This document shows, one piece after another, positions 1-64,000 of a DNA stretch of 64,000 nucleotides (its first letter is position 1; each line of letters begins with the position of its first letter). A program made the translations under genes and the position numbers. The stretch is from an uncultured Agrobacterium sp. (lineage in GTDB: Bacteria; Pseudomonadota; Alphaproteobacteria; Rhizobiales; Rhizobiaceae). The stretch is from the NCBI GenBank assembly GCA_913777615.1, contig CAJYTK010000013.1:248001-312000 (forward strand). Reading direction: 5' to 3'. Under the pieces are notes generated by a model. The model saw only the letters and a list, made by a program, of their open reading frames with translations. It did not search any database and was not told the origin of the DNA.

Positions 1-1
1 G

Positions 2-1771
2 AAGGGCAGGGGTGTTCGCATTCTGCACGCCTCACCCGACTGCACGCACTTCAGCGTTGCCAAAGGCGGCAAGCCGGTCTCGAAGCGTCGGCGGTCTCTG
101 GCTTGGGTTGTCTGCCGTTGGGCCGGTACCGTTCGCCCCGAAATCATCACGCTCGAGAACGTGAAGGAAATTCAGTCGTGGGGCCCGCTGATCGCAAAGC
201 GCTGCGCAACGACAGGACGCGTGATGAAGCTTGACGGCACCGTAGCGGCGCGTGGCGAACGCGTCCCGGTTCAGCAGCAATGGCTTATTCCTGATCCACG
301 CCACAAGGGGCGGATATGGAAGGCCTGGCTGAAACACATGGCTGGCCTGCGCTATAACTTCGAAGGGCGAGAGCTGGTGTGCGCCGACTTCGGCATTCAC
401 ACCATCCGCACACGGTTTTTTGGAGTAGCGAAAGCCGACGGCTCACCGATCGCATGGCCGGAGCGGACCCATGCACCTCGCAAGTTGGCGAAGAAGCTTG
501 GCCTAAAGCCGTGGCGCGGTGTCCATGAAGTAATCGATTGGACGCTGCCGGTAAAATCCATCTTCGGGCGCAAGAAGGATCTTGCAGAAGCGACCTTGCG
601 GCGGACCGCCCGCGGCGTCATGCGTTACGTCGTCAACGCTGCAAAGCCGTTCATCGTGCCGATCACTCATTCCGGCAATAACGACCGGGTCCACTCGATC
701 GACGAACCGCTGCGCACCATCACGACCGCGCACCGCGGTGAGTTGAGCGTGATGGTGCCATCCGTTACCAAGTTCCGCACAGGATCGGTGGGTAGCGACA
801 TTCTCGATCCTCTGCCTACGTTCACCGCCAACAGCTATCACAAGCGGCCGGGCGGCGCGGTGCCCTTGGGTATCGTGTCAGCCACGATGATCCAGTCGGG
901 CTATGGCGAAAGGGAAGGGCAAAATCCCCGCGTTGTTGACATCAATGACCCTGTGCCGACGCAGGTGTCGGGAGGTGCCAAGCACGCTGTCATCGCGGCG
1001 AGCCTACAGCGCCAGTTCGGTCAAAGCACCGGTGCCGATGTAAAAGAGCCGCTGCCGGTATTCACGCCGGACGGGCAAGGTAAAACCGCGCTCGTCGCTG
1101 CCGCTATCCAAGCATACTACGGTGGAGAGCAAGGCCTCCGACGAGGCGGGGATGTTGAGGAGCCGCTTCAAACCTTTGTCACGGAACCTCGCCACGCCGT
1201 GGTTTCGGCCTTCCTCGCTCAGCATAACGACGGCCCGCGCGCCGGCGCCAATGTGCGGTCGGCGGAAGAGCCTGCATCGACGATCACGACCAGCGGTTCG
1301 CAACAGGGCGTCGTCGCTGCTTCCATGCTGGCGCTCCGCGGCACGAACAAGGATGGCCGTGACATCGAAGAGCCAAGCGCAACCATCACCGCGGGCGGGA
1401 ACCATGCCGGGTTAATCCTCGGATTCCTGCAGGCCTACTACTCTGGCAGCGGCGGGTATGAGCAAACGCTTGGCGACCCTATCGGCGCTTTGACGCAAAA
1501 GGCGCGGCATGGCCTCGTCGTGGTCAAAGTCAAAGGCACTGAATACGTGCTCACCGACATCGCAATGCGCATGCTCGAGCCAGAAGAAGGCGCGGCGTCT
1601 CACGGTTTCCCGCCGGGATCACTGCCAGACACAATCATGCTGGACGGAATCGAGAAGCGCCTCACCAAGACGCAGAAGTACGAGCTCGTCGGCAACAGCG
1701 TGCCGCCGAAGATGATCAGACTTTTAGCAGAGCACAATGCGCGCCACGCTTTTGCGGAGGCAGCGGAGTGA
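2..1771 (+). CDS. DNA (cytosine-5-)-methyltransferase, 5'-truncated by window edge
   Basis: The reading frame is open from base 2, so the ATG at 161 is internal and the true start is outside the window. The frame holds C5-methyltransferase landmarks: a catalytic-loop-like SPDCTHFS near bases 32-55, an ENV motif near 155, an HTIRTRFFG segment resembling the QxRxR region near 400, and GNSVPP close to the C-terminus (about 1692-1709). Between motif VIII and motif IX lies a long target-recognition region built of about eight repeats of the type (D/E)EPLxT(I/F)T. The enzyme would methylate cytosines in phage DNA, probably as protection against host restriction. It overlaps the next gene by four bases (GTGA), indicating one operon. 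Confidence 0.9.
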   Translation, partial: KGRGVRILHASPDCTHFSVAKGGKPVSKRRRSLAWVVCRWAGTVRPEIITLENVKEIQSWGPLIAKRCATTGRVMKLDGTVAARGERVPVQQQWLIPDPRHKGRIWKAWLKHMAGLRYNFEGRELVCADFGIHTIRTRFFGVAKADGSPIAWPERTHAPRKLAKKLGLKPWRGVHEVIDWTLPVKSIFGRKKDLAEATLRRTARGVMRYVVNAAKPFIVPITHSGNNDRVHSIDEPLRTITTAHRGELSVMVPSVTKFRTGSVGSDILDPLPTFTANSYHKRPGGAVPLGIVSATMIQSGYGEREGQNPRVVDINDPVPTQVSGGAKHAVIAASLQRQFGQSTGADVKEPLPVFTPDGQGKTALVAAAIQAYYGGEQGLRRGGDVEEPLQTFVTEPRHAVVSAFLAQHNDGPRAGANVRSAEEPASTITTSGSQQGVVAASMLALRGTNKDGRDIEEPSATITAGGNHAGLILGFLQAYYSGSGGYEQTLGDPIGALTQKARHGLVVVKVKGTEYVLTDIAMRMLEPEEGAASHGFPPGSLPDTIMLDGIEKRLTKTQKYELVGNSVPPKMIRLLAEHNARHAFAEAAE

Positions 1772-2121
1772 GCAGCAAGCCCGCAAACATTTTTCGGAAG
1801 GCGAAGAAGCGCACGACGATGGCGCGCCGAAACGCCAAGCGAGACGCCTCAGAGCCAGAGATCGTTAAAGCCCTCGAAGCCCTCGGCATGTCCGTTTTCC
1901 TGTTGCATGAGCCTACCGATGCACTCGTCGGCTTTCGTGGCATCACACATGTCGTCGAGTTTAAGTCCGGCCGCACTGGCTATGGCAAGGGGCTTAACGA
2001 AAATCAGCAGGCCTTCGCCAACGAATGGCGAGGCTCTGCCGTGGTCACTCTCCACAGCCGCGACGAGGCCATCGCCTGGGCGCAGCAGGTCAGTAGGGGG
2101 CAGCCATGTCCCACAGGTTAG
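1768..2121 (+). CDS. VRR-NUC / PD-(D/E)XK-like phage nuclease
   Basis: A 117-residue protein starting with GTG that overlaps the methyltransferase stop by four bases. The core reads E-(x)n-D-(x)n-VEFKSG followed by LNENQQAF, which fits a small VRR-NUC type restriction-endonuclease fold: an acidic pair, an ExK strand and a conserved Gln on the next helix. Such stand-alone nucleases are common in phage replication or recombination regions and may cut branched DNA. An alternative start is ATG at 1819, which would leave the fold intact; the coupled GTG is preferred because of the overlap. The function is inferred from the motif only. Confidence 0.7.
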   Translation: MSSKPANIFRKAKKRTTMARRNAKRDASEPEIVKALEALGMSVFLLHEPTDALVGFRGITHVVEFKSGRTGYGKGLNENQQAFANEWRGSAVVTLHSRDEAIAWAQQVSRGQPCPTG

Positions 2122-2321
2122 AGCAAGCGGTTGCCGAGCTGGTGAAGCATGAGATCGAGCAGTTTGCCGCGTGGTGCGCAAAGGAGTGGATCATCACGGC
2201 GGAAGTGTTCGACCGCGAGAACGTCGTCGACATGAAGCCTGAGGGCTATCGTGATGGCTACAATACAGCCTTGGAAGGTCTGCCGCTTGCGCTCGAGCAC
2301 TATCTGGAGAGCAAGCTATGA
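2106..2321 (+). CDS. Hypothetical small phage protein
   Basis: A 71-residue acidic, mostly helical protein that overlaps the upstream nuclease by 16 bases and the next gene by four (ATGA). A GGGGG stretch shortly before ATG 2106 could act as ribosome binding site. It contains a central EGYRDGYNTALEGL segment but no motif I recognise. Its position in a tightly overlapped run supports it as a real gene. Confidence 0.65.
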   Translation: MSHRLEQAVAELVKHEIEQFAAWCAKEWIITAEVFDRENVVDMKPEGYRDGYNTALEGLPLALEHYLESKL

Positions 2322-3061
2322 CGCGCTCCCTTGACGAACAGGAAATCCGGAATGCTGTCGTCGCGCGCCTGCGCGAGCTTCTGCCTGGCTATCGTATCGT
2401 TCACGAGCTGAATGTTGCGGGGCAGGGGTCGAACCGGATCGACGTCGCCGCGATCGGTGCCGAGCATATCGTCGGCGTGGAAATCAAATCGCGCAAGGAC
2501 GTGCTCAAGCGATTGGATGAGCAGTGGGTGGCCTTCAACAAGGTGTGCCACTTCGTCGTCGTCGCGGCGCACGAGAAGCATTTTGCAGGGTTCCGGGAGA
2601 AGTATTGGACCGAAGACAGACCGTCGGTACCTCAGCTTAACCATCCACTCTTCTTCAGCAAGTGGAACCATGACAAACACATCTGGCGGTATCCCAAGCC
2701 GCCCGAGAGCGAGTGGTCAAAATACCGGCCAGACGGCACGAGCTGGTCATTCGACCGCTTGCGGCAGTTCGACCGAATTCCCCACGCGACAAAATTCCTT
2801 GAAATGCTTTGGGCAGCCGAGCTGCAGGCCGAGTGCCGCAGGCACCACGTCTCATGCACGTCACGCTCTACGCGCCCCGACATGATCCGCGCTCTAGCCT
2901 GGAACCTCACAGGCAAGGAAGTCACGCACGCTGTTTGCCGCCAGCTGCGCCAGCGATCGTTCGCTGAAGCCGACGCACCAATCTATCCCGATCATCCGGT
3001 ACCGGCGCCACAGCCGGTTCAGGAGCCGCTTTCTCTGCCATTTGAAGGGACGCCAGCATGA
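2318..3061 (+). CDS. PD-(D/E)XK nuclease-like phage protein
   Basis: A 247-residue protein. Residues about 8-85 form a likely PD-(D/E)XK core: an N-terminal helix with E, then NRIDVAAI (Asp) and VGVEIKSR (ExK), followed by a QW helix, resembling MmcB-type nuclease folds. The C-terminal half has a Cys/His-containing segment (AECRRHHVSC) and a Pro-rich tail without recognised function. It overlaps both neighbours by four bases (ATGA), so it is translationally coupled within the early/middle operon. It could act in recombination or DNA degradation; that role is inferred from fold motifs only. Confidence 0.65.
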   Translation: MTRSLDEQEIRNAVVARLRELLPGYRIVHELNVAGQGSNRIDVAAIGAEHIVGVEIKSRKDVLKRLDEQWVAFNKVCHFVVVAAHEKHFAGFREKYWTEDRPSVPQLNHPLFFSKWNHDKHIWRYPKPPESEWSKYRPDGTSWSFDRLRQFDRIPHATKFLEMLWAAELQAECRRHHVSCTSRSTRPDMIRALAWNLTGKEVTHAVCRQLRQRSFAEADAPIYPDHPVPAPQPVQEPLSLPFEGTPA

Positions 3062-3681
3062 GCCGCCGTACCATGCCCTATCACCGCCGCTACCACGGCG
3101 ACGCACTGCAAGGATATCGCAAGCTCACACTGGAGCAGCGTGGCGCGTACACGACGATCCTCGACCTCATCTATGACGAAGGCGGCCCAATCGATCGCAA
3201 CGAGCGCTGGCTCGCCGGTGAGCTGAATTGCTCTCTCCGCAAGGCCAAGGTTCTCCTCGATGAGTTGATCCAGTTGCGCAAAATCTACGTCACCGTTGGT
3301 GGAAAACTGAGCAACCACCGGGCTGAGAGTGAGATGGAAAATTCGCTGAAAATCTCGCGAAAACGCGCTGAAAACGGATCGAAACGCAAAGATAATTCGA
3401 GTGATAAGCCGAAATCATCCAACAAATTCAATGATCCGGTCAAGCAATTGCTTAACAATTGCGCTGTAATACCAGTACCAGAGCCATATAAGAATAATAA
3501 TAGCTCTTCGGAGTATGAGGATAGGCGGGCAAGGAGGGAACAGGTTCTTGCCGTTGCCGATGATCCTCCGCCGATCGCAGCATCGCATCGACTGATCAGC
3601 AGCCTGGACGGTAGAACCGGATCGGGTGCAGCCGCAGCTCAAGCCGCTCGTCGAGCGAGGTCGGGAGGGCGTTCGTGGTGA
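3058..3681 (+). CDS. DUF1376 (YdaU-like) phage replication-region protein
   Basis: A 207-residue protein. The N-terminal 80 residues match the DUF1376 pattern: MPYHRRYHGDALQGYRKLTLEQRGAY, then a winged-helix-like LIYDEGGPIDRNERWLAGEL segment. These proteins accompany phage replication genes and probably bind DNA as initiator-like factors; the biochemical role is not settled. The C-terminal half is low-complexity, Lys/Ser/Asn-rich and likely disordered, and the DNA there is locally AT-richer (about 3340-3510). The stop overlaps the start of the terminase small subunit. Confidence 0.75.
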   Translation: MSRRTMPYHRRYHGDALQGYRKLTLEQRGAYTTILDLIYDEGGPIDRNERWLAGELNCSLRKAKVLLDELIQLRKIYVTVGGKLSNHRAESEMENSLKISRKRAENGSKRKDNSSDKPKSSNKFNDPVKQLLNNCAVIPVPEPYKNNNSSSEYEDRRARREQVLAVADDPPPIAASHRLISSLDGRTGSGAAAAQAARRARSGGRSW

Positions 3682-4496
3682 GCAAGAAGCCATCGAAGGC
3701 TGATGAGGTTTTGTCACCCCTAAAGCGGAAATCCGGCAATCGCGGGTCGTCGTCGAAGGCTGGTGGCAAGGTTGCAAAGCCGAAGGTGCGGAAAGCTGCG
3801 GTTGAGAAGGATGCCGAGCCCAAGCCGGTGAAGTACGACAAGCGATTCATCGGTCTGGCCCGGACGATGTTCCTCGCCAAGGTCTCCGACGAGGAAATCG
3901 CCGGCATCATCGGCATCGACGTCGAGGAGCTGGAGTGGTGGAAGGAAGAGCACCCCGAGTTCGGCAACGCGTTCCGGCCAGACCCGCGCAATTACGGCGG
4001 CAGGCCTACGGTCTGGGAAGATCGGAACATCACGATCGCTCAGTCTCTCGCCAGCCTCGGCGCCACGGACCTCGAGATCGCGCAGGCCTTCGAGGTCAGC
4101 ATCCGCACGATCCACCGTTGGAAGCTGGAGTACCCGGAATTTCGCGAGGCACTCGAGCTGGGCAAAGACGCAGCCGACAAGCGCGTCGAGACCAGCCTCT
4201 TCCAGCGTGCCACCGGCTATTCGTTCGATAGCGAGAAGATCGTCGTCATCGAGGGCGAGGCGCAGCGCGTCGAGATCATCGAGCATGTCCCGCCAGACAC
4301 CAAGGCCGCGATGTGGTGGCTGCAGAACCGTAAGCCTGACGCGTGGCGCGCCGTCCAGCACATCAAGCACGATGTCGAGAAAGATAGCCCGCTTGGATCG
4401 TTCCTGAAGAAGGTCGGCGGCGGAACGTTCATGCCCGTCGAGGAGGATGCCACCACGCCAAATGCGTTCTCGCCCGTCGAAGAAGATGAGGCGTAA
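3675..4496 (+). CDS. terS: Terminase small subunit
   Basis: A 273-residue protein beginning at GTG 3675 (a second GTG at 3678 is equally possible). A basic, disordered N-terminus is followed by two helix-turn-helix-like repeats: one around KVSDEEIAGIIGIDVEELEWW and a second around LGATDLEIAQAFEVSIRTIHRW. Its end carries the SLFQRATGYSF...PDTKAAMWWLQNRKPDAW signature typical of terminase small subunits. It recognises the packaging site and recruits the large subunit. The stop overlaps the large-subunit start (TAATG). Confidence 0.85.
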   Translation: MVSKKPSKADEVLSPLKRKSGNRGSSSKAGGKVAKPKVRKAAVEKDAEPKPVKYDKRFIGLARTMFLAKVSDEEIAGIIGIDVEELEWWKEEHPEFGNAFRPDPRNYGGRPTVWEDRNITIAQSLASLGATDLEIAQAFEVSIRTIHRWKLEYPEFREALELGKDAADKRVETSLFQRATGYSFDSEKIVVIEGEAQRVEIIEHVPPDTKAAMWWLQNRKPDAWRAVQHIKHDVEKDSPLGSFLKKVGGGTFMPVEEDATTPNAFSPVEEDEA

Positions 4497-6043
4497 TGTA
4501 CGAGCATCTTGCCGGTCTTACTGAAGACCAGTTCCTCGAGAACCTGAAAGACCCAAACTGGCGCATCCGCAACCTCTATTACATCCTCGACAAGTTTCAC
4601 CAGACCGTCGTGTTCAAGCCCAATGAGGCTCAGGACAAGTTCTTGAAGCGCATATGGCACAGGAACATCGTGCCGAAGGCCCGCCAGCGCGGGTTCTCTA
4701 CCGTCATTCAGCTGCTGATCCTTGACGCGTGCCTGTTCAATGCGAACCAACGTGCCGCCATCATCGCTCAGGATCAGTTCACCGCTGGCAAGATCATGCG
4801 CAACAAGATCGAGTTTGCGTATGAGCGGCTGCCAGACTTCATCCGCCGCGACGTGAGCATCGTGACTGACAACGTCGCTGAGAAGATCTTCAGCAACGGT
4901 TCGTCGATACAGGTGTCCACGTCTGCGCGTGGTGACACGCTCAATTGGCTCCACGTGTCAGAGTTTGGCATCATCTGCTTCGAGTCGCCGCAGAAGGCCG
5001 AGAAGATCGTAACCGGCGCGCTCGCGGCAGCCGGGCAGGGCATCACCTTCATCGAAAGCACGGCGAAAGGCAGGGACGGCGCGTACTACAAGATGGTTAT
5101 GGAGGCGAAAGCCAATGCCGATTCCGGCAAGCGCCTCTCTCGCCTGCAATACCGCCTACACTTCGCGTCGTGGTGGGATGCTGACGAGTATGAGGTTGAC
5201 CCGACCGGCATCACCATCTCTGCGAAGGACGAGAAGTATTTCGACGAGCTCGAGCGCGAGATTGGCCGCGAAATATCGCTGCGCAAGCGCGCTTGGTATG
5301 TCGCGACCAGGCTGAACGACTATTCCGACGAAGACGAGATGATGTGGCAGGAATACCCATCAACCGTCGAAGAGGCGTTTAAGGTTTCCACCGCCGGCGT
5401 GATCCTCGCCAAGCAGCTCACCAGAGCGAGAAGCGAAGGGCGCATCACGCGCGTTCCTTGGCGGCCGAACTTGCCCGTCAACACCTTCTGGGACTTGGGT
5501 GTGGATGACGATATCGCCATCTGGTTCCACCAGTCCGTCGGCATGATGGACCACTGGATCAATTACTTCGAGTGCAGCAGCGAGCCCTACAGCTACGTCA
5601 TCGCCGAGATGCAGAAGCACGGCTATGTCTGGGGGCATCACTTCCTGCCGCACGACGGCGATCAGCGTCGGCCAGGTGCTATCATCATCGAAACGCCGCG
5701 GCAGATGCTCGAGGGCCTCGGCCTCAAGAACGTCCACATCGTTCCGCGAACCACTGACCTGATGGCGATCGGCATGCCCGCACTGAAGGATGACATGGTC
5801 AACTATGTCATCGACGAGCAGAACTGCGCAAAGGGCATCCTGCACCTCGATAACTACCGGAAGTCTTGGAACACCAACATGGGCGTGTGGTCCGAGACGC
5901 CGGCGAAGAACGGCCACCAGCACGCCGCCGATGCGCTGCGCCAGAAGGCGCAATACCGCGACGAGGTCGCGCGTCTGTGCGGCACAGTCACAGCTTCCTC
6001 CTCCTCATCGCGTCGTCGAGCGCGTGACCCCATGACCCTCTGA
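4496..6043 (+). CDS. terL: Terminase large subunit (packaging ATPase/nuclease)
   Basis: A 515-residue protein. The ATPase half shows a Walker A-like KARQRGFST at residues 61-69 and a Walker B-like LHVSEFG around residue 160, followed by an STAKGRDG coupling segment. The C-terminal RNase H-like nuclease begins at FWDLGVDDDIAIW (near nucleotide 5488) and continues through HDGD and a final DALR helix. It powers DNA translocation through the portal and cuts concatemers. ATG overlaps the terS stop. Length and motif order are normal for the family. Confidence 0.92.
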   Translation: MYEHLAGLTEDQFLENLKDPNWRIRNLYYILDKFHQTVVFKPNEAQDKFLKRIWHRNIVPKARQRGFSTVIQLLILDACLFNANQRAAIIAQDQFTAGKIMRNKIEFAYERLPDFIRRDVSIVTDNVAEKIFSNGSSIQVSTSARGDTLNWLHVSEFGIICFESPQKAEKIVTGALAAAGQGITFIESTAKGRDGAYYKMVMEAKANADSGKRLSRLQYRLHFASWWDADEYEVDPTGITISAKDEKYFDELEREIGREISLRKRAWYVATRLNDYSDEDEMMWQEYPSTVEEAFKVSTAGVILAKQLTRARSEGRITRVPWRPNLPVNTFWDLGVDDDIAIWFHQSVGMMDHWINYFECSSEPYSYVIAEMQKHGYVWGHHFLPHDGDQRRPGAIIIETPRQMLEGLGLKNVHIVPRTTDLMAIGMPALKDDMVNYVIDEQNCAKGILHLDNYRKSWNTNMGVWSETPAKNGHQHAADALRQKAQYRDEVARLCGTVTASSSSSRRRARDPMTL

Positions 6044-6054
6044 AAGGCATCGAA

Positions 6055-6477
6055 ATGGCAGCAGATTTGGACCTCAATAAGCGTCTCTGGACTTTCCGAA
6101 AAGACGGCCTTATGGCTATCGGTACTTGGATACGGATGGATGATCGATTCCGCCCGTGTATGGTTCTTATTCCAGCGGACAGGGAATATGACGACAGGCT
6201 GACGCCGTGCGTGGTCACTATGGACCGAGCATGGATCTGGTCAGAGGAAGTCGGCGACCCTGCCCAAGCCGCACATGCGGCATTCCAGTTCGCAAACACC
6301 CTTGGCCTCTCCACAGACCGTCGCACCGTGATCCGGCTGGCAATGTTCATTGCCGACCACTTGGGCGACCTCCTGTCTATCCCCCCTTACACGTCAGATG
6401 ATCAGCAGACCGTGGCCGAAGTCACCATGCGTGACCCCACCTCCGGGCGCACGATCGAAGCCGAAGTAAGGGAATAG
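6055..6477 (+). CDS. Hypothetical phage protein between terminase and portal
   Basis: A 140-residue protein starting with ATG 6055 after an AAGG-containing leader. It contains a central ATMDRAWIWSE-like stretch and a helical tail (AAHAAFQFANTLGL...). No catalytic motif is seen. Placement between terL and the portal on the same strand with short gaps indicates a head-packaging or structural accessory role, but the function is unknown. Confidence 0.7.
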   Translation: MAADLDLNKRLWTFRKDGLMAIGTWIRMDDRFRPCMVLIPADREYDDRLTPCVVTMDRAWIWSEEVGDPAQAAHAAFQFANTLGLSTDRRTVIRLAMFIADHLGDLLSIPPYTSDDQQTVAEVTMRDPTSGRTIEAEVRE

Positions 6478-6478
6478 A

Positions 6479-8728
6479 ATGTTTTCACTCGACGCTGACG
6501 ATGGATCGGTGCGGAAGAAGCGGTACGAATCGCCAATCCCGGCAGACACGCCAGCGTCGAAACGGCCACAGACGGGCAATGCGCTCGACAATAGCAAGAA
6601 TACCCAGCTGCATAAGCGGCTCCTCGGTTTCTACACCCGAGAGCTGGACCGCCAGGCCGAGAACCGCCGCGACATGGCGGTCGATGCGGATTTCTACGAC
6701 AACATCCAGTGGACTGAGCAGCAAGCGGCTGTCTTGCAAGAGCGCGGTCAGTCGCCACTCGTGTTCAACGTCACTGCCACCACGGTCGATTGGGTCATCG
6801 GTACCGAGAAGCGCGCTCGCACCGATTTCAAGGTGCTGCCCCGCCGTAAAGAGGATGGAAAGCCTGCGCAGCGAAAGTCCGAGCTGTTGAAGTATCTGAG
6901 CGACGTGAACCGCAGTGGCTTCCACGTCAGTCGCGGGTTCGAGGATGCTGCCAAGGTGGGCCTTGGCTGGATGGAAGACGGTTATCAGGGTGATGACGAG
7001 GGCGAACCTCTTTTCTCGCGCTACGAGTCTTGGCGCAACATGCTCTGGGACAGTGCAGCGACCGATTACGACCTGGACGATGCCCGCTATGTGATGCGCA
7101 TGAAGTGGCTGGACCTTGATGTCGCCCAGGCAATCTTCCCCAAGCGAAAGTCGTTGCTTACCCGCTCCGTCGATGACGCAGACAACTTCGCGATGATCGA
7201 CGCTTACGGCGACGAGGCGATGGACAGCCCGGAACTGGAAAATCAGGGAAGGGGCGAAGGCACGTACGTTTCCGACCGCGTGACGGGCTATCAGCGTAAC
7301 CGCGTCAGAGTGATCGAGTGCTGGTTCAAGATGCCAGTCACGACCGAGAAGATTTCGGGCGGAACATTCGCTGGCGATCTCTACGACGACATGTCGCCCG
7401 GCCATCTCGCCGCAATCGAGGAAGGAGATGGTGAAGTCGTCAGGAAGGCGACCATGCGCATGTATGTCGCGCTCTTCACCACTGCTGGCATGCTCTGGCT
7501 CTCACCATCGCCATACCGGCACAATCGGTACCCGTTCACACCGATCTGGAACAAGCGCCGCGATCGCGACGGCATGCCTTACGGTCTGGTGCGCAACATC
7601 CGCGATATTCAGAGCGACATCAACAAGCGTGCATCCAAAGCGCTGCACATCCTCTCGACGAACAAAGTCATCATGGACAAGGGTGCCGTGGATGACATCG
7701 AGGAACTCCGAAACGAGATCGCCCAACCAGACGCTATCATCGAGGTGAACGCGAACAAGCAGTTCAAGTTTGACGTCGATCGAGAACTGAGCCAGTGGCA
7801 CCTCGAGCTTATGTCCCGCAACATCCAGATGGTGCAGCAGGTCGGCGGCGTGACCGACGAGAACCTTGGGCGAAGCACAAACGCCGTATCTGGCATTGCC
7901 ATTCAAGCCCGTCAGGAGCAGGGCGCGCTCGCAACAGCCAAGTTGTTCGACAATCACCGATTTGCTCAGCAAGTGCGCGGCGAGAAGATCCTCGCCAACA
8001 TCGAGCAGTTCATGTCGGAAGAGAAGCAATTCCGCATCACGAACATGCGTGGCAATCCTGAATATGTGACCGTCAACGACGGCCTACCGGAAAACAACAT
8101 CGTCCGGACGAAGGCAGACTACATCATCGACGAGCAGGACTGGCGCGCCACGGTGCGTCAGGCGCAGGTCGCAGAGCTGCTCGACCTCCTCGGAAAGCTT
8201 GCGCCGGTTAATCCCCAAATCGCAATCGTGCTCCTCGACCTGGTCGTCGAGGCGATGGACATCCCGCAGCGCGAGGAGATCGTGAAGCGCATCCGGCAGG
8301 TCACGAACATGAAGGATCCTGATGCCGAAGATCAGCCACCGACACCGGAAGAGCAAGCACAGGCGCAAGCCGCCGCGCAGCAACAACAGCTCGCGCTCGA
8401 GACGGCCATGGCGCAGCTGCGCAAGATCCAGTCTGAGGCGTTACGCAACGAAGCGCATGCCTCAGACATCAAGGCGAAGATGGTTGCTGCCAATGTCGGC
8501 GCGCAAAAGTCAGCGCTCGACGCGGCAAGCGCGGTCATAGTGGCGCCGGGCATAGCCGACATCGGCGACGTCATCTTGCACGAATCCGGTTTCGTCTCTC
8601 GCTCTCAGGGCGAGAGGGACATGCAGCAGGCCGCGCTCGAGGCGCAGGCAGCGCAGCAGCAGCAAGCAGCTCAACAACCACCACAACAGCAACAGCAGGA
8701 CGCCATGGCTATCGGCCTTGGCGCATAA
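6479..8728 (+). CDS. P22-type portal protein
   Basis: A 749-residue protein. The N-terminal half has the portal signature of the P22 family: FYDNIQWTEQQ, FNVTATTVDWVIGTEKRARTDFKVLPR, then YESWRNMLWDSAATDYDLDDARYVMR. The C-terminal 120 residues form a Gln/Ala-rich coiled-coil barrel-like tail (AQAQAAAQQQQ..., then AAQQQQAAQQPP). Twelve copies would form the DNA channel at one capsid vertex and dock the terminase and connectors. It starts two bases after the preceding stop. Confidence 0.9.
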   Translation: MFSLDADDGSVRKKRYESPIPADTPASKRPQTGNALDNSKNTQLHKRLLGFYTRELDRQAENRRDMAVDADFYDNIQWTEQQAAVLQERGQSPLVFNVTATTVDWVIGTEKRARTDFKVLPRRKEDGKPAQRKSELLKYLSDVNRSGFHVSRGFEDAAKVGLGWMEDGYQGDDEGEPLFSRYESWRNMLWDSAATDYDLDDARYVMRMKWLDLDVAQAIFPKRKSLLTRSVDDADNFAMIDAYGDEAMDSPELENQGRGEGTYVSDRVTGYQRNRVRVIECWFKMPVTTEKISGGTFAGDLYDDMSPGHLAAIEEGDGEVVRKATMRMYVALFTTAGMLWLSPSPYRHNRYPFTPIWNKRRDRDGMPYGLVRNIRDIQSDINKRASKALHILSTNKVIMDKGAVDDIEELRNEIAQPDAIIEVNANKQFKFDVDRELSQWHLELMSRNIQMVQQVGGVTDENLGRSTNAVSGIAIQARQEQGALATAKLFDNHRFAQQVRGEKILANIEQFMSEEKQFRITNMRGNPEYVTVNDGLPENNIVRTKADYIIDEQDWRATVRQAQVAELLDLLGKLAPVNPQIAIVLLDLVVEAMDIPQREEIVKRIRQVTNMKDPDAEDQPPTPEEQAQAQAAAQQQQLALETAMAQLRKIQSEALRNEAHASDIKAKMVAANVGAQKSALDAASAVIVAPGIADIGDVILHESGFVSRSQGERDMQQAALEAQAAQQQQAAQQPPQQQQQDAMAIGLGA

Positions 8729-8739
8729 GGAGCTTTCCC

Positions 8740-9705
8740 ATGGTTGGCAAACCAAATGCCGCAGAACTGGACATGCTTACTGACGAAGAGCGCGAAGGCT
8801 TGCTCGACGAAGACACCATCGACGAAGGTCTTGAAGAAGAGGGCGACGGTGAGGGCGATGCTAACGCAGATGCCGCCGCTGGCGCCGACAAGGGTCAGGA
8901 CAAAGGCGCTGACGCCGACGCTGATGTTGATGCTGACGGCGACGGCGATGGTGACGATGACGATGACACCGGTGCTGACGCTGCCAAAGCCGCAGCAGAT
9001 ACCGCAGTTGCTGAAGAGGCAGCTGCAGCTGTTGCACAACAAGATGGCCAGCAGCAGGACGTGACGCAGGAACAGCAGGAACGTGCGCCGTCGTGGCGCA
9101 TCGATCCAGCGGTACCGGAGAAGATCAAGACGCTGGACGCGCAGCGCGACGAGATTATTGCCAAGTTCGACGACGGTGAAATGACCGGCGCTGAGATGCG
9201 TGCCCAGCTCAAGCCGCTCGAAACCGAAATGGAGCAGCTTAAGACGCGCGTGATGGCGGCCGACATCGCGAAGACGAACGCGATCGACCAATACCGCGAC
9301 GTCACCGTCCCGAATTTCATGGCCGCGCATACCGAGTATCAGCCGGGCACGATCCTGCACACAATGCTCGACTCAGAGGTCCGCCGTCTCCAGCAGACAG
9401 CCACGAACCCGCTGAGCCCGAAGATCCTCGAGCAGGCGCACACGAATATCTCGTCGCAGGTCGAGAAAGCCTACGGCGTGAAGAAGACGGCCTCCAAACA
9501 GGAGACGCCGAAACCAAACCAAAGCGGCGCAGGCCGTCAGGTGCCACCGACGCTGGGGACCGTGCCAGCAGCTGATAGCAATGACGCAGACGACGGCGGC
9601 GAGTTCGCCTGGCTCGATCGTCTTGCGAACGAGAACATGGAAAAATACGAAACCGAACTCGCGAAACTCTCAGACGAGAAACGCGATCGATATCTGGCCG
9701 AATAG
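8740..9705 (+). CDS. Scaffold-like phage head protein with acidic repeat region
   Basis: A 321-residue protein directly after the portal gene, preceded by AAGGAG. Residues about 25-85 are extremely acidic and Ala/Asp/Gly-rich (runs such as DADADVDADGDGDGDDDDD), encoded by degenerate GAY/GCN/GGY triplet repeats. The rest is helical and charged (KTLDAQRDEIIAKFDDGEMTGAEMRAQLKPLE), as in scaffolding proteins. It probably guides capsid assembly. Oddly, the major capsid gene is not adjacent but 29 kb away on the other strand. Confidence 0.7.
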   Translation: MVGKPNAAELDMLTDEEREGLLDEDTIDEGLEEEGDGEGDANADAAAGADKGQDKGADADADVDADGDGDGDDDDDTGADAAKAAADTAVAEEAAAAVAQQDGQQQDVTQEQQERAPSWRIDPAVPEKIKTLDAQRDEIIAKFDDGEMTGAEMRAQLKPLETEMEQLKTRVMAADIAKTNAIDQYRDVTVPNFMAAHTEYQPGTILHTMLDSEVRRLQQTATNPLSPKILEQAHTNISSQVEKAYGVKKTASKQETPKPNQSGAGRQVPPTLGTVPAADSNDADDGGEFAWLDRLANENMEKYETELAKLSDEKRDRYLAE

Positions 9706-9713
9706 GAGCCTGA

Positions 9714-9902
9714 ATGTTGCGACTTGCCGTGAAGCTGGGGGACGCGGTGCGGATCGAGGGCTTTGGCCTCATCCACGTCGAAGAGAAGTCGGGGCGCAGC
9801 GTTCGCCTCGGCTTCGAAACGGATCAAGGTCCGATCACGATTATCAAGCGGGAAGACACTGAGGCCGCACTCACGCGGCGTCAGCAGCACATGGTCTATT
9901 AA
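9714..9902 (+). CDS. CsrA/RsmA-like small RNA-binding protein (phage-encoded)
   Basis: A 62-residue protein with an AGGAG ribosome site six bases before ATG. The layout fits CsrA: it starts MLRL (CsrA MLIL, Leu4 kept), continues G-D-A-V-R-I, then a second pair of strands with GRSVRLGFET (CsrA NQVRIGVNAP), then ITIIKRED (CsrA VSVHREEI, Arg44 equivalent kept), followed by a charged helix. Leu4 and Arg44 belong to the two RNA-contacting faces in CsrA. CsrA dimers bind A(N)GGA in leader hairpins and block ribosome binding. It is the last gene of the terminase-portal-scaffold run. Identity is by motif alignment only. Confidence 0.6.
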   Translation: MLRLAVKLGDAVRIEGFGLIHVEEKSGRSVRLGFETDQGPITIIKREDTEAALTRRQQHMVY

Positions 9903-9956
9903 GGGGCCATCTGTTCCTGTCGCTTAGCAGCAGAGAAAGCTTGCCGGTGAATTATG

Positions 9957-10505
9957 TCACGGTTTCGCAGCTGGCTCTTTTTGCAGTCCGCAAATCGATT
10001 GTTCAAGTGCAGTCTTAGGATTGGCGCAGTCCAATACAAGCGGCTGCTTTAGAGTTATTATTGAAGTAGGGATCCCCGGAGCTCCTGGTCGTTGCGCTAC
10101 CCCCGTGCCCAAGCCCTTTGCGTTAAGTTGAGCGGTGTAAACGTTCTTCAATTTTATTATGATGGTGTTGTCTCTAGTTCCCTCGCTACCCACCTCGTAC
10201 GTGTTGTTGGCAGTCAGCGTGGCCGGCGCCAAGTACGCTGGTTTGATATCCGCAACATTTACAACGAGTTTGTTGCTATCTTTCGCTGACGCTGTCACCT
10301 TCAACGTCAACGTTACTTCGTCAACGATCAGTCCGTAATTCGCTTTGTTTTGTAAACCGACCTGTCTGAATTCTTGCAGTCCTTCGGCGACGCTTCGCAT
10401 AGCTGCTTGGACGGATAGCTCGCTCGGTTTCGCAATATCGACAGGACGAGAGGATACGCATCCCGCCAGCAAAGCCGACGTGGCCAAAACAATAAACTTT
10501 AGCAT
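9957..10505 (-). CDS. Predicted lipoprotein, prophage cargo ('moron') gene
   Basis: A 182-residue protein with a signal peptide and lipobox LLAGC at residues 12-16, so it is predicted to be lipidated and held in the envelope. The mature part has a helical segment (SVQAAMRSVAEGLQEFRQVG) followed by VDEVTLTLKVTAS beta strands, a pattern loosely like trypco2 domains, plus two C-terminal Cys. It lies opposite to its neighbours between head genes and lacks the 12-base leader element, as expected for an independently expressed lysogenic-conversion gene. ATG 10505 is preceded by AGGGGG. The function is unknown; superinfection exclusion is one possibility. Confidence 0.75.
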   Translation of the reverse strand: MLKFIVLATSALLAGCVSSRPVDIAKPSELSVQAAMRSVAEGLQEFRQVGLQNKANYGLIVDEVTLTLKVTASAKDSNKLVVNVADIKPAYLAPATLTANNTYEVGSEGTRDNTIIIKLKNVYTAQLNAKGLGTGVAQRPGAPGIPTSIITLKQPLVLDCANPKTALEQSICGLQKEPAAKP

Positions 10506-10665
10506 GTATATTGCCCCCTATTGCAATCAGTGTAGCGAACCATAGAAAGCAGTTAGTATCAACGGGACGTGAGCGTTCATTTTTGGGCTAACTGATCGGT
10601 CAAGTTTACCTGCTGGGCTTTAATCTCGTCGGTGAAGCTGTTATCTAGTCTCACACCCTCACATG

Positions 10666-10705
10666 GCGCATGAGTGCCCTTCGCAAGGATATCGCGATGG
10701 CACTC
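10666..10705 (+). promoter_or_regulatory. Phage leader element 1: 12-base motif plus hairpin over RBS/start
   Basis: GCGCATGAGTGC at 10666-10677 ends 19 nt before the ATG at 10697. GAGTGCC (10672-10678) can pair with GGCACTC (10699-10705), a 7-bp stem whose loop holds AAGGA (10685-10689) and most of the start codon. A possible -10-like TATCTA lies about 20 nt upstream of the motif, which would put the motif in the mRNA leader. Confidence 0.5.
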
Positions 10706-11011
10706 CCTTCTGTTCACATCATTTGCGGCTTTGCAGGCGGCGACGGCAATCAGCCGACGTCGAAGCAAGCGCTTCTGCGGCTTCCTCAGTGGTCGGAGGA
10801 GCCCGCCGCCGGCGTGCCAACGACGAACGGCGCAGCAGATAACGGCGGTATGAAACCGATCCTCCGCATCACCAACACCGTCGATATCTTCCTGAGCGTT
10901 GGTAAGGTGCCGAATGCAGGAGCGAGCCCCCGTTTCGCTCTCCGCGCCTCTGACGCGCCGCACGACATTTACGTCGAGCCGGGCGATAAGGCTGCTTGGG
11001 TGGCCGCATAA
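10697..11011 (+). CDS. Small phage structural protein (beta-rich, upstream of tail hydrolase)
   Basis: A 104-residue protein. ATG 10697 is chosen over the upstream in-frame codon at 10670 because AAGGA sits eight bases before it. The second half (ILRITNTVDIFLSVG...APHDIYVEPGDKAAWVAA) resembles small beta-sandwich head or tail decoration proteins that precede phage tail hydrolase genes. It ends in TAATG, sharing bases with the start of the SGNH gene, so the two are translationally coupled. Confidence 0.65.
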   Translation: MALPSVHIICGFAGGDGNQPTSKQALLRLPQWSEEPAAGVPTTNGAADNGGMKPILRITNTVDIFLSVGKVPNAGASPRFALRASDAPHDIYVEPGDKAAWVAA

Positions 11012-12693
11012 TGGTGGGGCTGCGCCGGTCTCTTCGTGCGAGCGTTTCAATGCCTATGGCTGTCAACTCGCTCGCTGTGGGCAGGTCTGGTGGGGCGGTG
11101 ACACCGGTCGATCCCGATCGCTATATGTTCTTCGCCTCGCGCAATCGAATGCCTTCCGGCCCGCTCTACACGACGGTGGCAAACAACAACTATCTTGCGA
11201 CGAAAATCAAAGTCGGATGCCCGGAGTATAAGACCAGAACTTTCCGCTTCCACTTTCCAGGGTTCGCTTCGACAGAGGGCGGAAACTCGCCACAGGAAAC
11301 CATTGTTACCGGCACTGTAGGGACACCCGGCAATTCCGTCATCATTGATGAGTTCCTAATACGGTATAAAGAGCAATTCTATCCAGCTACCTTTAATGGT
11401 GGCAGTGCTGGCGCGATCATTGCCGACCAGACGAACGGCATTTGGACGGACCCGCTCACCATTCCGGGCGACGTGGATGCAGAAGCAGATCTTGAACTGT
11501 GGACGCTCTACCATGTTGCCACGGTAGGGGACAAAGTTTGGCCGGTCTATCGTGTCCAATATCATCGCGGTGAACGCGTCTGGGGCGGCGCAAGCCTCGC
11601 TGAAATCCAAGCCTTCAAAGCCACTCCTGACGCCGCGAGTACGATAGCTTTGACGAGTTCAGCGGGAGGCAGTGGATATGGGCAACAGTCGCAGTATCAG
11701 CACTACGGACCCGATTTCATGGTTGCCAAAGGTGATTGGGATGGGCGGCCTGTTGTTGTCGTTCTCACTGACAGTATTGGTGAGGCTCGCCAGGAATACG
11801 GGCCAAACGCCGATGCGCGCGGGAATATCGGCTGGCTTCGCAAGTGGCTGGACAAGAAGGGCGGAATCGGTCGCATACCTCATCTGGTGATAGGCATGCC
11901 GGGCGCCGCGGCTGTACGTGAACTTACAGGTAGCGGCTCGACAATCGCAACCCGCCGATGGGACATTCTCGACCAGATCACATCTTTCAATAGCGGAAAG
12001 AAACCATTTACCGCCGTCCTGAACCAGCTTGGCCAAAACGACACTACCACGCCTTATTCTACGTGGTGGAGCCGAATGACCGGCCTCGCCAGCCGTGTTC
12101 GCTCCCGTTACGCGGGCGTTCGTCTTGTCCATCTGGTGCCGCTTGGACGTGGGGCAAATAGCCAGGAATACAAAGATGTGGGCTCTATGGCCTATGCGAC
12201 CAACAACGTTTGGCCTGCCGACACGACCGATTCGACGGGCAAATGGCGACTTCGAGATGATCTCATAGCTTTGAAAGATGGCGTGGCGGATGCCTGCATA
12301 GACACATTGTCAGCGTGGCAGGGTGCCGCGGGCGTGGCGAAGCACCCGACCTACGATGAATTGCCATGGTCAACGCTGAGTGAAGCGGCAGGGTTTGACG
12401 GGACGGCAACTTATCAGACGTTCAAGGTGATTGACGGATCGCTGTATCAGCCCGAGCAACAGTTGCGCGTCTATTCCGCCGACGGCGCAACATTGGTGGG
12501 TGCTGGTGGCACCATCGCATCGATTGCAGGAAATACAATCACGCTTCAGGCCGCCATTTCGCTCGTCTGCCCTGTTGGCGCACGCCTCTACCAGATCCCG
12601 GTGAACTATGGCGACGGGCTACACCCGATGCCAGTGCTGGTCAAGCAGATGTCTGAGAGGCTATCTCAGGACAATAAATCAAAACTTTTCTAG
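11011..12693 (+). CDS. SGNH/GDSL hydrolase-domain tail protein (possible receptor-modifying enzyme)
   Basis: A 560-residue protein. The N-terminal 230 residues are beta-rich and probably attach to the virion. The SGNH hydrolase follows: nucleophile in LTDSIGE (Ser255), oxyanion residues in LGQND (Asn343), and the catalytic Asp-His in DGLHP (Asp535, His538). Such enzymes deacetylate or de-esterify surface polysaccharide, which suits a tail fibre or spike of a phage of an exopolysaccharide-rich host. An inserted beta-stranded stretch near residues 450-525 precedes the last motif. ATG 11011 is used because it overlaps the previous stop. Confidence 0.75.
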   Translation: MVGLRRSLRASVSMPMAVNSLAVGRSGGAVTPVDPDRYMFFASRNRMPSGPLYTTVANNNYLATKIKVGCPEYKTRTFRFHFPGFASTEGGNSPQETIVTGTVGTPGNSVIIDEFLIRYKEQFYPATFNGGSAGAIIADQTNGIWTDPLTIPGDVDAEADLELWTLYHVATVGDKVWPVYRVQYHRGERVWGGASLAEIQAFKATPDAASTIALTSSAGGSGYGQQSQYQHYGPDFMVAKGDWDGRPVVVVLTDSIGEARQEYGPNADARGNIGWLRKWLDKKGGIGRIPHLVIGMPGAAAVRELTGSGSTIATRRWDILDQITSFNSGKKPFTAVLNQLGQNDTTTPYSTWWSRMTGLASRVRSRYAGVRLVHLVPLGRGANSQEYKDVGSMAYATNNVWPADTTDSTGKWRLRDDLIALKDGVADACIDTLSAWQGAAGVAKHPTYDELPWSTLSEAAGFDGTATYQTFKVIDGSLYQPEQQLRVYSADGATLVGAGGTIASIAGNTITLQAAISLVCPVGARLYQIPVNYGDGLHPMPVLVKQMSERLSQDNKSKLF

Positions 12694-12806
12694 GTGACGG
12701 CAAAGTAATTTTAGGGCAGACGTCATCGTGTGCCAGATACTTTATTTAGCATTTACTGGTGTTGATGCATGATTCCGGCTCATATCAGAACCGAGATGGG
12801 TTAGAA

Positions 12807-13658
12807 ATGAAATACGAAGACATCATAGGTCGTTCTTTCTCCAACTCGATGACTGCAAAACTTAAACAGGTATCCCATTTTGATAGATATCAAAAATATC
12901 TGATAGTTTGTCTCAACGTCATTTCCCATCATATTTCACCGAAATTATCGGACCGTCTTTTCAAGTCCTTCATAAGCGGAGGCGAAGTCAGCGACGAAAA
13001 ACTCTGGAAGTGCGTAATGCTCGCGAGAGCAACCTTTTACTGGTATGGCACAGCGACATACTCCGAGTTTATGCGGCGATTATCGCGAAAGGATTTTGAG
13101 ACAGCCTTCGAAGAAGTGCTTGCTGCATCTTATTTTCACAGGTCGGGTTGGGAAGTCATAGCAAAACCAGAAACTGGCGTGAAACAAGGCGACTTCGATT
13201 TTAGGCTGAAGCGAAATGGCAGCACCCTTAATGTAGAGGTTACATCGATCCACGCGTCTTCGTTCTCAGAGGGTGCAATCTTCAATAAACTCGGAAAAAA
13301 GAGACGTCAGCTACCACCAGACGAGCCGGGGATCATTTATTGCAGTCTTCCCGAGAGTTGGGGCCTACACCGCTCGCAGGAGAGCAATCGACTCCTGGAA
13401 GAGATAGCGATGGCGTTCATGCGCAGCACCAATCGGGTCGTTGCAGTTATGTTCGCCATGAATTTCCACTACGATCGTCTAGCACACGGTCCAATTGATG
13501 TGGCGTCCAAACGGAGAGCGACGCTGTCTCTAATCTTCGAGAATCTCGATCCTATTGTCCCCGTAGATCTCCGATCGATTAACGCGCAAAATTTTGTCGC
13601 TTATCCCAGGTCGGAGTTGGACAAGTGGTTTGAGTGGCTTTTATGGCAAGCTGAGTAA
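12807..13658 (+). CDS. PD-(D/E)XK-like protein of unknown function, AT-richer cargo gene
   Basis: About 283 residues from ATG 12807 (GAG nearby); upstream in-frame starts at 12765 and 12759 are possible but lack a clear ribosome site. The middle reads FEEVLAASYFHRSGW, then QGDFDFRLKRNG, then LNVEVTSI: the E...D...E-x-x order of a PD-(D/E)XK nuclease, but with Thr where the catalytic Lys is usual. The base composition is visibly AT-richer than its neighbours, and there is no phage leader motif, so it looks like a recently acquired cargo gene. A defence or exclusion role is only a guess. Confidence 0.6.
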   Translation: MKYEDIIGRSFSNSMTAKLKQVSHFDRYQKYLIVCLNVISHHISPKLSDRLFKSFISGGEVSDEKLWKCVMLARATFYWYGTATYSEFMRRLSRKDFETAFEEVLAASYFHRSGWEVIAKPETGVKQGDFDFRLKRNGSTLNVEVTSIHASSFSEGAIFNKLGKKRRQLPPDEPGIIYCSLPESWGLHRSQESNRLLEEIAMAFMRSTNRVVAVMFAMNFHYDRLAHGPIDVASKRRATLSLIFENLDPIVPVDLRSINAQNFVAYPRSELDKWFEWLLWQAE

Positions 13659-13765
13659 AGCTTTGAAAATGTGCAGTTGGGTCTTTCGGTTGATTTCTGA
13701 CTTCCTTCCACTCTAGCAGCTTTCAATCCCTACTGCTCCCAATTATAAACGATATCTTACCGTCC

Positions 13766-13803
13766 GCGCATGAGTGCGGCTTCTCGATAGGAGCCCACGC
13801 ATG
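13766..13803 (+). promoter_or_regulatory. Phage leader element 2: 12-base motif plus hairpin over RBS/start of the giant gene
   Basis: GCGCATGAGTGC at 13766-13777 ends 23 nt before ATG 13801. GGCTTCT (13778-13784) pairs with AGGAGCC (13789-13795) around a CGAT tetraloop, fully burying the Shine-Dalgarno AGGAG. The stem can extend outward with one mismatch and one bulge until CATG of the motif pairs with CATG of the start codon. Confidence 0.55.
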
Positions 13804-16800
13804 CCAATCGTTATCGGACTCGGCGATGATGCCGAGTGGAAAGACCCGCTCAACCTTTTCGGTGGCGATGCACCAGGTCTAGCTCCATCATCCGATAGTG
13901 CAACAGCACCAAACCAGCATCAGAATATGCGTGCTGTTATGCCTGAAGGCATGTCGGAACGCGACTGGAACGACACCGTCAATACTGTCATTGCCGAGGC
14001 AGCCGGCGAGGGCGACGAAGGCATGGCCGGCGTGGCTCATGTCATCCAGAACCGCTCAAAGATCCGCGGCCAGTCGATCGGTGATGTCGTCAGAGATCCA
14101 GACCAGTTCACCGGATATTCCAAGCCGGGTCCGAAAGCGCAGGAAGCAATGCGCGACCCGCAAGTGCGTGCGAGGGCAGAGAATATTCTCCGATCTGTCA
14201 TGGCTGGAGAGGGTGTCGACCCTACCGGTGGCGCGGATCATTATCACGCCGACTATGTGAACCCGTCTTGGGCTAAATCCATGGCCGAGACTAAACGGAT
14301 CGGCAGCCACCTCTTCTACAATTCGAAGGCAGGCGACAAGGCGCCCAACGCTGAGACAGCCTTCGTGTCAGAAAACGACGGGCTGGGCTTGTTGGGCCCG
14401 AAAGGCCAGTTCGGCGACCTGCTGAAAGGTGAAGAAAAGTCCGACGTTCCCAATCCAAGCGGAAAGGGACTGGCGAGGCTCGTCAGGGAGCCGGAAGAAA
14501 AAGAGAACAGCGGCGGCGGCAAGCTTAATTTTGTGCATCCCGGCCAAGAGAAGATTGCACCACAATTCGCTGCGATCCTCACCGAGACGTCGAAAGCGAT
14601 GGGGCGCGATTTCACGATCAACTCCGGATATCGGTCTCCGACGCATAGTGTCGAGGCGGCAAAGCCAGGCGGCCCGGGCGAGCATGCAGACGGAACGGCG
14701 TCCGACATCTCCATGAAGGGAATGAGCGAGGGTGAACGGGCCAAGCTGGTGCGCGAGCTGTATTCTCGCGGTGCCCGACGCTTCATCACCTACAAGAACA
14801 GTCCAGACATGCTCCACGTCGACATGAAGGATCAGACGGGCAAGGGCACGCCGTGGTTCATGTTCGACAAGTCGGCGCGCAATATGCCGAACGCGCCGGA
14901 GTGGTTTAAGGAAGTAGCCGCCGATCCCGGTGGAGCGTCACGCGAAGCGCTCGCTTTCGCCCAGGGAGATAATCCGGATGGCCCTGAGCTTCGCCCCTTT
15001 AAACCCGGCGAAAGCAGACCAAACGCAGGCGGCTCTTACTCAACAGAAATCAGCACAACGTGGCAGCTTCCGGACGGGAAGTGGGTCAACGTGCCTTCGT
15101 TGTGGATGAGCAAGAGCGGCCCACAGCAATTCGCACCGGATGACGAAGAAGGCATTCTTGGCGCTATGCAGAAATACGAAGCCGTTAGCGGAACAACATT
15201 TCCCCGGTTCCCCAGCGAGTCCGCCGCAGTAGCTGCGGCGAAAGCTAGAAGCGAAGCGGGTGGAGCAGCTGCTCAGCGTGGCATAGTCGTGGACGACACC
15301 TACGCACCAAGCGACGGACTTGGGCTATATGCAGGTTCCACCAATCCCTTCGAAGCGGAAGCCAAGGCTACAGCGCAAGCACGTGCCGATGCAACGGCAG
15401 CTGAAGCGCAACGCGTCGAGCGAGCGCGCATTGAGGCTGAAACGTCAGCCCACAATCAGGACGTCGAGAGGCGACTGACCGATGGCAAAGGGCGCTACGC
15501 TGTCATCAACGAAAGCGAGCTAGCGGATTGGCAGAAGCAGTGGGACGAAAAGTTCCGCTCTTCGGGCATCGCTGGCGACCTGGTGCGCCGGTTCGGTATG
15601 GGCGCGGGCAGCACCTCACAGTCCATCAGCAACCTCAACCGGCTCATTGTGTCGAAACTGCCTGGCGGCGACAGGATCAACGAAGCGCTGGACGGCATTG
15701 ACCGCTGGTGGGCGGGCAAGACGCAAAACGAACAGGCGCAAGAGAGCATCGACCGCATGTCCGGCAGCCTCTCACCAGAGGGTGAGGCGGCTCGAGAGAA
15801 GAAATGGTGGAACGAAGATACCAAGACGCTCGGACCGGCATGGAAGGACCCGCGCAGCTATCTCGGTACCATTGCCGAAAGCGCACCAGCCACTATCGCG
15901 ACCATGGCGCCTTCCGGCATTCTCGCTCGAGGCGCGTTCCTCACAGCCAGAGCGACCGGCGCTACGCTGGAAGTTGCGTCAGCTACCGCTGCCAAAACGG
16001 CGACGATCGCGGGCGGCATTTCAGAAGGCCTGTTGGGCGGCGCTGATGCTGCCCTGTCGGTCAAGCAGCGCATCGCTGAAATCCCGCGCGAGCAGCTGCT
16101 CGCTTCCGATGCTGTGAAGCAGCTCGTCGCTGGCGGCATGTCGGAAGACGCTGCGATTAAAGCGATCAGCGAAGACGCTCAGACACAGGCGCTTTTAACC
16201 GCTGGAGTGATCACAGGCGCATTCGGCGGCATGGGCGATCGCGCGCTCGCCAAAATTATCGCGGAAGGCGTAGAAGGCGGGGTTGCCCGCCGTATCGGCG
16301 TCGGCGCTGCCAAGGGGATGGTTGGCGAAGGCATCTTCGAAGAAGCACCGCAGAGCGCCGGCCAGACCATCGCCGAAAACGCTGCGGTGGCACGAGTGAA
16401 GCCTGATCAGGACCTGACGGAAGGTTTGGGCGAATCCGTGGCGAGCGGCGTTGCAGCCGGTGGCGCAATGGGCGGCGGCATGGGGGCAGTTGGTGGCGTC
16501 GCTCGTCCGGCCGCACACAACACAGGCCCATCCCCGGAAGCTGGGCAGGCAGCACCGGAACCAACAGCGCCAGTCGAGCCAGATGACCGCGGACCTCTTC
16601 GTCGAGCAGCTGATCACGGCCAGCAGCGCCAGGCAGACCGCGGGGCAGCCGCGAATGCTGGTGTCCCGATCGATGGCCGTCCCGGCGTCAAATCCACCGT
16701 GCGCGTCGAAGCTGAAGGCGTTGATCCTTTCATGGGTACCGTCGAAGGTTACGAGGGGGACGAGGCCGTCGTGGTCGATAGCGGAAGCGGCGAAGTCTAT

Positions 16801-19800
16801 CAGGTGCCGTTGGCGAACCTGACCGAGATTGCCCCTCCGGTCGCTGACTACCAGTATCCGGAAAAGTCCCAAGACGGTATGCCCGAGCATTCGGCAGACC
16901 CGGCGCTGGAGCCATTACCGCCCATGTCGGCGGAGGTGACGTCAGAAATGCCGCCACGGTCCGAAGATATCCCCGCGACTGAAAAGCGACCCACAAGGCC
17001 GCAGCCAGGCCAGCGCGTCATTGTTGTTGATCCGGCAGCAGGCCGCTTCTCTGCCCGAATTGAGCGATATGAGAACGGCGGTTCCGAGGCAGTCGTCGTC
17101 AATGGTGAGGGCAAAGCCTATCAGGTGCCCCTCGAGTCAATGAAGGTCAACGGCCTGACGCCGGCGCAAGTCGAACAACAGGACCTCGAGCGTGATCCGC
17201 CTATCGAGCGCGAGATCGGCGATGCAGGCCCGAATAGCCGAAAGATCGGCGACAAGACCGTTTTGCTCCCTGACGAGAAGCACGCCGCGCTCTACGACCT
17301 TGCCCGCGAACAGATCATAGCCAAAAAGCTTGGTGGCACCTCCCAGATCGATATGGACAGCGTCTTGCCGCAAGAGCGTAAGCGGCTCGCTGATGAGTTT
17401 CGCATCAAGGTGTCGGATCTGGCTACCTTGGCCGATGACTATCGGTACCGCGCAGAGCGAGCCGCTAAACAGGCGAAATCCAAGCTTCCGGTCAACATGC
17501 ATGCTGTGAACGATCGCTTGCTGAAACAGCGTCAGTCAGCACTGGCGAAAGAGGCCGGTGAGACACCTGCACAGACCGCCGATGATGGCGCGACCTGGTG
17601 GGACGTCGATCTGACCTCACAGGATCGCAAGTCCATTCTTGAACAAGCGGGCGTCAAGCGCTCTGAGCGGCTGACATGGGCGGGTATGACGCCGGGCATC
17701 CGGAAGAAGCTGACCGACGTGCGGGACGCGCAGCGCGCCGCGGCGGAAGATGTCGCGACGCTGGCCGGGCAGCAGACCTTCAGAACAGCCAAGGGCAGTG
17801 AGTACAAAGTATACAGCGATGGCACCACGACCCGCAACAAGGCTCTGCGCGACCAACCGGGCCATGAAGGTGATAGCGGCATTAAGCCCCGCACGGCGAA
17901 AACCGTTTATGTGGACACGAACGCTTCCAGCCTGAGCGCTGCTGGACTGTCTCTTGCCAGCCCAGAGAAGGGTGCTCGCGTCGCGATCAAAGACGGAAAG
18001 GCCACGCTGGTCACGTGGAACAGCAAAGAAAACGGTTGGGGCGCATCACCCGAAGGGCGCGACATCACGATCCACGACACACCCGCGGTGGGCAGATATC
18101 CACTCGAGCTTTGGAACCCTGTTGACGATGTTCCAGGGTACGCGGCTTACAGCCGGATGCATGCAGGCAATGAGATTGTCGAAGTAGGTGGCAGCGCGGA
18201 CACTGCGGCAAATGAGGCAGCCACCTCACCGACGAACGATCGACCAGAGCCAACTCAAGCTCAAAAGGAAGCCGGGAACTATAAGGTTGGTCGTCTGAAG
18301 CTCGGCGGACTCGATATCTCGATCGAGAACCCCGCAGGGTCCAAACGCAAGGGCGTTTCATCGTCTGGCAAAGCGTGGTCCGTCGATATGAAGAGCCATT
18401 ACGGCTACATCCGCGGTACCGTAGGGCGCGATAAGGATCACATCGACATATTCGTCCGTCCTGGCACCGAAACGCTGGACGATTCCTCGCCGATCTTTGT
18501 CGTCGACCAGAAAGACCCCGCGCGCGGTCGGTTCGACGAGCACAAGGTGATGGCTGGCTTTGACAACGAAGCGCAGGCACGTGCCGCATACCTCGAAAAC
18601 TACACGGCTGACTGGAAGGGGCTGGGCGACATCACCCAGACCACGCTTGGCGATTTCAAAACGTGGCTCAAGTCCGGCAAGACATCAGAACCCTTCGCGC
18701 CGAAGTGGTTTGCATCGCAGGAGAAGGCCGACGGTTACGTCGCCAAGAACAAGATCGCCGATACCCACGAGGTCGTTCAGAGAGGCAAGCGCTTCGAGGT
18801 CCTCGAGCGAGAGCGAACGACACCTGCGATCCGCAGCGGGAAAGGTACGGAGCTTGATCCAAGCGCGCATCCTTGGTCTGACGTGTGGGGTAGCGACGCC
18901 GATGCCGTCTCGGACGCGCTGAGCCGGATCGCCAGCACCAATGGCGGTGACACGCCAATCTCCGACGCGGTGAAAGCCAAGGTCGGCGACAAGGACCTGT
19001 TACAGCTCATAGAGCAGCGCTGGGGCGAGGGCGGCGCAGGCGGCAATCGCTACATGATCGAAACCCGGAAGGGGCCGATCGTCACCATCACGCTTGAAAA
19101 GGACAATGGAAATCAGCGCGTCGTTCTGCGCGGGAAAGACCTCGCTGACGCGATCCGGAAGGAATTTGCAGTCTCGCTTGAGGATATGAGGCGGGATGCA
19201 GCCGCTCGAGATGCCGTGGCTGCTTCGCGACCGCAGGACAATGCTACGAAGTCTGTATCCACAACACCAGAGGTAAAGCCTGCCAAGCCTGCTCCGATCG
19301 TCTCTGAGAACAAGCTTTTCACAGAAGATGCGGCGACGAAGGCCCGCGAGCTGCTGCGCAGAAAGCTGTCTGGGAACACACTGAACAGCGGTATCGACCC
19401 GGAACTGCTGCAAGCAGGTATCACTCTTGCCGGCTACCACATCGAGAAGGGCGCACGCACATTCGCCGCATATGCTTCGGCTATGCTGGCGGACCTTGGT
19501 GAAGGTGCGCGCCCTTACCTCAAATCGTGGTATATGGGGGTGAAATATGATCCTCGCGCAGCGACCTTTGAAGGCATTTCCAGCGCCGCCGAAGTCGAGT
19601 CCGCCGACGTTAACAGCTTCACCGGAGCCATCAATGAACCTGAACAACTGGATCGAGCTGGGGCGCCAGCACTGGAAGGAGTTTCTTCCAAAGCGGTACC
19701 GAGAGCTGAAAGCGGCCGGGACGCTGGACGAAGCGCTGAAGGCAGCCGCGGAGCAGACTTATCAAGAAGCGGACCAGCTCGAGCAGAGCGGGTTCAAGCC

Positions 19801-22800
19801 GGACGAGGCGTGGCAGATGGTGAGGGAGAATTACCTGTTGCTACCACCAGAAGGAAGCCAGCAGACCGAGCGGCAGAGCCAGACGTCGCAGGATCTGATG
19901 AGCGCGGCTCGCAGCGGACAGAGAACCGTCGAGATCAGGTAGAAGAAGGACCATTCGGGCCGATCCTTCGCGGTTACGAGGGCAAATGGCGCGAGGCTGC
20001 GGTCGAACTGGAAAAACGTCAAAGCGGCGACGCGATTGGAGCTCTGTCACATAGAGAGGTCGGCCCCATCGATCTGGTGTGGGGCAAGGCGGGGAACAAT
20101 CAGCACGACGGCTCTGGCTTGGCGAAATTGATCGCTTGGCATCCGGAAGTTCTGGCCGATTTGCAGGGCTTTATCGATGGCCTTCATGTCGATCCGGCTT
20201 CGAGAACAGAGCGCCGCATCCAGCTTGTGAGCGACAATGGCCGGGCGGGCATACGGCTAGACTATGACGGTAACGCCAAGACGTGGCTTCTGACGGCATA
20301 TGATACAAACGTGCTCAGACGAGCAAACGCAAGCTCTCAAAGCCTAAGTGAAATCTGGGAAGGCCAGTCGTCGGGTGAAAGTGCTGGTAAAAGCGCCACG
20401 TCAGACACCGCTTCTACAGACCCGTCGGATGCCATCGCTAGCCGACAGACCAGCACCAAAGACAACATAGCATCGAAGCCCTCCGATGTCCAATCCGCGG
20501 GGGCGGTGCCAGCGCAGCAGCGCCCGTCGGACTATGTCATCACCGATGGCGATGCATTGGGCGAGGGCGGACAGAAGGCAAAATTCCGATCGAACGTCGC
20601 CGCCATTGAGTTGGTCAAGCAGCTCGACGAGCAGAAGAGGCCGGCAACCCGCGATGAGCAATCTGTTCTCGCGAAGTGGGTAGGATGGGGCGGCTTGCGG
20701 GCTGCCTTCCCTCGTGAAGATGGCAGCGTCGCCAAGGGCTGGGAAAAGCAAGCGGCGGAGCTGAAGTCGCTGCTGACGAAGGAAGAATACAGCGCCGCCG
20801 AGTCATCGACGAGGAACGCGCACTACACGTCGCCTGAAATTGTCGGTGCAGCGTGGTCGATTGTGCAGCGCCTCGGCTTTAAGGGAGGCCAGGTGCTTGA
20901 GCCGTCCGTTGGGGCCGGAAACTTCCTCGGCCTGATGCCGGGCGAAGTGCGCGGCACCTCTCACGTCACCGGCGTGGAGCTGGACCGTATCACGGGCAGT
21001 ATCGCCAAGAACCTTTATCCATCGGCGAACATTCAGGCCCCAATTGGCTTTGAGAAGCTGAGCGTCCCCGATTCCTACTTTGATCTGGCGATCGGTAATC
21101 CGCCCTTCGGTTCCGAAAAGCTCTACGACAAAGAGCGAACGCATCTCAACAAGCTGTCGATCCATAATTTCTTCTTTGCCAAGGCGATCGAGACTTTGCG
21201 ACCAGGTGGCATCCTTGCGATGGTCGTTACGAACCGGTTCCTGGACGGCCAGTCGGCGGCAGCGCGCAACCTGATCCAGTCCAAGGCGGATTTCATCGGA
21301 GCTATCCGTCTTCCGAATGACGCGTTCTTGAAGAACGCCGGTACCGAAGTCACGACGGACATCGTCATTCTACAGCGCCGGGAAGCCGGCGCAGCCCCGA
21401 AGGGCAGCGATTGGCTCGAAGTCGTCGACTATCGGGGCAGAGACGGCAACGTCGTCCCTCTCAACAAGTATTTCGTCGAAAATCCCGACATGATGCTGGG
21501 CGAGTTCGGCGGCTACGGCTCTATGTACGGTCCCAACGAGCCCGCCTTGATCGCTCGAGGCGGTCAGAACACCGCGGCGGAGTTAGCGAAGGCTGTTGAG
21601 AAGCTTCCCCAGGACATCATGGGCGATACTGTGCCCATGAGGGTGACAGAAACAGTTACCGTGCCGGAAACTGTCAACGACGTGCAGGTTGGTACGATGT
21701 TCTCCGCCCCAGACGGGTCGATTCATCTCCGCACCCCTGATCACATCGGCCAGCCCACATCCAAGGCAGTCGATTTCGCCAACGAGACGGCAAAAGAGCG
21801 CGTCGCTGGAATGGTCCGAGTGAGGGATGCTTTCGCCAAGCTGAGACGCGCTCAGATCAGTGATACCGCATCGGATCAGCAGATTGATAACCTGCGAAAA
21901 AGGTTGAATACCTTCTACGATGCCTTTGTAAACAAACACGGACCTATCAACAGCGACGCAAACAAGCGTCTATTCCGAGACGATCCAACGTGGCCCCAGA
22001 TCAGCGCTCTTGAGCAATCCTTCGACAAGGGTTTGAGCGCGGCACTTGCCAAAAAAACAGGAGAAAAGCCCCGCGCACCTACTGCGACGAAGGCGGCGAT
22101 CTTCACGCGGCGGACGCAGCAGCCCTATAAGCGGCCAACCAGCGCAAGCAGCGCGAAAGATGCGCTTGCGACGGTTCTCAATGACTATGGTCGGGTCAAC
22201 CTCGCGGCCATGTCGGACCTATATGGCAAGTCGCAAGAAGCCATCGTTGAAGAGTTGGGATCTCTGATCTTCAAGACGCCTTTGGGCGCCTATGAGACGG
22301 CAGATCAATATCTTTCGGGCAATGTGAAGCAAAAGCTTGCAGAGGCCGAACGCGCCGCCGAGCAGGATCCGGAATACCGCCGCAATGTGAATGCGCTGCG
22401 CGACGTGATCCCAGCCGACATCGAGGCGATCGACATCGATGTGAAGCCAGGCGCTCCATGGTTGCCAGCGAACCATGTCGAAGACTTCATTGCTCACATC
22501 GCTCAGGGGGCGGTAAAGCCGCGCGCCTATTATTCCGTTGCGAATGCAAAGTGGGACCTCACGGTCTCGCAAGTCACGCCGGCGGCGCAGACACTTTGGG
22601 GGACTGACAGAGCCGGCGTGGGGACCGTCCTGAGTGCTGTGATGAACGGTCAGACCATCACGATCTCCGACAGAACGTCAGACGGCAAGACCATCATTAA
22701 TCAGCCTGCAACCGATGCAGCAAATGAAAAGGTGGAACGCGTAAAGGCCGAATGGCGTAAGTGGCTCTGGCAGGATGACAAACGCCGCGATGATTTGGCG

Positions 22801-25800
22801 CGGCTCTACAACGACACGTTCAATACCGATGTCATCCAGCAATTCGATGGGGCACACCTTACCTTGCCGGGCAAGGTCGGCGACGACATCATTGAGCTTC
22901 GCCCAAGCCAAAAGAATTTCATCTGGCGCACTTTGCAGAGCGGTACCGCCCTTGCCGATCACACCGTGGGAGCAGGGAAGACATTCGCGGCGATCGCCTC
23001 GGTCATGGAGAAGCGCCGAACCGGCCAAGCCCGCAAACCAATGATGGTGGTACCGAACCATCTTGTCGGGCAGTGGGCAGCCGACTTCGTGCGCCTTTAT
23101 CCAGGCGCTAAGGTGCTGGCAGCCACAAAGCAGGATTTTGAGAAGGAACGGCGGAAACGTCTTTTCGCTCGCATAGCCACCGGCGATTGGGACGCGGTCA
23201 TTGTCGCTCACTCCTCATTCGGCAGAATCGGCGTTGATCCGAATTATGAGGCGAAGTTCATCCAGCAGCAGATGGATGATCTGGAAGCCTCGATGGCGGA
23301 GGTGCGGCGCGAGACAGGGCAGAAGAGCCGAAACGTCGCGCAGCTCACCAAGTGGCGCGACAACCTGAAAGCCAAGATGGAGCGACTGCTCGATTCCGGT
23401 CGCAAGGATGACGGTCTCACCTTCGACGAGCTTGGCGTTGACGCTCTGTACGTCGACGAGGCGCACGAGTTCAAGAACCTCGCCTATTCGACATCGATGC
23501 AGCGCGTGGCTGGCCTCGGCAACATGGCTGGATCCTCGAAGGCTGCTGACCTCTACATGAAGTCCCGGTTCATCCTTGAAAAGACCGGTGGCAACAACCT
23601 TGTGTTCCTCACCGGCACTCCGCTGTCGAACACAATGGCCGAAATGTACACCGTCCAGCGCTATCTGGATGAAAAAGCGTTGCGGGCGATGGGCGTTGCC
23701 CATTTCGATGCGTGGGCTCGCGTCTTTGGCGAAGTCGTCACTGATTGGGAACTGTCGCCGTCCGGTCAGTATAAGCTCAACAGCCGCTTCTCCAAGTTCG
23801 TAAACGTTCCTGAGCTGATGCAGCGGTACCGCAGCTTCGCCGACGTCATCACCAACGACGACATCAAGGCGCAGCTTGCCGCACAGGGCAAGAAGTTCCC
23901 TCTGCCAAAGGTCAAGGGCGGAAAGCCTACCAACATCGTAGTGGAGCGCTCCCCGGATCAGGCAGCTTACATCGGCGTGGGGAAGGCCGATGATGCAGGC
24001 AACTTGGTGTTCCCGAATGGGTCTCTTGTCTGGCGGGCAGAGAACCTGCCGAAGAAGGCCGAGAAGGGCAAAGACAACATGCTGAAAGTCATGTCGGACG
24101 CCCGCAAGGCGGCGCTGGATATGCGTCTGATCGACCCAAGCTATCCGGACCACCCAAAGTCGAAGATCCATCGCGCCGCAAACGAGATGGCGCGGATCTA
24201 CAAGTCGTCAAAAGAAGATCGCGGTACCCAGCTGGTTTTTATCGACCTCTCGACGCCCAAGAAGGCACAGGCCGCAGAAGCTGCACGTCTTCGCGACCTC
24301 ATGGAGAAGGCAGACAATGGCGACGAGGCGGCCATCGAGGCGCTCGACAAGATTTCTCCCGACGAGCTGCTCGCGCTCGAGAGCACGTTCTCCGTCTATG
24401 ATGACCTGAAGCAAAAGCTCATCGATCGCGGCATACCGGAAAGCGAGATCGCCTTCATCCACGATGCCAACACTGAAGCGCAGAAGGAGGAATTGTTCGG
24501 AAAGGTCCGTTCAGGCCGCGTCCGCTTCCTCTTCGGCTCTACCGCGAAGATGGGCGCCGGTACCAACGTTCAGAACCGCCTCGTCGCGCTGCATCACCTT
24601 GATGCGCCGTGGCGTCCTTCCGACCTCGAACAGCGTGACGGGCGAGGGATACGCCAGGGCAATGAGCTATATGCTGCCGATCCGGAAGGTTTCGAGATCG
24701 AAATCCTCCGCTACGCCACGAAGAACACGCTTGATGCTCGCCAGTGGCAGACCATCGAGGCCAAGGCGCGGTTTATCCAGCAGGTGCGCAAGGGTGACAT
24801 GAAAACCCGCGAAATCGAGGACATAGCAGGCGAAGCCGCCAACGCCGCTGAAATGAAAGCAGCCGCTTCCGGCAATCCTCTCATCCTCGAGGAGATGGAC
24901 ACGCGCCGGAAGCTGAGACAACTTGAGGGCCAGTCTATCGAGCACGATCGTGAGCAGCATCGCGTGAAGGGCAAGATCAAGTCGCTCGAAGATGAAGCGG
25001 ACCGGTTGCAGCGTGGTCTCTCAAAGGTCGAAGCCGATGCCGATTTGGCGCGGAAGGTTCCCGAGGAGTTCGCCGGTACCGTCGGGGGTGAAACGTTCGA
25101 AAAGCGCAAAGACTTTGGCGCGGCCATCGTCGCGGCGATGCGAAAAGAGCTGATCGACAAGGAAGGCGTTCGCGAGATCGGCGAATACGCCGGTTTCAAG
25201 GTCGGCATTGATCCTCTGGGATTTGGCAGAGCGTTCAACGTAACGCTCGAGGGTGCGCGGGAATACACTGTTCCAGTCGACGACGCTTCCGACGTCGATG
25301 CTGCTGGTCTCGCCCAGCGCATCATGAATACCGTGAAGCGCCTCGCAAACCAGCCAGCGATCGACAAAGAGCGCATCAGCGAGGCAAAAGCGCAGGTCCC
25401 CGCCCTGCAAAAGCAGATCGGCGCGTGGGAAGGCGCTCAGGAGCTTGCCGATACCGCCGCTCGCCATCGCCGGATTTTGGACGCGCTGAAGCCTCAGCCC
25501 AAGAGTGCCGAGACGTCGGTCAAGGTGGACGCTGGTGATGTGGACGCGCCGATCGCGAACAAGCGTCCTGATCCTGTCGTCATAGCCATCGCCAATGATC
25601 TGCAAACCGTTGGCATACCGGCTGCGCCCAATAGCACGGCCATCTTCCAGTGGGCGAAGAACACAATCGCTCGTTTCGGAAAGTCTGGGCACGAATACCT
25701 TATGGCCGTGGATGACGATGGAAGCGTGGTCGAGTTTGGTACCGCCAAGAAGAAGGCAGCGACCGGTATCAACAACAAGCTCTATGGCGCGCTCCTCAAT

Positions 25801-28800
25801 CCTGATCGTCGTCTGGTCGTGTTCCACAATCACCCGAGCAACGGCCCGCTGAGTGTCGCGGATATTTCAATGATGGGCTTGCCCGGGTTGCACTCTGTTT
25901 GGGCCTTCGGTGCAAACGGCATGCAGATGCGCGCCGTTCTCACCCCGGAATCGGAAGCCGTCATGCGTGCCGCAGCTGATCCCAATCAGACTGTAAAGGA
26001 GTGGCGCGAAATATTGTCTTCAGCGCTCGAGCAGGTCGATGCGTTCTTACGCCCTCTCGTCACTGGTGGTTCGATCGAGGTTGAGGCTGGTAATACGGCC
26101 TACACCAACGCGGCGGCAATCTTGGCCCAGAAGTCCGGGCTTATCGACATTTCCTCAAATGTAAATTATGATACTTCCGCCATCGAGGGCTTGAATGCCA
26201 AGCTCGATAAATTGGCGGTCGCTCTGAAGGAACAGATCAGCGATGGCACAGCAGGCAGCACCGATAAGGGGATTTCACGACGACCCGCCCGCGACGTTCG
26301 ACACGTTGCAGAGGTGGAGGGATTGGCACGCATCGGTGAGCCAGTGGCCGGCACGCGATCCGGACCGGCAGGCTTATCTGAAACAGGCGCGCCAGATTAT
26401 CAGAGAAAAGAGCGCCGAGCAGACCGACAGCCAGGACGTGTCGAACGCGTAACCCAATCGCGCATCGTCGAGGAGCTGCGCGGTAAGCTGACCGATTTGC
26501 AGCCTGCGCTCCTGAAAACCATCCCCCTCAACTATTTCTCAGAACTTGCCCGATCGAACATGACGGCGGTTGGCGACTATCTGCGCGTCAAGCGCTTGAT
26601 GGATGCCTTCAGGGGGACGAAGCATGCCGAGGCCGATTCCGTGGCACAGGATTGGTTGAAATACACCCGTCTTGGGTTCGCCGGCAAAGACAAGGCCAAG
26701 GCGCAGGAACTTGCCGACCTGATGCATGACGCTACCCTCGCGGGTGTCGACCCAGCCGCTACGGACGACGAGACCAAAGCGCTCCCCGGCTATGACCATC
26801 TGCGCAAACGTTTCATGGCGCTGCCGCCAAAGGGGCGGGAACTGTATGTGAAGGTCAGGGACGCGTATCGGGAGCAGTCGCAGGAGCTTGACGAGATACT
26901 GCTCGACAACGTCCGCAAGGCACAGCAGATCGCTGAGAAGAACGCCGAGGATCGTTACAAGCTCACGATGCAGAAGATCAAGGACGCTGGACTGACCGGC
27001 ATTGATCGCAAGAACGCCGAGGAAGATGCCACCAGCGCCTACAAGGCGGAGACGACGAAATCCCGATGGGCAGCGAAAGCCCGCCTGACCCGGATGCGCA
27101 TTGCGTTCGAATCGAGCCGCGTGCAGCCTCCATATTTTCCTCTTGGCCGTTTCGGTCGGTATTTCGCGACCGTGCGGGACATCGATGGAAGGGTGCTGAG
27201 CTTCTCAAAGCACGAGACCGTCGCTGAACGCGATCGGATGGCGCGAGAGCTGCGAGCTGAATATCCGGCCGGAAAAGTCGAAGTCGGTGTGATGGAGGCC
27301 AGCGGCGACATCCGCAAGGCTATGGACCCGCGCATCGTGGCGGAGATCGAGGAGATATTGGGTGGTGCCAATATCGGCGGAGACGTGATGGATCAGATAT
27401 GGCAGCGATACCTCGAGTCGATGCCAGATCTGTCTACCCGCAAGCGCTTCATCCACCGTAAGGGCACTGCGGGTTACAGCAAGGATGCGCTGCGCGTCTT
27501 CTCCTCGCACATGTTCCACGCCGCCCACCAGATGGCGCGCCTCAAATACGGCCTCGAGCTTCAGGAGCTGGTGAATAACGCCGTTGACCAGGCGAAAGAG
27601 AGCGACGACCAAACCCGCGCCATGACGCTGGCGAATGAACTTTCCAGCCGCCACAAGTGGGTCATGAACCCTACTGGAAGCAAGGTTGCCCAGACGATGA
27701 CGAGCACCGCGTTTGTCTGGTACCTCGCGGCTTCGCCCGGTGCCGCTCTGGTCAACATGACCCAAACCGTCATGCTTGGTCTGCCTATTCTGGCTGCCAA
27801 ATTCGGAGGGTTCAAAGGGGCGGCAGTAGCACTCAGTAAGGCTTCCGCCGATTCTGTAGCTGGCAAAGGCAGTGTGGTGAGCGATCGCCTGACGCCTGAT
27901 GAACGTCGGGCGATGGATGCGTTCTACGAATCCGGACTGATCGACAGAACGCAAAGCCATGATCTCGCCGGCGTCGGTGAGACGGGTGTCGAGTACACGC
28001 CTCTCCGGGCAAAGGTGATGGAGAAGATTTCGTGGGCCTTCCACCGCGCCGAAGTCTGGAACCGTGAGGTGACTGCACTAGCAGCCTACCGCATGGCTCG
28101 CTCTGCCGGTCAGAACATGTCCGACGCGATTGATACGGCCCATGACCTGACATGGAAAACGCACTTCGACTATTCCAACAGCTCGAGGCCAGCACTGTTG
28201 CAGAACGACTTTGCAAAGGTCGCTCTCGTCTTCCGCCAGCACAACATCAACATGCTTTATCGCGTGGCGCGAGATATCCACCAGTCGGTAAAGGGCGAGA
28301 CTGCGCAAGCTCGGCGTGAGGCGCGGTACCAGCTCGCCGGCGTGATGGGCATGATGGCGGCTATGGCTGGCGTGACAGGAACAATGGGCTTCAGCGTTGC
28401 GATGATGATCGCGGGGGCAATCTTCGGTGACGACGACGACCCGATGGCGTTTGAGGATCAGTTTAAGGCCGACGTTGTCGATATCCTTGGGCCGCAGTTG
28501 GGCGGCGTTCTTCTGAACGGTGTGCCAGGGCATTATCTCGGAATCGACCTCTCCTCACGCATCGGCATGCCGGATCTGTGGTTCCGCTCGCCGACAAGGG
28601 AGCTTCAGGGGAAAGACGAGTACCAATACTGGCTGTCGCAGAGCCTCGGCGCAACGGTAAGCTTGGGTGAGCAGCTTTACACCGGCTTCAAGGTCATGAC
28701 GGATGATGGCGACGTTGCCCGCGGCATTGAGATGATGGCGCCGAAGGCGGTTCGCGACCTGATGAAGGCCTATCGCTACTCGCAGGACGGCGTTGCGACG

Positions 28801-29205
28801 ATCGGCAAGGATCAGATCCTCAGTGGCGACCAGATCGACGCAACCGACATCATTGCGCAGGCTATGGGCTTCACTCCCGCGAAGATCGCAGAAACGTGGG
28901 AACGCAACAGCGCACTGAAAAACGCAGAAACCCGCGTCAAGCGCACCCGGCAGTCCCTGATCAACAGATGGGCAATGGCGACTATGGCAGGTGACAAAGA
29001 AGCCGCAACAGAGGTGCTCGAGAGCATCAAGCGGTTTAATTCCGTGCCTGTCCACGCGGGTTTCCCGATCAAGGGCGAAACCCTCAAGCGCTCGATCCAG
29101 ACACGAGCCACCAACGCGGCCAAACGCGAAGACGGCGTTCTGATCGGGAACAAGGCGCTTGGCGCATCGCTGAGAGAGCGCCTGGCTGATCCGGTCTACC
29201 GGTAA
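13801..29205 (+). CDS. Giant polyvalent PLxRFG-domain protein (5134 aa)
   Basis: ATG 13801 has AGGAG at 13789-13793. Approximate domains by residue: 51-178 SleB-like cell-wall hydrolase; 242-365 M15/VanY-like peptidase (HADGTASDI, LHVDM); 694-815 hydrophobic, ejection-like; 963-1112 two beta repeats (YEGDEAVVV / YENGGSEAVVV); 1493-1634 pyrophosphatase-like domain (VGRDKDHIDIFV); 2050-2167 PBECR-type nuclease-like domain (ILRGYEGKW...IDLVWG); 2267-2527 N6-adenine methyltransferase (LEPSVGAGNF, NPPFG); 3040-3670 SNF2-like helicase (TVGAGKT, VDEAHEF, QRDGRGIRQ); 3920-4060 JAB-like domain (FHNHPSNGPLSVAD); PLGRFG at 4447; hydrophobic stretches near 4634-4681 and 4843-4882. Such proteins are thought to be injected with phage DNA and protect it in the new host. 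The gene converges on the tail operon. Confidence 0.9.
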   Translation: MPIVIGLGDDAEWKDPLNLFGGDAPGLAPSSDSATAPNQHQNMRAVMPEGMSERDWNDTVNTVIAEAAGEGDEGMAGVAHVIQNRSKIRGQSIGDVVRDPDQFTGYSKPGPKAQEAMRDPQVRARAENILRSVMAGEGVDPTGGADHYHADYVNPSWAKSMAETKRIGSHLFYNSKAGDKAPNAETAFVSENDGLGLLGPKGQFGDLLKGEEKSDVPNPSGKGLARLVREPEEKENSGGGKLNFVHPGQEKIAPQFAAILTETSKAMGRDFTINSGYRSPTHSVEAAKPGGPGEHADGTASDISMKGMSEGERAKLVRELYSRGARRFITYKNSPDMLHVDMKDQTGKGTPWFMFDKSARNMPNAPEWFKEVAADPGGASREALAFAQGDNPDGPELRPFKPGESRPNAGGSYSTEISTTWQLPDGKWVNVPSLWMSKSGPQQFAPDDEEGILGAMQKYEAVSGTTFPRFPSESAAVAAAKARSEAGGAAAQRGIVVDDTYAPSDGLGLYAGSTNPFEAEAKATAQARADATAAEAQRVERARIEAETSAHNQDVERRLTDGKGRYAVINESELADWQKQWDEKFRSSGIAGDLVRRFGMGAGSTSQSISNLNRLIVSKLPGGDRINEALDGIDRWWAGKTQNEQAQESIDRMSGSLSPEGEAAREKKWWNEDTKTLGPAWKDPRSYLGTIAESAPATIATMAPSGILARGAFLTARATGATLEVASATAAKTATIAGGISEGLLGGADAALSVKQRIAEIPREQLLASDAVKQLVAGGMSEDAAIKAISEDAQTQALLTAGVITGAFGGMGDRALAKIIAEGVEGGVARRIGVGAAKGMVGEGIFEEAPQSAGQTIAENAAVARVKPDQDLTEGLGESVASGVAAGGAMGGGMGAVGGVARPAAHNTGPSPEAGQAAPEPTAPVEPDDRGPLRRAADHGQQRQADRGAAANAGVPIDGRPGVKSTVRVEAEGVDPFMGTVEGYEGDEAVVVDSGSGEVYQVPLANLTEIAPPVADYQYPEKSQDGMPEHSADPALEPLPPMSAEVTSEMPPRSEDIPATEKRPTRPQPGQRVIVVDPAAGRFSARIERYENGGSEAVVVNGEGKAYQVPLESMKVNGLTPAQVEQQDLERDPPIEREIGDAGPNSRKIGDKTVLLPDEKHAALYDLAREQIIAKKLGGTSQIDMDSVLPQERKRLADEFRIKVSDLATLADDYRYRAERAAKQAKSKLPVNMHAVNDRLLKQRQSALAKEAGETPAQTADDGATWWDVDLTSQDRKSILEQAGVKRSERLTWAGMTPGIRKKLTDVRDAQRAAAEDVATLAGQQTFRTAKGSEYKVYSDGTTTRNKALRDQPGHEGDSGIKPRTAKTVYVDTNASSLSAAGLSLASPEKGARVAIKDGKATLVTWNSKENGWGASPEGRDITIHDTPAVGRYPLELWNPVDDVPGYAAYSRMHAGNEIVEVGGSADTAANEAATSPTNDRPEPTQAQKEAGNYKVGRLKLGGLDISIENPAGSKRKGVSSSGKAWSVDMKSHYGYIRGTVGRDKDHIDIFVRPGTETLDDSSPIFVVDQKDPARGRFDEHKVMAGFDNEAQARAAYLENYTADWKGLGDITQTTLGDFKTWLKSGKTSEPFAPKWFASQEKADGYVAKNKIADTHEVVQRGKRFEVLERERTTPAIRSGKGTELDPSAHPWSDVWGSDADAVSDALSRIASTNGGDTPISDAVKAKVGDKDLLQLIEQRWGEGGAGGNRYMIETRKGPIVTITLEKDNGNQRVVLRGKDLADAIRKEFAVSLEDMRRDAAARDAVAASRPQDNATKSVSTTPEVKPAKPAPIVSENKLFTEDAATKARELLRRKLSGNTLNSGIDPELLQAGITLAGYHIEKGARTFAAYASAMLADLGEGARPYLKSWYMGVKYDPRAATFEGISSAAEVESADVNSFTGAINEPEQLDRAGAPALEGVSSKAVPRAESGRDAGRSAEGSRGADLSRSGPARAERVQAGRGVADGEGELPVATTRRKPADRAAEPDVAGSDERGSQRTENRRDQVEEGPFGPILRGYEGKWREAAVELEKRQSGDAIGALSHREVGPIDLVWGKAGNNQHDGSGLAKLIAWHPEVLADLQGFIDGLHVDPASRTERRIQLVSDNGRAGIRLDYDGNAKTWLLTAYDTNVLRRANASSQSLSEIWEGQSSGESAGKSATSDTASTDPSDAIASRQTSTKDNIASKPSDVQSAGAVPAQQRPSDYVITDGDALGEGGQKAKFRSNVAAIELVKQLDEQKRPATRDEQSVLAKWVGWGGLRAAFPREDGSVAKGWEKQAAELKSLLTKEEYSAAESSTRNAHYTSPEIVGAAWSIVQRLGFKGGQVLEPSVGAGNFLGLMPGEVRGTSHVTGVELDRITGSIAKNLYPSANIQAPIGFEKLSVPDSYFDLAIGNPPFGSEKLYDKERTHLNKLSIHNFFFAKAIETLRPGGILAMVVTNRFLDGQSAAARNLIQSKADFIGAIRLPNDAFLKNAGTEVTTDIVILQRREAGAAPKGSDWLEVVDYRGRDGNVVPLNKYFVENPDMMLGEFGGYGSMYGPNEPALIARGGQNTAAELAKAVEKLPQDIMGDTVPMRVTETVTVPETVNDVQVGTMFSAPDGSIHLRTPDHIGQPTSKAVDFANETAKERVAGMVRVRDAFAKLRRAQISDTASDQQIDNLRKRLNTFYDAFVNKHGPINSDANKRLFRDDPTWPQISALEQSFDKGLSAALAKKTGEKPRAPTATKAAIFTRRTQQPYKRPTSASSAKDALATVLNDYGRVNLAAMSDLYGKSQEAIVEELGSLIFKTPLGAYETADQYLSGNVKQKLAEAERAAEQDPEYRRNVNALRDVIPADIEAIDIDVKPGAPWLPANHVEDFIAHIAQGAVKPRAYYSVANAKWDLTVSQVTPAAQTLWGTDRAGVGTVLSAVMNGQTITISDRTSDGKTIINQPATDAANEKVERVKAEWRKWLWQDDKRRDDLARLYNDTFNTDVIQQFDGAHLTLPGKVGDDIIELRPSQKNFIWRTLQSGTALADHTVGAGKTFAAIASVMEKRRTGQARKPMMVVPNHLVGQWAADFVRLYPGAKVLAATKQDFEKERRKRLFARIATGDWDAVIVAHSSFGRIGVDPNYEAKFIQQQMDDLEASMAEVRRETGQKSRNVAQLTKWRDNLKAKMERLLDSGRKDDGLTFDELGVDALYVDEAHEFKNLAYSTSMQRVAGLGNMAGSSKAADLYMKSRFILEKTGGNNLVFLTGTPLSNTMAEMYTVQRYLDEKALRAMGVAHFDAWARVFGEVVTDWELSPSGQYKLNSRFSKFVNVPELMQRYRSFADVITNDDIKAQLAAQGKKFPLPKVKGGKPTNIVVERSPDQAAYIGVGKADDAGNLVFPNGSLVWRAENLPKKAEKGKDNMLKVMSDARKAALDMRLIDPSYPDHPKSKIHRAANEMARIYKSSKEDRGTQLVFIDLSTPKKAQAAEAARLRDLMEKADNGDEAAIEALDKISPDELLALESTFSVYDDLKQKLIDRGIPESEIAFIHDANTEAQKEELFGKVRSGRVRFLFGSTAKMGAGTNVQNRLVALHHLDAPWRPSDLEQRDGRGIRQGNELYAADPEGFEIEILRYATKNTLDARQWQTIEAKARFIQQVRKGDMKTREIEDIAGEAANAAEMKAAASGNPLILEEMDTRRKLRQLEGQSIEHDREQHRVKGKIKSLEDEADRLQRGLSKVEADADLARKVPEEFAGTVGGETFEKRKDFGAAIVAAMRKELIDKEGVREIGEYAGFKVGIDPLGFGRAFNVTLEGAREYTVPVDDASDVDAAGLAQRIMNTVKRLANQPAIDKERISEAKAQVPALQKQIGAWEGAQELADTAARHRRILDALKPQPKSAETSVKVDAGDVDAPIANKRPDPVVIAIANDLQTVGIPAAPNSTAIFQWAKNTIARFGKSGHEYLMAVDDDGSVVEFGTAKKKAATGINNKLYGALLNPDRRLVVFHNHPSNGPLSVADISMMGLPGLHSVWAFGANGMQMRAVLTPESEAVMRAAADPNQTVKEWREILSSALEQVDAFLRPLVTGGSIEVEAGNTAYTNAAAILAQKSGLIDISSNVNYDTSAIEGLNAKLDKLAVALKEQISDGTAGSTDKGISRRPARDVRHVAEVEGLARIGEPVAGTRSGPAGLSETGAPDYQRKERRADRQPGRVERVTQSRIVEELRGKLTDLQPALLKTIPLNYFSELARSNMTAVGDYLRVKRLMDAFRGTKHAEADSVAQDWLKYTRLGFAGKDKAKAQELADLMHDATLAGVDPAATDDETKALPGYDHLRKRFMALPPKGRELYVKVRDAYREQSQELDEILLDNVRKAQQIAEKNAEDRYKLTMQKIKDAGLTGIDRKNAEEDATSAYKAETTKSRWAAKARLTRMRIAFESSRVQPPYFPLGRFGRYFATVRDIDGRVLSFSKHETVAERDRMARELRAEYPAGKVEVGVMEASGDIRKAMDPRIVAEIEEILGGANIGGDVMDQIWQRYLESMPDLSTRKRFIHRKGTAGYSKDALRVFSSHMFHAAHQMARLKYGLELQELVNNAVDQAKESDDQTRAMTLANELSSRHKWVMNPTGSKVAQTMTSTAFVWYLAASPGAALVNMTQTVMLGLPILAAKFGGFKGAAVALSKASADSVAGKGSVVSDRLTPDERRAMDAFYESGLIDRTQSHDLAGVGETGVEYTPLRAKVMEKISWAFHRAEVWNREVTALAAYRMARSAGQNMSDAIDTAHDLTWKTHFDYSNSSRPALLQNDFAKVALVFRQHNINMLYRVARDIHQSVKGETAQARREARYQLAGVMGMMAAMAGVTGTMGFSVAMMIAGAIFGDDDDPMAFEDQFKADVVDILGPQLGGVLLNGVPGHYLGIDLSSRIGMPDLWFRSPTRELQGKDEYQYWLSQSLGATVSLGEQLYTGFKVMTDDGDVARGIEMMAPKAVRDLMKAYRYSQDGVATIGKDQILSGDQIDATDIIAQAMGFTPAKIAETWERNSALKNAETRVKRTRQSLINRWAMATMAGDKEAATEVLESIKRFNSVPVHAGFPIKGETLKRSIQTRATNAAKREDGVLIGNKALGASLRERLADPVYR
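19634..19942 (+). CDS. Small gene overprinted (+1 frame) inside the giant gene, no. 1
   Basis: A 102-residue reading frame in frame +1 relative to the giant gene, with GGAG six bases before ATG. Its product looks like a genuine globular helical protein (MNLNNWIELGRQHWKEF, then GTLDEALKAAAEQTYQEAD, then FKPDEAWQMVRENYLLLP), rich in Trp, Tyr and Phe. The giant-gene frame over the same bases (residues about 1945-2047) is Ala/Arg/Gly/Glu-rich and probably a disordered linker. That is the pattern expected if the linker tolerates a second gene. The longer frame from 19547 lacks a ribosome site. The function is unknown. Confidence 0.6.
   Translation: MNLNNWIELGRQHWKEFLPKRYRELKAAGTLDEALKAAAEQTYQEADQLEQSGFKPDEAWQMVRENYLLLPPEGSQQTERQSQTSQDLMSAARSGQRTVEIR
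26243..26452 (+). CDS. Small gene overprinted (+1 frame) inside the giant gene, no. 2
   Basis: A 69-residue frame, again +1 to the giant gene, with AAGGA 11 bases before ATG. The product has a plausible fold pattern (PPATFDTLQRWRDWHASV, then DRQAYLKQARQIIREK) with two Trp in a helix. The giant-gene frame here (residues about 4148-4217) is an Arg/Gly/Glu-rich linker between the JAB-like domain and the C-terminal part. The same logic as the first overprinted gene supports it; its function is unknown and the ribosome site is weaker. Confidence 0.5.
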   Translation: MAQQAAPIRGFHDDPPATFDTLQRWRDWHASVSQWPARDPDRQAYLKQARQIIREKSAEQTDSQDVSNA

Positions 29206-29211
29206 CAAAAA

Positions 29212-29231
29212 AGCGCCGCGAAAGCGGCGCT
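29212..29231. terminator. Bidirectional intrinsic terminator
   Basis: AGCGCCGC / GCGGCGCT with a GAAA loop, an A-run on its left (ACAAAAAA) and TCTTCTCTCT on its right. It lies between the convergent ends of the giant gene and the tail operon and would work in both directions. Confidence 0.85.
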
Positions 29232-29269
29232 CTTCTCTCTAATCCGATGGCGTGGTGCTGGCGAGGTAG

Positions 29270-30580
29270 TTACGGGTTCAGACCGATCGCCGTCTGACGG
29301 CTGCGCAGCTGCTCTTGGACTGCTTTCGGCCACTGCCATTCAGGGATACCCTTTTCCTGAAGTGCTCGAGCGACGTCGAGAACCGGAGCCCCATTTTGTA
29401 CCGTGGCCTCTGCCTCTGCCACGATCGCACCGACGTCGGGGGCCTCCTGCGCCGGAGCCTGTGATGCTCGGCTCATCATCTCGTCGACGCGCTTGCCATA
29501 GCTTTCTTGAGCCCGTGCTGGCACTCCCGGTATAGGGGCTTTTTTGGGCGAAGACGCCTGCGCGTCATCGTCCTTCGACTTTCTCTCTGTCGGCGCTTTT
29601 GCTTTCTGCTGTGGAACAGGCTTTCCCGTGATCGTGTCGACGAGCACTTTGCGTTCCGTCGGAGCAGCGCCGACTCCAGCCAAGCCCACCTGACCATCGC
29701 CACGCTGCAAAGCGAGCTCTTGTTCGATGAGCTTTTCCTTTTCTTCAACCGGCATGTCGTCGAACTTCTTGTCGGTGCCGCCCAGCCCGCCGTCAAACCT
29801 CTTTCGTAGAGACGTGATAGCATTGGTTCGCTGCTTAGTATCACCGACGCCATACTGCCTGTCGATCTTCTTCTTTTCTTCGTATGTGCGCAGATTGGCG
29901 GCTTCTTTGTCTGCCACAGCGCGTGCGGCAATTTGACTGTTCCAGGCAGCCTCCGGGTTGCCGAACGTCGCAATGAGTTTAGGGAGGTCGGAGGTCTGGA
30001 TGTCCTGTGTAACCTCCTTCCCATCCGGGGTGCGCAACTGGATGCGGAAGCCCCGATTAGCGCCCTCTGGGGTGACGATCGGCTCTTGGCCCAAGACCTC
30101 GTAGCCGTTGTTGATATACCCTTTGACCTGTCCCGCCTTGATAACGTCGGCCAAGGCCCCGGCACCATCACCTGTCTGAGCTTTGACCAGAGCCCCGGCG
30201 AACAATCTAGCGCCATTCTTCGCGTCTTCCGTCTCTCCCCATTCCTGCACCCGCCTGGCGTTATCAAGATCGCCATTTGCGAGATAGGTGTTCTTCATCT
30301 TGGGCAGAGCGAACTTGTTCCAGAACTGGTCGAAATCGCCGGGCTGCTGAGTGCCAGCGTTCACCTGTGCGTCGAACGTCGTTTTGGCATCGGCGTTGAT
30401 TTTGTCGATCTCGTTGCGCTGTGCGATTACGCGATTGTATTCGACGTCTTGGCGGTCCGCCAAAACCTTGGCGCGCTCGTCCGCAACCTTTTTTCGCTCC
30501 TCGTTTTCCCAACCCTGCCGGATCTGTTGACCCTTGGCAAACCCGTCCATGAATCCGCCCAAACCGATTGCCAAGCTCAT
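29270..30580 (-). CDS. Putative internal virion / DNA-ejection protein
   Basis: A 436-residue protein, last gene of the capsid-tail operon. The N-terminus has a Gly-rich hydrophobic patch (AIGLGGFMDGFAKGQQ) followed by long charged helices, a beta domain near residues 160-215, and a disordered Lys/Pro/Ala-rich C-terminal third. This composition and position resemble internal proteins ejected by short-tailed phages, although no catalytic motif is visible. Its start overlaps the upstream gene by four bases. The specific role is inferred. Confidence 0.6.
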   Translation of the reverse strand: MSLAIGLGGFMDGFAKGQQIRQGWENEERKKVADERAKVLADRQDVEYNRVIAQRNEIDKINADAKTTFDAQVNAGTQQPGDFDQFWNKFALPKMKNTYLANGDLDNARRVQEWGETEDAKNGARLFAGALVKAQTGDGAGALADVIKAGQVKGYINNGYEVLGQEPIVTPEGANRGFRIQLRTPDGKEVTQDIQTSDLPKLIATFGNPEAAWNSQIAARAVADKEAANLRTYEEKKKIDRQYGVGDTKQRTNAITSLRKRFDGGLGGTDKKFDDMPVEEKEKLIEQELALQRGDGQVGLAGVGAAPTERKVLVDTITGKPVPQQKAKAPTERKSKDDDAQASSPKKAPIPGVPARAQESYGKRVDEMMSRASQAPAQEAPDVGAIVAEAEATVQNGAPVLDVARALQEKGIPEWQWPKAVQEQLRSRQTAIGLNP

Positions 30581-31740
30581 GCTGCGATGTCCTTCTGATT
30601 TTTAACCTTTGGTGCCGACCGCTTGCGGGTAGGGGGTTCAGAGCTGCCGAGGCCTATCGCTTCGATGACAGCGTCCAGCTTGTTGTCGACGTCCTGGACG
30701 GCCTTCATGGTAATGCCGATCGCATCCTGAGCGGCGATGTTCTGACCGTCACCAAGCCCGGTCTGCTCAGTGAAGTCTTGGGCATACGTCCCAATGTGGC
30801 GACCTTCATCGGCGACGCCCTCTTTGTAATCCCATGCCTCGACGGGCATCGCCTTCAGCGCCTCGAGGGCTTCGCCGTCCTCGATGGGCTCTTTGTTCTC
30901 TTTTGCGTTTTCGTCGGATTTGAACAGAAGTCCGCCGATACCGCCCAAAAAGCTGCCGATGCCTTGCGCCCCTGCAGCATTCATTTGCTGCTGCGTCTTC
31001 CAAGCGTCCAGCTGTAAGCCGTATTGCTGGTTAAGCGTGCTTGCTTGGCCAGCGTAGCCCTGCATCGCTCCGCTGAAACCAGAGTTCATAATGGTGGACG
31101 CGGCCAGCGATTGACCGTTGGTAGCTTGATTGCCAGACAGCGCGGTGCCACTTGCCGCCACGCTGCCGCCTGCGCCCGCGGCGGCTTGCGCTGGCAAGCC
31201 CTTACCGAGGTTGACGACGTCAGCCTTCAGAGCGAGCGCCTTATCCCTCACGGCCTGCCTGGCTGTGTTGGCGGCACCAGCTTCCGCAAGTGACACCCCG
31301 AGGTCAGAGGCGGCCTGCACACCCGCAAATCGACCGCTGCCGGGTGTGACGCCCATAGAGGCATTGGCGCGTTCTGTGGCGGCGCGATTGTTGGCCGCGG
31401 CGGTCTGCACGTCGGCCCGAGCCTCTGCTGCGGCTTCCGCCTGCTTCGCCTCGGAGCCGTAATTTTTTGCCTCGTTGATGAACTCGTCTTCGATAGGCCG
31501 ATAGACGCTCTCGTACCGGGCGCGGTCTGCCTTCGACCACTTAGCTTGGTCCGTCGCCAGACCAAGCTGCTGCTCTGTAACTTTCGTGGTGAGCGCGTCC
31601 AGCTCTTTCTGGCGCTCCTGCGAAACAGCGAACGCATCCTTCGCAAAGCCAAGCCATGCTTCGCCTGTTTTCGCCTGCATAAGTGCGGCTGCGCCGATCT
31701 GTGGATCTGGTGCGGGTGCTGAATTGCTGCTTTTGCCCAT
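30577..31740 (-). CDS. Phage tail/internal protein with C-terminal S74-type (intramolecular chaperone) domain
   Basis: A 387-residue protein. The first 270 residues are Ala/Gln/Gly-rich helix with a Gly-rich patch (GIGSFLGGIGGLLF). From there the sequence follows the peptidase-S74 pattern: SDENAKENKEPI, AMPVEAWDYKEG, RHIGTYAQDF and a final helix AIGITMKAVQDVDNKL. In that family the Ser of SD and a nearby Lys allow self-cleavage after trimer assembly; here Ser-Asp and Lys (in AKENK) are both present. It begins a subunit of the operon with its own leader element (31738-31776). Confidence 0.65.
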   Translation of the reverse strand: MGKSSNSAPAPDPQIGAAALMQAKTGEAWLGFAKDAFAVSQERQKELDALTTKVTEQQLGLATDQAKWSKADRARYESVYRPIEDEFINEAKNYGSEAKQAEAAAEARADVQTAAANNRAATERANASMGVTPGSGRFAGVQAASDLGVSLAEAGAANTARQAVRDKALALKADVVNLGKGLPAQAAAGAGGSVAASGTALSGNQATNGQSLAASTIMNSGFSGAMQGYAGQASTLNQQYGLQLDAWKTQQQMNAAGAQGIGSFLGGIGGLLFKSDENAKENKEPIEDGEALEALKAMPVEAWDYKEGVADEGRHIGTYAQDFTEQTGLGDGQNIAAQDAIGITMKAVQDVDNKLDAVIEAIGLGSSEPPTRKRSAPKVKNQKDIAA

Positions 31741-31776
31741 AATGCTGCCTTCTGAAGAGGGTCAGCGCTCATGCGC
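31738..31776 (-). promoter_or_regulatory. Phage leader element 5: 12-base motif plus hairpin over RBS
   Basis: On the minus strand GCGCATGAGCGC (31776-31765) ends 24 nt before ATG 31740. GCTG-CCT (bulged) pairs with AGG-CAGC, seven pairs that bury the AAGG ribosome site. This copy is a one-base variant and has the weakest stem of the five. A TATATAGAT stretch lies directly upstream and could be a -10 region. Confidence 0.45.
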
Positions 31777-31786
31777 AATTTGCTAT

Positions 31787-32239
31787 CTATATATCGCGAT
31801 GCCCGGTTTTTCCAGCGAAGCGTTCCGGGAGCCAGCGGCATTCCTCTCGCAACATGCCGTAAACGATCAGATCTTCGCCGGCGTCTCCCGCCTTGCGCAT
31901 AAGTCCTTCACGCTTGAAGCCAAAGTGCTCATTAAATCGGATCGCATCTTCGTTGTTTACCGATACGAAGCTGTTGAGGCGAGGGTAGGCGAGCTGGATA
32001 AACGGGTACGCAAAAACCTTGATGATCAGCTCGCGCGTGATCCAGCGACGGCCGCCATCTGACACGACCGATACCCAGCAACCGCGTGTGGTGAAGGAAT
32101 CGAACACGACAATGCCCTGGATGTCCTCGCCTGAGCTTATTGCTATGGCTTTGGCGTCAGCACGAAAGCGAAGATTGCCGCGACGCGCTGCAAGCTCCAC
32201 CAGTTTGTCACTTGGCGAGTAGATGACCCGTTTCGTCAT
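31787..32239 (-). CDS. GNAT-family acetyltransferase-like phage protein
   Basis: A 150-residue protein. The C-terminal half matches the GNAT acetyl-CoA fold end: RLNSFVSVNNEDAIRFNEHFGFKREGLMRKAG, with the usual N-x-x-A-x-x-x-x-E-x-x-G-F pattern, then an LIVYGMLREEC strand. It is embedded in the capsid-tail operon, overlapping the upstream gene by four bases. Phage copies of such enzymes may modify a host or virion protein; the substrate is unknown. Confidence 0.75.
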   Translation of the reverse strand: MTKRVIYSPSDKLVELAARRGNLRFRADAKAIAISSGEDIQGIVVFDSFTTRGCWVSVVSDGGRRWITRELIIKVFAYPFIQLAYPRLNSFVSVNNEDAIRFNEHFGFKREGLMRKAGDAGEDLIVYGMLREECRWLPERFAGKTGHRDI

Positions 32240-32478
32240 CGTATGAGCTTCCGCTGCAAGGCCTGTGCAACGGTGTTAAGGCGGCTGGATATTTCCTTGA
32301 TGTCCTTCAGCAGCGAATTGAAGTCGTCCTGAGTAGGTGCTGCGGCCACCTCTTTCGTCTTTACCTGCGCGAGTTGAAGTAGCTCACGCACATCTTCAAT
32401 ACGGACAGCTGCTCGCTCTCGGGAGCCGGACCGCGACCCGTCAAGAACTTCCAACTTCTCGATCTGGCTGCCCTGCAT
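32236..32478 (-). CDS. Small helical phage protein
   Basis: An 80-residue protein with two predicted amphipathic helices (EDVRELLQLAQVKTKEVA and FNSLLKDIKEISSRLNTVAQAL) that could form a coiled coil. It sits two bases from the large tail protein and overlaps the GNAT gene. There is no recognised family; a tail-assembly helper or chaperone is plausible. Confidence 0.6.
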   Translation of the reverse strand: MQGSQIEKLEVLDGSRSGSRERAAVRIEDVRELLQLAQVKTKEVAAAPTQDDFNSLLKDIKEISSRLNTVAQALQRKLIR

Positions 32479-32480
32479 CT

Positions 32481-34214
32481 TCAGCCTCTTAGCTCATCGA
32501 CCGTCGTTGCAAGTGATATGCTCCCGATCGGGATATTTGACTGAACAGCTATCTCCCAGCAACGAGCGTTCTTTGCTGCCAGTCTAGCGACTGAGCCGAT
32601 CTTGTCGGCGGTCCCAATAAGCTTACCATCAGCAAACACGCTTATGCTGGCAGACATAGGCGGCGGCATCGAAAGCATGGTGTCTCCACCGATCGCCATC
32701 TCATTTAAACATTGTTCATTCACTGCTGAGCCCAGCAAGCCGGAGGCGAAGATGACAGCGTTAGCGGCAGCAATTCGGTCGCGTTCCGCATCAATGCGTG
32801 TCCCATCGTAAGCGTCTGCGATCGATCCTTGATCCACAAGGATAGCGCCGAATGTGCCAGGCCTTGGCATCCAGAACTCTTTCGACCGCCATGAGTATTG
32901 CTCTGGAAAACCTGCCGGATCATCAAAGCGATAGACGTTGGTGTCTCCGGGGCGCTTGAAGAAAAGGGCTGACGTCTCTACGTCAAAATACAACGCGTCC
33001 GCTACTTCTCCTGATCGGACCAAAAAAGGCGCGGCGTTCACGTTGATGAACAGAGCGCCCGCTGATCTCTCCCCCGTAACCTCTGTGGTGTCGTAAAACA
33101 TCAAGTAGATGTTCCCGTGCTGGGCTCCCAGCGCGGTTTGGGGAGAGAGCGCTTGCCATTCATCTCGGCGGAAAAGCTGCTCTGTGACGAAAGATACTTC
33201 ACCTGATGCCCTAACAGAGATCAGGCCATCATTACTTGGATAGCAGATGGCAAATCCAAGATCGACAATGCCGCGAGGGTTGATGCAGGGGTAGTTCGCC
33301 TCGAGCTTCACACTCTGTATCGAATCCGGGTGCGAACCAGTCATCATGTATGGGTTGGCCCGCGTCAGCACCACAAGTACACCGCCGATGGAGGCCAAAC
33401 CTACCACGTCGCTGTCGCAGGTCATCACATACTTCTCCGGCCAAGCGTGTGGGCGCCATGGCTCGCAGAAATACACATCTCGCCCGACAAACGCTGCCAT
33501 CATTCCATTCGGCATAGAGGTTATGCCAGACAAGGTATCTTTCGGCTCATCCCACCCTGCCGATGGAAGAGCTTCCCGGAATGCATCGACGGCCACGGAA
33601 TCAACGAAATCTGCCGCCGATACTGCCCTTTCCGCGATCAGGTAGAGATAGGTACCGCTTGATCCTGTCTGAGAGCGATAGATCCGCTGCCGCGTGATCG
33701 ATCTCCCCGCGGGAGCCGCAGCAAAGCCGGAAAGGGTAACACTTTGGCCGGGCTTCCAATCAACACTCGGCGCGGCGGGAGACGGTGCGGTTTCCTCACC
33801 AAAGCTGGTGACGAACGTATAGGCATAGGTCCTTGTCTGGGTTTCGCCGCTCCCGGCCCCACCAAGCGTTGCAGCCAGCGCAGCAGTGGGACGGGGCACT
33901 CGCAAAGGGTAGATCGTACCAGATATGCGCACCTTTGGGACGCCGTCCCCCGTAAAGTAAAGGCGATCTTGAGCAACCGGCCCAGGCACTGCATCAACGT
34001 CGGTTAGCCACGAAAGCCATTGCCCCTGATGGCGATAAATCGTATGAGCGTCGGCCATAACGGTTTCGCCGGTTGCGAGAGAACCGTTGATTGGCGTCAG
34101 ACCACCGTCGTCGAGCCGGACGCCCACAGCTTCAGTCGCGGCCGTTTCAGGCAGCAGCCGAGGGATAATCAGCGGCTTTTCACCTGCAAAGGCAGACAAA
34201 ACGATCTTAGCCAT
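32481..34214 (-). CDS. Large phage tail protein (beta-rich)
   Basis: A 577-residue protein, almost entirely beta-strand-like with short repeats of the type YRSQTGSSGTYLYLIAE and GNIYLMFYDTT. It follows the tail-fibre genes and precedes the S74-type and ejection proteins, the usual place for a tail tube, knob or stabilisation protein in short-tailed phages. It shows no enzymatic motif. The family was not identified with certainty, so the exact tail role is open. Confidence 0.65.
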   Translation of the reverse strand: MAKIVLSAFAGEKPLIIPRLLPETAATEAVGVRLDDGGLTPINGSLATGETVMADAHTIYRHQGQWLSWLTDVDAVPGPVAQDRLYFTGDGVPKVRISGTIYPLRVPRPTAALAATLGGAGSGETQTRTYAYTFVTSFGEETAPSPAAPSVDWKPGQSVTLSGFAAAPAGRSITRQRIYRSQTGSSGTYLYLIAERAVSAADFVDSVAVDAFREALPSAGWDEPKDTLSGITSMPNGMMAAFVGRDVYFCEPWRPHAWPEKYVMTCDSDVVGLASIGGVLVVLTRANPYMMTGSHPDSIQSVKLEANYPCINPRGIVDLGFAICYPSNDGLISVRASGEVSFVTEQLFRRDEWQALSPQTALGAQHGNIYLMFYDTTEVTGERSAGALFINVNAAPFLVRSGEVADALYFDVETSALFFKRPGDTNVYRFDDPAGFPEQYSWRSKEFWMPRPGTFGAILVDQGSIADAYDGTRIDAERDRIAAANAVIFASGLLGSAVNEQCLNEMAIGGDTMLSMPPPMSASISVFADGKLIGTADKIGSVARLAAKNARCWEIAVQSNIPIGSISLATTVDELRG

Positions 34215-34244
34215 AAGTTTCTCCTTCCAGCTGCCGCACCTGTT

Positions 34245-34682
34245 TTACGCTGATGACGCCGCTACCAGCTCCGAGGGCGCGAGTATCTGAGCTGCCCTGG
34301 GCGCTCCAAACAACTGCGTTGCGATTTGCTGAAGCAGGGGCCAAAGCTCGTGATCCGAGCGATAGGAAGACGCACTTTCGAATATCTTGCGCGTCCGGAA
34401 ATCCTGTTGATCCATCACTGCACCGACCTGATCGGCTTCGACCTTCGTCATTCTCTCCCACAGGTGGACCGGGTAGAGGACCGATATAGATTCTGGAACC
34501 GGGTCTACCGTCGGCTCAACGTAGACCCATTGGCCATTGAGAAGCTGATGGTCAGCGTCAGGCCGTAGTGGGAAAGAGACATAGTCTGGCGGATAGGCGT
34601 TGGCGATGTGCTCCGGAGGCATGCCTTCGGTTTCCCAATAACCTATTGCAGGGTGATACCAGCCGTACGTTTCATTCGGCAT
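34245..34682 (-). CDS. Putative tail-fibre assembly/accessory protein
   Basis: A 145-residue protein starting one base after the tail-fibre stop. The N-terminus (YGWYHPAIGYWETEG) is Tyr/Trp-rich, and the C-terminal half is helical (VDQQ-like DQQDFRTRKIFESASSYRSD, then PLLQQIATQLFG). Genes of this size immediately after a fibre gene often encode fibre chaperones, but no diagnostic motif was recognised. Confidence 0.55.
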   Translation of the reverse strand: MPNETYGWYHPAIGYWETEGMPPEHIANAYPPDYVSFPLRPDADHQLLNGQWVYVEPTVDPVPESISVLYPVHLWERMTKVEADQVGAVMDQQDFRTRKIFESASSYRSDHELWPLLQQIATQLFGAPRAAQILAPSELVAASSA

Positions 34683-34683
34683 A

Positions 34684-35817
34684 TCAGCTTACCTCCGTGT
34701 AATAGGTCGCCCAACTGCCGTTGGTGCAGTAGTACCACGCCCCGGTTGGGATAACGACGGTGACGTGATAACCGCCTCCACTACCGTTCTGACTGAAACC
34801 CCAGAAGTAGTCGATCCAGTTCTTGCCATCATTACCGACGCGGAAATAAGAGACATTTCCCCCAAATGAGATGTCACCGTTAATGAAAATTGCTCTGGGC
34901 GATGTGTTCTGTCGGATTGTTGTAGCCACGGGCAGCGGGCTTGGGCGAGAAAATACCTGTCCGTTACCGAAAGATGGCAATGCCGCCAACCTGTCCCTGA
35001 CCGCTCGAGCATCTGGAAACTTGTCCAAGACCCCCGCTGCGATGTCGGCCGCGCTGGCCTTATTGCCGAGCCTGACATTATCAACCGTGGTTATGCCGGT
35101 CTTTCTGCCAATTCTGACGGGCCCGTCGATGTAGGTGCCGTCATCATTGAACCGGAAGAACCCGAGGTCAGAACCCTCGTTATCTCCGCTTTCCGCGTCA
35201 AGCACTGCACCAATTTTCCATCTGTCCAGCCCACCAGTGGTAAGTCGGAGCATTTTCTCCACGCCCGAGGCGCCGTCGAGCGACAACGGCGCTTTCATGG
35301 AGTCGCCACCGTTTCTCGAAACCTTGCCGGCGAGTGCATTGAGCATTGTCGTGGAAAAGTTCGGATCATTACCCAGCGCCGCAGCAAGCTCCTTGAGGGT
35401 GTCAAGTGTCGCCGGTGAGCTGTCTACCAGGTCTGCGATCTGATCTGCCACGAGGGCGGTCACCGCAGTCATATCCGCTTTTTGCGCTACCGCGGCGGAA
35501 ACCGCAGCGACCAGCGTCGTAAGTTCGCTAAGCGCCCCTGCTGTCAGCCTGATATCAATGCGGGAGCCTGCTGCAAACGCTTTCGCTGTTGTGTTTTCTT
35601 GCGCTCTGACCACTGTGAGTGTGGCGGCATTTCGAGCCGTGACGCGCACGACTTCATTGTTTCCGGCGGAATCGATGATGGTGGCCGGATGCCAGTCATT
35701 TGCCGCGAGAGCAGGGAATTTCCCAGCGTCGCTGTTCTGAATGAAAATGGCAGTCGCGTCCGACGTAATCGATGACGCCAACGTGGATTTCGCGAGATTG
35801 GCGAGCTTGAGTGCCAT
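34684..35817 (-). CDS. Tail fibre protein
   Basis: A 377-residue protein. The N-terminal 95 residues match the virion-attachment domain of many fibres (LANLAKSTLASSITSDATAIF, GKFPALAANDWHPATIID, RVTARNAATLTVVRAQENTTAKAF). The collar-type motif SPATLDTLKELAAALGNDPNF follows, then a beta-rich shaft and a Trp/Tyr/Gly-rich C-terminal tip. It probably recognises the cell surface together with the SGNH protein. The start overlaps the previous stop by one base. Confidence 0.85.
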   Translation of the reverse strand: MALKLANLAKSTLASSITSDATAIFIQNSDAGKFPALAANDWHPATIIDSAGNNEVVRVTARNAATLTVVRAQENTTAKAFAAGSRIDIRLTAGALSELTTLVAAVSAAVAQKADMTAVTALVADQIADLVDSSPATLDTLKELAAALGNDPNFSTTMLNALAGKVSRNGGDSMKAPLSLDGASGVEKMLRLTTGGLDRWKIGAVLDAESGDNEGSDLGFFRFNDDGTYIDGPVRIGRKTGITTVDNVRLGNKASAADIAAGVLDKFPDARAVRDRLAALPSFGNGQVFSRPSPLPVATTIRQNTSPRAIFINGDISFGGNVSYFRVGNDGKNWIDYFWGFSQNGSGGGYHVTVVIPTGAWYYCTNGSWATYYTEVS

Positions 35818-36443
35818 CAGAAATAGCTCCCTCTGGTTCGTACGCGAGCGCCCTGCTGGCCTTTGGCGACTTTCATGGGTAGAGTGTCGAGGAAGGCGGA
35901 AAATTCGCTTTGTAGCAACGTTCCCATCTGCGGATTAGAGCCCGTGTCGTCTGTCGGCAGCATCAGGACACGAGCCGCAGCGCCTTTCCCTAATTCGGTG
36001 CCGTATTTCTCGACGAGAAAGTCCGGGAAAGTGAGAGCGTCTCGAGAGGGCTTCAGGATCAAACGGACCTTCAGCGTACCGACGTTGAATGGAACCACCT
36101 GGAGAACGCCCGGCTTAATCTGCGTCACAAAACGCGACGTCGCGCCGGTAGCAACTTCATCATCCCATCCGGGATAATTCTCATCGAGCCATTCCGGGGA
36201 CTGCGGGGTGAGGGGGACGCCGTCGAGTGATGCCGTCTCGATACGAACGATTTCGGCATCTGGTACCGCCACCAGCCCGCTTTCCTCATCGTTGCTGATT
36301 ATGATGGAGTTACGCTCACGCCAGATATCGACCTTTTCGCACATCTGGCGCGCTGCCTCACGAAGATATCGGACGGCGACGGGGTCGGCGCAGTTTGGCG
36401 CGTGGATCAGGACTTCGGGCAAGAGATCGTCAATGTCGCGCAT
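35817..36443 (-). CDS. Phage connector/tail adaptor protein
   Basis: A 208-residue protein starting MRDIDDLLPEVLIHAPNCADPVAVRYLREAA, a pattern typical of connector proteins in which an N-terminal helix bundle is followed by beta strands (SIIISNDEESGLVAVPDAEIVRIETASL). It lies between the P22-gp4-like adaptor and the tail fibre. It probably joins the portal to the tail; no specific family name is claimed. Confidence 0.6.
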   Translation of the reverse strand: MRDIDDLLPEVLIHAPNCADPVAVRYLREAARQMCEKVDIWRERNSIIISNDEESGLVAVPDAEIVRIETASLDGVPLTPQSPEWLDENYPGWDDEVATGATSRFVTQIKPGVLQVVPFNVGTLKVRLILKPSRDALTFPDFLVEKYGTELGKGAAARVLMLPTDDTGSNPQMGTLLQSEFSAFLDTLPMKVAKGQQGARVRTRGSYF

Positions 36444-37147
36444 CAGCGCCTCCTATTCGGATTGGCAGCGGATTCGACCTGCACCTTGATACCGACCGCG
36501 GTGGCGAACATCTGGTAATGCGAAAGCGCCTTGTTAGGGTCGCCGGCGATGTCGTCCTTGGAGAAGGCCCGGAACAGCACATAGTCCAGCAGTGGGACGG
36601 AATAGGGTTCTGGTAGGCCTGTCTCAACATCCCACGCGTCGAGCGTCGTCTCGTCCTTGTCCGGGAGAGGGGACACTGGGGTGGGTAGGTAGGACATCGC
36701 CACTTCCACTACCCCTGTGCCGTCATTGCCAGGGTAAGAGTAGAACTCCAGCGGCAAGTTCTCGTCGAATACGACTTGGCGCACTTCCTTGCGGAAAGGG
36801 TGGGAGGTGGGGCTGTGCCAGGTTGGCTCCTGCGCATCCAGTAGCGCTCGAGCTGCCGTCCGTATGACCCTGCCACCAATGCGGCTGGGGCCAGCGTCTA
36901 CGAGATTGCGATTAACGCCGAGCAGCTGTAGCGGCGCCACGCCGTCAATGGTATCGGGCAGCACGTGGTGCGTTCCGGCGCTCAGCGCGAGTGGCGCTGT
37001 CATTGAAGATGACGAGGGTTTTGCGAGGATGACAGCCTTGACGGCTTCATTGAGCCAGGCGGCCAGCTCTGGCAGAGGCCAGCGCACATACTCCTGATCG
37101 AGGAGCTGGACGCCGGCGTTTTTGAGGATGTCTTTCGCCTTCGGCAT
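36443..37147 (-). CDS. DUF6682-like head-tail adaptor (gp4-like)
   Basis: A 234-residue protein. The N-terminus KAKDILKNAGVQLLDQEYVRWPLPELAAWLNEAVKAV fits the DUF6682-type adaptor pattern (helix, D-x-x-x-x-RW, EL..WLNE). The middle has the conserved LPDTIDGVAPLQLLGVNRN and WHSPTSHP-type segments, and the end carries LLDYVLFRAFSKD with a HYQMF helix. Such proteins sit under the portal ring. The gene overlaps the next one by one base. Confidence 0.7.
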   Translation of the reverse strand: MPKAKDILKNAGVQLLDQEYVRWPLPELAAWLNEAVKAVILAKPSSSSMTAPLALSAGTHHVLPDTIDGVAPLQLLGVNRNLVDAGPSRIGGRVIRTAARALLDAQEPTWHSPTSHPFRKEVRQVVFDENLPLEFYSYPGNDGTGVVEVAMSYLPTPVSPLPDKDETTLDAWDVETGLPEPYSVPLLDYVLFRAFSKDDIAGDPNKALSHYQMFATAVGIKVQVESAANPNRRR

Positions 37148-37150
37148 AGA

Positions 37151-37477
37151 TCACGCTTTTCTGGCTGCGCGGGCCTTTTTCGGCTTGACTACAGAGGCAG
37201 CAGCGTCATGGCCTTCGGTGCCTTCGGTGCCTTCGGTGCCTTCGGTGCCTTCGCCTGATGCCCCGCCGCTCAGGAATGCGGGAATCTCAGTTTCACCCGG
37301 CTGCTCTGGCACCAGCGGCACTTCACGGTAATGCTCGACGTTCAGGAAGATCGAACGATGAAGCACGCTGCCGACGTCGTTGACGAAGCGGCCATATTCA
37401 TCGCGTTCGAAATAATATGACGTGCCGCCGATGGTTTGTTCGGTATAGCCTTTGATGCACTCAATGACTGTCTTCAT
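37151..37477 (-). CDS. Small phage protein with tandem Glu-Gly-Thr repeat
   Basis: A 108-residue protein. The N-terminus is a small beta domain (GGTSYYFERDEYGRFVNDVGSVLHRSIFLNVEHYREVP). The second half is low-complexity, with four to five EGT units from a 9-bp DNA repeat, ending in a basic tail (KPKKARAARKA). AAAGGAG lies before ATG 37477, just after an internal terminator. The function is unknown; its location suggests a head-completion or capsid-associated role. Confidence 0.6.
   Translation of the reverse strand: MKTVIECIKGYTEQTIGGTSYYFERDEYGRFVNDVGSVLHRSIFLNVEHYREVPLVPEQPGETEIPAFLSGGASGEGTEGTEGTEGTEGHDAAASVVKPKKARAARKA
37211..37255 (-). repeat. 9-bp in-frame tandem repeat (gccttcggt x4 plus a variant)
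   Basis: Four perfect copies of gccttcggt (37211-37246) and one altered copy (37247-37255) encode the Glu-Gly-Thr run. Gain or loss of a unit keeps the reading frame. Confidence 0.9.
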
Positions 37478-37491
37478 GACAAGCTCCTTTG

Positions 37492-37513
37492 AAAAAGGGG
37501 GCTCGCGGCCCCC
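37492..37513 (-). terminator. Intrinsic terminator inside the capsid-tail operon
   Basis: In minus-strand direction GGGGGC-cgcga-GCCCCC is followed by TTTTT. It lies between the capsid-associated gene (stop 37537) and the gene starting at 37477. It would lower transcription of connector and tail genes relative to capsid, as expected for high capsid demand. Confidence 0.8.
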
Positions 37514-37536
37514 TCGTTAATGCGCCGTGACGGCTG

Positions 37537-37998
37537 TTACTCGGAGACGAGGAAGACTGTCAGGCCGATCTGACCGGCGACGAACGTTGCCGCCGCCGCC
37601 GTGAACTTCACGCCGATCGAGCGGTCGTTGTTCGCAGAGCTGGTGCGGTACGCACCTTTGGTCAACGGGCGCGCCGCGACACCGTTCTGAGCAATCGTCG
37701 AACCGGCGAAGAACTCATTGCCACACGTGCGCGCCTGATTCTCTTCGCCGAAAGTGCCGCTCATGATGCCGACGTCGAAGGCGATCGTCGGCACGCCGTT
37801 CGAGTCGAGATCGTCGCTGTCGGCGATGATTTCAGCTACGCGGCAGTTGGAGGGAATGCAAGCAAGCTCCAGAATGTCGCCAACGGCTGGGTTGGCGGCG
37901 AGCTGGTGGGAGAAGCGGATAGCGACCACTTCGCCAGCGGTGGATGGGTAGCAGAGGGCTTCGGTGCCCTTGGCGTATTTGCTCTGGATGAGCGCCAT
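37537..37998 (-). CDS. Capsid-associated (decoration-like) protein
   Basis: A 153-residue protein immediately downstream of the major capsid gene. It is beta-rich with Asp/Ala/Gly loops (DSDDLDSNGVPTIAFDVGIMSG, SIGVKFTAAAATFVAGQIGLTVFLV) and starts MALIQSKYAKG. Partners of this size next to N4-gp56-type capsid genes are usually head decoration or stabilisation proteins. The internal terminator directly after it keeps it highly expressed with the capsid gene. Confidence 0.6.
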   Translation of the reverse strand: MALIQSKYAKGTEALCYPSTAGEVVAIRFSHQLAANPAVGDILELACIPSNCRVAEIIADSDDLDSNGVPTIAFDVGIMSGTFGEENQARTCGNEFFAGSTIAQNGVAARPLTKGAYRTSSANNDRSIGVKFTAAAATFVAGQIGLTVFLVSE

Positions 37999-38048
37999 TT
38001 CGAGAATCCTTCAGGTGGAAGGGTCGATAAGACCGATGGAAAGATGAA

Positions 38049-38068
38049 AGCCCGACAGAAGCCGGGCT
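38049..38068 (-). terminator. Weak hairpin after the major capsid gene
   Basis: AGCCCG / CGGGCT, 6 bp with an 8-nt loop, starts a few bases after the capsid stop in minus direction and is followed by TTCATCTTTCC. There is no continuous U-run, so it may be an RNA-end stabiliser rather than a full terminator. Confidence 0.4.
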
Positions 38069-38073
38069 AGCCG

Positions 38074-39171
38074 TTAAGCGTTAGGGTCTTTTGCAGCGGT
38101 ATCGACCGAGATCACGCCATAGTCGCGGTTGTTGAATCGGGTCTTTTTGATGCCAGCAATGACGCCCGATGCGACGACCGGCTCATTGCCGTGGTCCTTC
38201 GTCTCTTCGGTCCATGTGTAGCGGAAGCCGCCAGCAGAACCGAACGCGATCACGCCCGCCTGACGTCCCATGAAGAGCGCGCGGCCAGCCTGAACATTCT
38301 GTGCAGCGCCGTAATCCTTGAAGCGGATCGCCCACTCGTGGCTGTGCAACACGGTGTTGTTGACCATGCCGAGCCCGCCCTTGAAGATCGCGTTGCTGCG
38401 GCCTTCCGCCGTCGCTGCTGCCTTCTGGATTTCGAGCCAGCCACCTGCATCGTTCGTGCGCAGGTCATGTTCCTGGAACGGGTTCATGACCATGACGTAG
38501 TGCGCTTCGCCATTGATCATGATCGGCATCATGTTGGCGTTCTTCGGGTCCTTGGCCGACATCATGCGGGCCTTGACCTGTGCGCGCTCGATCAGCGATC
38601 GGGACATGATGTCCGACGCATCGATCGAGGCCTTGGAGGTGGCGTCGCCACCGTACAGGATGTGGTCGGCGTCGGGGGCTTCGATCGGGTTTTCCGCGTG
38701 ACCGGTCCACTCGACGGTTTCGATAAAGTCTTCGTTCGTGCCGCGAGAGCCAGACAGGTAGATGAAGGTCATCTGGTCGTTGAACTTCGACCAATAGTCA
38801 GAAAGGCGGTTTTTGCCGATCTGGCGCATGTTGTGGGCGGTGCGCTTGCGGGACATTTTGCCGCCAGCAGAAACGCCGTGGCGCATCTGGTCAATCTTCA
38901 GCTGGTCGCTGAAGAACCGTAAGCTCTCTTCCTTGCCTTCCAGGCGGTTGTCGCCGTAGGTCGGTTTGTTGCGGAGCTGGACGGACAGGTCGAAGGTAAT
39001 GGTATCGCCGGCTTCCGATTCGAGATCGGTAAGACGCTGGATCGCGTATTCGTCAGACGTGCCGACGAACTTGCGGTCGAAGTAGCTTTTCTTGGTGATG
39101 TCAATGAAAAGCCCACCAGACCACTTTTTCTGGGCTTTCGGATCGCCAAAGGCAACCACGGTCTTGGTCAT
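38074..39171 (-). CDS. N4-gp56-type major capsid protein (DUF4043-like)
   Basis: A 365-residue protein from ATG 39171 (GGAG eight bases upstream; the longer frame from 39204 would run into the leader element). Family features: early KKWSGGLFIDITKKSYFDRKF, LESEAGDTITFDLSVQLRNKPTYGDNRLEGKEE, an RKRTAHNMR loop region and a C-terminal RYTWTEETKDHGNEP strand. It forms the icosahedral head. First gene of the 39171-29270 operon and directly under leader element 4. Confidence 0.85.
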   Translation of the reverse strand: MTKTVVAFGDPKAQKKWSGGLFIDITKKSYFDRKFVGTSDEYAIQRLTDLESEAGDTITFDLSVQLRNKPTYGDNRLEGKEESLRFFSDQLKIDQMRHGVSAGGKMSRKRTAHNMRQIGKNRLSDYWSKFNDQMTFIYLSGSRGTNEDFIETVEWTGHAENPIEAPDADHILYGGDATSKASIDASDIMSRSLIERAQVKARMMSAKDPKNANMMPIMINGEAHYVMVMNPFQEHDLRTNDAGGWLEIQKAAATAEGRSNAIFKGGLGMVNNTVLHSHEWAIRFKDYGAAQNVQAGRALFMGRQAGVIAFGSAGGFRYTWTEETKDHGNEPVVASGVIAGIKKTRFNNRDYGVISVDTAAKDPNA

Positions 39172-39212
39172 GAGTGATGTCTCCGGTTCAGGAACAAACA
39201 GCACTCATGCGC
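39169..39212 (-). promoter_or_regulatory. Phage leader element 4: 12-base motif plus hairpin over RBS/start of capsid gene
   Basis: On the minus strand GCGCATGAGTGC (39212-39201) ends 29 nt before ATG 39171. CATGAGTG of the motif pairs with CACTCATG, which contains the start codon: an 8-bp perfect stem whose loop holds the GGAG ribosome site. It faces leader element 3 at 39284; both may be served by divergent promoters in 39213-39283. Confidence 0.55.
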
Positions 39213-39283
39213 ATTGATACTCTGATTACTGGAAATGCTGGATTGTTGCAACACGTAACGCGTGATACTGGAGGAGATCGCTA

Positions 39284-39321
39284 GCGCATGAGTGCGGCCT
39301 CTTCTTCGGAGCGCACTCATG
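39284..39321 (+). promoter_or_regulatory. Phage leader element 3: 12-base motif plus hairpin over RBS/start of endolysin
   Basis: GCGCATGAGTGC (39284-39295) ends 23 nt before ATG 39319. CATGAGTGCG pairs perfectly with CGCACTCATG (10 bp, 39287-39296 with 39312-39321), taking in the whole start codon, and the GGAG ribosome site lies in the loop or an inner CTC/GAG stem. This is the clearest of the five copies. Confidence 0.6.
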
Positions 39322-40254
39322 ACAGCAGCAATCACTAGTACATCGCCCAAAGGCCGAGCCTTCATCGAAGGCCACGAAGGCAATCCACTCACTTGCTATC
39401 TCGATCCTGTCGGCATTCCCACCATTGGGCGGGGCTTCACGATGCGCAGCGCCGCGGTTCGCCGGGCTCTGGCTAAGATCGGCATCACCAAGCTCATTCC
39501 GGGCAAGACGAAGCTCACAGCAGCGCAATCCGATGCCGTCTTCATCGAGGTACTGGCCGCAGAGTTTGAGCCAGCAGTCGTCAAGAAATCCCCAGACAAT
39601 CGCCAGCAACATGAGCTGGACGCGGGTGTCTCGGCTATTTTCAATCTTGGCGTCGGCGCCATGGACTGGCAGTGGGCAAAGCTCTGGCGAAAGGGCGAAA
39701 AAGACCAGGCGGCCGACTATCTCGGCACTCACTACAACACTGCTGGCGGCAAGAAGCTGCCCGGGCTGGTACGCCGGCGCAAAGAAGAAGCAATTCTCTT
39801 CAAGCTTGGCGTCTACAGCGGTGTGGGTGAAGGCGTCCCACGCACCGCGGTGGAGAGGGCACCATCTCGTCCGGATCCTGTGGTGAAAGAGGCGCAGGCG
39901 ATTCTTTCGGCTAAGGGCTTCAACCCCGGCGCTATAGACGGGTGGATGGGGGAGAAAACCGCTGCCGCGGTAAAAGCTTACCAGCGCGTTCATCCCCATC
40001 TGGTCGCAGATGGCGTAATCGGCTCTGCAACGCTTGCGCAGCTGCGTCGTGACGCAGTTGCCACCAAGGAGGCGGTTCAGGAGGGTGCTGGATCGCTTCT
40101 CGGTTCTGGCACAGCTGCTTGGGCAATGGGCCTGCCATGGGTTTGGATCGCTGCCATCGTGACAATTATCGTTCTGAGCATCTTCGTTTACCGGAAGCGT
40201 GATGTTATCGCGCGCCGCTTCAATACCTTGCTTGGCCGCGAGGTGCCGGTTTGA
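39319..40254 (+). CDS. GH24 endolysin with peptidoglycan-binding domain and C-terminal membrane anchor
   Basis: A 311-residue protein. Catalytic spacing equals T4 lysozyme: Glu20, Asp29 and Thr35 in EGNPLTCYLDPVGIPTIGRG (Glu-8-Asp-5-Thr). Residues about 190-250 form a peptidoglycan-binding repeat (AQAILSAKGFNPGAIDGWMGEKTAAAVKAYQ). Residues about 270-295 are a strong membrane segment (LPWVWIAAIVTIIVLSIFVY) followed by a basic tail. No N-terminal signal or SAR segment is visible, so export depends on the holin or on the unusual C-terminal anchor. ATG 39319 has GGAG nearby; the upstream frame lies within the leader. Confidence 0.88.
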   Translation: MTAAITSTSPKGRAFIEGHEGNPLTCYLDPVGIPTIGRGFTMRSAAVRRALAKIGITKLIPGKTKLTAAQSDAVFIEVLAAEFEPAVVKKSPDNRQQHELDAGVSAIFNLGVGAMDWQWAKLWRKGEKDQAADYLGTHYNTAGGKKLPGLVRRRKEEAILFKLGVYSGVGEGVPRTAVERAPSRPDPVVKEAQAILSAKGFNPGAIDGWMGEKTAAAVKAYQRVHPHLVADGVIGSATLAQLRRDAVATKEAVQEGAGSLLGSGTAAWAMGLPWVWIAAIVTIIVLSIFVYRKRDVIARRFNTLLGREVPV

Positions 40255-40493
40255 TCTCCCGGCTCACCTTCTATGCCCTCGCTGCTATCGCCGCGGCATC
40301 TTTCGTCGCCGCTGGCGTCATCGTTATCAGCCGCAACGCCACAGAGCGCACGGTCATCAAGATAGAAAGACAAAACAATGCTGCAGGTGACGAAGCGGAT
40401 GGCGCTCGTGGTCAGTTTGATGGCTGCTCTGGCGGGGTGTGGGACTTCGGGTCCGGCCAGTGTCGCCGGGCTGCGCCGAGTGGTCGGGACTGA
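40251..40493 (+). CDS. Putative inner-membrane spanin (Rz-like)
   Basis: An 80-residue protein starting at TTG 40251, which overlaps the endolysin stop (TTGA) and has GAGG seven bases upstream. One N-terminal membrane segment (LTFYALAAIAAASFVAAGVIVI) precedes a periplasmic charged stretch (ERTVIKIERQNNAAGDEADGAR) and a Cys-Gly-Gly-Val-Trp-Asp-Phe-like tail. The gene contains the start of the lipoprotein gene in another frame, the classical nested Rz/Rz1 arrangement. Call based on architecture. Confidence 0.65.
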   Translation: MISRLTFYALAAIAAASFVAAGVIVISRNATERTVIKIERQNNAAGDEADGARGQFDGCSGGVWDFGSGQCRRAAPSGRD

Positions 40494-40644
40494 CTTGATC
40501 GGCGCGCGAGGAGCCACGCCAGCTGATCAGCGCCGCATTGACCGGACCGTTGTAGGGATTTGCGCCGGCAAGGTCTGGACGCAGCGTGAATGTGCAAAGC
40601 ACGGGGAGGTCTCTCGCGCTCCCTCGAGTGCGGGAGCTGAATGA
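40378..40644 (+). CDS. Putative outer-membrane spanin lipoprotein (Rz1-like), nested
   Basis: An 88-residue protein with a signal peptide and lipobox LAGC at residues 18-21, so it is predicted to be anchored in the outer membrane. Its first 116 bases overlap the Rz-like gene in a different frame. With the inner spanin it would fuse inner and outer membrane in the last lysis step. It shows little of the Pro-rich character of classical Rz1 proteins. An alternative start is ATG 40399. Confidence 0.65.
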   Translation: MLQVTKRMALVVSLMAALAGCGTSGPASVAGLRRVVGTDLIGARGATPADQRRIDRTVVGICAGKVWTQRECAKHGEVSRAPSSAGAE

Positions 40645-40976
40645 TGTCATTCTGGGATTGGCTTAGCACCAGCGAAGGTAAGGTGGCTTTGGCTGGCATT
40701 GCAGGATCTGCCGTCTCGGTCGCTATGGAGTGGACAGGGGCGGTTTCCAGCCTGCGCAAGCTGTTTGTCGGCGCCGTAACGGCCTATTACCTGAGCCCAA
40801 TCGGAACCACGCTCTTTCAGTGGGCGTTTGGAACATTGAGCGTACCGGAAGAGCAATCTGCAAGCGTTGGCGGTTTCATTGTCGGAATCGGCGGTATCAT
40901 CATCGTCGAGATAATCCTGAAGGCATTTCGCCTCCGCCACGCGGAGATCGGGAGAAGCCGACATGACCAGGCCTAG
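40641..40976 (+). CDS. Putative holin
   Basis: A 111-residue membrane protein with about three hydrophobic segments (near residues 14-29, 41-60 and 75-95) and a short basic C-terminus, overlapping the spanin stop by four bases. Size, membrane topology and position after endolysin and spanins fit a holin that times pore formation. The sequence itself has no diagnostic holin motif that I recognise. Confidence 0.6.
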   Translation: MMSFWDWLSTSEGKVALAGIAGSAVSVAMEWTGAVSSLRKLFVGAVTAYYLSPIGTTLFQWAFGTLSVPEEQSASVGGFIVGIGGIIIVEIILKAFRLRHAEIGRSRHDQA

Positions 40977-41073
40977 AGCGAGACACATCAGAGAAGCAGC
41001 CAAGCCGCAAGGCCGAGTCGTAGCTGTTGCGGCTATCCTTGTCGTGGTTTGGCTGTTCTGCATGCACATTTAA
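40963..41073 (+). CDS. 36-aa single-pass membrane peptide in lysis cassette
   Basis: A short reading frame (MTRPRARHIREAAKPQGR, then VVAVAAILVVVWLFCMHI) with GGGAG eight bases before ATG 40963. It overlaps the holin end by 14 bases and its stop shares bases with the convergent integrase stop (TTAA at 41070-41073). A basic N-terminus and one C-terminal membrane helix resemble small lysis modulators (antiholin or second holin). Function inferred from context. Confidence 0.5.
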   Translation: MTRPRARHIREAAKPQGRVVAVAAILVVVWLFCMHI

Positions 41074-42392
41074 GCCGCGGATCGGTCGCGCCTGATTTTT
41101 GGCACTCCCTGACCGGTCTCGAGTTTGCCTCTCAGCACCTTAATCGGCCCCATAAGCAGTTGGCTCGCCGTCGGCGCGCCTTTCAATATCCAGTCGGCAT
41201 AGATCTGGTACAGCTCGCGCCGCCTGCGCATATGCTCGGCTCGGTCGTAGGCCGCCTTCACAGCGTCTTTCGGCTTGTGGGCGAGCATCAACTCGATGAT
41301 CTTTTCTTCGTGTGGGAATGCTTCGTTCATGATGGACGAGAAAGACGAACGGAAGCCGTGCGGAACATGCCTCGAGTGATAGCCAGCCCTGTTGAGCAAA
41401 TACCCCATAGTATTTTCTGACATCGGCTTTTGCGGCTTCCTGAGATTGGGGAATGCGAACTCGAACCTCCCCGTCACCTTCTTGAGCGCGGTGATCAGCT
41501 CCACAGCCTGATCTGACAGCGGGACGTGATGATCATACGCTTCTTCTGTTTTCAGATGCAGCTTCAGCTTCATGCGATGGGCCGGGATGACCCATATCGG
41601 GTTTGACGGGTCGATGGCGTCCAGCTCGGCCCACGGTGTTTCTGCAAGGACACCAGGTCGAACCGCAGTCAGCGCCAAGAGGCGTATCGCAAGCTTCGTG
41701 TAGCCTCGGCTTGGGGTGGATGCGACGTCGGCGAGAACCTGCCTGACCCCGTCCAGAGTAATGATCGCGGGCTGGCGACCCTTCTTCAATGGCGCGAGCG
41801 CACCTTTGACAATCGATGCCGGGTCCGCGTCGGCGCGGCCGGAAGAAATGGCGTAGACGAACACGCTCGACATCCGCTGCCGTAACCGCTTAGCAGTCTC
41901 GATCGCTCCGCGCTTCTCGACAATCTTCAGCACGCCGAGAACCGTCGGTGCATCAATGCTTCGAATCGGCATGTCGCCGACGAGGGGGAATACGTCTCGT
42001 CTAAGGGTGTCAAGCACGTCACTGGCATGCCTGTCGGTCCACGTCGGCTTGGTCAGCTCGTGCCACTCTTCGGCAATGACCTGAAACGTCTCTTCGGCTT
42101 GCTTCCTGCCGATGACCTTCTCGAGCTTCTTCATAGCCGAGGGGTCTATACCGTTTTTGATGAGCGTCCTGGCATCGTCTCGAAGACGCCGCGCTTCGAA
42201 GAGTGTGACGTCCGGGTATTGGCCAAGGCCAAGCAGCTTCTCTTTGCCACCAAAATAGTAGCGGTACCGCCAGATCTTCACGCCTGTGGTGGCGACGAAT
42301 AAGTGTAGACCGTTGCTGTCGGTGAGCTTGTAGGATTTCTCCTGCGCCTTGGCTTTTCTGATCGCTGTGTCTGTCAGCACGCTTGTTCTCAC
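41070..42392 (-). CDS. int: P4-type tyrosine recombinase (prophage integrase)
   Basis: A 440-residue protein. The N-terminal arm-binding domain (DUF4102-like: LTDTAIRKAKAQEKSYKLTDSNGLHLFV, ARRLRDDARTLIKNGIDP) is followed by a core-binding SAM-like domain and the catalytic domain with Arg in LTAVRPG, HxxR in HGFRSSF, a further His in LAHKP and the likely Tyr nucleophile in AAYDRAEH. It starts with GTG 42392, next to the tRNA-Ser used as attachment site, and would catalyse integration and excision. Convergent with the lysis cassette. Confidence 0.93.
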   Translation of the reverse strand: MRTSVLTDTAIRKAKAQEKSYKLTDSNGLHLFVATTGVKIWRYRYYFGGKEKLLGLGQYPDVTLFEARRLRDDARTLIKNGIDPSAMKKLEKVIGRKQAEETFQVIAEEWHELTKPTWTDRHASDVLDTLRRDVFPLVGDMPIRSIDAPTVLGVLKIVEKRGAIETAKRLRQRMSSVFVYAISSGRADADPASIVKGALAPLKKGRQPAIITLDGVRQVLADVASTPSRGYTKLAIRLLALTAVRPGVLAETPWAELDAIDPSNPIWVIPAHRMKLKLHLKTEEAYDHHVPLSDQAVELITALKKVTGRFEFAFPNLRKPQKPMSENTMGYLLNRAGYHSRHVPHGFRSSFSSIMNEAFPHEEKIIELMLAHKPKDAVKAAYDRAEHMRRRRELYQIYADWILKGAPTASQLLMGPIKVLRGKLETGQGVPKIRRDRSAA

Positions 42393-42394
42393 GA

Positions 42395-42439
42395 TACCCG
42401 CTTTTGAAAATCAAAGTACCCGCATTTGTACCCGCTTTT
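42395..42439. repeat. Three direct repeats TACCCGC(T/A)TTT upstream of int
   Basis: Copies at 42395-42405, 42417-42427 and 42429-42439, the first 22 nt and the last 12 nt apart start to start. They lie between the integrase start and the tRNA attachment end, where arm-type sites bound by the integrase N-terminal domain are expected. They might equally control the int promoter. Confidence 0.6.
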
Positions 42440-42548
42440 TCACGAGATTGTATCGGAAGGCATGGGAACGGGCGGGAACAAAGAAACCCAAAACGATCCG
42501 CTGCGCAAGACAAAAACGGAACATATGGGAACGTATGAGAAACATTGG

Positions 42549-42638
42549 TGGCGGATGGGGTGGGATTCGAACCCACGGTACGGTCTCCCGCACGCCGGTT
42601 TTCAAGACCGGTTCCTTAAACCACTCGGACACCCATCC
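42549..42638 (-). tRNA. tRNA-Ser (anticodon TGA)
   Basis: Transcribed on the minus strand, 87 nt plus encoded CCA (42549-42551). The acceptor stem GGATGGG/CCCATCC is intact, the anticodon loop reads CTTGAAAA with TGA (plus-strand TCA at 42602-42604), there is a long variable arm typical of Ser tRNAs, and the T-loop GTTCGAATCCC is present. It is the prophage attachment site: phage sequence begins at its 3' end and the tRNA remains complete. Confidence 0.95.
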
Positions 42639-42652
42639 ATGCCTGTAGCGGG

Positions 42653-42680
42653 TTTATAAACGTTTGCGCCAGCGCGTCAA
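42653..42680 (-). promoter_or_regulatory. Sigma-70-type promoter of tRNA-Ser
   Basis: On the minus strand TTGACG (42680-42675), a 16-nt spacer and TATAAA (42658-42653), 14 nt upstream of the first tRNA base. Close to consensus and well placed. Confidence 0.75.
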
Positions 42681-42905
42681 TTGCCTCAAAAGCCTTATTT
42701 TCCAGTCGCCTGCGCAAGCACAAAATTAACCAGCGCTTAACCATAATCATTACAATTTTACGTTCTTGGGCCGCATCGTTCGCATTTTCGCCATGTTGCG
42801 GGCAAGATTAGGCATCCGTTAAGTGCTTCGATGTCAGGGGCGTGATTATCGAGGTGTGAGAGGGGCCGTGCAGACGTTCGGCCTGAAGCAGCACGGGGCA
42901 GAGAT

Positions 42906-43961
42906 TTGAAGTCTACCGTTACGAAGATTGGCGTCAGCGTCAAATGGGTCGGCATTGCCGTTCTGTGCGCCGCGACAGCATCATGTTCGACAACGTCGGA
43001 AACAAAAACAAAGCCGAAGCGCAGCAAGGAATATTTCGCTGAGTCGGAATATGGCGTGAAGGCGAGTCCGCGGATCGCAGAAGGTGCCAACGTCCCCAAG
43101 GGCGGCGGCAGGTTCCTCGTCGGCAATGCTTACACGGTCAAAGGTCGTCGTTACTTCCCCAAGGAAGATCCGAACTACGACAAGAGCGGCCTTGCCTCGT
43201 GGTACGGTTCGGCCTTTCACGGTCGGATGACCGCCAATGGTGAGGCTTATGACAAGGAACATCTTTCTGCGGCTCACCCGACATTCCCGCTTCCAAGTTA
43301 TGCCCGCGTCACTAATCTCGACAATGGGTCCTCCGTTGTCGTGCGCGTCAATGATCGCGGACCGTTCCACGAAGGTCGCTTGATCGACGTTTCCAGCAAG
43401 ACTGCAGATCTCCTCGACATGAAGGGAACCGGCACTGCCAATGTGCGCGTTCAATATGTCGGGCGCGCGCCTCTGGATGGCCACGATATGCCATTTCTCA
43501 TGGCGTCCTACATTCCAAAAGGATCTCGTGCTCCGGGCGTCAATCCTGAAGGACAGATCGCAAGCGGCGTGATGGTCGCATCCGCCTCTCAACGCAACAT
43601 TCCCGTTCCATCGAATCCTGCTTATGGCGGCTCGGCACAAATGGCATTGGTCGGCGCGAAGAAGAACAACGCGCTTCAGGCCATGCCGCTGGTCGAAGGT
43701 GCAGCGCCAGCGAGCTTTAGCGGGCAGGGTAACGCTCAGTTTATAGCCCTTCCGGAAGTTGGCCCGTTCATCAACGAGCGTCCTGAAGGCAACTTCCTGC
43801 GTGTCCCCGGTCCATCGCCACGATACGCTTCGGCTTATTCAGAAGCCGCGCCGGCATCCAAGGCTGCGCATGTGTTCGATGCGGTGCTCGTGGAGCGAGG
43901 CGAACTGACAGAACAGTCCATTTTGAACTATGTGAAGAACAAGCAGAACAGAGACCGTTGA
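42906..43961 (+). CDS. rlpA: Septal ring lytic transglycosylase RlpA-type lipoprotein
   Basis: A 351-residue protein from TTG 42906. The signal peptide ends in a lipobox-like TASC (Cys near residue 27). The double-psi beta-barrel domain, about residues 90-190, is clear: GLASWYGSAFHGRMTANGEAYD, LPSYARVTNL, VVVRVNDRGPFHEGRLIDVSSKTADLL. RlpA cleaves denuded glycan strands at the septum. The C-terminal 150 residues are low-complexity and no SPOR domain is visible. First host gene after the tRNA, reading away from the prophage. The start is uncertain: TTG is weak and the 267-nt gap upstream shows no obvious other ATG in frame. Confidence 0.85.
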   Translation: MKSTVTKIGVSVKWVGIAVLCAATASCSTTSETKTKPKRSKEYFAESEYGVKASPRIAEGANVPKGGGRFLVGNAYTVKGRRYFPKEDPNYDKSGLASWYGSAFHGRMTANGEAYDKEHLSAAHPTFPLPSYARVTNLDNGSSVVVRVNDRGPFHEGRLIDVSSKTADLLDMKGTGTANVRVQYVGRAPLDGHDMPFLMASYIPKGSRAPGVNPEGQIASGVMVASASQRNIPVPSNPAYGGSAQMALVGAKKNNALQAMPLVEGAAPASFSGQGNAQFIALPEVGPFINERPEGNFLRVPGPSPRYASAYSEAAPASKAAHVFDAVLVERGELTEQSILNYVKNKQNRDR

Positions 43962-43978
43962 GCTTTGCCTCAACGGTC
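43953..43978 (+). terminator. Strong hairpin across the rlpA stop codon
   Basis: GACCGTTGAG / CTCAACGGTC, a perfect 10-bp stem with loop CTTTGC. The rlpA stop TGA lies in the left arm. No clear U-run follows (CATTGG), so termination may be partial. Confidence 0.55.
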
Positions 43979-44072
43979 CATTGGCCCATAATCGCTTCTC
44001 TTGAGACGATTCCTTGCTAGAGGAATATCAAGGCGGCGGTAAGCAATAAGATAGGCGGCGGGCCGGCGTTCC

Positions 44073-45245
44073 ATGGTGAAGATCATACCCAAATTTTTCC
44101 GGTGTTTTAGCCTTATCGCCCTGGCAATGACTTGTGGCGTCGCGGCTGCGGAGGCGCAGTCTGGCGGCCTCGCAGTAAAGGCGCAGCAGGCCTACATGAT
44201 CGATGCCGAAACCGGCACTGTTTTACTGTCTCTGAACGAAAACACGCCATTTCCACCTGCCTCGCTTGCAAAGCTGATGACGGTAGAGACGGTGCTTGAC
44301 GCACTGACGGGCGGACGTGTGACGCCTGAGACGTCCTATCCCGTCTCGGAATATGCGTGGCGAACGGGGGGAGCACCTTCCAGAACCTCAACCATGTTTG
44401 CGGCACTTAAATCCTCCGTCAGCGTCAACGACCTTCTGACGGGCATCATCGTGCAAAACGCCAATGACGGCTGCATCATTGTCGCAGAAGGCATGTCTGG
44501 TTCCGACGCAGCCTTTGCCAAGACAATGACAGAGCGCGCCAAGATGCTGGGTTTGACGGGAAGCACCTTCGCCAACTCAACCGGCTTGCCGGACCCTGCG
44601 AACAAAACCACCGCGAAGGACATGGTGATGCTGGCCAAGCATATCCGTGACATCTACCCAGATCGCTACAGCCTGTTCACCAAGCCGGATTTTGAGTGGA
44701 ACCGGATCTTTCAACGCAACAAGAATACACTTTTGGCCCAGGATCTCGGTATTGACGGACTCGGGCTCGGCTTTGCGGAAGGCCATGGATATTCTGCCAT
44801 CATCTCAGCCGAGCGTGACGGTCGTCGCATCTATCTGACGCTCGCCGGTATGGAGGACGACAAGACTCGCCAAGAAGAGGCGCGTCGTGTGGTCGATTGG
44901 GGCCTGACGGCCTTTCAGAAGCGAGAGTTGTTTCAAAAGGACGAAACGGTCGGGAGCGTGAGCGTCTATGGGGGCGCCGCATCCACCATAGACCTTGCCG
45001 TACATGAAACGGTAGGCATCCTCGTGCCGCTCAACAATCCCGACAGGCTGTCTGGCCGCATCGTGTATAAATGGCCGCTCAACGCGCCGCTGGACGCGGG
45101 CTACAACGCCGCGACTCTGAGGATTTTCTCCGGCGAACGATTGCTGCGTGAGGTGCCGCTCTATACCACTGCCCCCGTTGCCGAGGGTACATTAAGCCAG
45201 AATGCGGCAGGCGCCTTGAAGGAATTATTGTTTTTCTGGCTGTGA
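44073..45245 (+). CDS. D-alanyl-D-alanine carboxypeptidase family protein, divergent active site
   Basis: A 390-residue protein with an N-terminal signal peptide ending near AEAQS. The low-molecular-mass PBP fold is recognisable: the SxxK motif is intact in [10 protein letters not shown] (Ser at about residue 66), but the usual SxN reads NAN in VQNANDGC, and the expected KTG position reads [13 protein letters not shown], so Lys-Thr-Gly is missing. A C-terminal PBP5-type beta domain follows. It would act on peptidoglycan stem peptides in the periplasm; the altered second and third motifs make normal DD-carboxypeptidase activity uncertain. Start ATG 44073. Confidence 0.85.
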
Positions 45246-45318
45246 GATATGGCGCGGTTTCGCCCACGATCGATATCGTCTAATAAGAAGCAACAGCCGA
45301 GACTATCAGGAAGAGACA

Positions 45319-45987
45319 TTGCCCCAAAAAGGACTGTTCATAAGCTTTGAAGGCGGCGAGGGCGCTGGTAAGTCCACGCAGATCCGTATTCTGGCGGAAA
45401 CGCTGCGCAGCCGCGGCTTTGAAGTCGTCGTAACGCGCGAACCCGGCGGTTCTGCGGGGGCAGAGGCGATCCGACACGTGCTTCTCTCCGGTGCGGCAGA
45501 GTCTTTTGGCGTGCGTATGGAGGCCATGCTGTTTGCCGCCGCGCGCAACGACCATGTCGAGGAAGTCATCCGTCCGGCGCTGGAAAGTGGCGCTGTCGTT
45601 CTGTGCGATCGATTTCTCGATTCCTCTCGGGTCTACCAGGGAACGACGGGAAATCTGGAGCCGGATTTCATCGAGACGCTACAGCGCATTGCTGTGGATG
45701 GCACCATGCCCGACCTGACGCTGATCTTCGATATTCCAGCGGTGGACGGTCTTGCGCGGGCGCGCAAGCGTGCCGATAGCGGGGAGGCGCCTGACCGCTT
45801 CGAAAAGGAAGAGTTGGAAACGCATGAGAAACGCCGCGAAGCCTATCTCGACATCGCGCTGAACGAGCCGCGTCGTTGCCGCATCGTGGATGCAAAGCAG
45901 CCGCAGGACAAAGTGACGGAAGACGTTCTGTCCATGGTTGAGCCTCTGCTCGAGCGCTTCAAGAGCCTCGCGGATTTGACGCCATGA
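45319..45987 (+). CDS. tmk: Thymidylate kinase
   Basis: A 222-residue protein phosphorylating dTMP to dTDP. P-loop [11 protein letters not shown] with Lys18, DRx-type motif in [19 protein letters not shown] for dTMP binding, and a lid region [14 protein letters not shown]. It starts with TTG 45319, preceded by AGGAAG, and overlaps holB by four bases (ATGA), a common rhizobial arrangement linking nucleotide synthesis and replication. Confidence 0.95.
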
Positions 45988-47009
45988 GCGAAACGCCGGG
46001 CGTTCTCGATGGGGCGATCGCGCCGCCGGACAATACACGTCTGTTCGGCCATGACGAGGCAGAAGCATTTCTGGCGCAGTCCTATCGATCCGGCAAAGGC
46101 CATCACGCCATTCTAATCGAAGGGCCAGAGGGGATAGGCAAGGCGACGCTGGCGTTTCGTTTTGCCAATCATGTTCTATCCCATCCCGATCCAGTCGAGG
46201 CGCCCGACCACATAGCCGATCCGGATCCGTCATCGGTCGTCAGCCGCCAGATTTCCTCCGGTGCATCACATAATCTCCTGCACCTGACACGGCCAGTCGA
46301 TGACAAGACGGGACGCGTGAAGTCGGCGATTACCGTGGATGAGGTGAGGCGGGCAGGGCACTTCTTCTCGCAAACGTCCGGAACCGGGAATTGGCGTATC
46401 GTCATCATCGATCCGGCGGACGATCTTAATCGCAATGCCGCCAACGCCATACTCAAAATTCTCGAGGAACCGCCGAAGCGGGCTATGTTCCTGGTCCTAT
46501 CACATGCGCCGGGTAAGCTTTTGCCGACTATCCGTTCGCGCTGCATGCCGTTGCGGCTTTTGCCGCTGGACGATAGTGCTATGGGAGATGCGCTTGATCA
46601 TCTTGGGCTCAATATCTCCGGTGAGAAGCGGGAAGCGCTGCTGCTAGCTTCCAAGGGAAGCTTGGCGCAAGCGCTGAAGCTCATCAATTATGGCGGTTCC
46701 GATATCGTTGACGTCTTCACTGCGGCGATGAGTGCGGAAGGGCCTTCGGCGCGCAAGCAAATGCACAAGCTGGCGGATGTTCTTGCGCAGAAAGATGGCG
46801 ATATCATCCTCGGCTTTTTCATGGAGCACGCTACCGAAGAGCTGATGCAACGCGCCAAGGCAGCCGCCCTTGCGGGAGACCTGAAAGGCGCGGAGCGTCG
46901 CGCGCGACTGTCGTCGTCCCTCTCCGAGCGTATCGCTATTGCTCAAGCTTACAATCTCGACAAAAAGCAGATGGTCCTGTCCATTCTGGAAGACATGCGC
47001 TCGGTCTGA
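45984..47009 (+). CDS. holB: DNA polymerase III subunit delta'
   Basis: A 341-residue AAA+ clamp-loader subunit. Walker [11 protein letters not shown] (residues 47-56), sensor-like [14 protein letters not shown] and SRC in [11 protein letters not shown], all typical of DnaX/HolB proteins. It lacks the Zn-Cys cluster of DnaX. Together with gamma/tau and delta it opens the sliding clamp. The start overlaps the tmk stop by four bases. Confidence 0.93.
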
Positions 47010-47104
47010 TCCGCATAAAATCCACGGCTTTTGCTTTCGCTTGTGCGAACAATAGGCTAAAGCGGTCTTTCTCAAAAATCAGACCGTAAAGCCGATCGAG
47101 CGTC

Positions 47105-48655
47105 ATGACAGACAAGACCCCATTTTACATCACCACAGCGATTTCCTATCCGAACGGCAAGCCGCATATCGGCCACGCCTACGAGCTGATCGCGACGGAT
47201 GCCATGGCGCGTTTTCAGCGTCTGGATGGACGGGATGTGTTCTTTCTGACCGGCACTGACGAGCACGGCCAGAAGATGCAGCAGACGGCGCGTGCGGAAG
47301 GTATTTCGCCGGAAGAGCTGGCGCAGCGCAACTCCGACCAGTTCCGCGAGATGGGCAAGCTGTTGAATGCCTCGAATGACGATTTCATCCGCACGACGGA
47401 AGAGCGCCATCACGAGACATCGCGCAACATCTGGAACCTGATGTCGAAGGCTGGTGACATCTATAAGGACAGCTATGCCGGATGGTACTCCGTCCGCGAC
47501 GAGGCTTATTACGCCGAAGACGAGACCGAACTGCGTGCAGATGGCGTACGTTACGGACCGCAGGGTACACCGGTGGAATGGGTGGAGGAAGAGAGCTACT
47601 TCTTCAAGCTATCTGAATATCAGGACAGGCTGCTCAAACATTACGAAGATAACCCCGATTTCATCGGTCCAGCCGAACGGCGAAACGAGATCATCTCCTT
47701 CGTCAAATCAGGCCTGAAGGATCTTTCCGTTTCGCGCACGACTTTCGACTGGGGCATCAAGGTTCCGGACGATCCGAAGCATGTGATGTATGTATGGGTG
47801 GACGCGCTCACTAACTACATCACCGCGACCGGCTATATCGAAGACAAACAAGGCCCACGGGCAAAATACTGGCCGGCTGACGTCCATATTATTGGCAAGG
47901 ACATCATTCGCTTCCACGCCGTATATTGGCCCGCCTTTTTGATGAGCGCCGGCTTGCCGCTGCCAAAGCGCGTCTACGCCCACGGCTTCCTGCTCAACAA
48001 GGGCGAGAAGATGTCGAAGTCGCTTGGTAACGTGGTCGATCCGGTCAATCTGGTGAATCATTTCGGCCTTGATCAAGTCCGCTATTTCTTCCTTCGCGAA
48101 GTCTCCTTTGGCCAGGATGGAAGCTACAGCGAGGAGGGGATTGCGACACGCATCAACGCGGACCTTGCAAATGGTATCGGCAATCTCGCCAGCCGTTCGC
48201 TCTCCATGATTGTCAAGAATTGCGATGGTCAGATCCCGACACCCGGCACCTTCTCAGATGAAGACAAGGCGATGCTGGCGGCGGCTGACGCGCTTCTCGC
48301 CACCTGCCGCGATGAGATGAGCAAGCAGATGATTCACAAGGCGCTCGCCTCGATCATCGCTGTGGTATCAGAAACGGACCGCTATTTTGCCGGTCAGGAG
48401 CCGTGGGCGCTGAAGAAGACCGATCCCCAGCGCATGGGGACCGTCCTTTATGTCACGGCGGAAGTCGTGCGCCAGATCGGTATCCTGCTTCAGCCGTTCA
48501 TGCCGGCATCGTGCGAAAAGCTTCTCGATCTGGTCGCCGCACCTTCAGACAAGCGGGACTTTGGGGCACTCGGAGAGGCCGGTCGTCTGATGCCCGGCAC
48601 ACCGCTTGAGGCGCCAAAGCCGGTCTTTCCGCGTTACGTAGCGCCGGAGGCGTGA
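47105..48655 (+). CDS. metG: Methionyl-tRNA synthetase
   Basis: A 516-residue class I synthetase. HIGH motif as HIGH at residues 21-24 and KMSKS with Lys302. The anticodon-binding helices form the C-terminal third. Length of about 516 fits the short alphaproteobacterial type without the C-terminal dimerisation domain. ATG 47105 follows a 95-nt gap after holB, which may contain its own promoter. The stop overlaps tatD (GTGA). Confidence 0.96.
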
Positions 48656-49446
48656 AGGCCAGCATGCTGATCGATACTCATTGCCATCTGGATTTTGCCG
48701 ATTTCGACGCTGAGCGCGACGATATCATCAAACGCGCCCACTCATCTGGCGTCGCCCAGATGGTGACGATTTCGACCCGCGTTCGGCGTCTGCCAGAGCT
48801 ATTGAAGATCGTCGATGCATACCCATCCGTCTTCTGTTCTGTCGGCACGCATCCGAACAACGCAGATGAGGAATTGGATATCTCCGCTGACGAGCTCGTA
48901 AGGCTTGCCAACGGTCATGAAAAGATCGTGGCGATCGGCGAGGCCGGGCTGGATTATTTCTACGACACGCAAAAGCCGGAAGACCAGAAAACGGGGCTGC
49001 GGCGTCACATCGAAGCAGCACGCATAACCCAGCTTCCGCTCGTCATTCACAGCCGCAGCGCTGATGACGATATGATTGCTATCCTGCGCGAAGAAAGCGG
49101 GAAGGGCGCGTTCCCGTTTATTCTGCACTGTTTCTCTGCGGGACCGGACCTGGCGAAGGCCGGTGTCGAACTTGGCGGTTATGTTTCGTTCTCGGGCATT
49201 CTCACCTTTCCGAAATCGAAAGATATCCGCGACATCGCCGCGACCATTCCGCTTGACCGCCTGTTGGTGGAAACGGACGCGCCCTATCTTGCGCCAAAAC
49301 GCTGGCGCGGAAAGCGCAACGAACCGTCCTATGTCGTCAACACGGCTGAGGTTCTGGCGGACGTTCACGGTCTGCCCTACGAGACGATGGCTGAGATCAC
49401 TACGGACAATGCGTTCCGCTGCTTTTCGAAAATGACGAGAGTCTGA
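48652..49446 (+). CDS. tatD: TatD-family metal-dependent hydrolase
   Basis: A 264-residue TIM-barrel hydrolase, 3'-5' exonuclease or DNase type. Metal ligands: HxH in DTHCHLD, Glu in GEAGLDY, His in LVIHSR, His in LHCFS and Asp in VETDAPYL. The GTG at 48652 overlaps the metG stop; the ATG at 48664 would also give a complete fold and may be the real start. Its neighbourhood (metG-tatD-MBL hydrolase) is conserved in alphaproteobacteria. Confidence 0.93.
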
Positions 49447-49450
49447 TCCT

Positions 49451-50281
49451 TTGGCACTCTATCGGCGTCGCTTCACCATACTCGGCTGCTCCTCGTCTCC
49501 CGGCGTTCCCCGCATCAATGGAGACTGGGGGGCGTGCGACCCGACCAATCCAAAAAACAGACGCACCCGCGCGGCATTTCTCATCGAGCAGATTTCCCCG
49601 GATGGCGGTGTTACCACCGTCGTTGTCGATACCGGTCCAGATTTTCGCGAGCAAATGATTGCGGCGGGCGTCAAAGCGATCGATGCCGTCATCTATACTC
49701 ACCACCACGCCGATCACCTGCATGGAATCGATGATCTGCGCGGCTACTTCATCACCTCTGGCAGCCGGATACCGATCTATGCCGAGCCGGATACGATGCA
49801 GCGCATCCGCGATGGTTTTCCATACTGCCTGGAAACGCCGGCCGGGAGCAATTATCCGCCGATCGTCAAACCCAATCTGATCGAAGACCTGGATCAAGAC
49901 ATCGTTATTGAAGGCGAGGGTGGCCCGCTGCGTATCAGGCCGCATTTGCAGCAACATGGCGATATCGTTTCGCTCGGCTTTCGCGTCGGTGACGTTGCCT
50001 ACTGCACCGATGTCAGTGATTTTCCACCAGAATCCGTCGAAAAGCTCCAAAATCTGGACACGATCGTCATCGATACGTTGCAGTATCGCTATCACCCAAG
50101 CCACCTGTCGCTCGAGCAGTCGCTCGGCTGGATTGAGACGCTTGGCGCCAAACACGCGATATTGACGCATATGCACACGCCGTTGGACTATGAGACCGTC
50201 TTGCGGGAAACGCCGGACCATGTCGAACCCGGCTACGATCAGATGCGTTTCGAGGTCGAACTGACGCAAGAGCGCTTGTAG
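49451..50281 (+). CDS. MBL-fold phosphodiesterase-like metallohydrolase
   Basis: A 276-residue protein with the metallo-beta-lactamase motif THHHADH at residues 83-89 and further ligands in HLQQHG, YCTDVSD and LTHMHTP. It resembles the PhnP-type cyclic phosphodiesterase branch (start LGCSSSPGVPR, then CDPTNPKNRRTRAAFLIE). The substrate is unknown here. It begins with TTG 49451, five bases after the tatD stop, so it is in the same operon. Confidence 0.88.
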   Translation: MALYRRRFTILGCSSSPGVPRINGDWGACDPTNPKNRRTRAAFLIEQISPDGGVTTVVVDTGPDFREQMIAAGVKAIDAVIYTHHHADHLHGIDDLRGYFITSGSRIPIYAEPDTMQRIRDGFPYCLETPAGSNYPPIVKPNLIEDLDQDIVIEGEGGPLRIRPHLQQHGDIVSLGFRVGDVAYCTDVSDFPPESVEKLQNLDTIVIDTLQYRYHPSHLSLEQSLGWIETLGAKHAILTHMHTPLDYETVLRETPDHVEPGYDQMRFEVELTQERL

Positions 50282-50299
50282 CTGCAATAGAGGAATGCA

Positions 50300-52081
50300 A
50301 TGTCGATCAAGCCCTTCCGCGCCCCCAGCATGGCGAGCTTTTTCGACAATATACGCAGCGGACGTTTGCGTGCGCTCTTTCGTCGCGGCGAACTCGCTCT
50401 CGTGGTTCTTGCAATCCTTGTTGGTGCATTGGCCGGCGTTCTTGTTTCTCTGATCGGAGCGCTCAGCACGGCACTGCACGTGCTTGTCTTCGGCGTCGAA
50501 AGGCTCAGCAGCAGCGATCTCTCTGGCTGGATCGTTATGGCTGGCCCTGTCATTGGAGGCGCGGTCCTTGGCCTCATACTCTTCATCCTATCCCGAACCC
50601 GCAAGAAACCGATGGTCGACCCGATTGAGGCCAACGCACTCCATGGCGGGCGGCTGTCATTGACGGACAGCATCATCGTCTGCGTGCAAAACATCGTATC
50701 AAATGGCTTTGGTGCATCGGTTGGACTTGAAGCGGGCTACACCCAGGTTGCCAGCGGCGTCGCATCCAAGCTTGGCCTGAACCTGAAACTGAGGCGAGGG
50801 GACATGCGTATCCTCGTTGGATGCGGGGCCGCTGGCGCGATTGCCGCCGCGTTCAACGCGCCTTTAACGGGAGCGTTCTATGCTATCGAACTGATCATCG
50901 GTACCTACACGATCGTCACACTTGCGCCGCTGATCGTGTCGGCGCTTGTTGCAAACATTGTGGCAGGCCTAATATCTCATCACGGCATCAACATCGACGT
51001 TGTCGGCTCAAGTTCAGTGACGCCTCCCGATTATGTGCCGGCGATCTTTCTGGGTGTCGTTTGCGCTGGCATCGGCATCGTTCTCATGCAGGCGGTATCC
51101 TTTATCGAGGAAACAGCGCGCAAAAGCGCAATACCGCTATGGCTTCGCCCCACACTTGGAGGGCTCGTGGTCGGGGCGTTGGCGCTGATCTCGCCACAGG
51201 TGCTTTCCAGTGGTCACGGCGCTCTGCATCTCAATCTCGACGCGAATATCACCCTTATGGGACTTGTTGGACTTTTCCTGCTGAAAGCCACGGCCAGTGC
51301 CGTCTCTATTGGCTCCAGTTTCCGCGGCGGCCTGTTCTTCGCGTCTCTTTTTATGGGCTCGCTGCTCGGCAAAATCTTTGCCGTTTGTGCGCCCTTCATC
51401 GGCTACGGCGCCACACAGCCGGTCGTCTACGCTGTCATCGGCATGAGCGCCTTTGCCGCTGCCATTATCGGTGGCCCCTTGACCATGACGTTTCTGGCGC
51501 TCGAACTGACAGGCGACTTTCAGATCACGGCACTTGTCCTTGCCGCGGTTATCACCACATCGCTCGTCGTTCGCACCACCTTCGGCTATTCCTTTGCCAC
51601 ATGGCGTTTTCATCTGCGCGGTGAAAGCATCCGCAGCGCCCATGACATAGGCTGGATTCGCGATTTGACCGTCGGAAAAATGATGCGTGCGGATATCCGC
51701 AAAGCCAATCTCAGCATGGGACTTGAAGCTTTCAAGGAGAATTTTCCGCTTGGGTCCACGCAGCGTGTCATCATGACAGATGATGATGGGCGTTACGTCG
51801 GGATCGTGCTGGTACCGGAACTCTACGCCGACCCGATGGAACGCGACGCTTCAGAGATCGGCCTCGAATCCTATCTGCACTACAAGAACAATGTACTGCT
51901 GCCGACGATGAACGCGCGCCAGGCTGCAGCGGCTTTCGACGATACCGAAAGCGAAGCGCTGGCTGTCGTCAACGACAAGGTAGAAAACCGGCCGGTGGGC
52001 CTGCTGACTGAAAGCCATACGCTGAGACGCTACAGCGAAGAATTGGAGATGCGACGCCGTGAGGCATCTGGCGAGATTTGA
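50300..52081 (+). CDS. CLC-family chloride channel/antiporter
   Basis: A 593-residue membrane protein with about ten hydrophobic helices and a C-terminal cytosolic CBS-like region of about 130 residues (GKMMRADIRKANLSMGLEAFKENFP, ending VGLLTESHTLRRY). The gating segment reads GASVGLEAGYTQ: the key Glu is present, but the usual Pro of GxEGP is absent, as is the Pro of GxFxP (GSSFRGGLFFASLFM). AGGA precedes ATG 50300. It would exchange or conduct Cl-, possibly for acid or osmotic balance. Confidence 0.88.
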   Translation: MSIKPFRAPSMASFFDNIRSGRLRALFRRGELALVVLAILVGALAGVLVSLIGALSTALHVLVFGVERLSSSDLSGWIVMAGPVIGGAVLGLILFILSRTRKKPMVDPIEANALHGGRLSLTDSIIVCVQNIVSNGFGASVGLEAGYTQVASGVASKLGLNLKLRRGDMRILVGCGAAGAIAAAFNAPLTGAFYAIELIIGTYTIVTLAPLIVSALVANIVAGLISHHGINIDVVGSSSVTPPDYVPAIFLGVVCAGIGIVLMQAVSFIEETARKSAIPLWLRPTLGGLVVGALALISPQVLSSGHGALHLNLDANITLMGLVGLFLLKATASAVSIGSSFRGGLFFASLFMGSLLGKIFAVCAPFIGYGATQPVVYAVIGMSAFAAAIIGGPLTMTFLALELTGDFQITALVLAAVITTSLVVRTTFGYSFATWRFHLRGESIRSAHDIGWIRDLTVGKMMRADIRKANLSMGLEAFKENFPLGSTQRVIMTDDDGRYVGIVLVPELYADPMERDASEIGLESYLHYKNNVLLPTMNARQAAAAFDDTESEALAVVNDKVENRPVGLLTESHTLRRYSEELEMRRREASGEI

Positions 52082-52470
52082 GTGGTTGAGGCAACGCAGT
52101 GCCTAAACGCACCGGCTTCCCACCTCTATAAGTTCCATAATCTATATTATGCGATCTTTGGGCATTGGGCGGATCTGACAGGCAGCGTCTCTCAGCACCT
52201 CGCCCCTGGCTCTGGCGCTTATGGCGTTTCGCCCAAATCCACTTTGACTGGCTTGGTAGAACGCAAGGCATTGACGTAACCGAAGTCAGAAGCACCCTCG
52301 GTGGTTCTGCCATCCGTATTCGTCGATAGCTCAAAAGATCGCTCAGGTGCAGTTGGAGCTAAGTTGCGATGGCGGCATGCCGATCACTGCGTCGTAGACA
52401 GAATACAATTGCCTCGAAACGAAAGTGTTCTGGCGCCGCAACCTTATGCGCGGCGCCAGAAAGGGAAATA
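52082..52470. other. 389-nt intergenic region without a supported gene
   Basis: Between the CLC gene and the convergent oxidoreductase. The only sizeable frame (52082-52279) has no ribosome site or recognisable product. A strong hairpin at 52429-52460 is annotated separately; nothing else is supported. Confidence 0.6.
52429..52460. terminator. Hairpin terminator candidate downstream of the MDR oxidoreductase
   Basis: TCTGGCGCCGC / GCGGCGCCAGA, a perfect 11-bp stem with a 10-nt loop, 10 nt after the minus-strand stop at 52471. Downstream U-tracts are poor in both directions, so it may stabilise mRNA ends rather than terminate strongly. Confidence 0.55.
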
Positions 52471-53487
52471 TCACTCGGCGACCTTGACCAACAGCTTGCC
52501 GAAATTGCCGCCGGACAGCATAGAGGTAAAGGCTTCGGGTGCTTTTTCCAGGCCGTCCACGATGTCTTCGCGATAATGGATTTCTCCGGCGGCTATACGA
52601 GGACCGATCTCGGCCAGAAACTCATCGAAATGGTCCTTCGCGAATTCGATCTGAATAAATCCACGGACTAGGATGCTCTGGCGAAGGATTGTCGACATCG
52701 TGGCCGGGAGACGGTCCTCCTGGCCAGCGCCGGCACCATTGTAATGGGCGACGAGCCCGCAAACCGGCACGCGTGCGAATTGGTTGAGGAGCGGCAATAC
52801 GCCATCCCAAACACGGCCGCCCACATTTTCGAAATAGACGTCGATCCCATCTGGGCAAACAGCTCCGAGGTCTGATGCGAAGTTACCCGATCGGTGATCG
52901 ACAACGGCGTCAAACCCAAGCTCGTTCTTCACGAACGCGCATTTTTCCTTGCCGCCTGCAATGCCAACGGCACGAGCACCGGCAAGTTTTGCAAGCTGGC
53001 CAACCATGGAGCCAACTGGCCCCGAAGCTGCTGCAACGACGACCGTTTCACCCGCTTTCGGCTGGCCGATAAATTTCAGTCCTGCCCATGCGGTAAATCC
53101 CGGCATACCGAGCGCGCCCAGGGACGTGGTGATCGGCGCACCGTGGGTTTCGACGTGGCGGAGCTGATCGCCGTTTATAGTAGCGTGGCCGCTCCAGCCC
53201 GTCCTGCCTCGGACGATATCGCCGGGTGAAAAGTCGTTATGTCTAGACTTCACGACCTCGGAGATTGCCTCTCCTTCCATGACACCGCCCACGGGCACAG
53301 GTGCCGCATAGGATTTTGCGTCGCTCATGCGTCCGCGCATGTAAGGGTCGAGAGAAAGATAAAGGGCCTTGACGGTAACGTCCCCCTCGCCTGCCTCTTG
53401 AAGCTCGAACTCCTCCAGGCGGAAATTGTCAGGTCCAGGTTCTCCTGTGGGCCTGCTTGCGAGAACGATGCGGCGTGCAGAAGTCAT
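52471..53487 (-). CDS. Zinc-independent MDR NADP-dependent oxidoreductase (CurA/YncB-like)
   Basis: A 338-residue medium-chain reductase of the leukotriene B4 dehydrogenase/curcumin reductase branch. Features: LSLDPYMRGRMSD near residue 45, LGMPGFTAWAGL, the Rossmann motif AAASGPVGSMVGQLAKLAGARAVGIAGG and YFENVGGRVWD. It lacks the zinc-binding Cys of alcohol dehydrogenases. It probably reduces alkenal/one double bonds with NADPH. Monocistronic on the minus strand. Confidence 0.92.
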   Translation of the reverse strand: MTSARRIVLASRPTGEPGPDNFRLEEFELQEAGEGDVTVKALYLSLDPYMRGRMSDAKSYAAPVPVGGVMEGEAISEVVKSRHNDFSPGDIVRGRTGWSGHATINGDQLRHVETHGAPITTSLGALGMPGFTAWAGLKFIGQPKAGETVVVAAASGPVGSMVGQLAKLAGARAVGIAGGKEKCAFVKNELGFDAVVDHRSGNFASDLGAVCPDGIDVYFENVGGRVWDGVLPLLNQFARVPVCGLVAHYNGAGAGQEDRLPATMSTILRQSILVRGFIQIEFAKDHFDEFLAEIGPRIAAGEIHYREDIVDGLEKAPEAFTSMLSGGNFGKLLVKVAE

Positions 53488-53656
53488 TTGATGCTCCTCT
53501 TTTCAGCATCGGACTTATCTAGGAAGACTTGCAGAGTTTCCAAGGCGGATCACCGCTCGTGGCACCATTTTAGCCGGAGTACGAAAGAGACGTTGCCTCG
53601 CTCGCCAAGCAGGATAGGGTGTTATCTCCATTCCCAAAGACATTCGAATCCCGTGA

Positions 53657-54862
53657 ATGACATTCCGCAGCCGACTGATCCTCTACGCCCTATTGACATC
53701 CCTCACCTCGCTGAGCATCGACGCTCTGCTACCTGGGCTCAGGCAGATAGGACTGGAGCTTGGCGCGGCGCCACCGCTCTCCACCCATCACGTGATATCA
53801 CTGTTCATTTTCGGCATGGCCTTCGGTGAACTGGTCATAGGCCCTCTTTCGGATGCATTCGGGCGCAAGCGGGCGCTACTCGGAGGGATTTGCGTCTATC
53901 TCCTCGGAACGGCCATAGGGCTCTTTGCTCAGTCTTTGGAGATGGTGCTCATCGGCCGTTTTCTACAAGGCGTTGGCGTCTCCGGCCCGAAGATCGCAAC
54001 CCGAGCCATGATCCGAGATCAGTTCAAGGGCAATGCTATGGCGCGCGTCATGTCCTTCATGTTCACACTCTTTATCCTCATTCCGATGCTGGCTCCTGCT
54101 CTTGCGCAAGGGCTTATCGCCGTCGCAGGTTGGCGCAGTATTTTTGCAGCCTATCTCGTGATCGCTGTTTGCCTTTGCATCTGGTTCACTGGAAGACATC
54201 CTGAGACATTACCTGTCAACCGGCGCATCCCATTTCGACCGCGTCTGCTTTTCCTCAACGCTTTGCGGATTCTCTCCAGCCCCCGGGTGACGCTGCTGAT
54301 TATCGCGACTGGCCTCGTGTTTGGTGCGCAGCTCCTCTATCTCAGCACCGCCGCGGACTTATTCTTTGAGGCCTATGGCGTGGCGGAGACCTTTCCACTC
54401 TACTTTGCTGCGCTGGCTCTTGCGATGGGACTTGCCTCCTTTATCAATGCCAGGCTCGTTCATCGTCTCGGCACGGTCACAATGGCGCGCATCGGGTTCA
54501 TCTGCCTGACCACGGTGTCTCTACTCATGCTGGTGGCAACTTTTGTTGAAGTTGGCGCCCTTCCCTTCGTGGCGTTCCTGTCGCTGCTTTTCCTCGCTTT
54601 TTTCGCAATCGGCATCCTGTTCGGAAACCTCAACGCCATGGCAATGCAGACGCTTGGAAACGTCGCAGGGTTTGGGGCATCCTTGATCGCGTCGGGGTCA
54701 AGCCTCGTCGCCACCGCGTTTGCCGTTGGCTTCGGAAGCTTTTACAGCGCCAACACCATTTATTTAGGCGTTGGATTCTTTGCGGCAGGATTGTCGTCAC
54801 TCACACTTGCCGAAGTCGCTATCAGAAGAAACGAGCCGTCGGTTATCGGCGTCAGCCGATGA
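53657..54862 (+). CDS. MFS drug-efflux transporter, Bcr/CflA-type
   Basis: A 401-residue protein with 12 predicted membrane helices. Motif A is present (GPLSDAFGRKRALLGG, about residues 60-77), and the helix 5 segment IPMLAPALAQGLIAVAGWR is typical of the Bcr/CflA proton/drug antiporters. It lies in a short divergent gap to the oxidoreductase gene (53488-53656). Substrate unknown. Confidence 0.9.
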   Translation: MTFRSRLILYALLTSLTSLSIDALLPGLRQIGLELGAAPPLSTHHVISLFIFGMAFGELVIGPLSDAFGRKRALLGGICVYLLGTAIGLFAQSLEMVLIGRFLQGVGVSGPKIATRAMIRDQFKGNAMARVMSFMFTLFILIPMLAPALAQGLIAVAGWRSIFAAYLVIAVCLCIWFTGRHPETLPVNRRIPFRPRLLFLNALRILSSPRVTLLIIATGLVFGAQLLYLSTAADLFFEAYGVAETFPLYFAALALAMGLASFINARLVHRLGTVTMARIGFICLTTVSLLMLVATFVEVGALPFVAFLSLLFLAFFAIGILFGNLNAMAMQTLGNVAGFGASLIASGSSLVATAFAVGFGSFYSANTIYLGVGFFAAGLSSLTLAEVAIRRNEPSVIGVSR

Positions 54863-54881
54863 CCTCCGTTGGCGGGCGGTA

Positions 54882-55379
54882 TCACCGGCTCCCGGGAAAC
54901 AGAGCGGTCGCAAGTGTCGAGGGCGCTGTTCTGCTCAGCTTGAACTCTGAGATCACGCGTTCGGCCACGCCGAAGGCCAGATCCCGCTCGATTGCGGACG
55001 CGTCGAGGCTCACCGCCGTGACCGTGAATTTCGCTTCCGCAATCACCTCGCCCGTCTGCACGGCGGCCGCACGCACTACGGCCCTGACAGAGGCACGCTG
55101 GCCTAGAAGCAACGATCCCCTTGCATAGGCTTCGAGCCGGATCGTCAGCACCACGCGCGGACGCGCACGTACTCTCACCGTATCGTTGATGGCATTGGAA
55201 ACCCGATAATGGATCGACTGCATAAGCTCCGGCGAAATATCCGCGCGCGCCGCAACAAAGGCGCCTCGCACGTCATAGATCAGCCGATCGCCTTCGCGCG
55301 TCTCGGGCCCAAGCCTGAAAGACATGAGTGCGAGAGACGTCAGCAGAACCACGCCGATCCGCTTGAGTTGCCGATACAA
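54882..55379 (-). CDS. Predicted exported protein of unknown function
   Basis: A 165-residue protein from TTG 55379 with an N-terminal hydrophobic segment (IGVVLLTSLALMSF) that may be a signal peptide or anchor. The remainder is beta-rich with Arg/Ala/Val strands (VRVRARPRVVLTIRLEAYARGSLLLGQ) and a C-terminal helix. A GGGGAGG ribosome site lies in the hairpin just upstream. No family recognised; conserved-looking and well placed between host genes. Confidence 0.65.
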   Translation of the reverse strand: MYRQLKRIGVVLLTSLALMSFRLGPETREGDRLIYDVRGAFVAARADISPELMQSIHYRVSNAINDTVRVRARPRVVLTIRLEAYARGSLLLGQRASVRAVVRAAAVQTGEVIAEAKFTVTAVSLDASAIERDLAFGVAERVISEFKLSRTAPSTLATALFPGSR

Positions 55380-55381
55380 GA

Positions 55382-55419
55382 AAGATGCCTCCCCTAAGGT
55401 AACCTTCAGGGTGCATCTT
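55382..55419 (-). terminator. Strong hairpin between ATP12 gene and the exported-protein gene
   Basis: AAGATGC / GCATCTT outer stem with CCCT-AAGG / CCTT-AGGG inside and a TAA loop, about 15 pairs. On the minus strand it is followed by TCTTGT, so it may end the crcB-to-ATP12 transcript. It also contains the Shine-Dalgarno of the next gene, so translational control is an alternative reading. Confidence 0.5.
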
Positions 55420-55462
55420 CGTGCATCGTGGTTAAAAATGCTCTAAGTCGCTCGTGTGATCT

Positions 55463-56248
55463 TCACCGCGCTGCAGCAAGAACGCGGGCCGCGGCACGCA
55501 TGTCGGTGAAGCGCACAGCACGACGCTGTTGGGCTTCCTCGTCTTCTCCCCACTGCTCCGCAGTCCAGTCTTCATCGAGATGCGCCAGGGCCCAAACTTC
55601 CTCAAGGCTTTTCTCGCCTTCGGCAAGCGCCAATGCGAGTATTGCAGATCCCGTGAGTGTCGTCATCGTGTGGAGAGCTGCAAGCTCGATCGGGGTATCA
55701 TATTTGCGCAGTGTGACGGCAAAAGCGGCCACCGCTTCTCGGGGCTGCTCTTGGTGCATGACGCCTTCTATCAGGATAAAGCGCGCACCAAGCGAATTTG
55801 CTGCCCAGTCGATAACGCGGTCCCATTGCTCCGTCTGGCGCTCGACAAGCGCTTCCGGTTCGCCTGCCCGGTAGCAGAGCAGATCGCTGGAGGAAAAGCG
55901 CAGAATATCTTCAAATACCGCCTGGGGGTCGTTCGCTACGCCATCGATCGCCGTATTCACATGGCGGGAAATCGGCATAGTGGAGGGGTCGATCACCTCC
56001 GCCTGCGCGTCCCACTCATCGCGCATCAAGACCGCAAGCGCTCTGGTTGGAACATAGAGCGGATGTTTTGCAGGCGTACGCAGCACCTTGCCATCGAGAC
56101 GGATCGTGAAGGCGCCCTCTTCTGCTTCCTCCACAGTCACCTCCTTATAAAAACGCTTGGGAAGCGGCTTCTGCATCTGGATTTGCGCCCGGCGGATCGG
56201 GTCTGGATGGCTCAAGCCCTCCGAAAGATCGTTCAGCAAGTCACGCAT
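55463..56248 (-). CDS. ATP12-family F1-ATPase assembly chaperone
   Basis: A 261-residue protein. N-terminal RFYKEVTVEEAEEGAFTIRLDGKVLRTPAKHPLYVPTRALA and WDAQ in DEWDAQAEVIDPSTMPISRH are hallmark ATP12 segments; AEQW near the end fits too. In mitochondria ATP12 binds the free alpha subunit of F1. The family is restricted to alphaproteobacteria and mitochondria, supporting the taxonomic call. It follows the HAD hydrolase gene by 12 nt. Confidence 0.92.
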   Translation of the reverse strand: MRDLLNDLSEGLSHPDPIRRAQIQMQKPLPKRFYKEVTVEEAEEGAFTIRLDGKVLRTPAKHPLYVPTRALAVLMRDEWDAQAEVIDPSTMPISRHVNTAIDGVANDPQAVFEDILRFSSSDLLCYRAGEPEALVERQTEQWDRVIDWAANSLGARFILIEGVMHQEQPREAVAAFAVTLRKYDTPIELAALHTMTTLTGSAILALALAEGEKSLEEVWALAHLDEDWTAEQWGEDEEAQQRRAVRFTDMRAAARVLAAAR

Positions 56249-56260
56249 ATTTGGTCCTCG

Positions 56261-56917
56261 TCAGCTCGGTATGTGACCGGGAATTTCGCTTGGATGGTTG
56301 ACGATCGCATCAGCGCCAGCAGCCCAGAGCGCATCGACGGAGGCATACCCCCAAGCGACACCTATTGCCTTGGCACCGGCGGCCTTTGCCATCTGCATAT
56401 CGTAGATCGCATCGCCTATGACAATCGTATCGGTCGGAACCATGCCGGTTTCGTGGCAGCATTCGCTCACCATGGCCGGATGCGGTTTCGAGGGGCAATC
56501 ATCCGCTGTGCGGGAAACAATGAAGTGCTCACGAAAGCCGTGTGTGTCCATTATCAGGTTGAGGCCACGGCGAGATTTACCTGTCACGGCCCCCATCAAC
56601 AGTTCTTCGCGCTCGGCAAGCTTTGCGATCATCTGCGCAATGCCGTCGAACAAGGGCTCCTGAAAACCAGGCTCTGCGCGTGTTTCGGCAAAAATCGCCT
56701 TATAATGAGCGGTCATCGCCGTTGCCTCATCATCCACATGCATCTTTCCCTGCATTCGGGCGATGGCGATATCGAGCGTCAGCCCAATAATCGATTTCGT
56801 CAGAGACACCTCAGGACGCGGATAACCGAAATGCAAGAAGGTGCGCGCCATAACCTCATGGATGAGGCCGACGCTATCGACCAGCGTCCCGTCGCAATCG
56901 AAAAGAACAAGCTTCAT
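56261..56917 (-). CDS. HAD-superfamily (subfamily IA) phosphatase-like hydrolase
   Basis: A 218-residue protein. Motif I is FDCDGTLVDS with Asp7 and Asp9, motif II lies in TGKSRRGL and motif III in KPHPAM, with GDAIYDMQMAKAAG as motif IV. A helical cap sits after motif I. It resembles phosphoglycolate-type phosphatases, but the substrate cannot be told. The start overlaps the rluC-like stop by four bases. Confidence 0.9.
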   Translation of the reverse strand: MKLVLFDCDGTLVDSVGLIHEVMARTFLHFGYPRPEVSLTKSIIGLTLDIAIARMQGKMHVDDEATAMTAHYKAIFAETRAEPGFQEPLFDGIAQMIAKLAEREELLMGAVTGKSRRGLNLIMDTHGFREHFIVSRTADDCPSKPHPAMVSECCHETGMVPTDTIVIGDAIYDMQMAKAAGAKAIGVAWGYASVDALWAAGADAIVNHPSEIPGHIPS

Positions 56918-57906
56918 TGATCGTCCCTGTCACCATCGGCAACATCGAGGCCGAGGAGATTCCACGTCTGCACCATATGCGGCGGAAGAGGTGCGCTGAC
57001 GCGGAGACGACCGCCGGACGGATGGGGAATATCGATGTGGCGTGCGTGCAGGTGCAGGCGCTTCTGGATGCCGCCGGGAAAATCCCAGTTCGGGTCGTCG
57101 ATGTAGTATTTCGGATCGCCAATGATGGGATGGCCCATGTGTAGCGCGTGTACGCGCAGCTGATGGGTGCGGCCGGTATAAGGCTCCATTTCCAGCCAGG
57201 CCAAATTTTGCGCCGCGGTATCGATTACCCTGTAATAAGAGATCGCGTGGTCGGCACCTTCCTCGCCGTGCTTGGCAATGCGCATACGATCTCCATCCGG
57301 TGTCTGCTCCTTGACCAGCCAGCTCGAAATCTTGTCCTGGTGTTTGCGCGGAACGCCTTTGACCAGCGACCAGTAGGTCTTCTTCGTATCGCGTTCGCGA
57401 AATGCTGCAGTCAGCTTCTGTGCCGCGCCACGGGTACGGGCGACGACGAGAACGCCGGATGTATCGCGGTCCAGACGATGGACAAGACGGGGCTTTTCGC
57501 CTTTCTGGTTCGTCCAGGCTTCGAGAAGGCCGTCGATATGGCGGTTTACACCCGACCCGCCCTGCACGGCAATGCCGGCAGGCTTGTTGAAGACGAAGAC
57601 CTTGTCGTCCTCGTGAAGCAACATGCGCTTGAGAAGATCGCCGTCCTCCGAATGCTTCAAGTCCTTGGAGCCGATCGGGCCGCTCTTGACCTTGGCATCG
57701 ACATCAAGTGGCGGCACGCGGACCATTTGGCCGGGTTGAACGCGGGCATCGGTTTTGACGCGGCCACCATCGACGCGAACCTGGCCCGATCTCATCAGCT
57801 TTTGCAGCTGACCGAATCCGAGGCCCGGGTAATGGATCTTGAACCAGCGGTCGAGACGCATTCCGGCCTCGTCGGCCTCAACCTTGATGTGCTCGATACC
57901 TGCCAT
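56914..57906 (-). CDS. RluC/RluD-family 23S rRNA pseudouridine synthase
   Basis: A 330-residue protein. Residues 12-70 form an S4 RNA-binding domain (MRLDRWFKIHYPGLGFGQLQKLMRSGQVRVDGGRV). The catalytic motif HRLDRDTSG carries the nucleophile Asp146, and the family motifs VFNKPAGIAV and GRTHQLRVHALHMGHPIIGD are present. It isomerises specific uridines in 23S rRNA; RluC and RluD cannot be separated here. Coupled with the HAD gene. Confidence 0.93.
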   Translation of the reverse strand: MAGIEHIKVEADEAGMRLDRWFKIHYPGLGFGQLQKLMRSGQVRVDGGRVKTDARVQPGQMVRVPPLDVDAKVKSGPIGSKDLKHSEDGDLLKRMLLHEDDKVFVFNKPAGIAVQGGSGVNRHIDGLLEAWTNQKGEKPRLVHRLDRDTSGVLVVARTRGAAQKLTAAFRERDTKKTYWSLVKGVPRKHQDKISSWLVKEQTPDGDRMRIAKHGEEGADHAISYYRVIDTAAQNLAWLEMEPYTGRTHQLRVHALHMGHPIIGDPKYYIDDPNWDFPGGIQKRLHLHARHIDIPHPSGGRLRVSAPLPPHMVQTWNLLGLDVADGDRDDQ

Positions 57907-57968
57907 GGCAATTCCAGTCTTTCTTTTCTGATCTGCCGCCTCGTTGGTGTGCGGCCTTTGCCTTGCCT

Positions 57969-58346
57969 TTAAAACAAAGCGCGGCCCAAGGCCAGCCCGG
58001 CAAAGACCGCAGCAAACGAAACCAGTAGACTTGCCAGAAGATATAGGGCCGAAAGGCCTATTTCGCCCCGCTCGAACAGCACCATCGTATCCAGGGTAAA
58101 CGATGACCAGGTGGTAAAGCCACCAAGGATGCCGGTGACGATGAAGACCCGCATCTCTGCGGAGGCATCGAAACGTCGGGCGATCATTTCCACGAGAAGA
58201 CCGATCGCAAATGCGCCTGCGATATTGACGGTCAATGTGCCAAAGGGAAAGTTCGGTCCCGCAAGACGCGTCGCACCCAGGCCGACAAGATAGCGTGCGA
58301 CTGAACCAATTGCGCCGCCGACTGCCACGAGCAGAATGTTTAACAT
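57969..58346 (-). CDS. crcB: CrcB-family fluoride ion channel
   Basis: A 125-residue protein with four membrane helices. Signature GGAIGSVARYLVG at the N-terminus, FGTLTVNIAGAFAIGLL (Asn of the pore) and GILGGFTTWSSFTLDTM, the Fluc pore segment. It exports fluoride as a dual-topology dimer. ATG 58346 is taken because the longer frame to 58460 adds a non-typical extension. No fluoride riboswitch was recognised upstream. Confidence 0.92.
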   Translation of the reverse strand: MLNILLVAVGGAIGSVARYLVGLGATRLAGPNFPFGTLTVNIAGAFAIGLLVEMIARRFDASAEMRVFIVTGILGGFTTWSSFTLDTMVLFERGEIGLSALYLLASLLVSFAAVFAGLALGRALF

Positions 58347-58529
58347 GAGAGCCGTTTCAATTCTATGGATGTGTATTTTGACCCTAAGACAAGTTGATGG
58401 ATTTAGAAATACGCTGCGATGCCTGATGTCGCCAATGATTAAAATACGCAGCAAATTCAACTATTAGATTTAGGGCCGAGTAAATTCCGCGCTGCTAGTT
58501 TTGTCTCTTCTTATTATTGAGGGCAGACA

Positions 58530-58802
58530 ATGTCTCAGCTTTGGTCGGTTTCCGCGAATATAGCGGCGTATGCGTCTGAAAGCGTCCGCTTGGCGCAACG
58601 TCCGCCGAGAAAAAAGGAAATTGAGAAGGCTGCCGAAGAGTTGCGCCGCCAGTCGGAGCCTGATGCTTCACCGCATCCGCTGATCAATCTCGCTGCCGCT
58701 GCCCCTTCCCTTTCTCTCTTTGCATCCACCCGTCAAAATCCACAGACGACGTTCGAGCAGGCCCTGCACGCCTATGAAGAGAATCAGGATCCACCGGATT
58801 AA
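58530..58802 (+). CDS. Hypothetical small protein
   Basis: A 90-residue hydrophilic protein divergent from crcB. It has a Lys/Glu-rich central helix (RPPRKKEIEKAAEELRRQ) and a Pro/Ser/Ala-rich end. A TTGAGGG stretch about 14 nt upstream may serve as ribosome site. No family recognised. Confidence 0.5.
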   Translation: MSQLWSVSANIAAYASESVRLAQRPPRKKEIEKAAEELRRQSEPDASPHPLINLAAAAPSLSLFASTRQNPQTTFEQALHAYEENQDPPD

Positions 58803-58888
58803 TCTCTGTGCTACCGCCGCCATGTTCAGTTTAGTGTCAGCTGAAATGTCCAGGCTGTTTTTCGCAAAGACCGAAACAGAGGTACATC

Positions 58889-59317
58889 ATGAAGACTCTT
58901 GCTAAACTGACGCTGGCCGCGCTTGCAACGTTCACCCTTTCCGTCCCGGCATTTGCCGCAACCACGATCATGGTTCATGAAGGCGGAGAAGGCGGGCAGC
59001 CGATGACGCTCACCCTCGACAAGCCGACGGTCAAAGCTGGTGAGGCGGTGTTCATGGTGCATAATGACGCCGTCTCAGAAGAGCATGAGATGGTTCTTGT
59101 GAAGCTGAAGTCTCCAGACGAAGCGATCCCGCTCAACACGGCCAAACATCGCGTCGATGAAAAGAAGCTGAAGAGCCTCGGAGAAGTCGCAGATTTGAAG
59201 CCGGGCGCGGATGGTCAGTTGAAGGCCAAACTGGTCCCTGGAACCTACCTGCTCTTCTGCAATATCAAAGGACACTACGAAGCGGGAATGCAGGCGAAGC
59301 TCACTGTCACGAAGTAA
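58889..59317 (+). CDS. Periplasmic cupredoxin (plastocyanin/azurin-like)
   Basis: A 142-residue protein with a cleavable signal peptide (ending PAFA-A near residue 23). The type 1 copper ligand pattern is visible: His in SEEHEMVLV, then Cys, His and Met in LFCNIKGHYEAGM. It could carry electrons or bind copper in the periplasm. The copper-chaperone gene lies next to it, convergent. Confidence 0.85.
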   Translation: MKTLAKLTLAALATFTLSVPAFAATTIMVHEGGEGGQPMTLTLDKPTVKAGEAVFMVHNDAVSEEHEMVLVKLKSPDEAIPLNTAKHRVDEKKLKSLGEVADLKPGADGQLKAKLVPGTYLLFCNIKGHYEAGMQAKLTVTK

Positions 59318-59380
59318 GTGAGAAAATACGCCGACGGCCGTCGAGGTGCAGACGCATCCCGACGGCATTTTTTTTCAAGT

Positions 59381-60385
59381 TCAGTTATGATTGTGCTTCG
59401 CCTCGCCCGCATTGGCCGGGCCGACTGGAAGCTCGATTGTCACCTCTCCGGCCTTTTCGAAAGCAAGCGTGACCGGGACCTTGTCACCTTCTGCAAACGG
59501 CTTCGAGACGTTAAAGAACATGAAATGCAACCCTCCCGGCTTCAACTCCACGGTCTGACCTGCCGGAATAGCGATCCCATCATTCAGCTTGCGCATTTTC
59601 ATCACGTCATTGACCATTGCCATTTCGTGGATTTCAGCGCGGCCAGCCAAGGGCGATGAAACCGAAACGAGCTTGTCGTCTGAGGCGCCATTGTTCTTGA
59701 TGGTGACGAAGCCACCGCCGACCGGCTGACCCGGCAGCATTGCCTTGGTGGAGGCTGCCGACAGCTCGAGATCACCCGCCTTGATGACAGCGTCTGCCGC
59801 ACCGGTCGCTGCCATAGCGGCGGCGTGATCGTGGTGTGCATGAGACTCACCCTCCGCCTTCTGCTTTGCGGTGATGCGGATCACCGGGGCCGGGTTATCG
59901 AGCGAGTGTGGGTCTTGGCCTTTTACGGCAATCTGATCCCAGTTGGCTGTGCCCTTGTCGCCGCAAAGTTGCTTGACCTTGAAAGGCAGCGCCGTGCCCG
60001 GCTCAACATCCGCGATCTTGCCCTGAATGTTGAAGGTGTCATAGAATTCGTCCGGCAAGCTGCCGCCCTTCCAGCGAATTTCCACCGGACCACTTTTCAC
60101 ATCATTGCCGTGATTCTTGTAGGTCTTTTGGTAATCGCCCTTGATCACTTCCAGTTCCCAGCCCGCCTTGGGCTGCGGCTTGGCCGAAATAAAGCCTTCA
60201 GGCAGAACGATTTGAACTTCGGTGGTGGCAAGGCCGCCGGCGCAGCCATGTGGCACCTGAAGTGCTGCGACAATGGTGCTATCCTGTTCTGCGGTTCCAT
60301 TGACGAAGCTTGTATGGGCGAGAGCGGAAGTGGACGAGAGGGCCGCGGCAATAACGATATATGTGGCGCGTTTGAAGACTGTCAT
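59381..60385 (-). CDS. YcnI (DUF1775)-PCu(A)C copper-chaperone fusion
   Basis: A 334-residue secreted protein (signal peptide to about residue 23, mature protein starting HTSF, the YcnI Cu-binding His1). Residues about 24-170 are YcnI-like (VPHGCAGGLATTEVQIVLPEGF, GWELEVIKGDY, WKGGSLPDEFYDTF). A His-rich linker (HAHHDHAA) connects to a PCu(A)C domain (residues about 200-325) with the ligands in EIHEMAMVNDVMKMRKL and GGLHFMFF. Probably delivers Cu(I/II) to cuproenzymes such as cytochrome oxidase. Confidence 0.88.
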   Translation of the reverse strand: MTVFKRATYIVIAAALSSTSALAHTSFVNGTAEQDSTIVAALQVPHGCAGGLATTEVQIVLPEGFISAKPQPKAGWELEVIKGDYQKTYKNHGNDVKSGPVEIRWKGGSLPDEFYDTFNIQGKIADVEPGTALPFKVKQLCGDKGTANWDQIAVKGQDPHSLDNPAPVIRITAKQKAEGESHAHHDHAAAMAATGAADAVIKAGDLELSAASTKAMLPGQPVGGGFVTIKNNGASDDKLVSVSSPLAGRAEIHEMAMVNDVMKMRKLNDGIAIPAGQTVELKPGGLHFMFFNVSKPFAEGDKVPVTLAFEKAGEVTIELPVGPANAGEAKHNHN

Positions 60386-60463
60386 CTTTTGATCCTTAAG
60401 GCTGCTGCATTACAGGCAGTCAGTCAGAAAAGTGCCGCTACGCGGCTTTGGTGGTGAGCGGGA

Positions 60464-60877
60464 TCAAACAAAAGACGTTGGGGGATCGCGGGCGCGATTG
60501 GTCCGCGGCGCCGAGGGTTTTATGATGGTGTGGTACTGCCGAAGCGTATTTTCTATCGATGCCAGGTCAGTACCCATCCCTTGTTCCGCCACAGGTGTCG
60601 GCAGAAGAATCGAGGATGCGAGCAGGCATGCTTCGCAGAAAAGGATGGCATCACGGCTGTGCTTGCCATGCGGCAATTGAGTTTGAGCAAGATGCTCGGA
60701 GCAAATTTCGGCAAAGCTGCCGTCAGGGAGTCTGTACGCCTCATCGAAGGCAGCAACCGGGGCGGCAAGGATTGGTTTATGTCCAAAGCCAAGCGATAGC
60801 ATCAGCACGGCGCACAAGATGCGCGCTGTCCGCTCTATCCCGATTGAACCGTCTTTTCCGAAAATCACCATGACCAT
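60464..60877 (-). CDS. DUF2946-like predicted membrane/exported protein
   Basis: A 137-residue protein. N-terminal hydrophobic segment (ARILCAVLMLSLGFG), then EICSEHLAQTQLPH and a Cys pair in FCEACLLASSILLPTP, reminiscent of DUF2946 proteins associated with copper clusters. It is downstream of nothing on its strand, but precedes the YcnI-PCuAC gene in transcription direction by 78 nt, so co-transcription is likely. Exact start unsure. Confidence 0.6.
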   Translation of the reverse strand: MVMVIFGKDGSIGIERTARILCAVLMLSLGFGHKPILAAPVAAFDEAYRLPDGSFAEICSEHLAQTQLPHGKHSRDAILFCEACLLASSILLPTPVAEQGMGTDLASIENTLRQYHTIIKPSAPRTNRARDPPTSFV

Positions 60878-60990
60878 TTCGATAGCCCGGTTTCGTGGAA
60901 AAACAAAGTGCGACCGTTCGTATCAGGGAACGCCTGAACAGGCGTGACGTTGACCTTCAATCATCAACTGGTCAAGGAGGAGACGAAACA

Positions 60991-61176
60991 GTGCCCGCAA
61001 AGTCAAAAGCCCAACAGAAAGCTGCAGGGGCAGCGCTTGCTGCAAAGCGTGGCGACATGCCGAAATCGCGTTTACAAGGCGCTTCAAAAGACATGGCTAA
61101 GTCCATGACGCAGAAAGAACTTGAAGATATGGCATCTACAAAACGCAAGAAGCTTCCCGAGAAGAAAGATAGCTAG
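60991..61176 (+). CDS. DUF3008-family small basic protein
   Basis: A 61-residue protein. GTG 60991 is chosen because AAGGAGG lies about ten bases upstream and the product then begins PAKSKAQQKAAGAALAAKRGD, the canonical DUF3008 start. The rest (SKDMAKSMTQKELEDMASTKRKKLPEKK) is charged and helical. Function unknown; the family is widespread in proteobacteria. Confidence 0.82.
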   Translation: MPAKSKAQQKAAGAALAAKRGDMPKSRLQGASKDMAKSMTQKELEDMASTKRKKLPEKKDS

Positions 61177-61223
61177 AATTTGGCCGCGCGCCGCGCCAGT
61201 CCATTCCCTCTGCTTGCAACGAC

Positions 61224-61262
61224 ATGACGCAGGTTGAACAAAAAACTGTTCACTTGCGTCAT
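61224..61262 (+). terminator. Long imperfect inverted repeat upstream of the glycine riboswitch
   Basis: ATGACGCA...GAACA / TGTTC...TGCGTCAT, about 15 pairs with loop AAAAAC, 47 nt after the DUF3008 stop and followed by TTTGGTTCTT. Probably the terminator of that gene; an operator for the gcv promoter is possible. Confidence 0.5.
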
Positions 61263-61310
61263 TTGGTTCTTGCCAATCCGAAAGCTTCACAGATAATGAG
61301 CGTCCATACC

Positions 61311-61475
61311 GTTGGGAGAAACCGCTTCGATGCGGAGCCGAAGGAGCAACCGCCCCGGAAACTCTCAGGCAAAAGGACCAACGGTCGAACGGAACTCTGG
61401 AGAGAAGCCTCCTTGTAACTGAAGGGCAGGCTCGCCGAAGGGATAACAATCTCAGGCGACAAGGACAGAGGGGGC
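61311..61475 (+). ncRNA. Glycine riboswitch (tandem aptamers) upstream of gcvT
   Basis: The first aptamer core is clear (GGGAGAAAC, then GCCGAAGGAGCAACCGCC, ACTCTCAGGCAAAAGGACC, ACTCTGGAGAGA). A second aptamer follows (CTCGCCGAAGGGATAAC, TCTCAGGCGACAAGGACAGA). It lies 70 nt before the gcvT start, the usual position: glycine binding turns on the cleavage operon. Confidence 0.9.
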
Positions 61476-61544
61476 TCTTGAACCCGACGCTCGCAGAGTG
61501 TCACGAACATGAGCCCGCGCGAATGCGCTACCCTGGAGGCGTCC

Positions 61545-62684
61545 TTGGCCGATACAGCCGAGTTAAAAGTCACCCCGCTTCATTCCCTGCATCTGTCACT
61601 TGGCGCCCGCATGGTGCCTTTCGCGGGCTATGACATGCCCGTGCAATATCCTGCAGGCGTGTTGAAGGAGCATCTTCACACCCGCGCCTCGGCCGGTCTT
61701 TTCGATGTCTCCCATATGGGCCAGGTCATCGTGAAGGCGAAGTCCGGCAAGGTAGAAGACGCTGCACTCGCTTTGGAAAAGCTGGTGCCGGTCGATATTC
61801 TAAGCCTCAAGCCCGGTCGCCAGCGCTACGGCTTTTTCACCGATCAGAATGGCTGCATCCTTGACGACCTGATGATTACAAACCTCGGCGATCATCTTTT
61901 CGTCGTCGTCAATGCTGCCTGCAAAGATGCAGACCTTGCGCATATGAAGGCGCATCTCTCCGACAGTTGCGACGTGACACCGCTTGAGGACCGCGCCTTG
62001 ATCGCGCTGCAGGGGCCTCGTGCGGAAGCGGTTCTTGCCGAGCTTTGGGCTGGCGTTTCGGACATGAAATTCATGGACGTGCGCGAGATCCCTCTGCAAG
62101 ATGTGCCCTGCATCGTCTCGCGCTCCGGTTACTCAGGCGAGGACGGTTTTGAAATTTCAATTCCTGCCGACAAGGCCGAAGAGATCGCCAAGTCCCTGCT
62201 GGAGCATCCCGATTGCGAAGCCATCGGTCTTGGCGCACGCGACAGCCTGCGGCTGGAAGCCGGTCTCTGCCTCTATGGTAACGACATCGACACTACGACA
62301 TCTCCGATCGAAGCATCGCTGGAATGGGCGATCCAGAAAGCGCGCCGTACAGGCGGCGACCGCGAAGGCGGCTTTCCGGGTGCGGATCGTATTCTTGGCG
62401 AACTCGGTAACGGCACCAGCCGGCGCCGCGTCGGCCTGAAGCCCGAAGGTAAAGCGCCGGTGCGTGGACATTCCAAGCTTTTTGCCGATGCCGAAGGCAG
62501 AAACGAAATCGGCGAGGTTACCTCCGGCGGCTTCGGACCGACCGTGGAAGGTCCGGTTGCCATGGGCTATGTGCCCACCGACTACACAACACCCGGCACG
62601 GCGATCTTCGCCGAGGTTCGCGGCAAGTACCTGCCCGTTACTGTTGCCGCCCTGCCCTTCATCACGCCCACCTACAAGCGCTAA
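61545..62684 (+). CDS. gcvT: Glycine cleavage system T protein (aminomethyltransferase)
   Basis: A 379-residue protein. TTG 61545 is preferred: GGAGG sits five bases upstream and the product starts LADTAELKVTPLHSLHL, matching other GcvT proteins; the ATG at 61509 has no ribosome site. Motifs GYDMPVQYPAGVLKEH, FDVSHMGQ, SGYSGEDGFEIS and GLGARDSLRLEAGLCLYGND are typical for the folate-binding T protein, which transfers the methylene group to tetrahydrofolate. First gene of gcvTHP. Confidence 0.93.
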   Translation: MADTAELKVTPLHSLHLSLGARMVPFAGYDMPVQYPAGVLKEHLHTRASAGLFDVSHMGQVIVKAKSGKVEDAALALEKLVPVDILSLKPGRQRYGFFTDQNGCILDDLMITNLGDHLFVVVNAACKDADLAHMKAHLSDSCDVTPLEDRALIALQGPRAEAVLAELWAGVSDMKFMDVREIPLQDVPCIVSRSGYSGEDGFEISIPADKAEEIAKSLLEHPDCEAIGLGARDSLRLEAGLCLYGNDIDTTTSPIEASLEWAIQKARRTGGDREGGFPGADRILGELGNGTSRRRVGLKPEGKAPVRGHSKLFADAEGRNEIGEVTSGGFGPTVEGPVAMGYVPTDYTTPGTAIFAEVRGKYLPVTVAALPFITPTYKR

Positions 62685-62699
62685 TCTGCGGAGAAACCC

Positions 62700-63062
62700 A
62701 TGCTGAAATTTACCCAGGAACACGAGTGGCTGAAGATCGAAGGCGATGTCGCCACCGTCGGCATCACCACCCACGCCGCAGAACAACTCGGCGATCTGGT
62801 CTTCGTTGAATTGCCGGAAGTCGGCGCCACCTTTTCCAAGAATGGCGAAGCCGCCACCGTCGAAAGCGTCAAAGCTGCGTCGGATGTCTATTGTCCGTTG
62901 GATGGCGAGATCGTCGAGATCAATCAGGCCATCGTCGATGATCCGTCGCTGGTCAATTCCGACCCGCAGGGCGCCGGTTGGTTCTTCAAGCTGAAGCTTG
63001 CCAACACCGCCGACGCCGATGCGCTGCTGGATGAAGCCGCCTATAAGGAGCTGGTAGCGTAA
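62700..63062 (+). CDS. gcvH: Glycine cleavage system H protein (lipoyl carrier)
   Basis: A 120-residue protein. Lipoyl attachment Lys58 in [10 protein letters not shown]-terminal [20 protein letters not shown] and C-terminal [13 protein letters not shown] all match the family. It shuttles the aminomethyl group among P, T and L proteins. A GGAG stands eight bases before ATG 62700; the stop overlaps gcvP (TAATG). Confidence 0.97.
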
Positions 63063-64000
63063 TGGACACGCCCACCGAATTTCATTTCACCGACTACCAG
63101 CCCTATGACTTCGCCAATCGTCGTCATATCGGCCCGTCGCCGGCGGAAATGGAGGAGATGCTGAAGGTCATCGGCTATAAGAGCCTCGATGCCCTGATCG
63201 ATGCGACAGTACCCTCCTCAATCCGCCAGAAGGACCCGCTTGCCTGGGGTGCAGCACTGACCGAACGCGAGGCGCTCGACCGCCTTCGCGAGACGGCCAA
63301 CAAGAACAGGGTGCTGACATCACTGATCGGCCAGGGCTATTACGGCACCATCACGCCGCCGGTCATCCAGCGCAATATTCTGGAAAATCCGGCCTGGTAC
63401 ACCGCCTACACGCCCTACCAGCCGGAAATCTCGCAAGGCCGTCTTGAAGCGCTGCTGAACTTCCAGACGATGATCTGCGACCTGACCGGCCTCGATGTTG
63501 CCAATGCTTCGCTTCTCGATGAGGCGACCGCTGCTGCCGAAGCCATGTCCATGTGCCAGCGCGTGGCGAAGTCCAAGGCGAACGCCTTCTTCGTGGACGC
63601 AAACTGCCACCCGCAGACCATCGCGCTGATCGAGACACGCGCAGCACCGCTTGGCTGGAAAGTCGTCATCGGCAACCCTTTCACCGACCTCGATCCGGTC
63701 GATGTCTTCGGCGCGATCTTTCAATACCCGGGCACGCATGGCCATGTCAGCGATTTCTCCGGCCTCATTTCGCGTCTGCATCAGACCGGCGCGATCGCGG
63801 CAGTCGCTTGCGATCTCCTGGCACTGACGCTCCTCAAGTCTCCCGGTGAAATGGGTGCGGATATCGCTATCGGCTCCTCTCAGCGCTTCGGTGTTCCTGT
63901 TGGTTACGGCGGTCCGCACGCGGCCTTCATGTCGGTCAAGGATGCGCATAAGCGCTCTATGCCGGGTCGTCTCGTCGGCGTGTCTGTCGATGCACGTGGC
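63062..64000 (+). CDS. gcvP: Glycine dehydrogenase (P protein), N-terminal 313 residues, cut by window end
   Basis: Frame open to the window edge. N-terminal features of the PLP-dependent P protein: [81 protein letters not shown], and [19 protein letters not shown]. The PLP-binding Lys lies in the missing C-terminal part. It decarboxylates glycine and loads the H protein. ATG overlaps the gcvH stop by one base. Confidence 0.96.

Follow-up and report, generated by a model that had tools for sequence, protein, structure and literature searches.

A repeated hairpin at the heads of late units

Why does one 12-base element recur at the heads of several late-gene units of a single Agrobacterium prophage, and what might it do there? 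The stretch of DNA analysed here (64,000 nucleotides, hereafter the window) contains five exact copies of GCGCATGAGYGC, where the sequence-only reading had placed them, and each lies 19-29 nt before the start codon of a late gene (gaps to the ATG of 19, 23, 24, 29 and 23 nt in order of position). That reading had taken the GCGC half of the element to be dispensable for pairing, and from this had suspected a role at the DNA level. We found instead that the 12-mer is itself a hairpin, the main structure and one that had been overlooked, which we call H1 and write GCGC-A(N)GA(N)-GYGC. GCGC forms its 5' arm with GYGC as partner and the outer pairs covary, so that this half is explained without a DNA role. 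H1 has a stem of 4-7 bp, a C-G closing pair, usually a G.U second pair and a loop A-N-G-A or A-N-G-A-N.

On the forward strand, GGCGC-ATGA-GTGCC (10665..10678, motif at 10666-10677) precedes a unit made of a small protein gene (10697..11011, ATG at 10697) and an esterase-like (SGNH) gene; CCGCGC-ATGA-GTGCGG (13764..13779, motif at 13766-13777) precedes a giant open reading frame (13801..29205, ATG at 13801), and GCGC-ATGA-GTGC (39284..39295) an operon that begins with the endolysin gene (39319..40254, ATG at 39319). On the reverse strand, GCGC-ATGA-GCGC (31765..31776) leads the unit whose first gene encodes the S74 virion protein (30577..31740, ATG at 31740), and GCGC-ATGA-GTGC (39201..39212) leads the capsid operon, which opens with the major capsid gene (38074..39171, ATG at 39171; PHROG 334, Pfam PF13252). 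The Atu_ph08 gene at the place of the giant gene is annotated as a Snf2 family helicase; the DarB-like gene of JC1 is a putative counterpart. As had been noted before, the cargo genes at 9957 and 12807 have no exact copy of the motif beside them.

All four occurrences of GCGCATGAGTGC in the 4.55-Mb assembly (91.85% complete) lie within the prophage. The 15 occurrences of GCGCATGAGCGC divide into one in the prophage and 14 in the host, and among the 8 of these 14 host copies that we examined, one precedes a possible start (GTG, 84-codon frame). The left flank and the window, 83 kb together, contain exactly five copies of a wider core, GCGCANGA(N)GYGC. When two mismatches were allowed the motif was not enriched in the window (34 seen against 32.3 expected), so the signal resides in the exact core and its position; a 12-base consensus with two mismatches, tried as a definition, was replaced by the hairpin. 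Rfam covariance models applied to positions 9000-43000 brought only a tRNA to the gathering score, and none of the matches listed falls at the five leaders.

Conservation and covariation of H1

H1 lies upstream of 73 of 77 related capsid genes, compared with 60 of 15,400 mononucleotide-shuffled leaders; the A-N-G-A-type loop is retained at these 73 loci, which have the short hairpin near the ribosome site of a canonical CsrA/Rsm target. In relatives it also precedes endolysin, S74, giant and small genes, and across leaders its core ends 18-48 nt before the start. We kept 100 of 147 candidate leaders, with 73 unique hairpins; the other 47 fell outside the five gene groups, which were recognised by N-terminal patterns. 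Pairs 1-4 and the loop type were set by the search itself, which admitted only C or U at pair 2, so that the free tests of covariation are pairs 5-7. Pair 5 forms in 47 of the 73 unique hairpins (30.4 in shuffles) and pair 6 in 49 (37.7 in shuffles), numbers reached by 0 of 2000 shuffles in either case, and the outer stem covaries. We also considered leader peptides beginning at an ATG in the H1 loop, but the AGGA or AAGAC loops of many relatives contain no ATG, and such peptides were dropped as a general property.

Gene heads favour the H1 loop type over the five other types used as controls. Of 534 hairpins with this loop, 80 stand at gene heads; when the loop is taken from the opposite strand, the number is 20 of 507. 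This dependence of orientation on the gene bears on the further idea of the sequence-only reading, that the element is a DNA site for a late transcription regulator. The arms do make an imperfect inverted repeat and may lie near the transcript start, but the gap to the start codon varies over the range given above and the start-side partner covaries in capsid leaders (see below), and we hold such a site to be extremely improbable.

Predicted masking of start codons

The earlier proposal that these leaders mask their start codons stood, as the predicted default fold, for the capsid, endolysin, giant and S74 leaders, where the start codon is predicted to be unpaired with a value of 0.00, and only in part for the small-protein leader (0.34). 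The ten-pair helix described at the endolysin gene is exact, its start-side strand CGCACTCATG (39312..39321, forward strand) pairing with 39287-39296; at the capsid gene, ACTCATG (39169..39175, reverse strand) pairs with CATGAGT of H1. None of 300 shuffled leaders was as good as the capsid mask, and the endolysin mask gave p = 0.023. The masks of the giant gene (0.21) and the S74 gene (0.43) were not above chance, and up to 6 nt beyond the start no mask was found in the small-protein leader (0.99 versus shuffles), where the shuffle test missed it because the fold partner lies just inside the gene. Start-masking folds are therefore best supported in the capsid and endolysin leaders. Across the set of 98 leaders, 46 have a mask better than in shuffles (p ≤ 0.05). 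Three of these were filed as "giant", but one, L142 (protein MPLVGLHVVVGF), is a misfiled small-protein leader, the true numbers being 10 giant and 6 small.

Covariation between motif and start had been anticipated in relatives. It was observed in the capsid leaders, whose start side changes with the 3' arm of the motif (to a degree equalled in 0 of 2000 permutations), whereas the same arm-to-start permutation test was negative in each of the endolysin, S74 and giant groups. A masking stem with the Shine-Dalgarno (SD) sequence or start codon is accordingly supported for capsid leaders and more weakly for the other groups.

H1 and the mask use a common strand and are mutually exclusive. In the 13 leaders compared, the masked fold is more stable than the H1 fold by 6-15 kcal/mol, so that a switch between them would have to act during transcription. 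When H1 was enforced in folding, 77 of 98 leaders showed a rise of more than 0.1 in the predicted openness of the start codon and 14 a fall, while the SD opened in 39 of 98 and closed in 19. Start openness fell from 0.86 to 0.14 in the JC1 capsid leader (L129) and from 0.77 to 0.33 in that of PEp14 (L144); in the endolysin leader of the window SD openness fell from 0.22 to 0.06, though the start opened.

A CsrA-like gene in the same prophage

A candidate trans-acting regulator, overlooked by the sequence-only reading, lies inside the same prophage: a CsrA-family gene of 62 aa (9714..9902, forward strand), immediately downstream of the portal gene and of another virion-gene homologue. Its unit has no H1, and its position is matched in JC1 and Atu_ph08. 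The protein is the only Pfam CsrA match in the assembly, at 15.3 bits and thus under the 27-bit cut-off of PF02599, which 13 of 49 related records pass; against PHROG 8397 (CsrA-like regulator) it gave E=0.0021. The chromosome of S. meliloti is stated to lack csrA (PMC7366521). A profile of 21 phage relatives matched RsmE (2jpp, E=4.7e-12) and E. coli CsrA (1.6e-8), and all 9 PDB sequences at E ≤ 0.00015 are of the CsrA family. By sequence profile homology the protein is thus assigned to the CsrA family (PF02599). In one further profile search the E-values derive from a profile extended round by round with its own matches. Weak FlbT matches were also obtained. An AlphaFold2 monomer model (pLDDT 77.6, pTM 0.51) retrieved CsrA-family chains at all of ranks 1-14 in Foldseek (best E 0.08), with no PDB match at E ≤ 0.001.

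The gene and the hairpin occur together across phages. A CsrA profile that includes members of some of the records searched found a CsrA-like gene in 44 of the 49 capsid-related records. Among the five left over, two have weaker matches, and the remaining three (G104, G107 and G134), without a match to the profile, are fragments of 32-39 kb. In a scan made with the hairpin sequence, H1 stood at gene heads in 42 of 62 stretches versus 0 of 35 with a changed loop. The same profile found the gene in 38 of the 62 H1 records versus 1 of the 35 changed-loop records (Fisher p 1.8e-9, a value that overstates independence since many of these records are close relatives). The csrA-like ORF of G146 reached only E=0.25 and was accepted because it has orthologues in L079 (0.0012), L081 (6.2e-7) and L082 (8.9e-5). 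JC1 has a convincing H1 at the capsid start only, 1 of 23 starts checked. A CsrA-like gene is present in the E. coli phages Bas95 and PTXU04 as well. At 32 starts of Bas95 no H1-core hairpin was seen; the gene adjoining csrA in this phage is preceded, at 18 nt, by a hairpin of canonical type (loop AAGGAC, 4-bp stem).

That H1 tracks csrA, and that its loop is both kept at capsid leaders and favoured at gene heads, argue against a switch that needs no protein, in which a transient H1 would delay masking and only freshly made late mRNA would be translated. H1 is indeed transcribed first and, in the fold predicted at equilibrium, loses to the mask; we nevertheless consider a purely kinetic device very improbable.

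A proposed translational switch

The computed hairpin, its covariation and position, its co-occurrence with csrA and the strand that it has in common with the mask lead us to propose that each H1 acts as a protein-binding RNA hairpin in a late-gene leader. Without the partner protein, the SD and start region would be paired with the 3' arm of H1 and the sequence just after it, and the gene would be closed. The divergent CsrA-family protein of the phage itself would, we infer, bind H1 as the nascent leader emerges from the polymerase and hold it closed; the masking stem could then not form, and the effect would be activating, the late start codons being freed and the capsid, S74, giant, small and lysis genes translated together. 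The opening of the start by the protein is a prediction from folding with H1 enforced. From the sequences compared, we judge it probable that the phage CsrA captures H1 on nascent leaders and thereby unmasks the late starts.

The protein might act in the opposite direction. CsrA is known chiefly for repression, exerted by binding close to the SD or across it, and the phage protein could bind H1 and the GGA of the SD jointly and repress late genes early in infection. Repression by binding in the SD region is also related in the available text of PMC3933668. Between H1 and the start there is a GGA in 37 of 47 capsid leaders and in 35 of 35 endolysin, giant and small leaders, and the lowered start openness of the JC1 and PEp14 capsid leaders under enforced H1 would suit a repressor. 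This classical mode is disfavoured by the S74 leaders, 14 of 16 of which lack a GGA downstream of H1. Moreover, the core hairpin ends far enough before the start to be off the SD, and the H1 loops of the window have no GGA, so that a protein adapted to these loops would not have to bind SDs. As H1 excludes the masking stem, holding it should unmask the start wherever a mask is present, and we regard joint binding with repression as rather unlikely.

A CsrA-bound H1 could also protect the 5' end of late mRNA from decay without switching access to the start, much as flhDC mRNA is stabilised by CsrA at its extreme 5' end (as told in the available text of PMC3933668). A block TTGCAA, 17 nt, TATTTA/TAATTA, recognised by eye in capsid leaders of close relatives, would put the transcript start just before H1. 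However, a promoter scan found no sigma-70-like site at the five heads of the window, and protection leaves the covarying start-side mask of capsid leaders unexplained; we think it quite improbable.

Taken with the CsrA-like gene, the repeated hairpin points to a virus-owned translation switch for particle making and cell burst. If unmasking by CsrA is true, a late regulon comprising capsid, virion proteins, giant protein and lysis would be timed by translation through one RNA-binding protein, and the late-gene switch would be translational, not transcriptional. More tentatively, and with slightly less than even confidence, we suggest that in several podophage lineages (PBC5/Atu_ph08-like, Bcep22-like, PEp14-like and F116-like) a captured CsrA has become a dedicated activator of late-gene translation; its operator loop would have drifted from ANGGAN to ANGA(N), and because of this drift it would not cross-react with SD sequences or host Csr targets. 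The natural series of operator loops offers material for studying change in CsrA specificity.

Comparison with known systems

The CsrA/Rsm hairpin consensus is CANGGANGU. H1 resembles a CsrA/RsmE site minus one G, as judged from the sequence: it has the C-G closing pair, the A-N-G-(G)-A-(N) loop and a closing G that is followed by U, and in profile comparison the phage family matches RsmE/CsrA. The loops bound by RsmE are of the form A(N)GGAX, according to the available text of PMC4005645. The loops of the window are AUGA, without the GGA of a canonical CsrA/Rsm target, and most phage loops are one G shorter (AUGA, AUGAC, AAGAC), although GGA loops (AGGA, AGGAC, AUGGAU, AUGGAC) are present in hairpins of relatives. 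The system also differs in that its regulator is a divergent phage protein and the hairpin leads the phage's own late genes, with activation as the likely direction.

Phage csrA genes have so far been reported as morons or without a role in the portions of the literature available to us, and the H1 leaders offer concrete candidate targets inside the phage. The Bcep22-like csrA genes (Lessievirus JC1 gp47 and others) have the same order of portal, virion protein and csrA, with the capsid gene next in JC1. The JC1 gene is described as a moron of unknown benefit (PMC9144972) and that of DC1 as a possible biofilm regulator (PMC8310193); the available parts of these two papers do not mention operator hairpins or phage targets of csrA.

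A parallel in mechanism is the phzA2 leader of Pseudomonas aeruginosa, where, in the available text of PMC3933668, RsmA is proposed to open the SD-trapping stem at phz2 and so to activate it. There, a CsrA-family protein would likewise free a stem-trapped SD, but at one host gene cluster with a GGA site, whereas the phage described here carries one hairpin at several of its late operons, in competition with the mask for a common strand. In phage Mu, the small RNA-binding protein Com activates mom translation, reportedly by melting, on binding, a structure in which the start codon is held (PMC6483171). Although Com is a zinc-finger protein outside the CsrA family and serves one gene, it is, like the candidate described here, a small phage RNA-binding protein, and the candidate too would act on the translation of phage genes.

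An H1 hairpin heads the late genes of a podophage prophage

The window contains most of one prophage of the PBC5/Atu_ph08/Bcep22-like podophage group, whose capsid protein shares 89.9% identity with its counterpart in Agrobacterium phage Atu_ph08 and 86.6% with the one in Sinorhizobium phage PBC5. Its right side carries an integrase and tRNA-Ser. The 3' end of this tRNA (42548-42562) matches 15 bp of the left flank exactly (1389-1403 of locus L097); this weak match (E=0.016) tentatively suggests candidate att sites, hence a prophage of about 60 kb. An exact search of the window recovered the five copies of GCGCATGAGYGC where the sequence-only reading had placed them, with the claimed gap of 19-29 nt to ATG codons. 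They correspond to H1, a 12-mer hairpin (GCGC-A(N)GA(N)-GYGC) in the leaders of the small/SGNH, giant, S74, capsid and endolysin genes, which are late genes. All four copies of GCGCATGAGTGC in the 4.55-Mb assembly (91.85% complete) lie within the prophage. GCGCATGAGCGC has 15 copies in this assembly, 1 of them in the prophage, and with two mismatches allowed the motif was not enriched (34 found, 32.3 expected). Across left flank plus window, the generalised core GCGCANGA(N)GYGC gave exactly five matches, at the five leader sites, and was absent from the csrA unit itself. The ATG at 10670, within the H1 loop, shares the reading frame of the small gene, so that the longest ORF begins inside the hairpin; in the other leaders the loop ATG opens short frames.

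A promoter scan found no site at the heads of the H1-led window units. Capsid leaders of close relatives, read by eye, share a TTGCAA - 17 nt - TATTTA/TAATTA block. In the window (39213-39283), a GTTGCAAC palindrome lies between the divergent capsid and endolysin leaders. Palindrome or block may be a shared late promoter or operator.

A CsrA-like protein is encoded near the portal gene

A 62-aa ORF (9714-9902, plus strand), located after the portal gene and one further gene, gave the sole Pfam CsrA match of the assembly (9714-9827, 15.3 bits, under the cut-off) and was CsrA-like by PHROGs (E=0.0021). A profile of 21 phage relatives matched RsmE (2jpp, 4.7e-12) and E. coli CsrA (1.6e-8). The AlphaFold2 model was modest (pLDDT 77.6); its Foldseek ranks 1-14 in the PDB were occupied solely by chains of the CsrA family, with no match at E<=0.001. 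In phage JC1 the corresponding position (portal, virion protein, csrA, capsid) is taken by a gene annotated as carbon storage regulator, and in Atu_ph08 by a 64-aa hypothetical protein. Among 49 capsid-related records, Pfam CsrA matched 38 at E<=10 (13 above cut-off) and the phage profile 44 at E<=0.01. The below-threshold records G145 and G146 hold weaker matches (0.0012 for locus L079, 0.25 for G146), and the phage profile found none in three fragments of 32-39 kb, G104, G107 and G134. In 23 of 24 scanned record sets (22 capsid-related records, JC1 and Atu_ph08) a csrA-like ORF was present; G146, the 24th, has a weak one. A phage CsrA relative weakly matched the flagellar regulator FlbT (NCBIfam E=0.0044), another mRNA-leader-binding protein.

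H1 is conserved in related phages

For 77 related viral loci we examined the sequence ahead of the capsid start, counting as H1 any hairpin whose stem has 4 bp or more and whose loop is ANGA, ANGAN or ANGGAN. Such a hairpin was found in 73 loci (47 unique leaders, against 4 without) and in 60 of 15,400 mononucleotide-shuffled leaders. In relatives, H1 is also found ahead of endolysin, S74, giant and small/SGNH genes. From 147 candidate leaders we retained 100 in the five gene groups (one small-gene leader being filed as giant), giving 73 unique hairpins. Pairs 1-4 and loop type are no proof, since the search demanded them, but pairs 5-7 were left free: pair 5 formed in 47/73 hairpins (30.4 in shuffles) and pair 6 in 49/73 (37.7), values reached by 0 of 2000 shuffles, kinship uncorrected, while pair 7 gave no signal (28/73 versus 25.6). 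As second pair, 66 hairpins have G.U and 7 have G-C. Hairpins of this loop type were at gene heads in 80/534 cases, versus 20/507, 41/551, 21/331, 18/351 and 38/543 for five control loops. Locus L173 (minus strand) carries a tandem pair of ANGA-type-loop hairpins before one gene (12519 and 12561), one stem reaching 13 bp. The loops AUGGAU or AUGGAC of the relatives L186, L187, L189 and L073 are canonical CsrA sites, possibly the ancestral operator state.

All viral contigs were then scanned for GCYGCGCANGAGTGCRGC, yielding 62 stretches, and for a changed-loop control, yielding 35. Gene-head position (10-54 nt before an SD plus ATG/GTG, frame of at least 80 codons) was seen for 42/62 and 0/35, and a CsrA-like gene in 38/62 H1 records (29/50 plus 9/12) and 1/35 control records, the latter having a true H1 shortly downstream, then GCACTCATG. 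Fisher's p for this co-occurrence was 1.8e-9, but overstates independence, as many of the 62 are near-identical Pseudomonas phages; some records are short fragments. With 30 starts checked, Pseudomonas phage F116 showed two 7-bp H1s, one inside the csrA end, immediately ahead of the following gene, and another ahead of gp53. In several F116-like records, gp47 near the capsid genes is accompanied by another CsrA-like frame, which lies on the opposite strand some 17 kb off. In E. coli phage Bas95 a canonical-type hairpin, UGGC-AAGGAC-GCCA, lies 18 nt before the gene at 18906 (minus strand) adjoining a csrA-like gene. JC1 showed a convincing H1 only at the capsid start (23 starts checked), so a several-operon regulon is clearest in the rhizobial group.

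H1 competes with a predicted start-codon mask

Many capsid leaders can form a mask, in which the strand running from loop position 3 through the 3' arm into the following tract pairs with the SD/start region. By RNAduplex against dinucleotide shuffles, masks reached p<=0.05 in 46 of 98 leaders (capsid 27/47, endolysin 8/19, S74 7/16, giant 3/11, small 1/5, as filed) and p<=0.01 in 28. In the window, the predicted mask beat shuffles for capsid (equalled in 0/300) and endolysin (p 0.023), but not for giant, S74 and small (0.21, 0.43 and 0.99). When arms were swapped among 44 capsid leaders, the summed match fell from an observed 204 to 165.7 (0/2000 permutations reaching the former; at least 5 Watson-Crick pairs in 23/44, permuted mean 9.7), thus mask and motif change together there; the permutation was negative inside the endolysin, S74 and giant groups.

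H1 and mask have a strand in common and cannot coexist where both were drawn. In folds predicted at 30 °C, the equilibrium probability of H1 was near zero. Enforcing H1 opened the start codon by more than 0.1 in 77/98 leaders and made it less open in 14; the SD opened in 39 and closed in 19. The window capsid, endolysin, giant and S74 starts went from 0.00 to 0.72-0.84 unpaired, and the small-gene start from 0.34 to 0.45. However, the endolysin SD fell from 0.22 to 0.06, and the capsid starts of JC1 and PEp14 from 0.86 to 0.14 and from 0.77 to 0.33. The unconstrained fold was 6-15 kcal/mol stabler than the H1 fold among the 13 leaders listed, which implies that a protein would have to seize H1 during transcription, before the stabler masked fold forms.

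Proposed mechanism and known systems

We consider it fairly probable that the phage CsrA captures H1 on nascent leaders and frees late start codons; we infer its binding to H1, its specificity for ANGA loops, the timing of csrA expression and the direction of control. That a captured CsrA became a dedicated late-gene translation activator in several podophage lineages, its loop drifting from ANGGAN to ANGA(N), is a more tentative proposal. The JC1, PEp14 and endolysin-SD folds slightly lowered our confidence in both.

Excerpts of earlier reports describe csrA of JC1 as a moron, with one peptide detected in virions (PMC9144972), and that of DC1 as a possible biofilm regulator (PMC8310193); another lists csrA in Bcep22, DC1, PEp14, Parlo and others and urges loss-of-function tests (PMC7366521). 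The literature listings searched and the excerpts consulted made no mention of a phage-encoded CsrA acting on targets in the phage.

H1 resembles the CsrA/RsmE target, of which CANGGANGU is the consensus. RsmE-type loops read A(N)GGAX in the part consulted of PMC4005645, but most H1 loops have one G fewer. For phz2, activation by a CsrA-family protein through opening of an SD stem was proposed (PMC3933668, in excerpt), a putative precedent for the mechanism suggested here, and Mu Com (PMC6483171, in excerpt) is a likewise putative precedent for a phage protein acting in this way.
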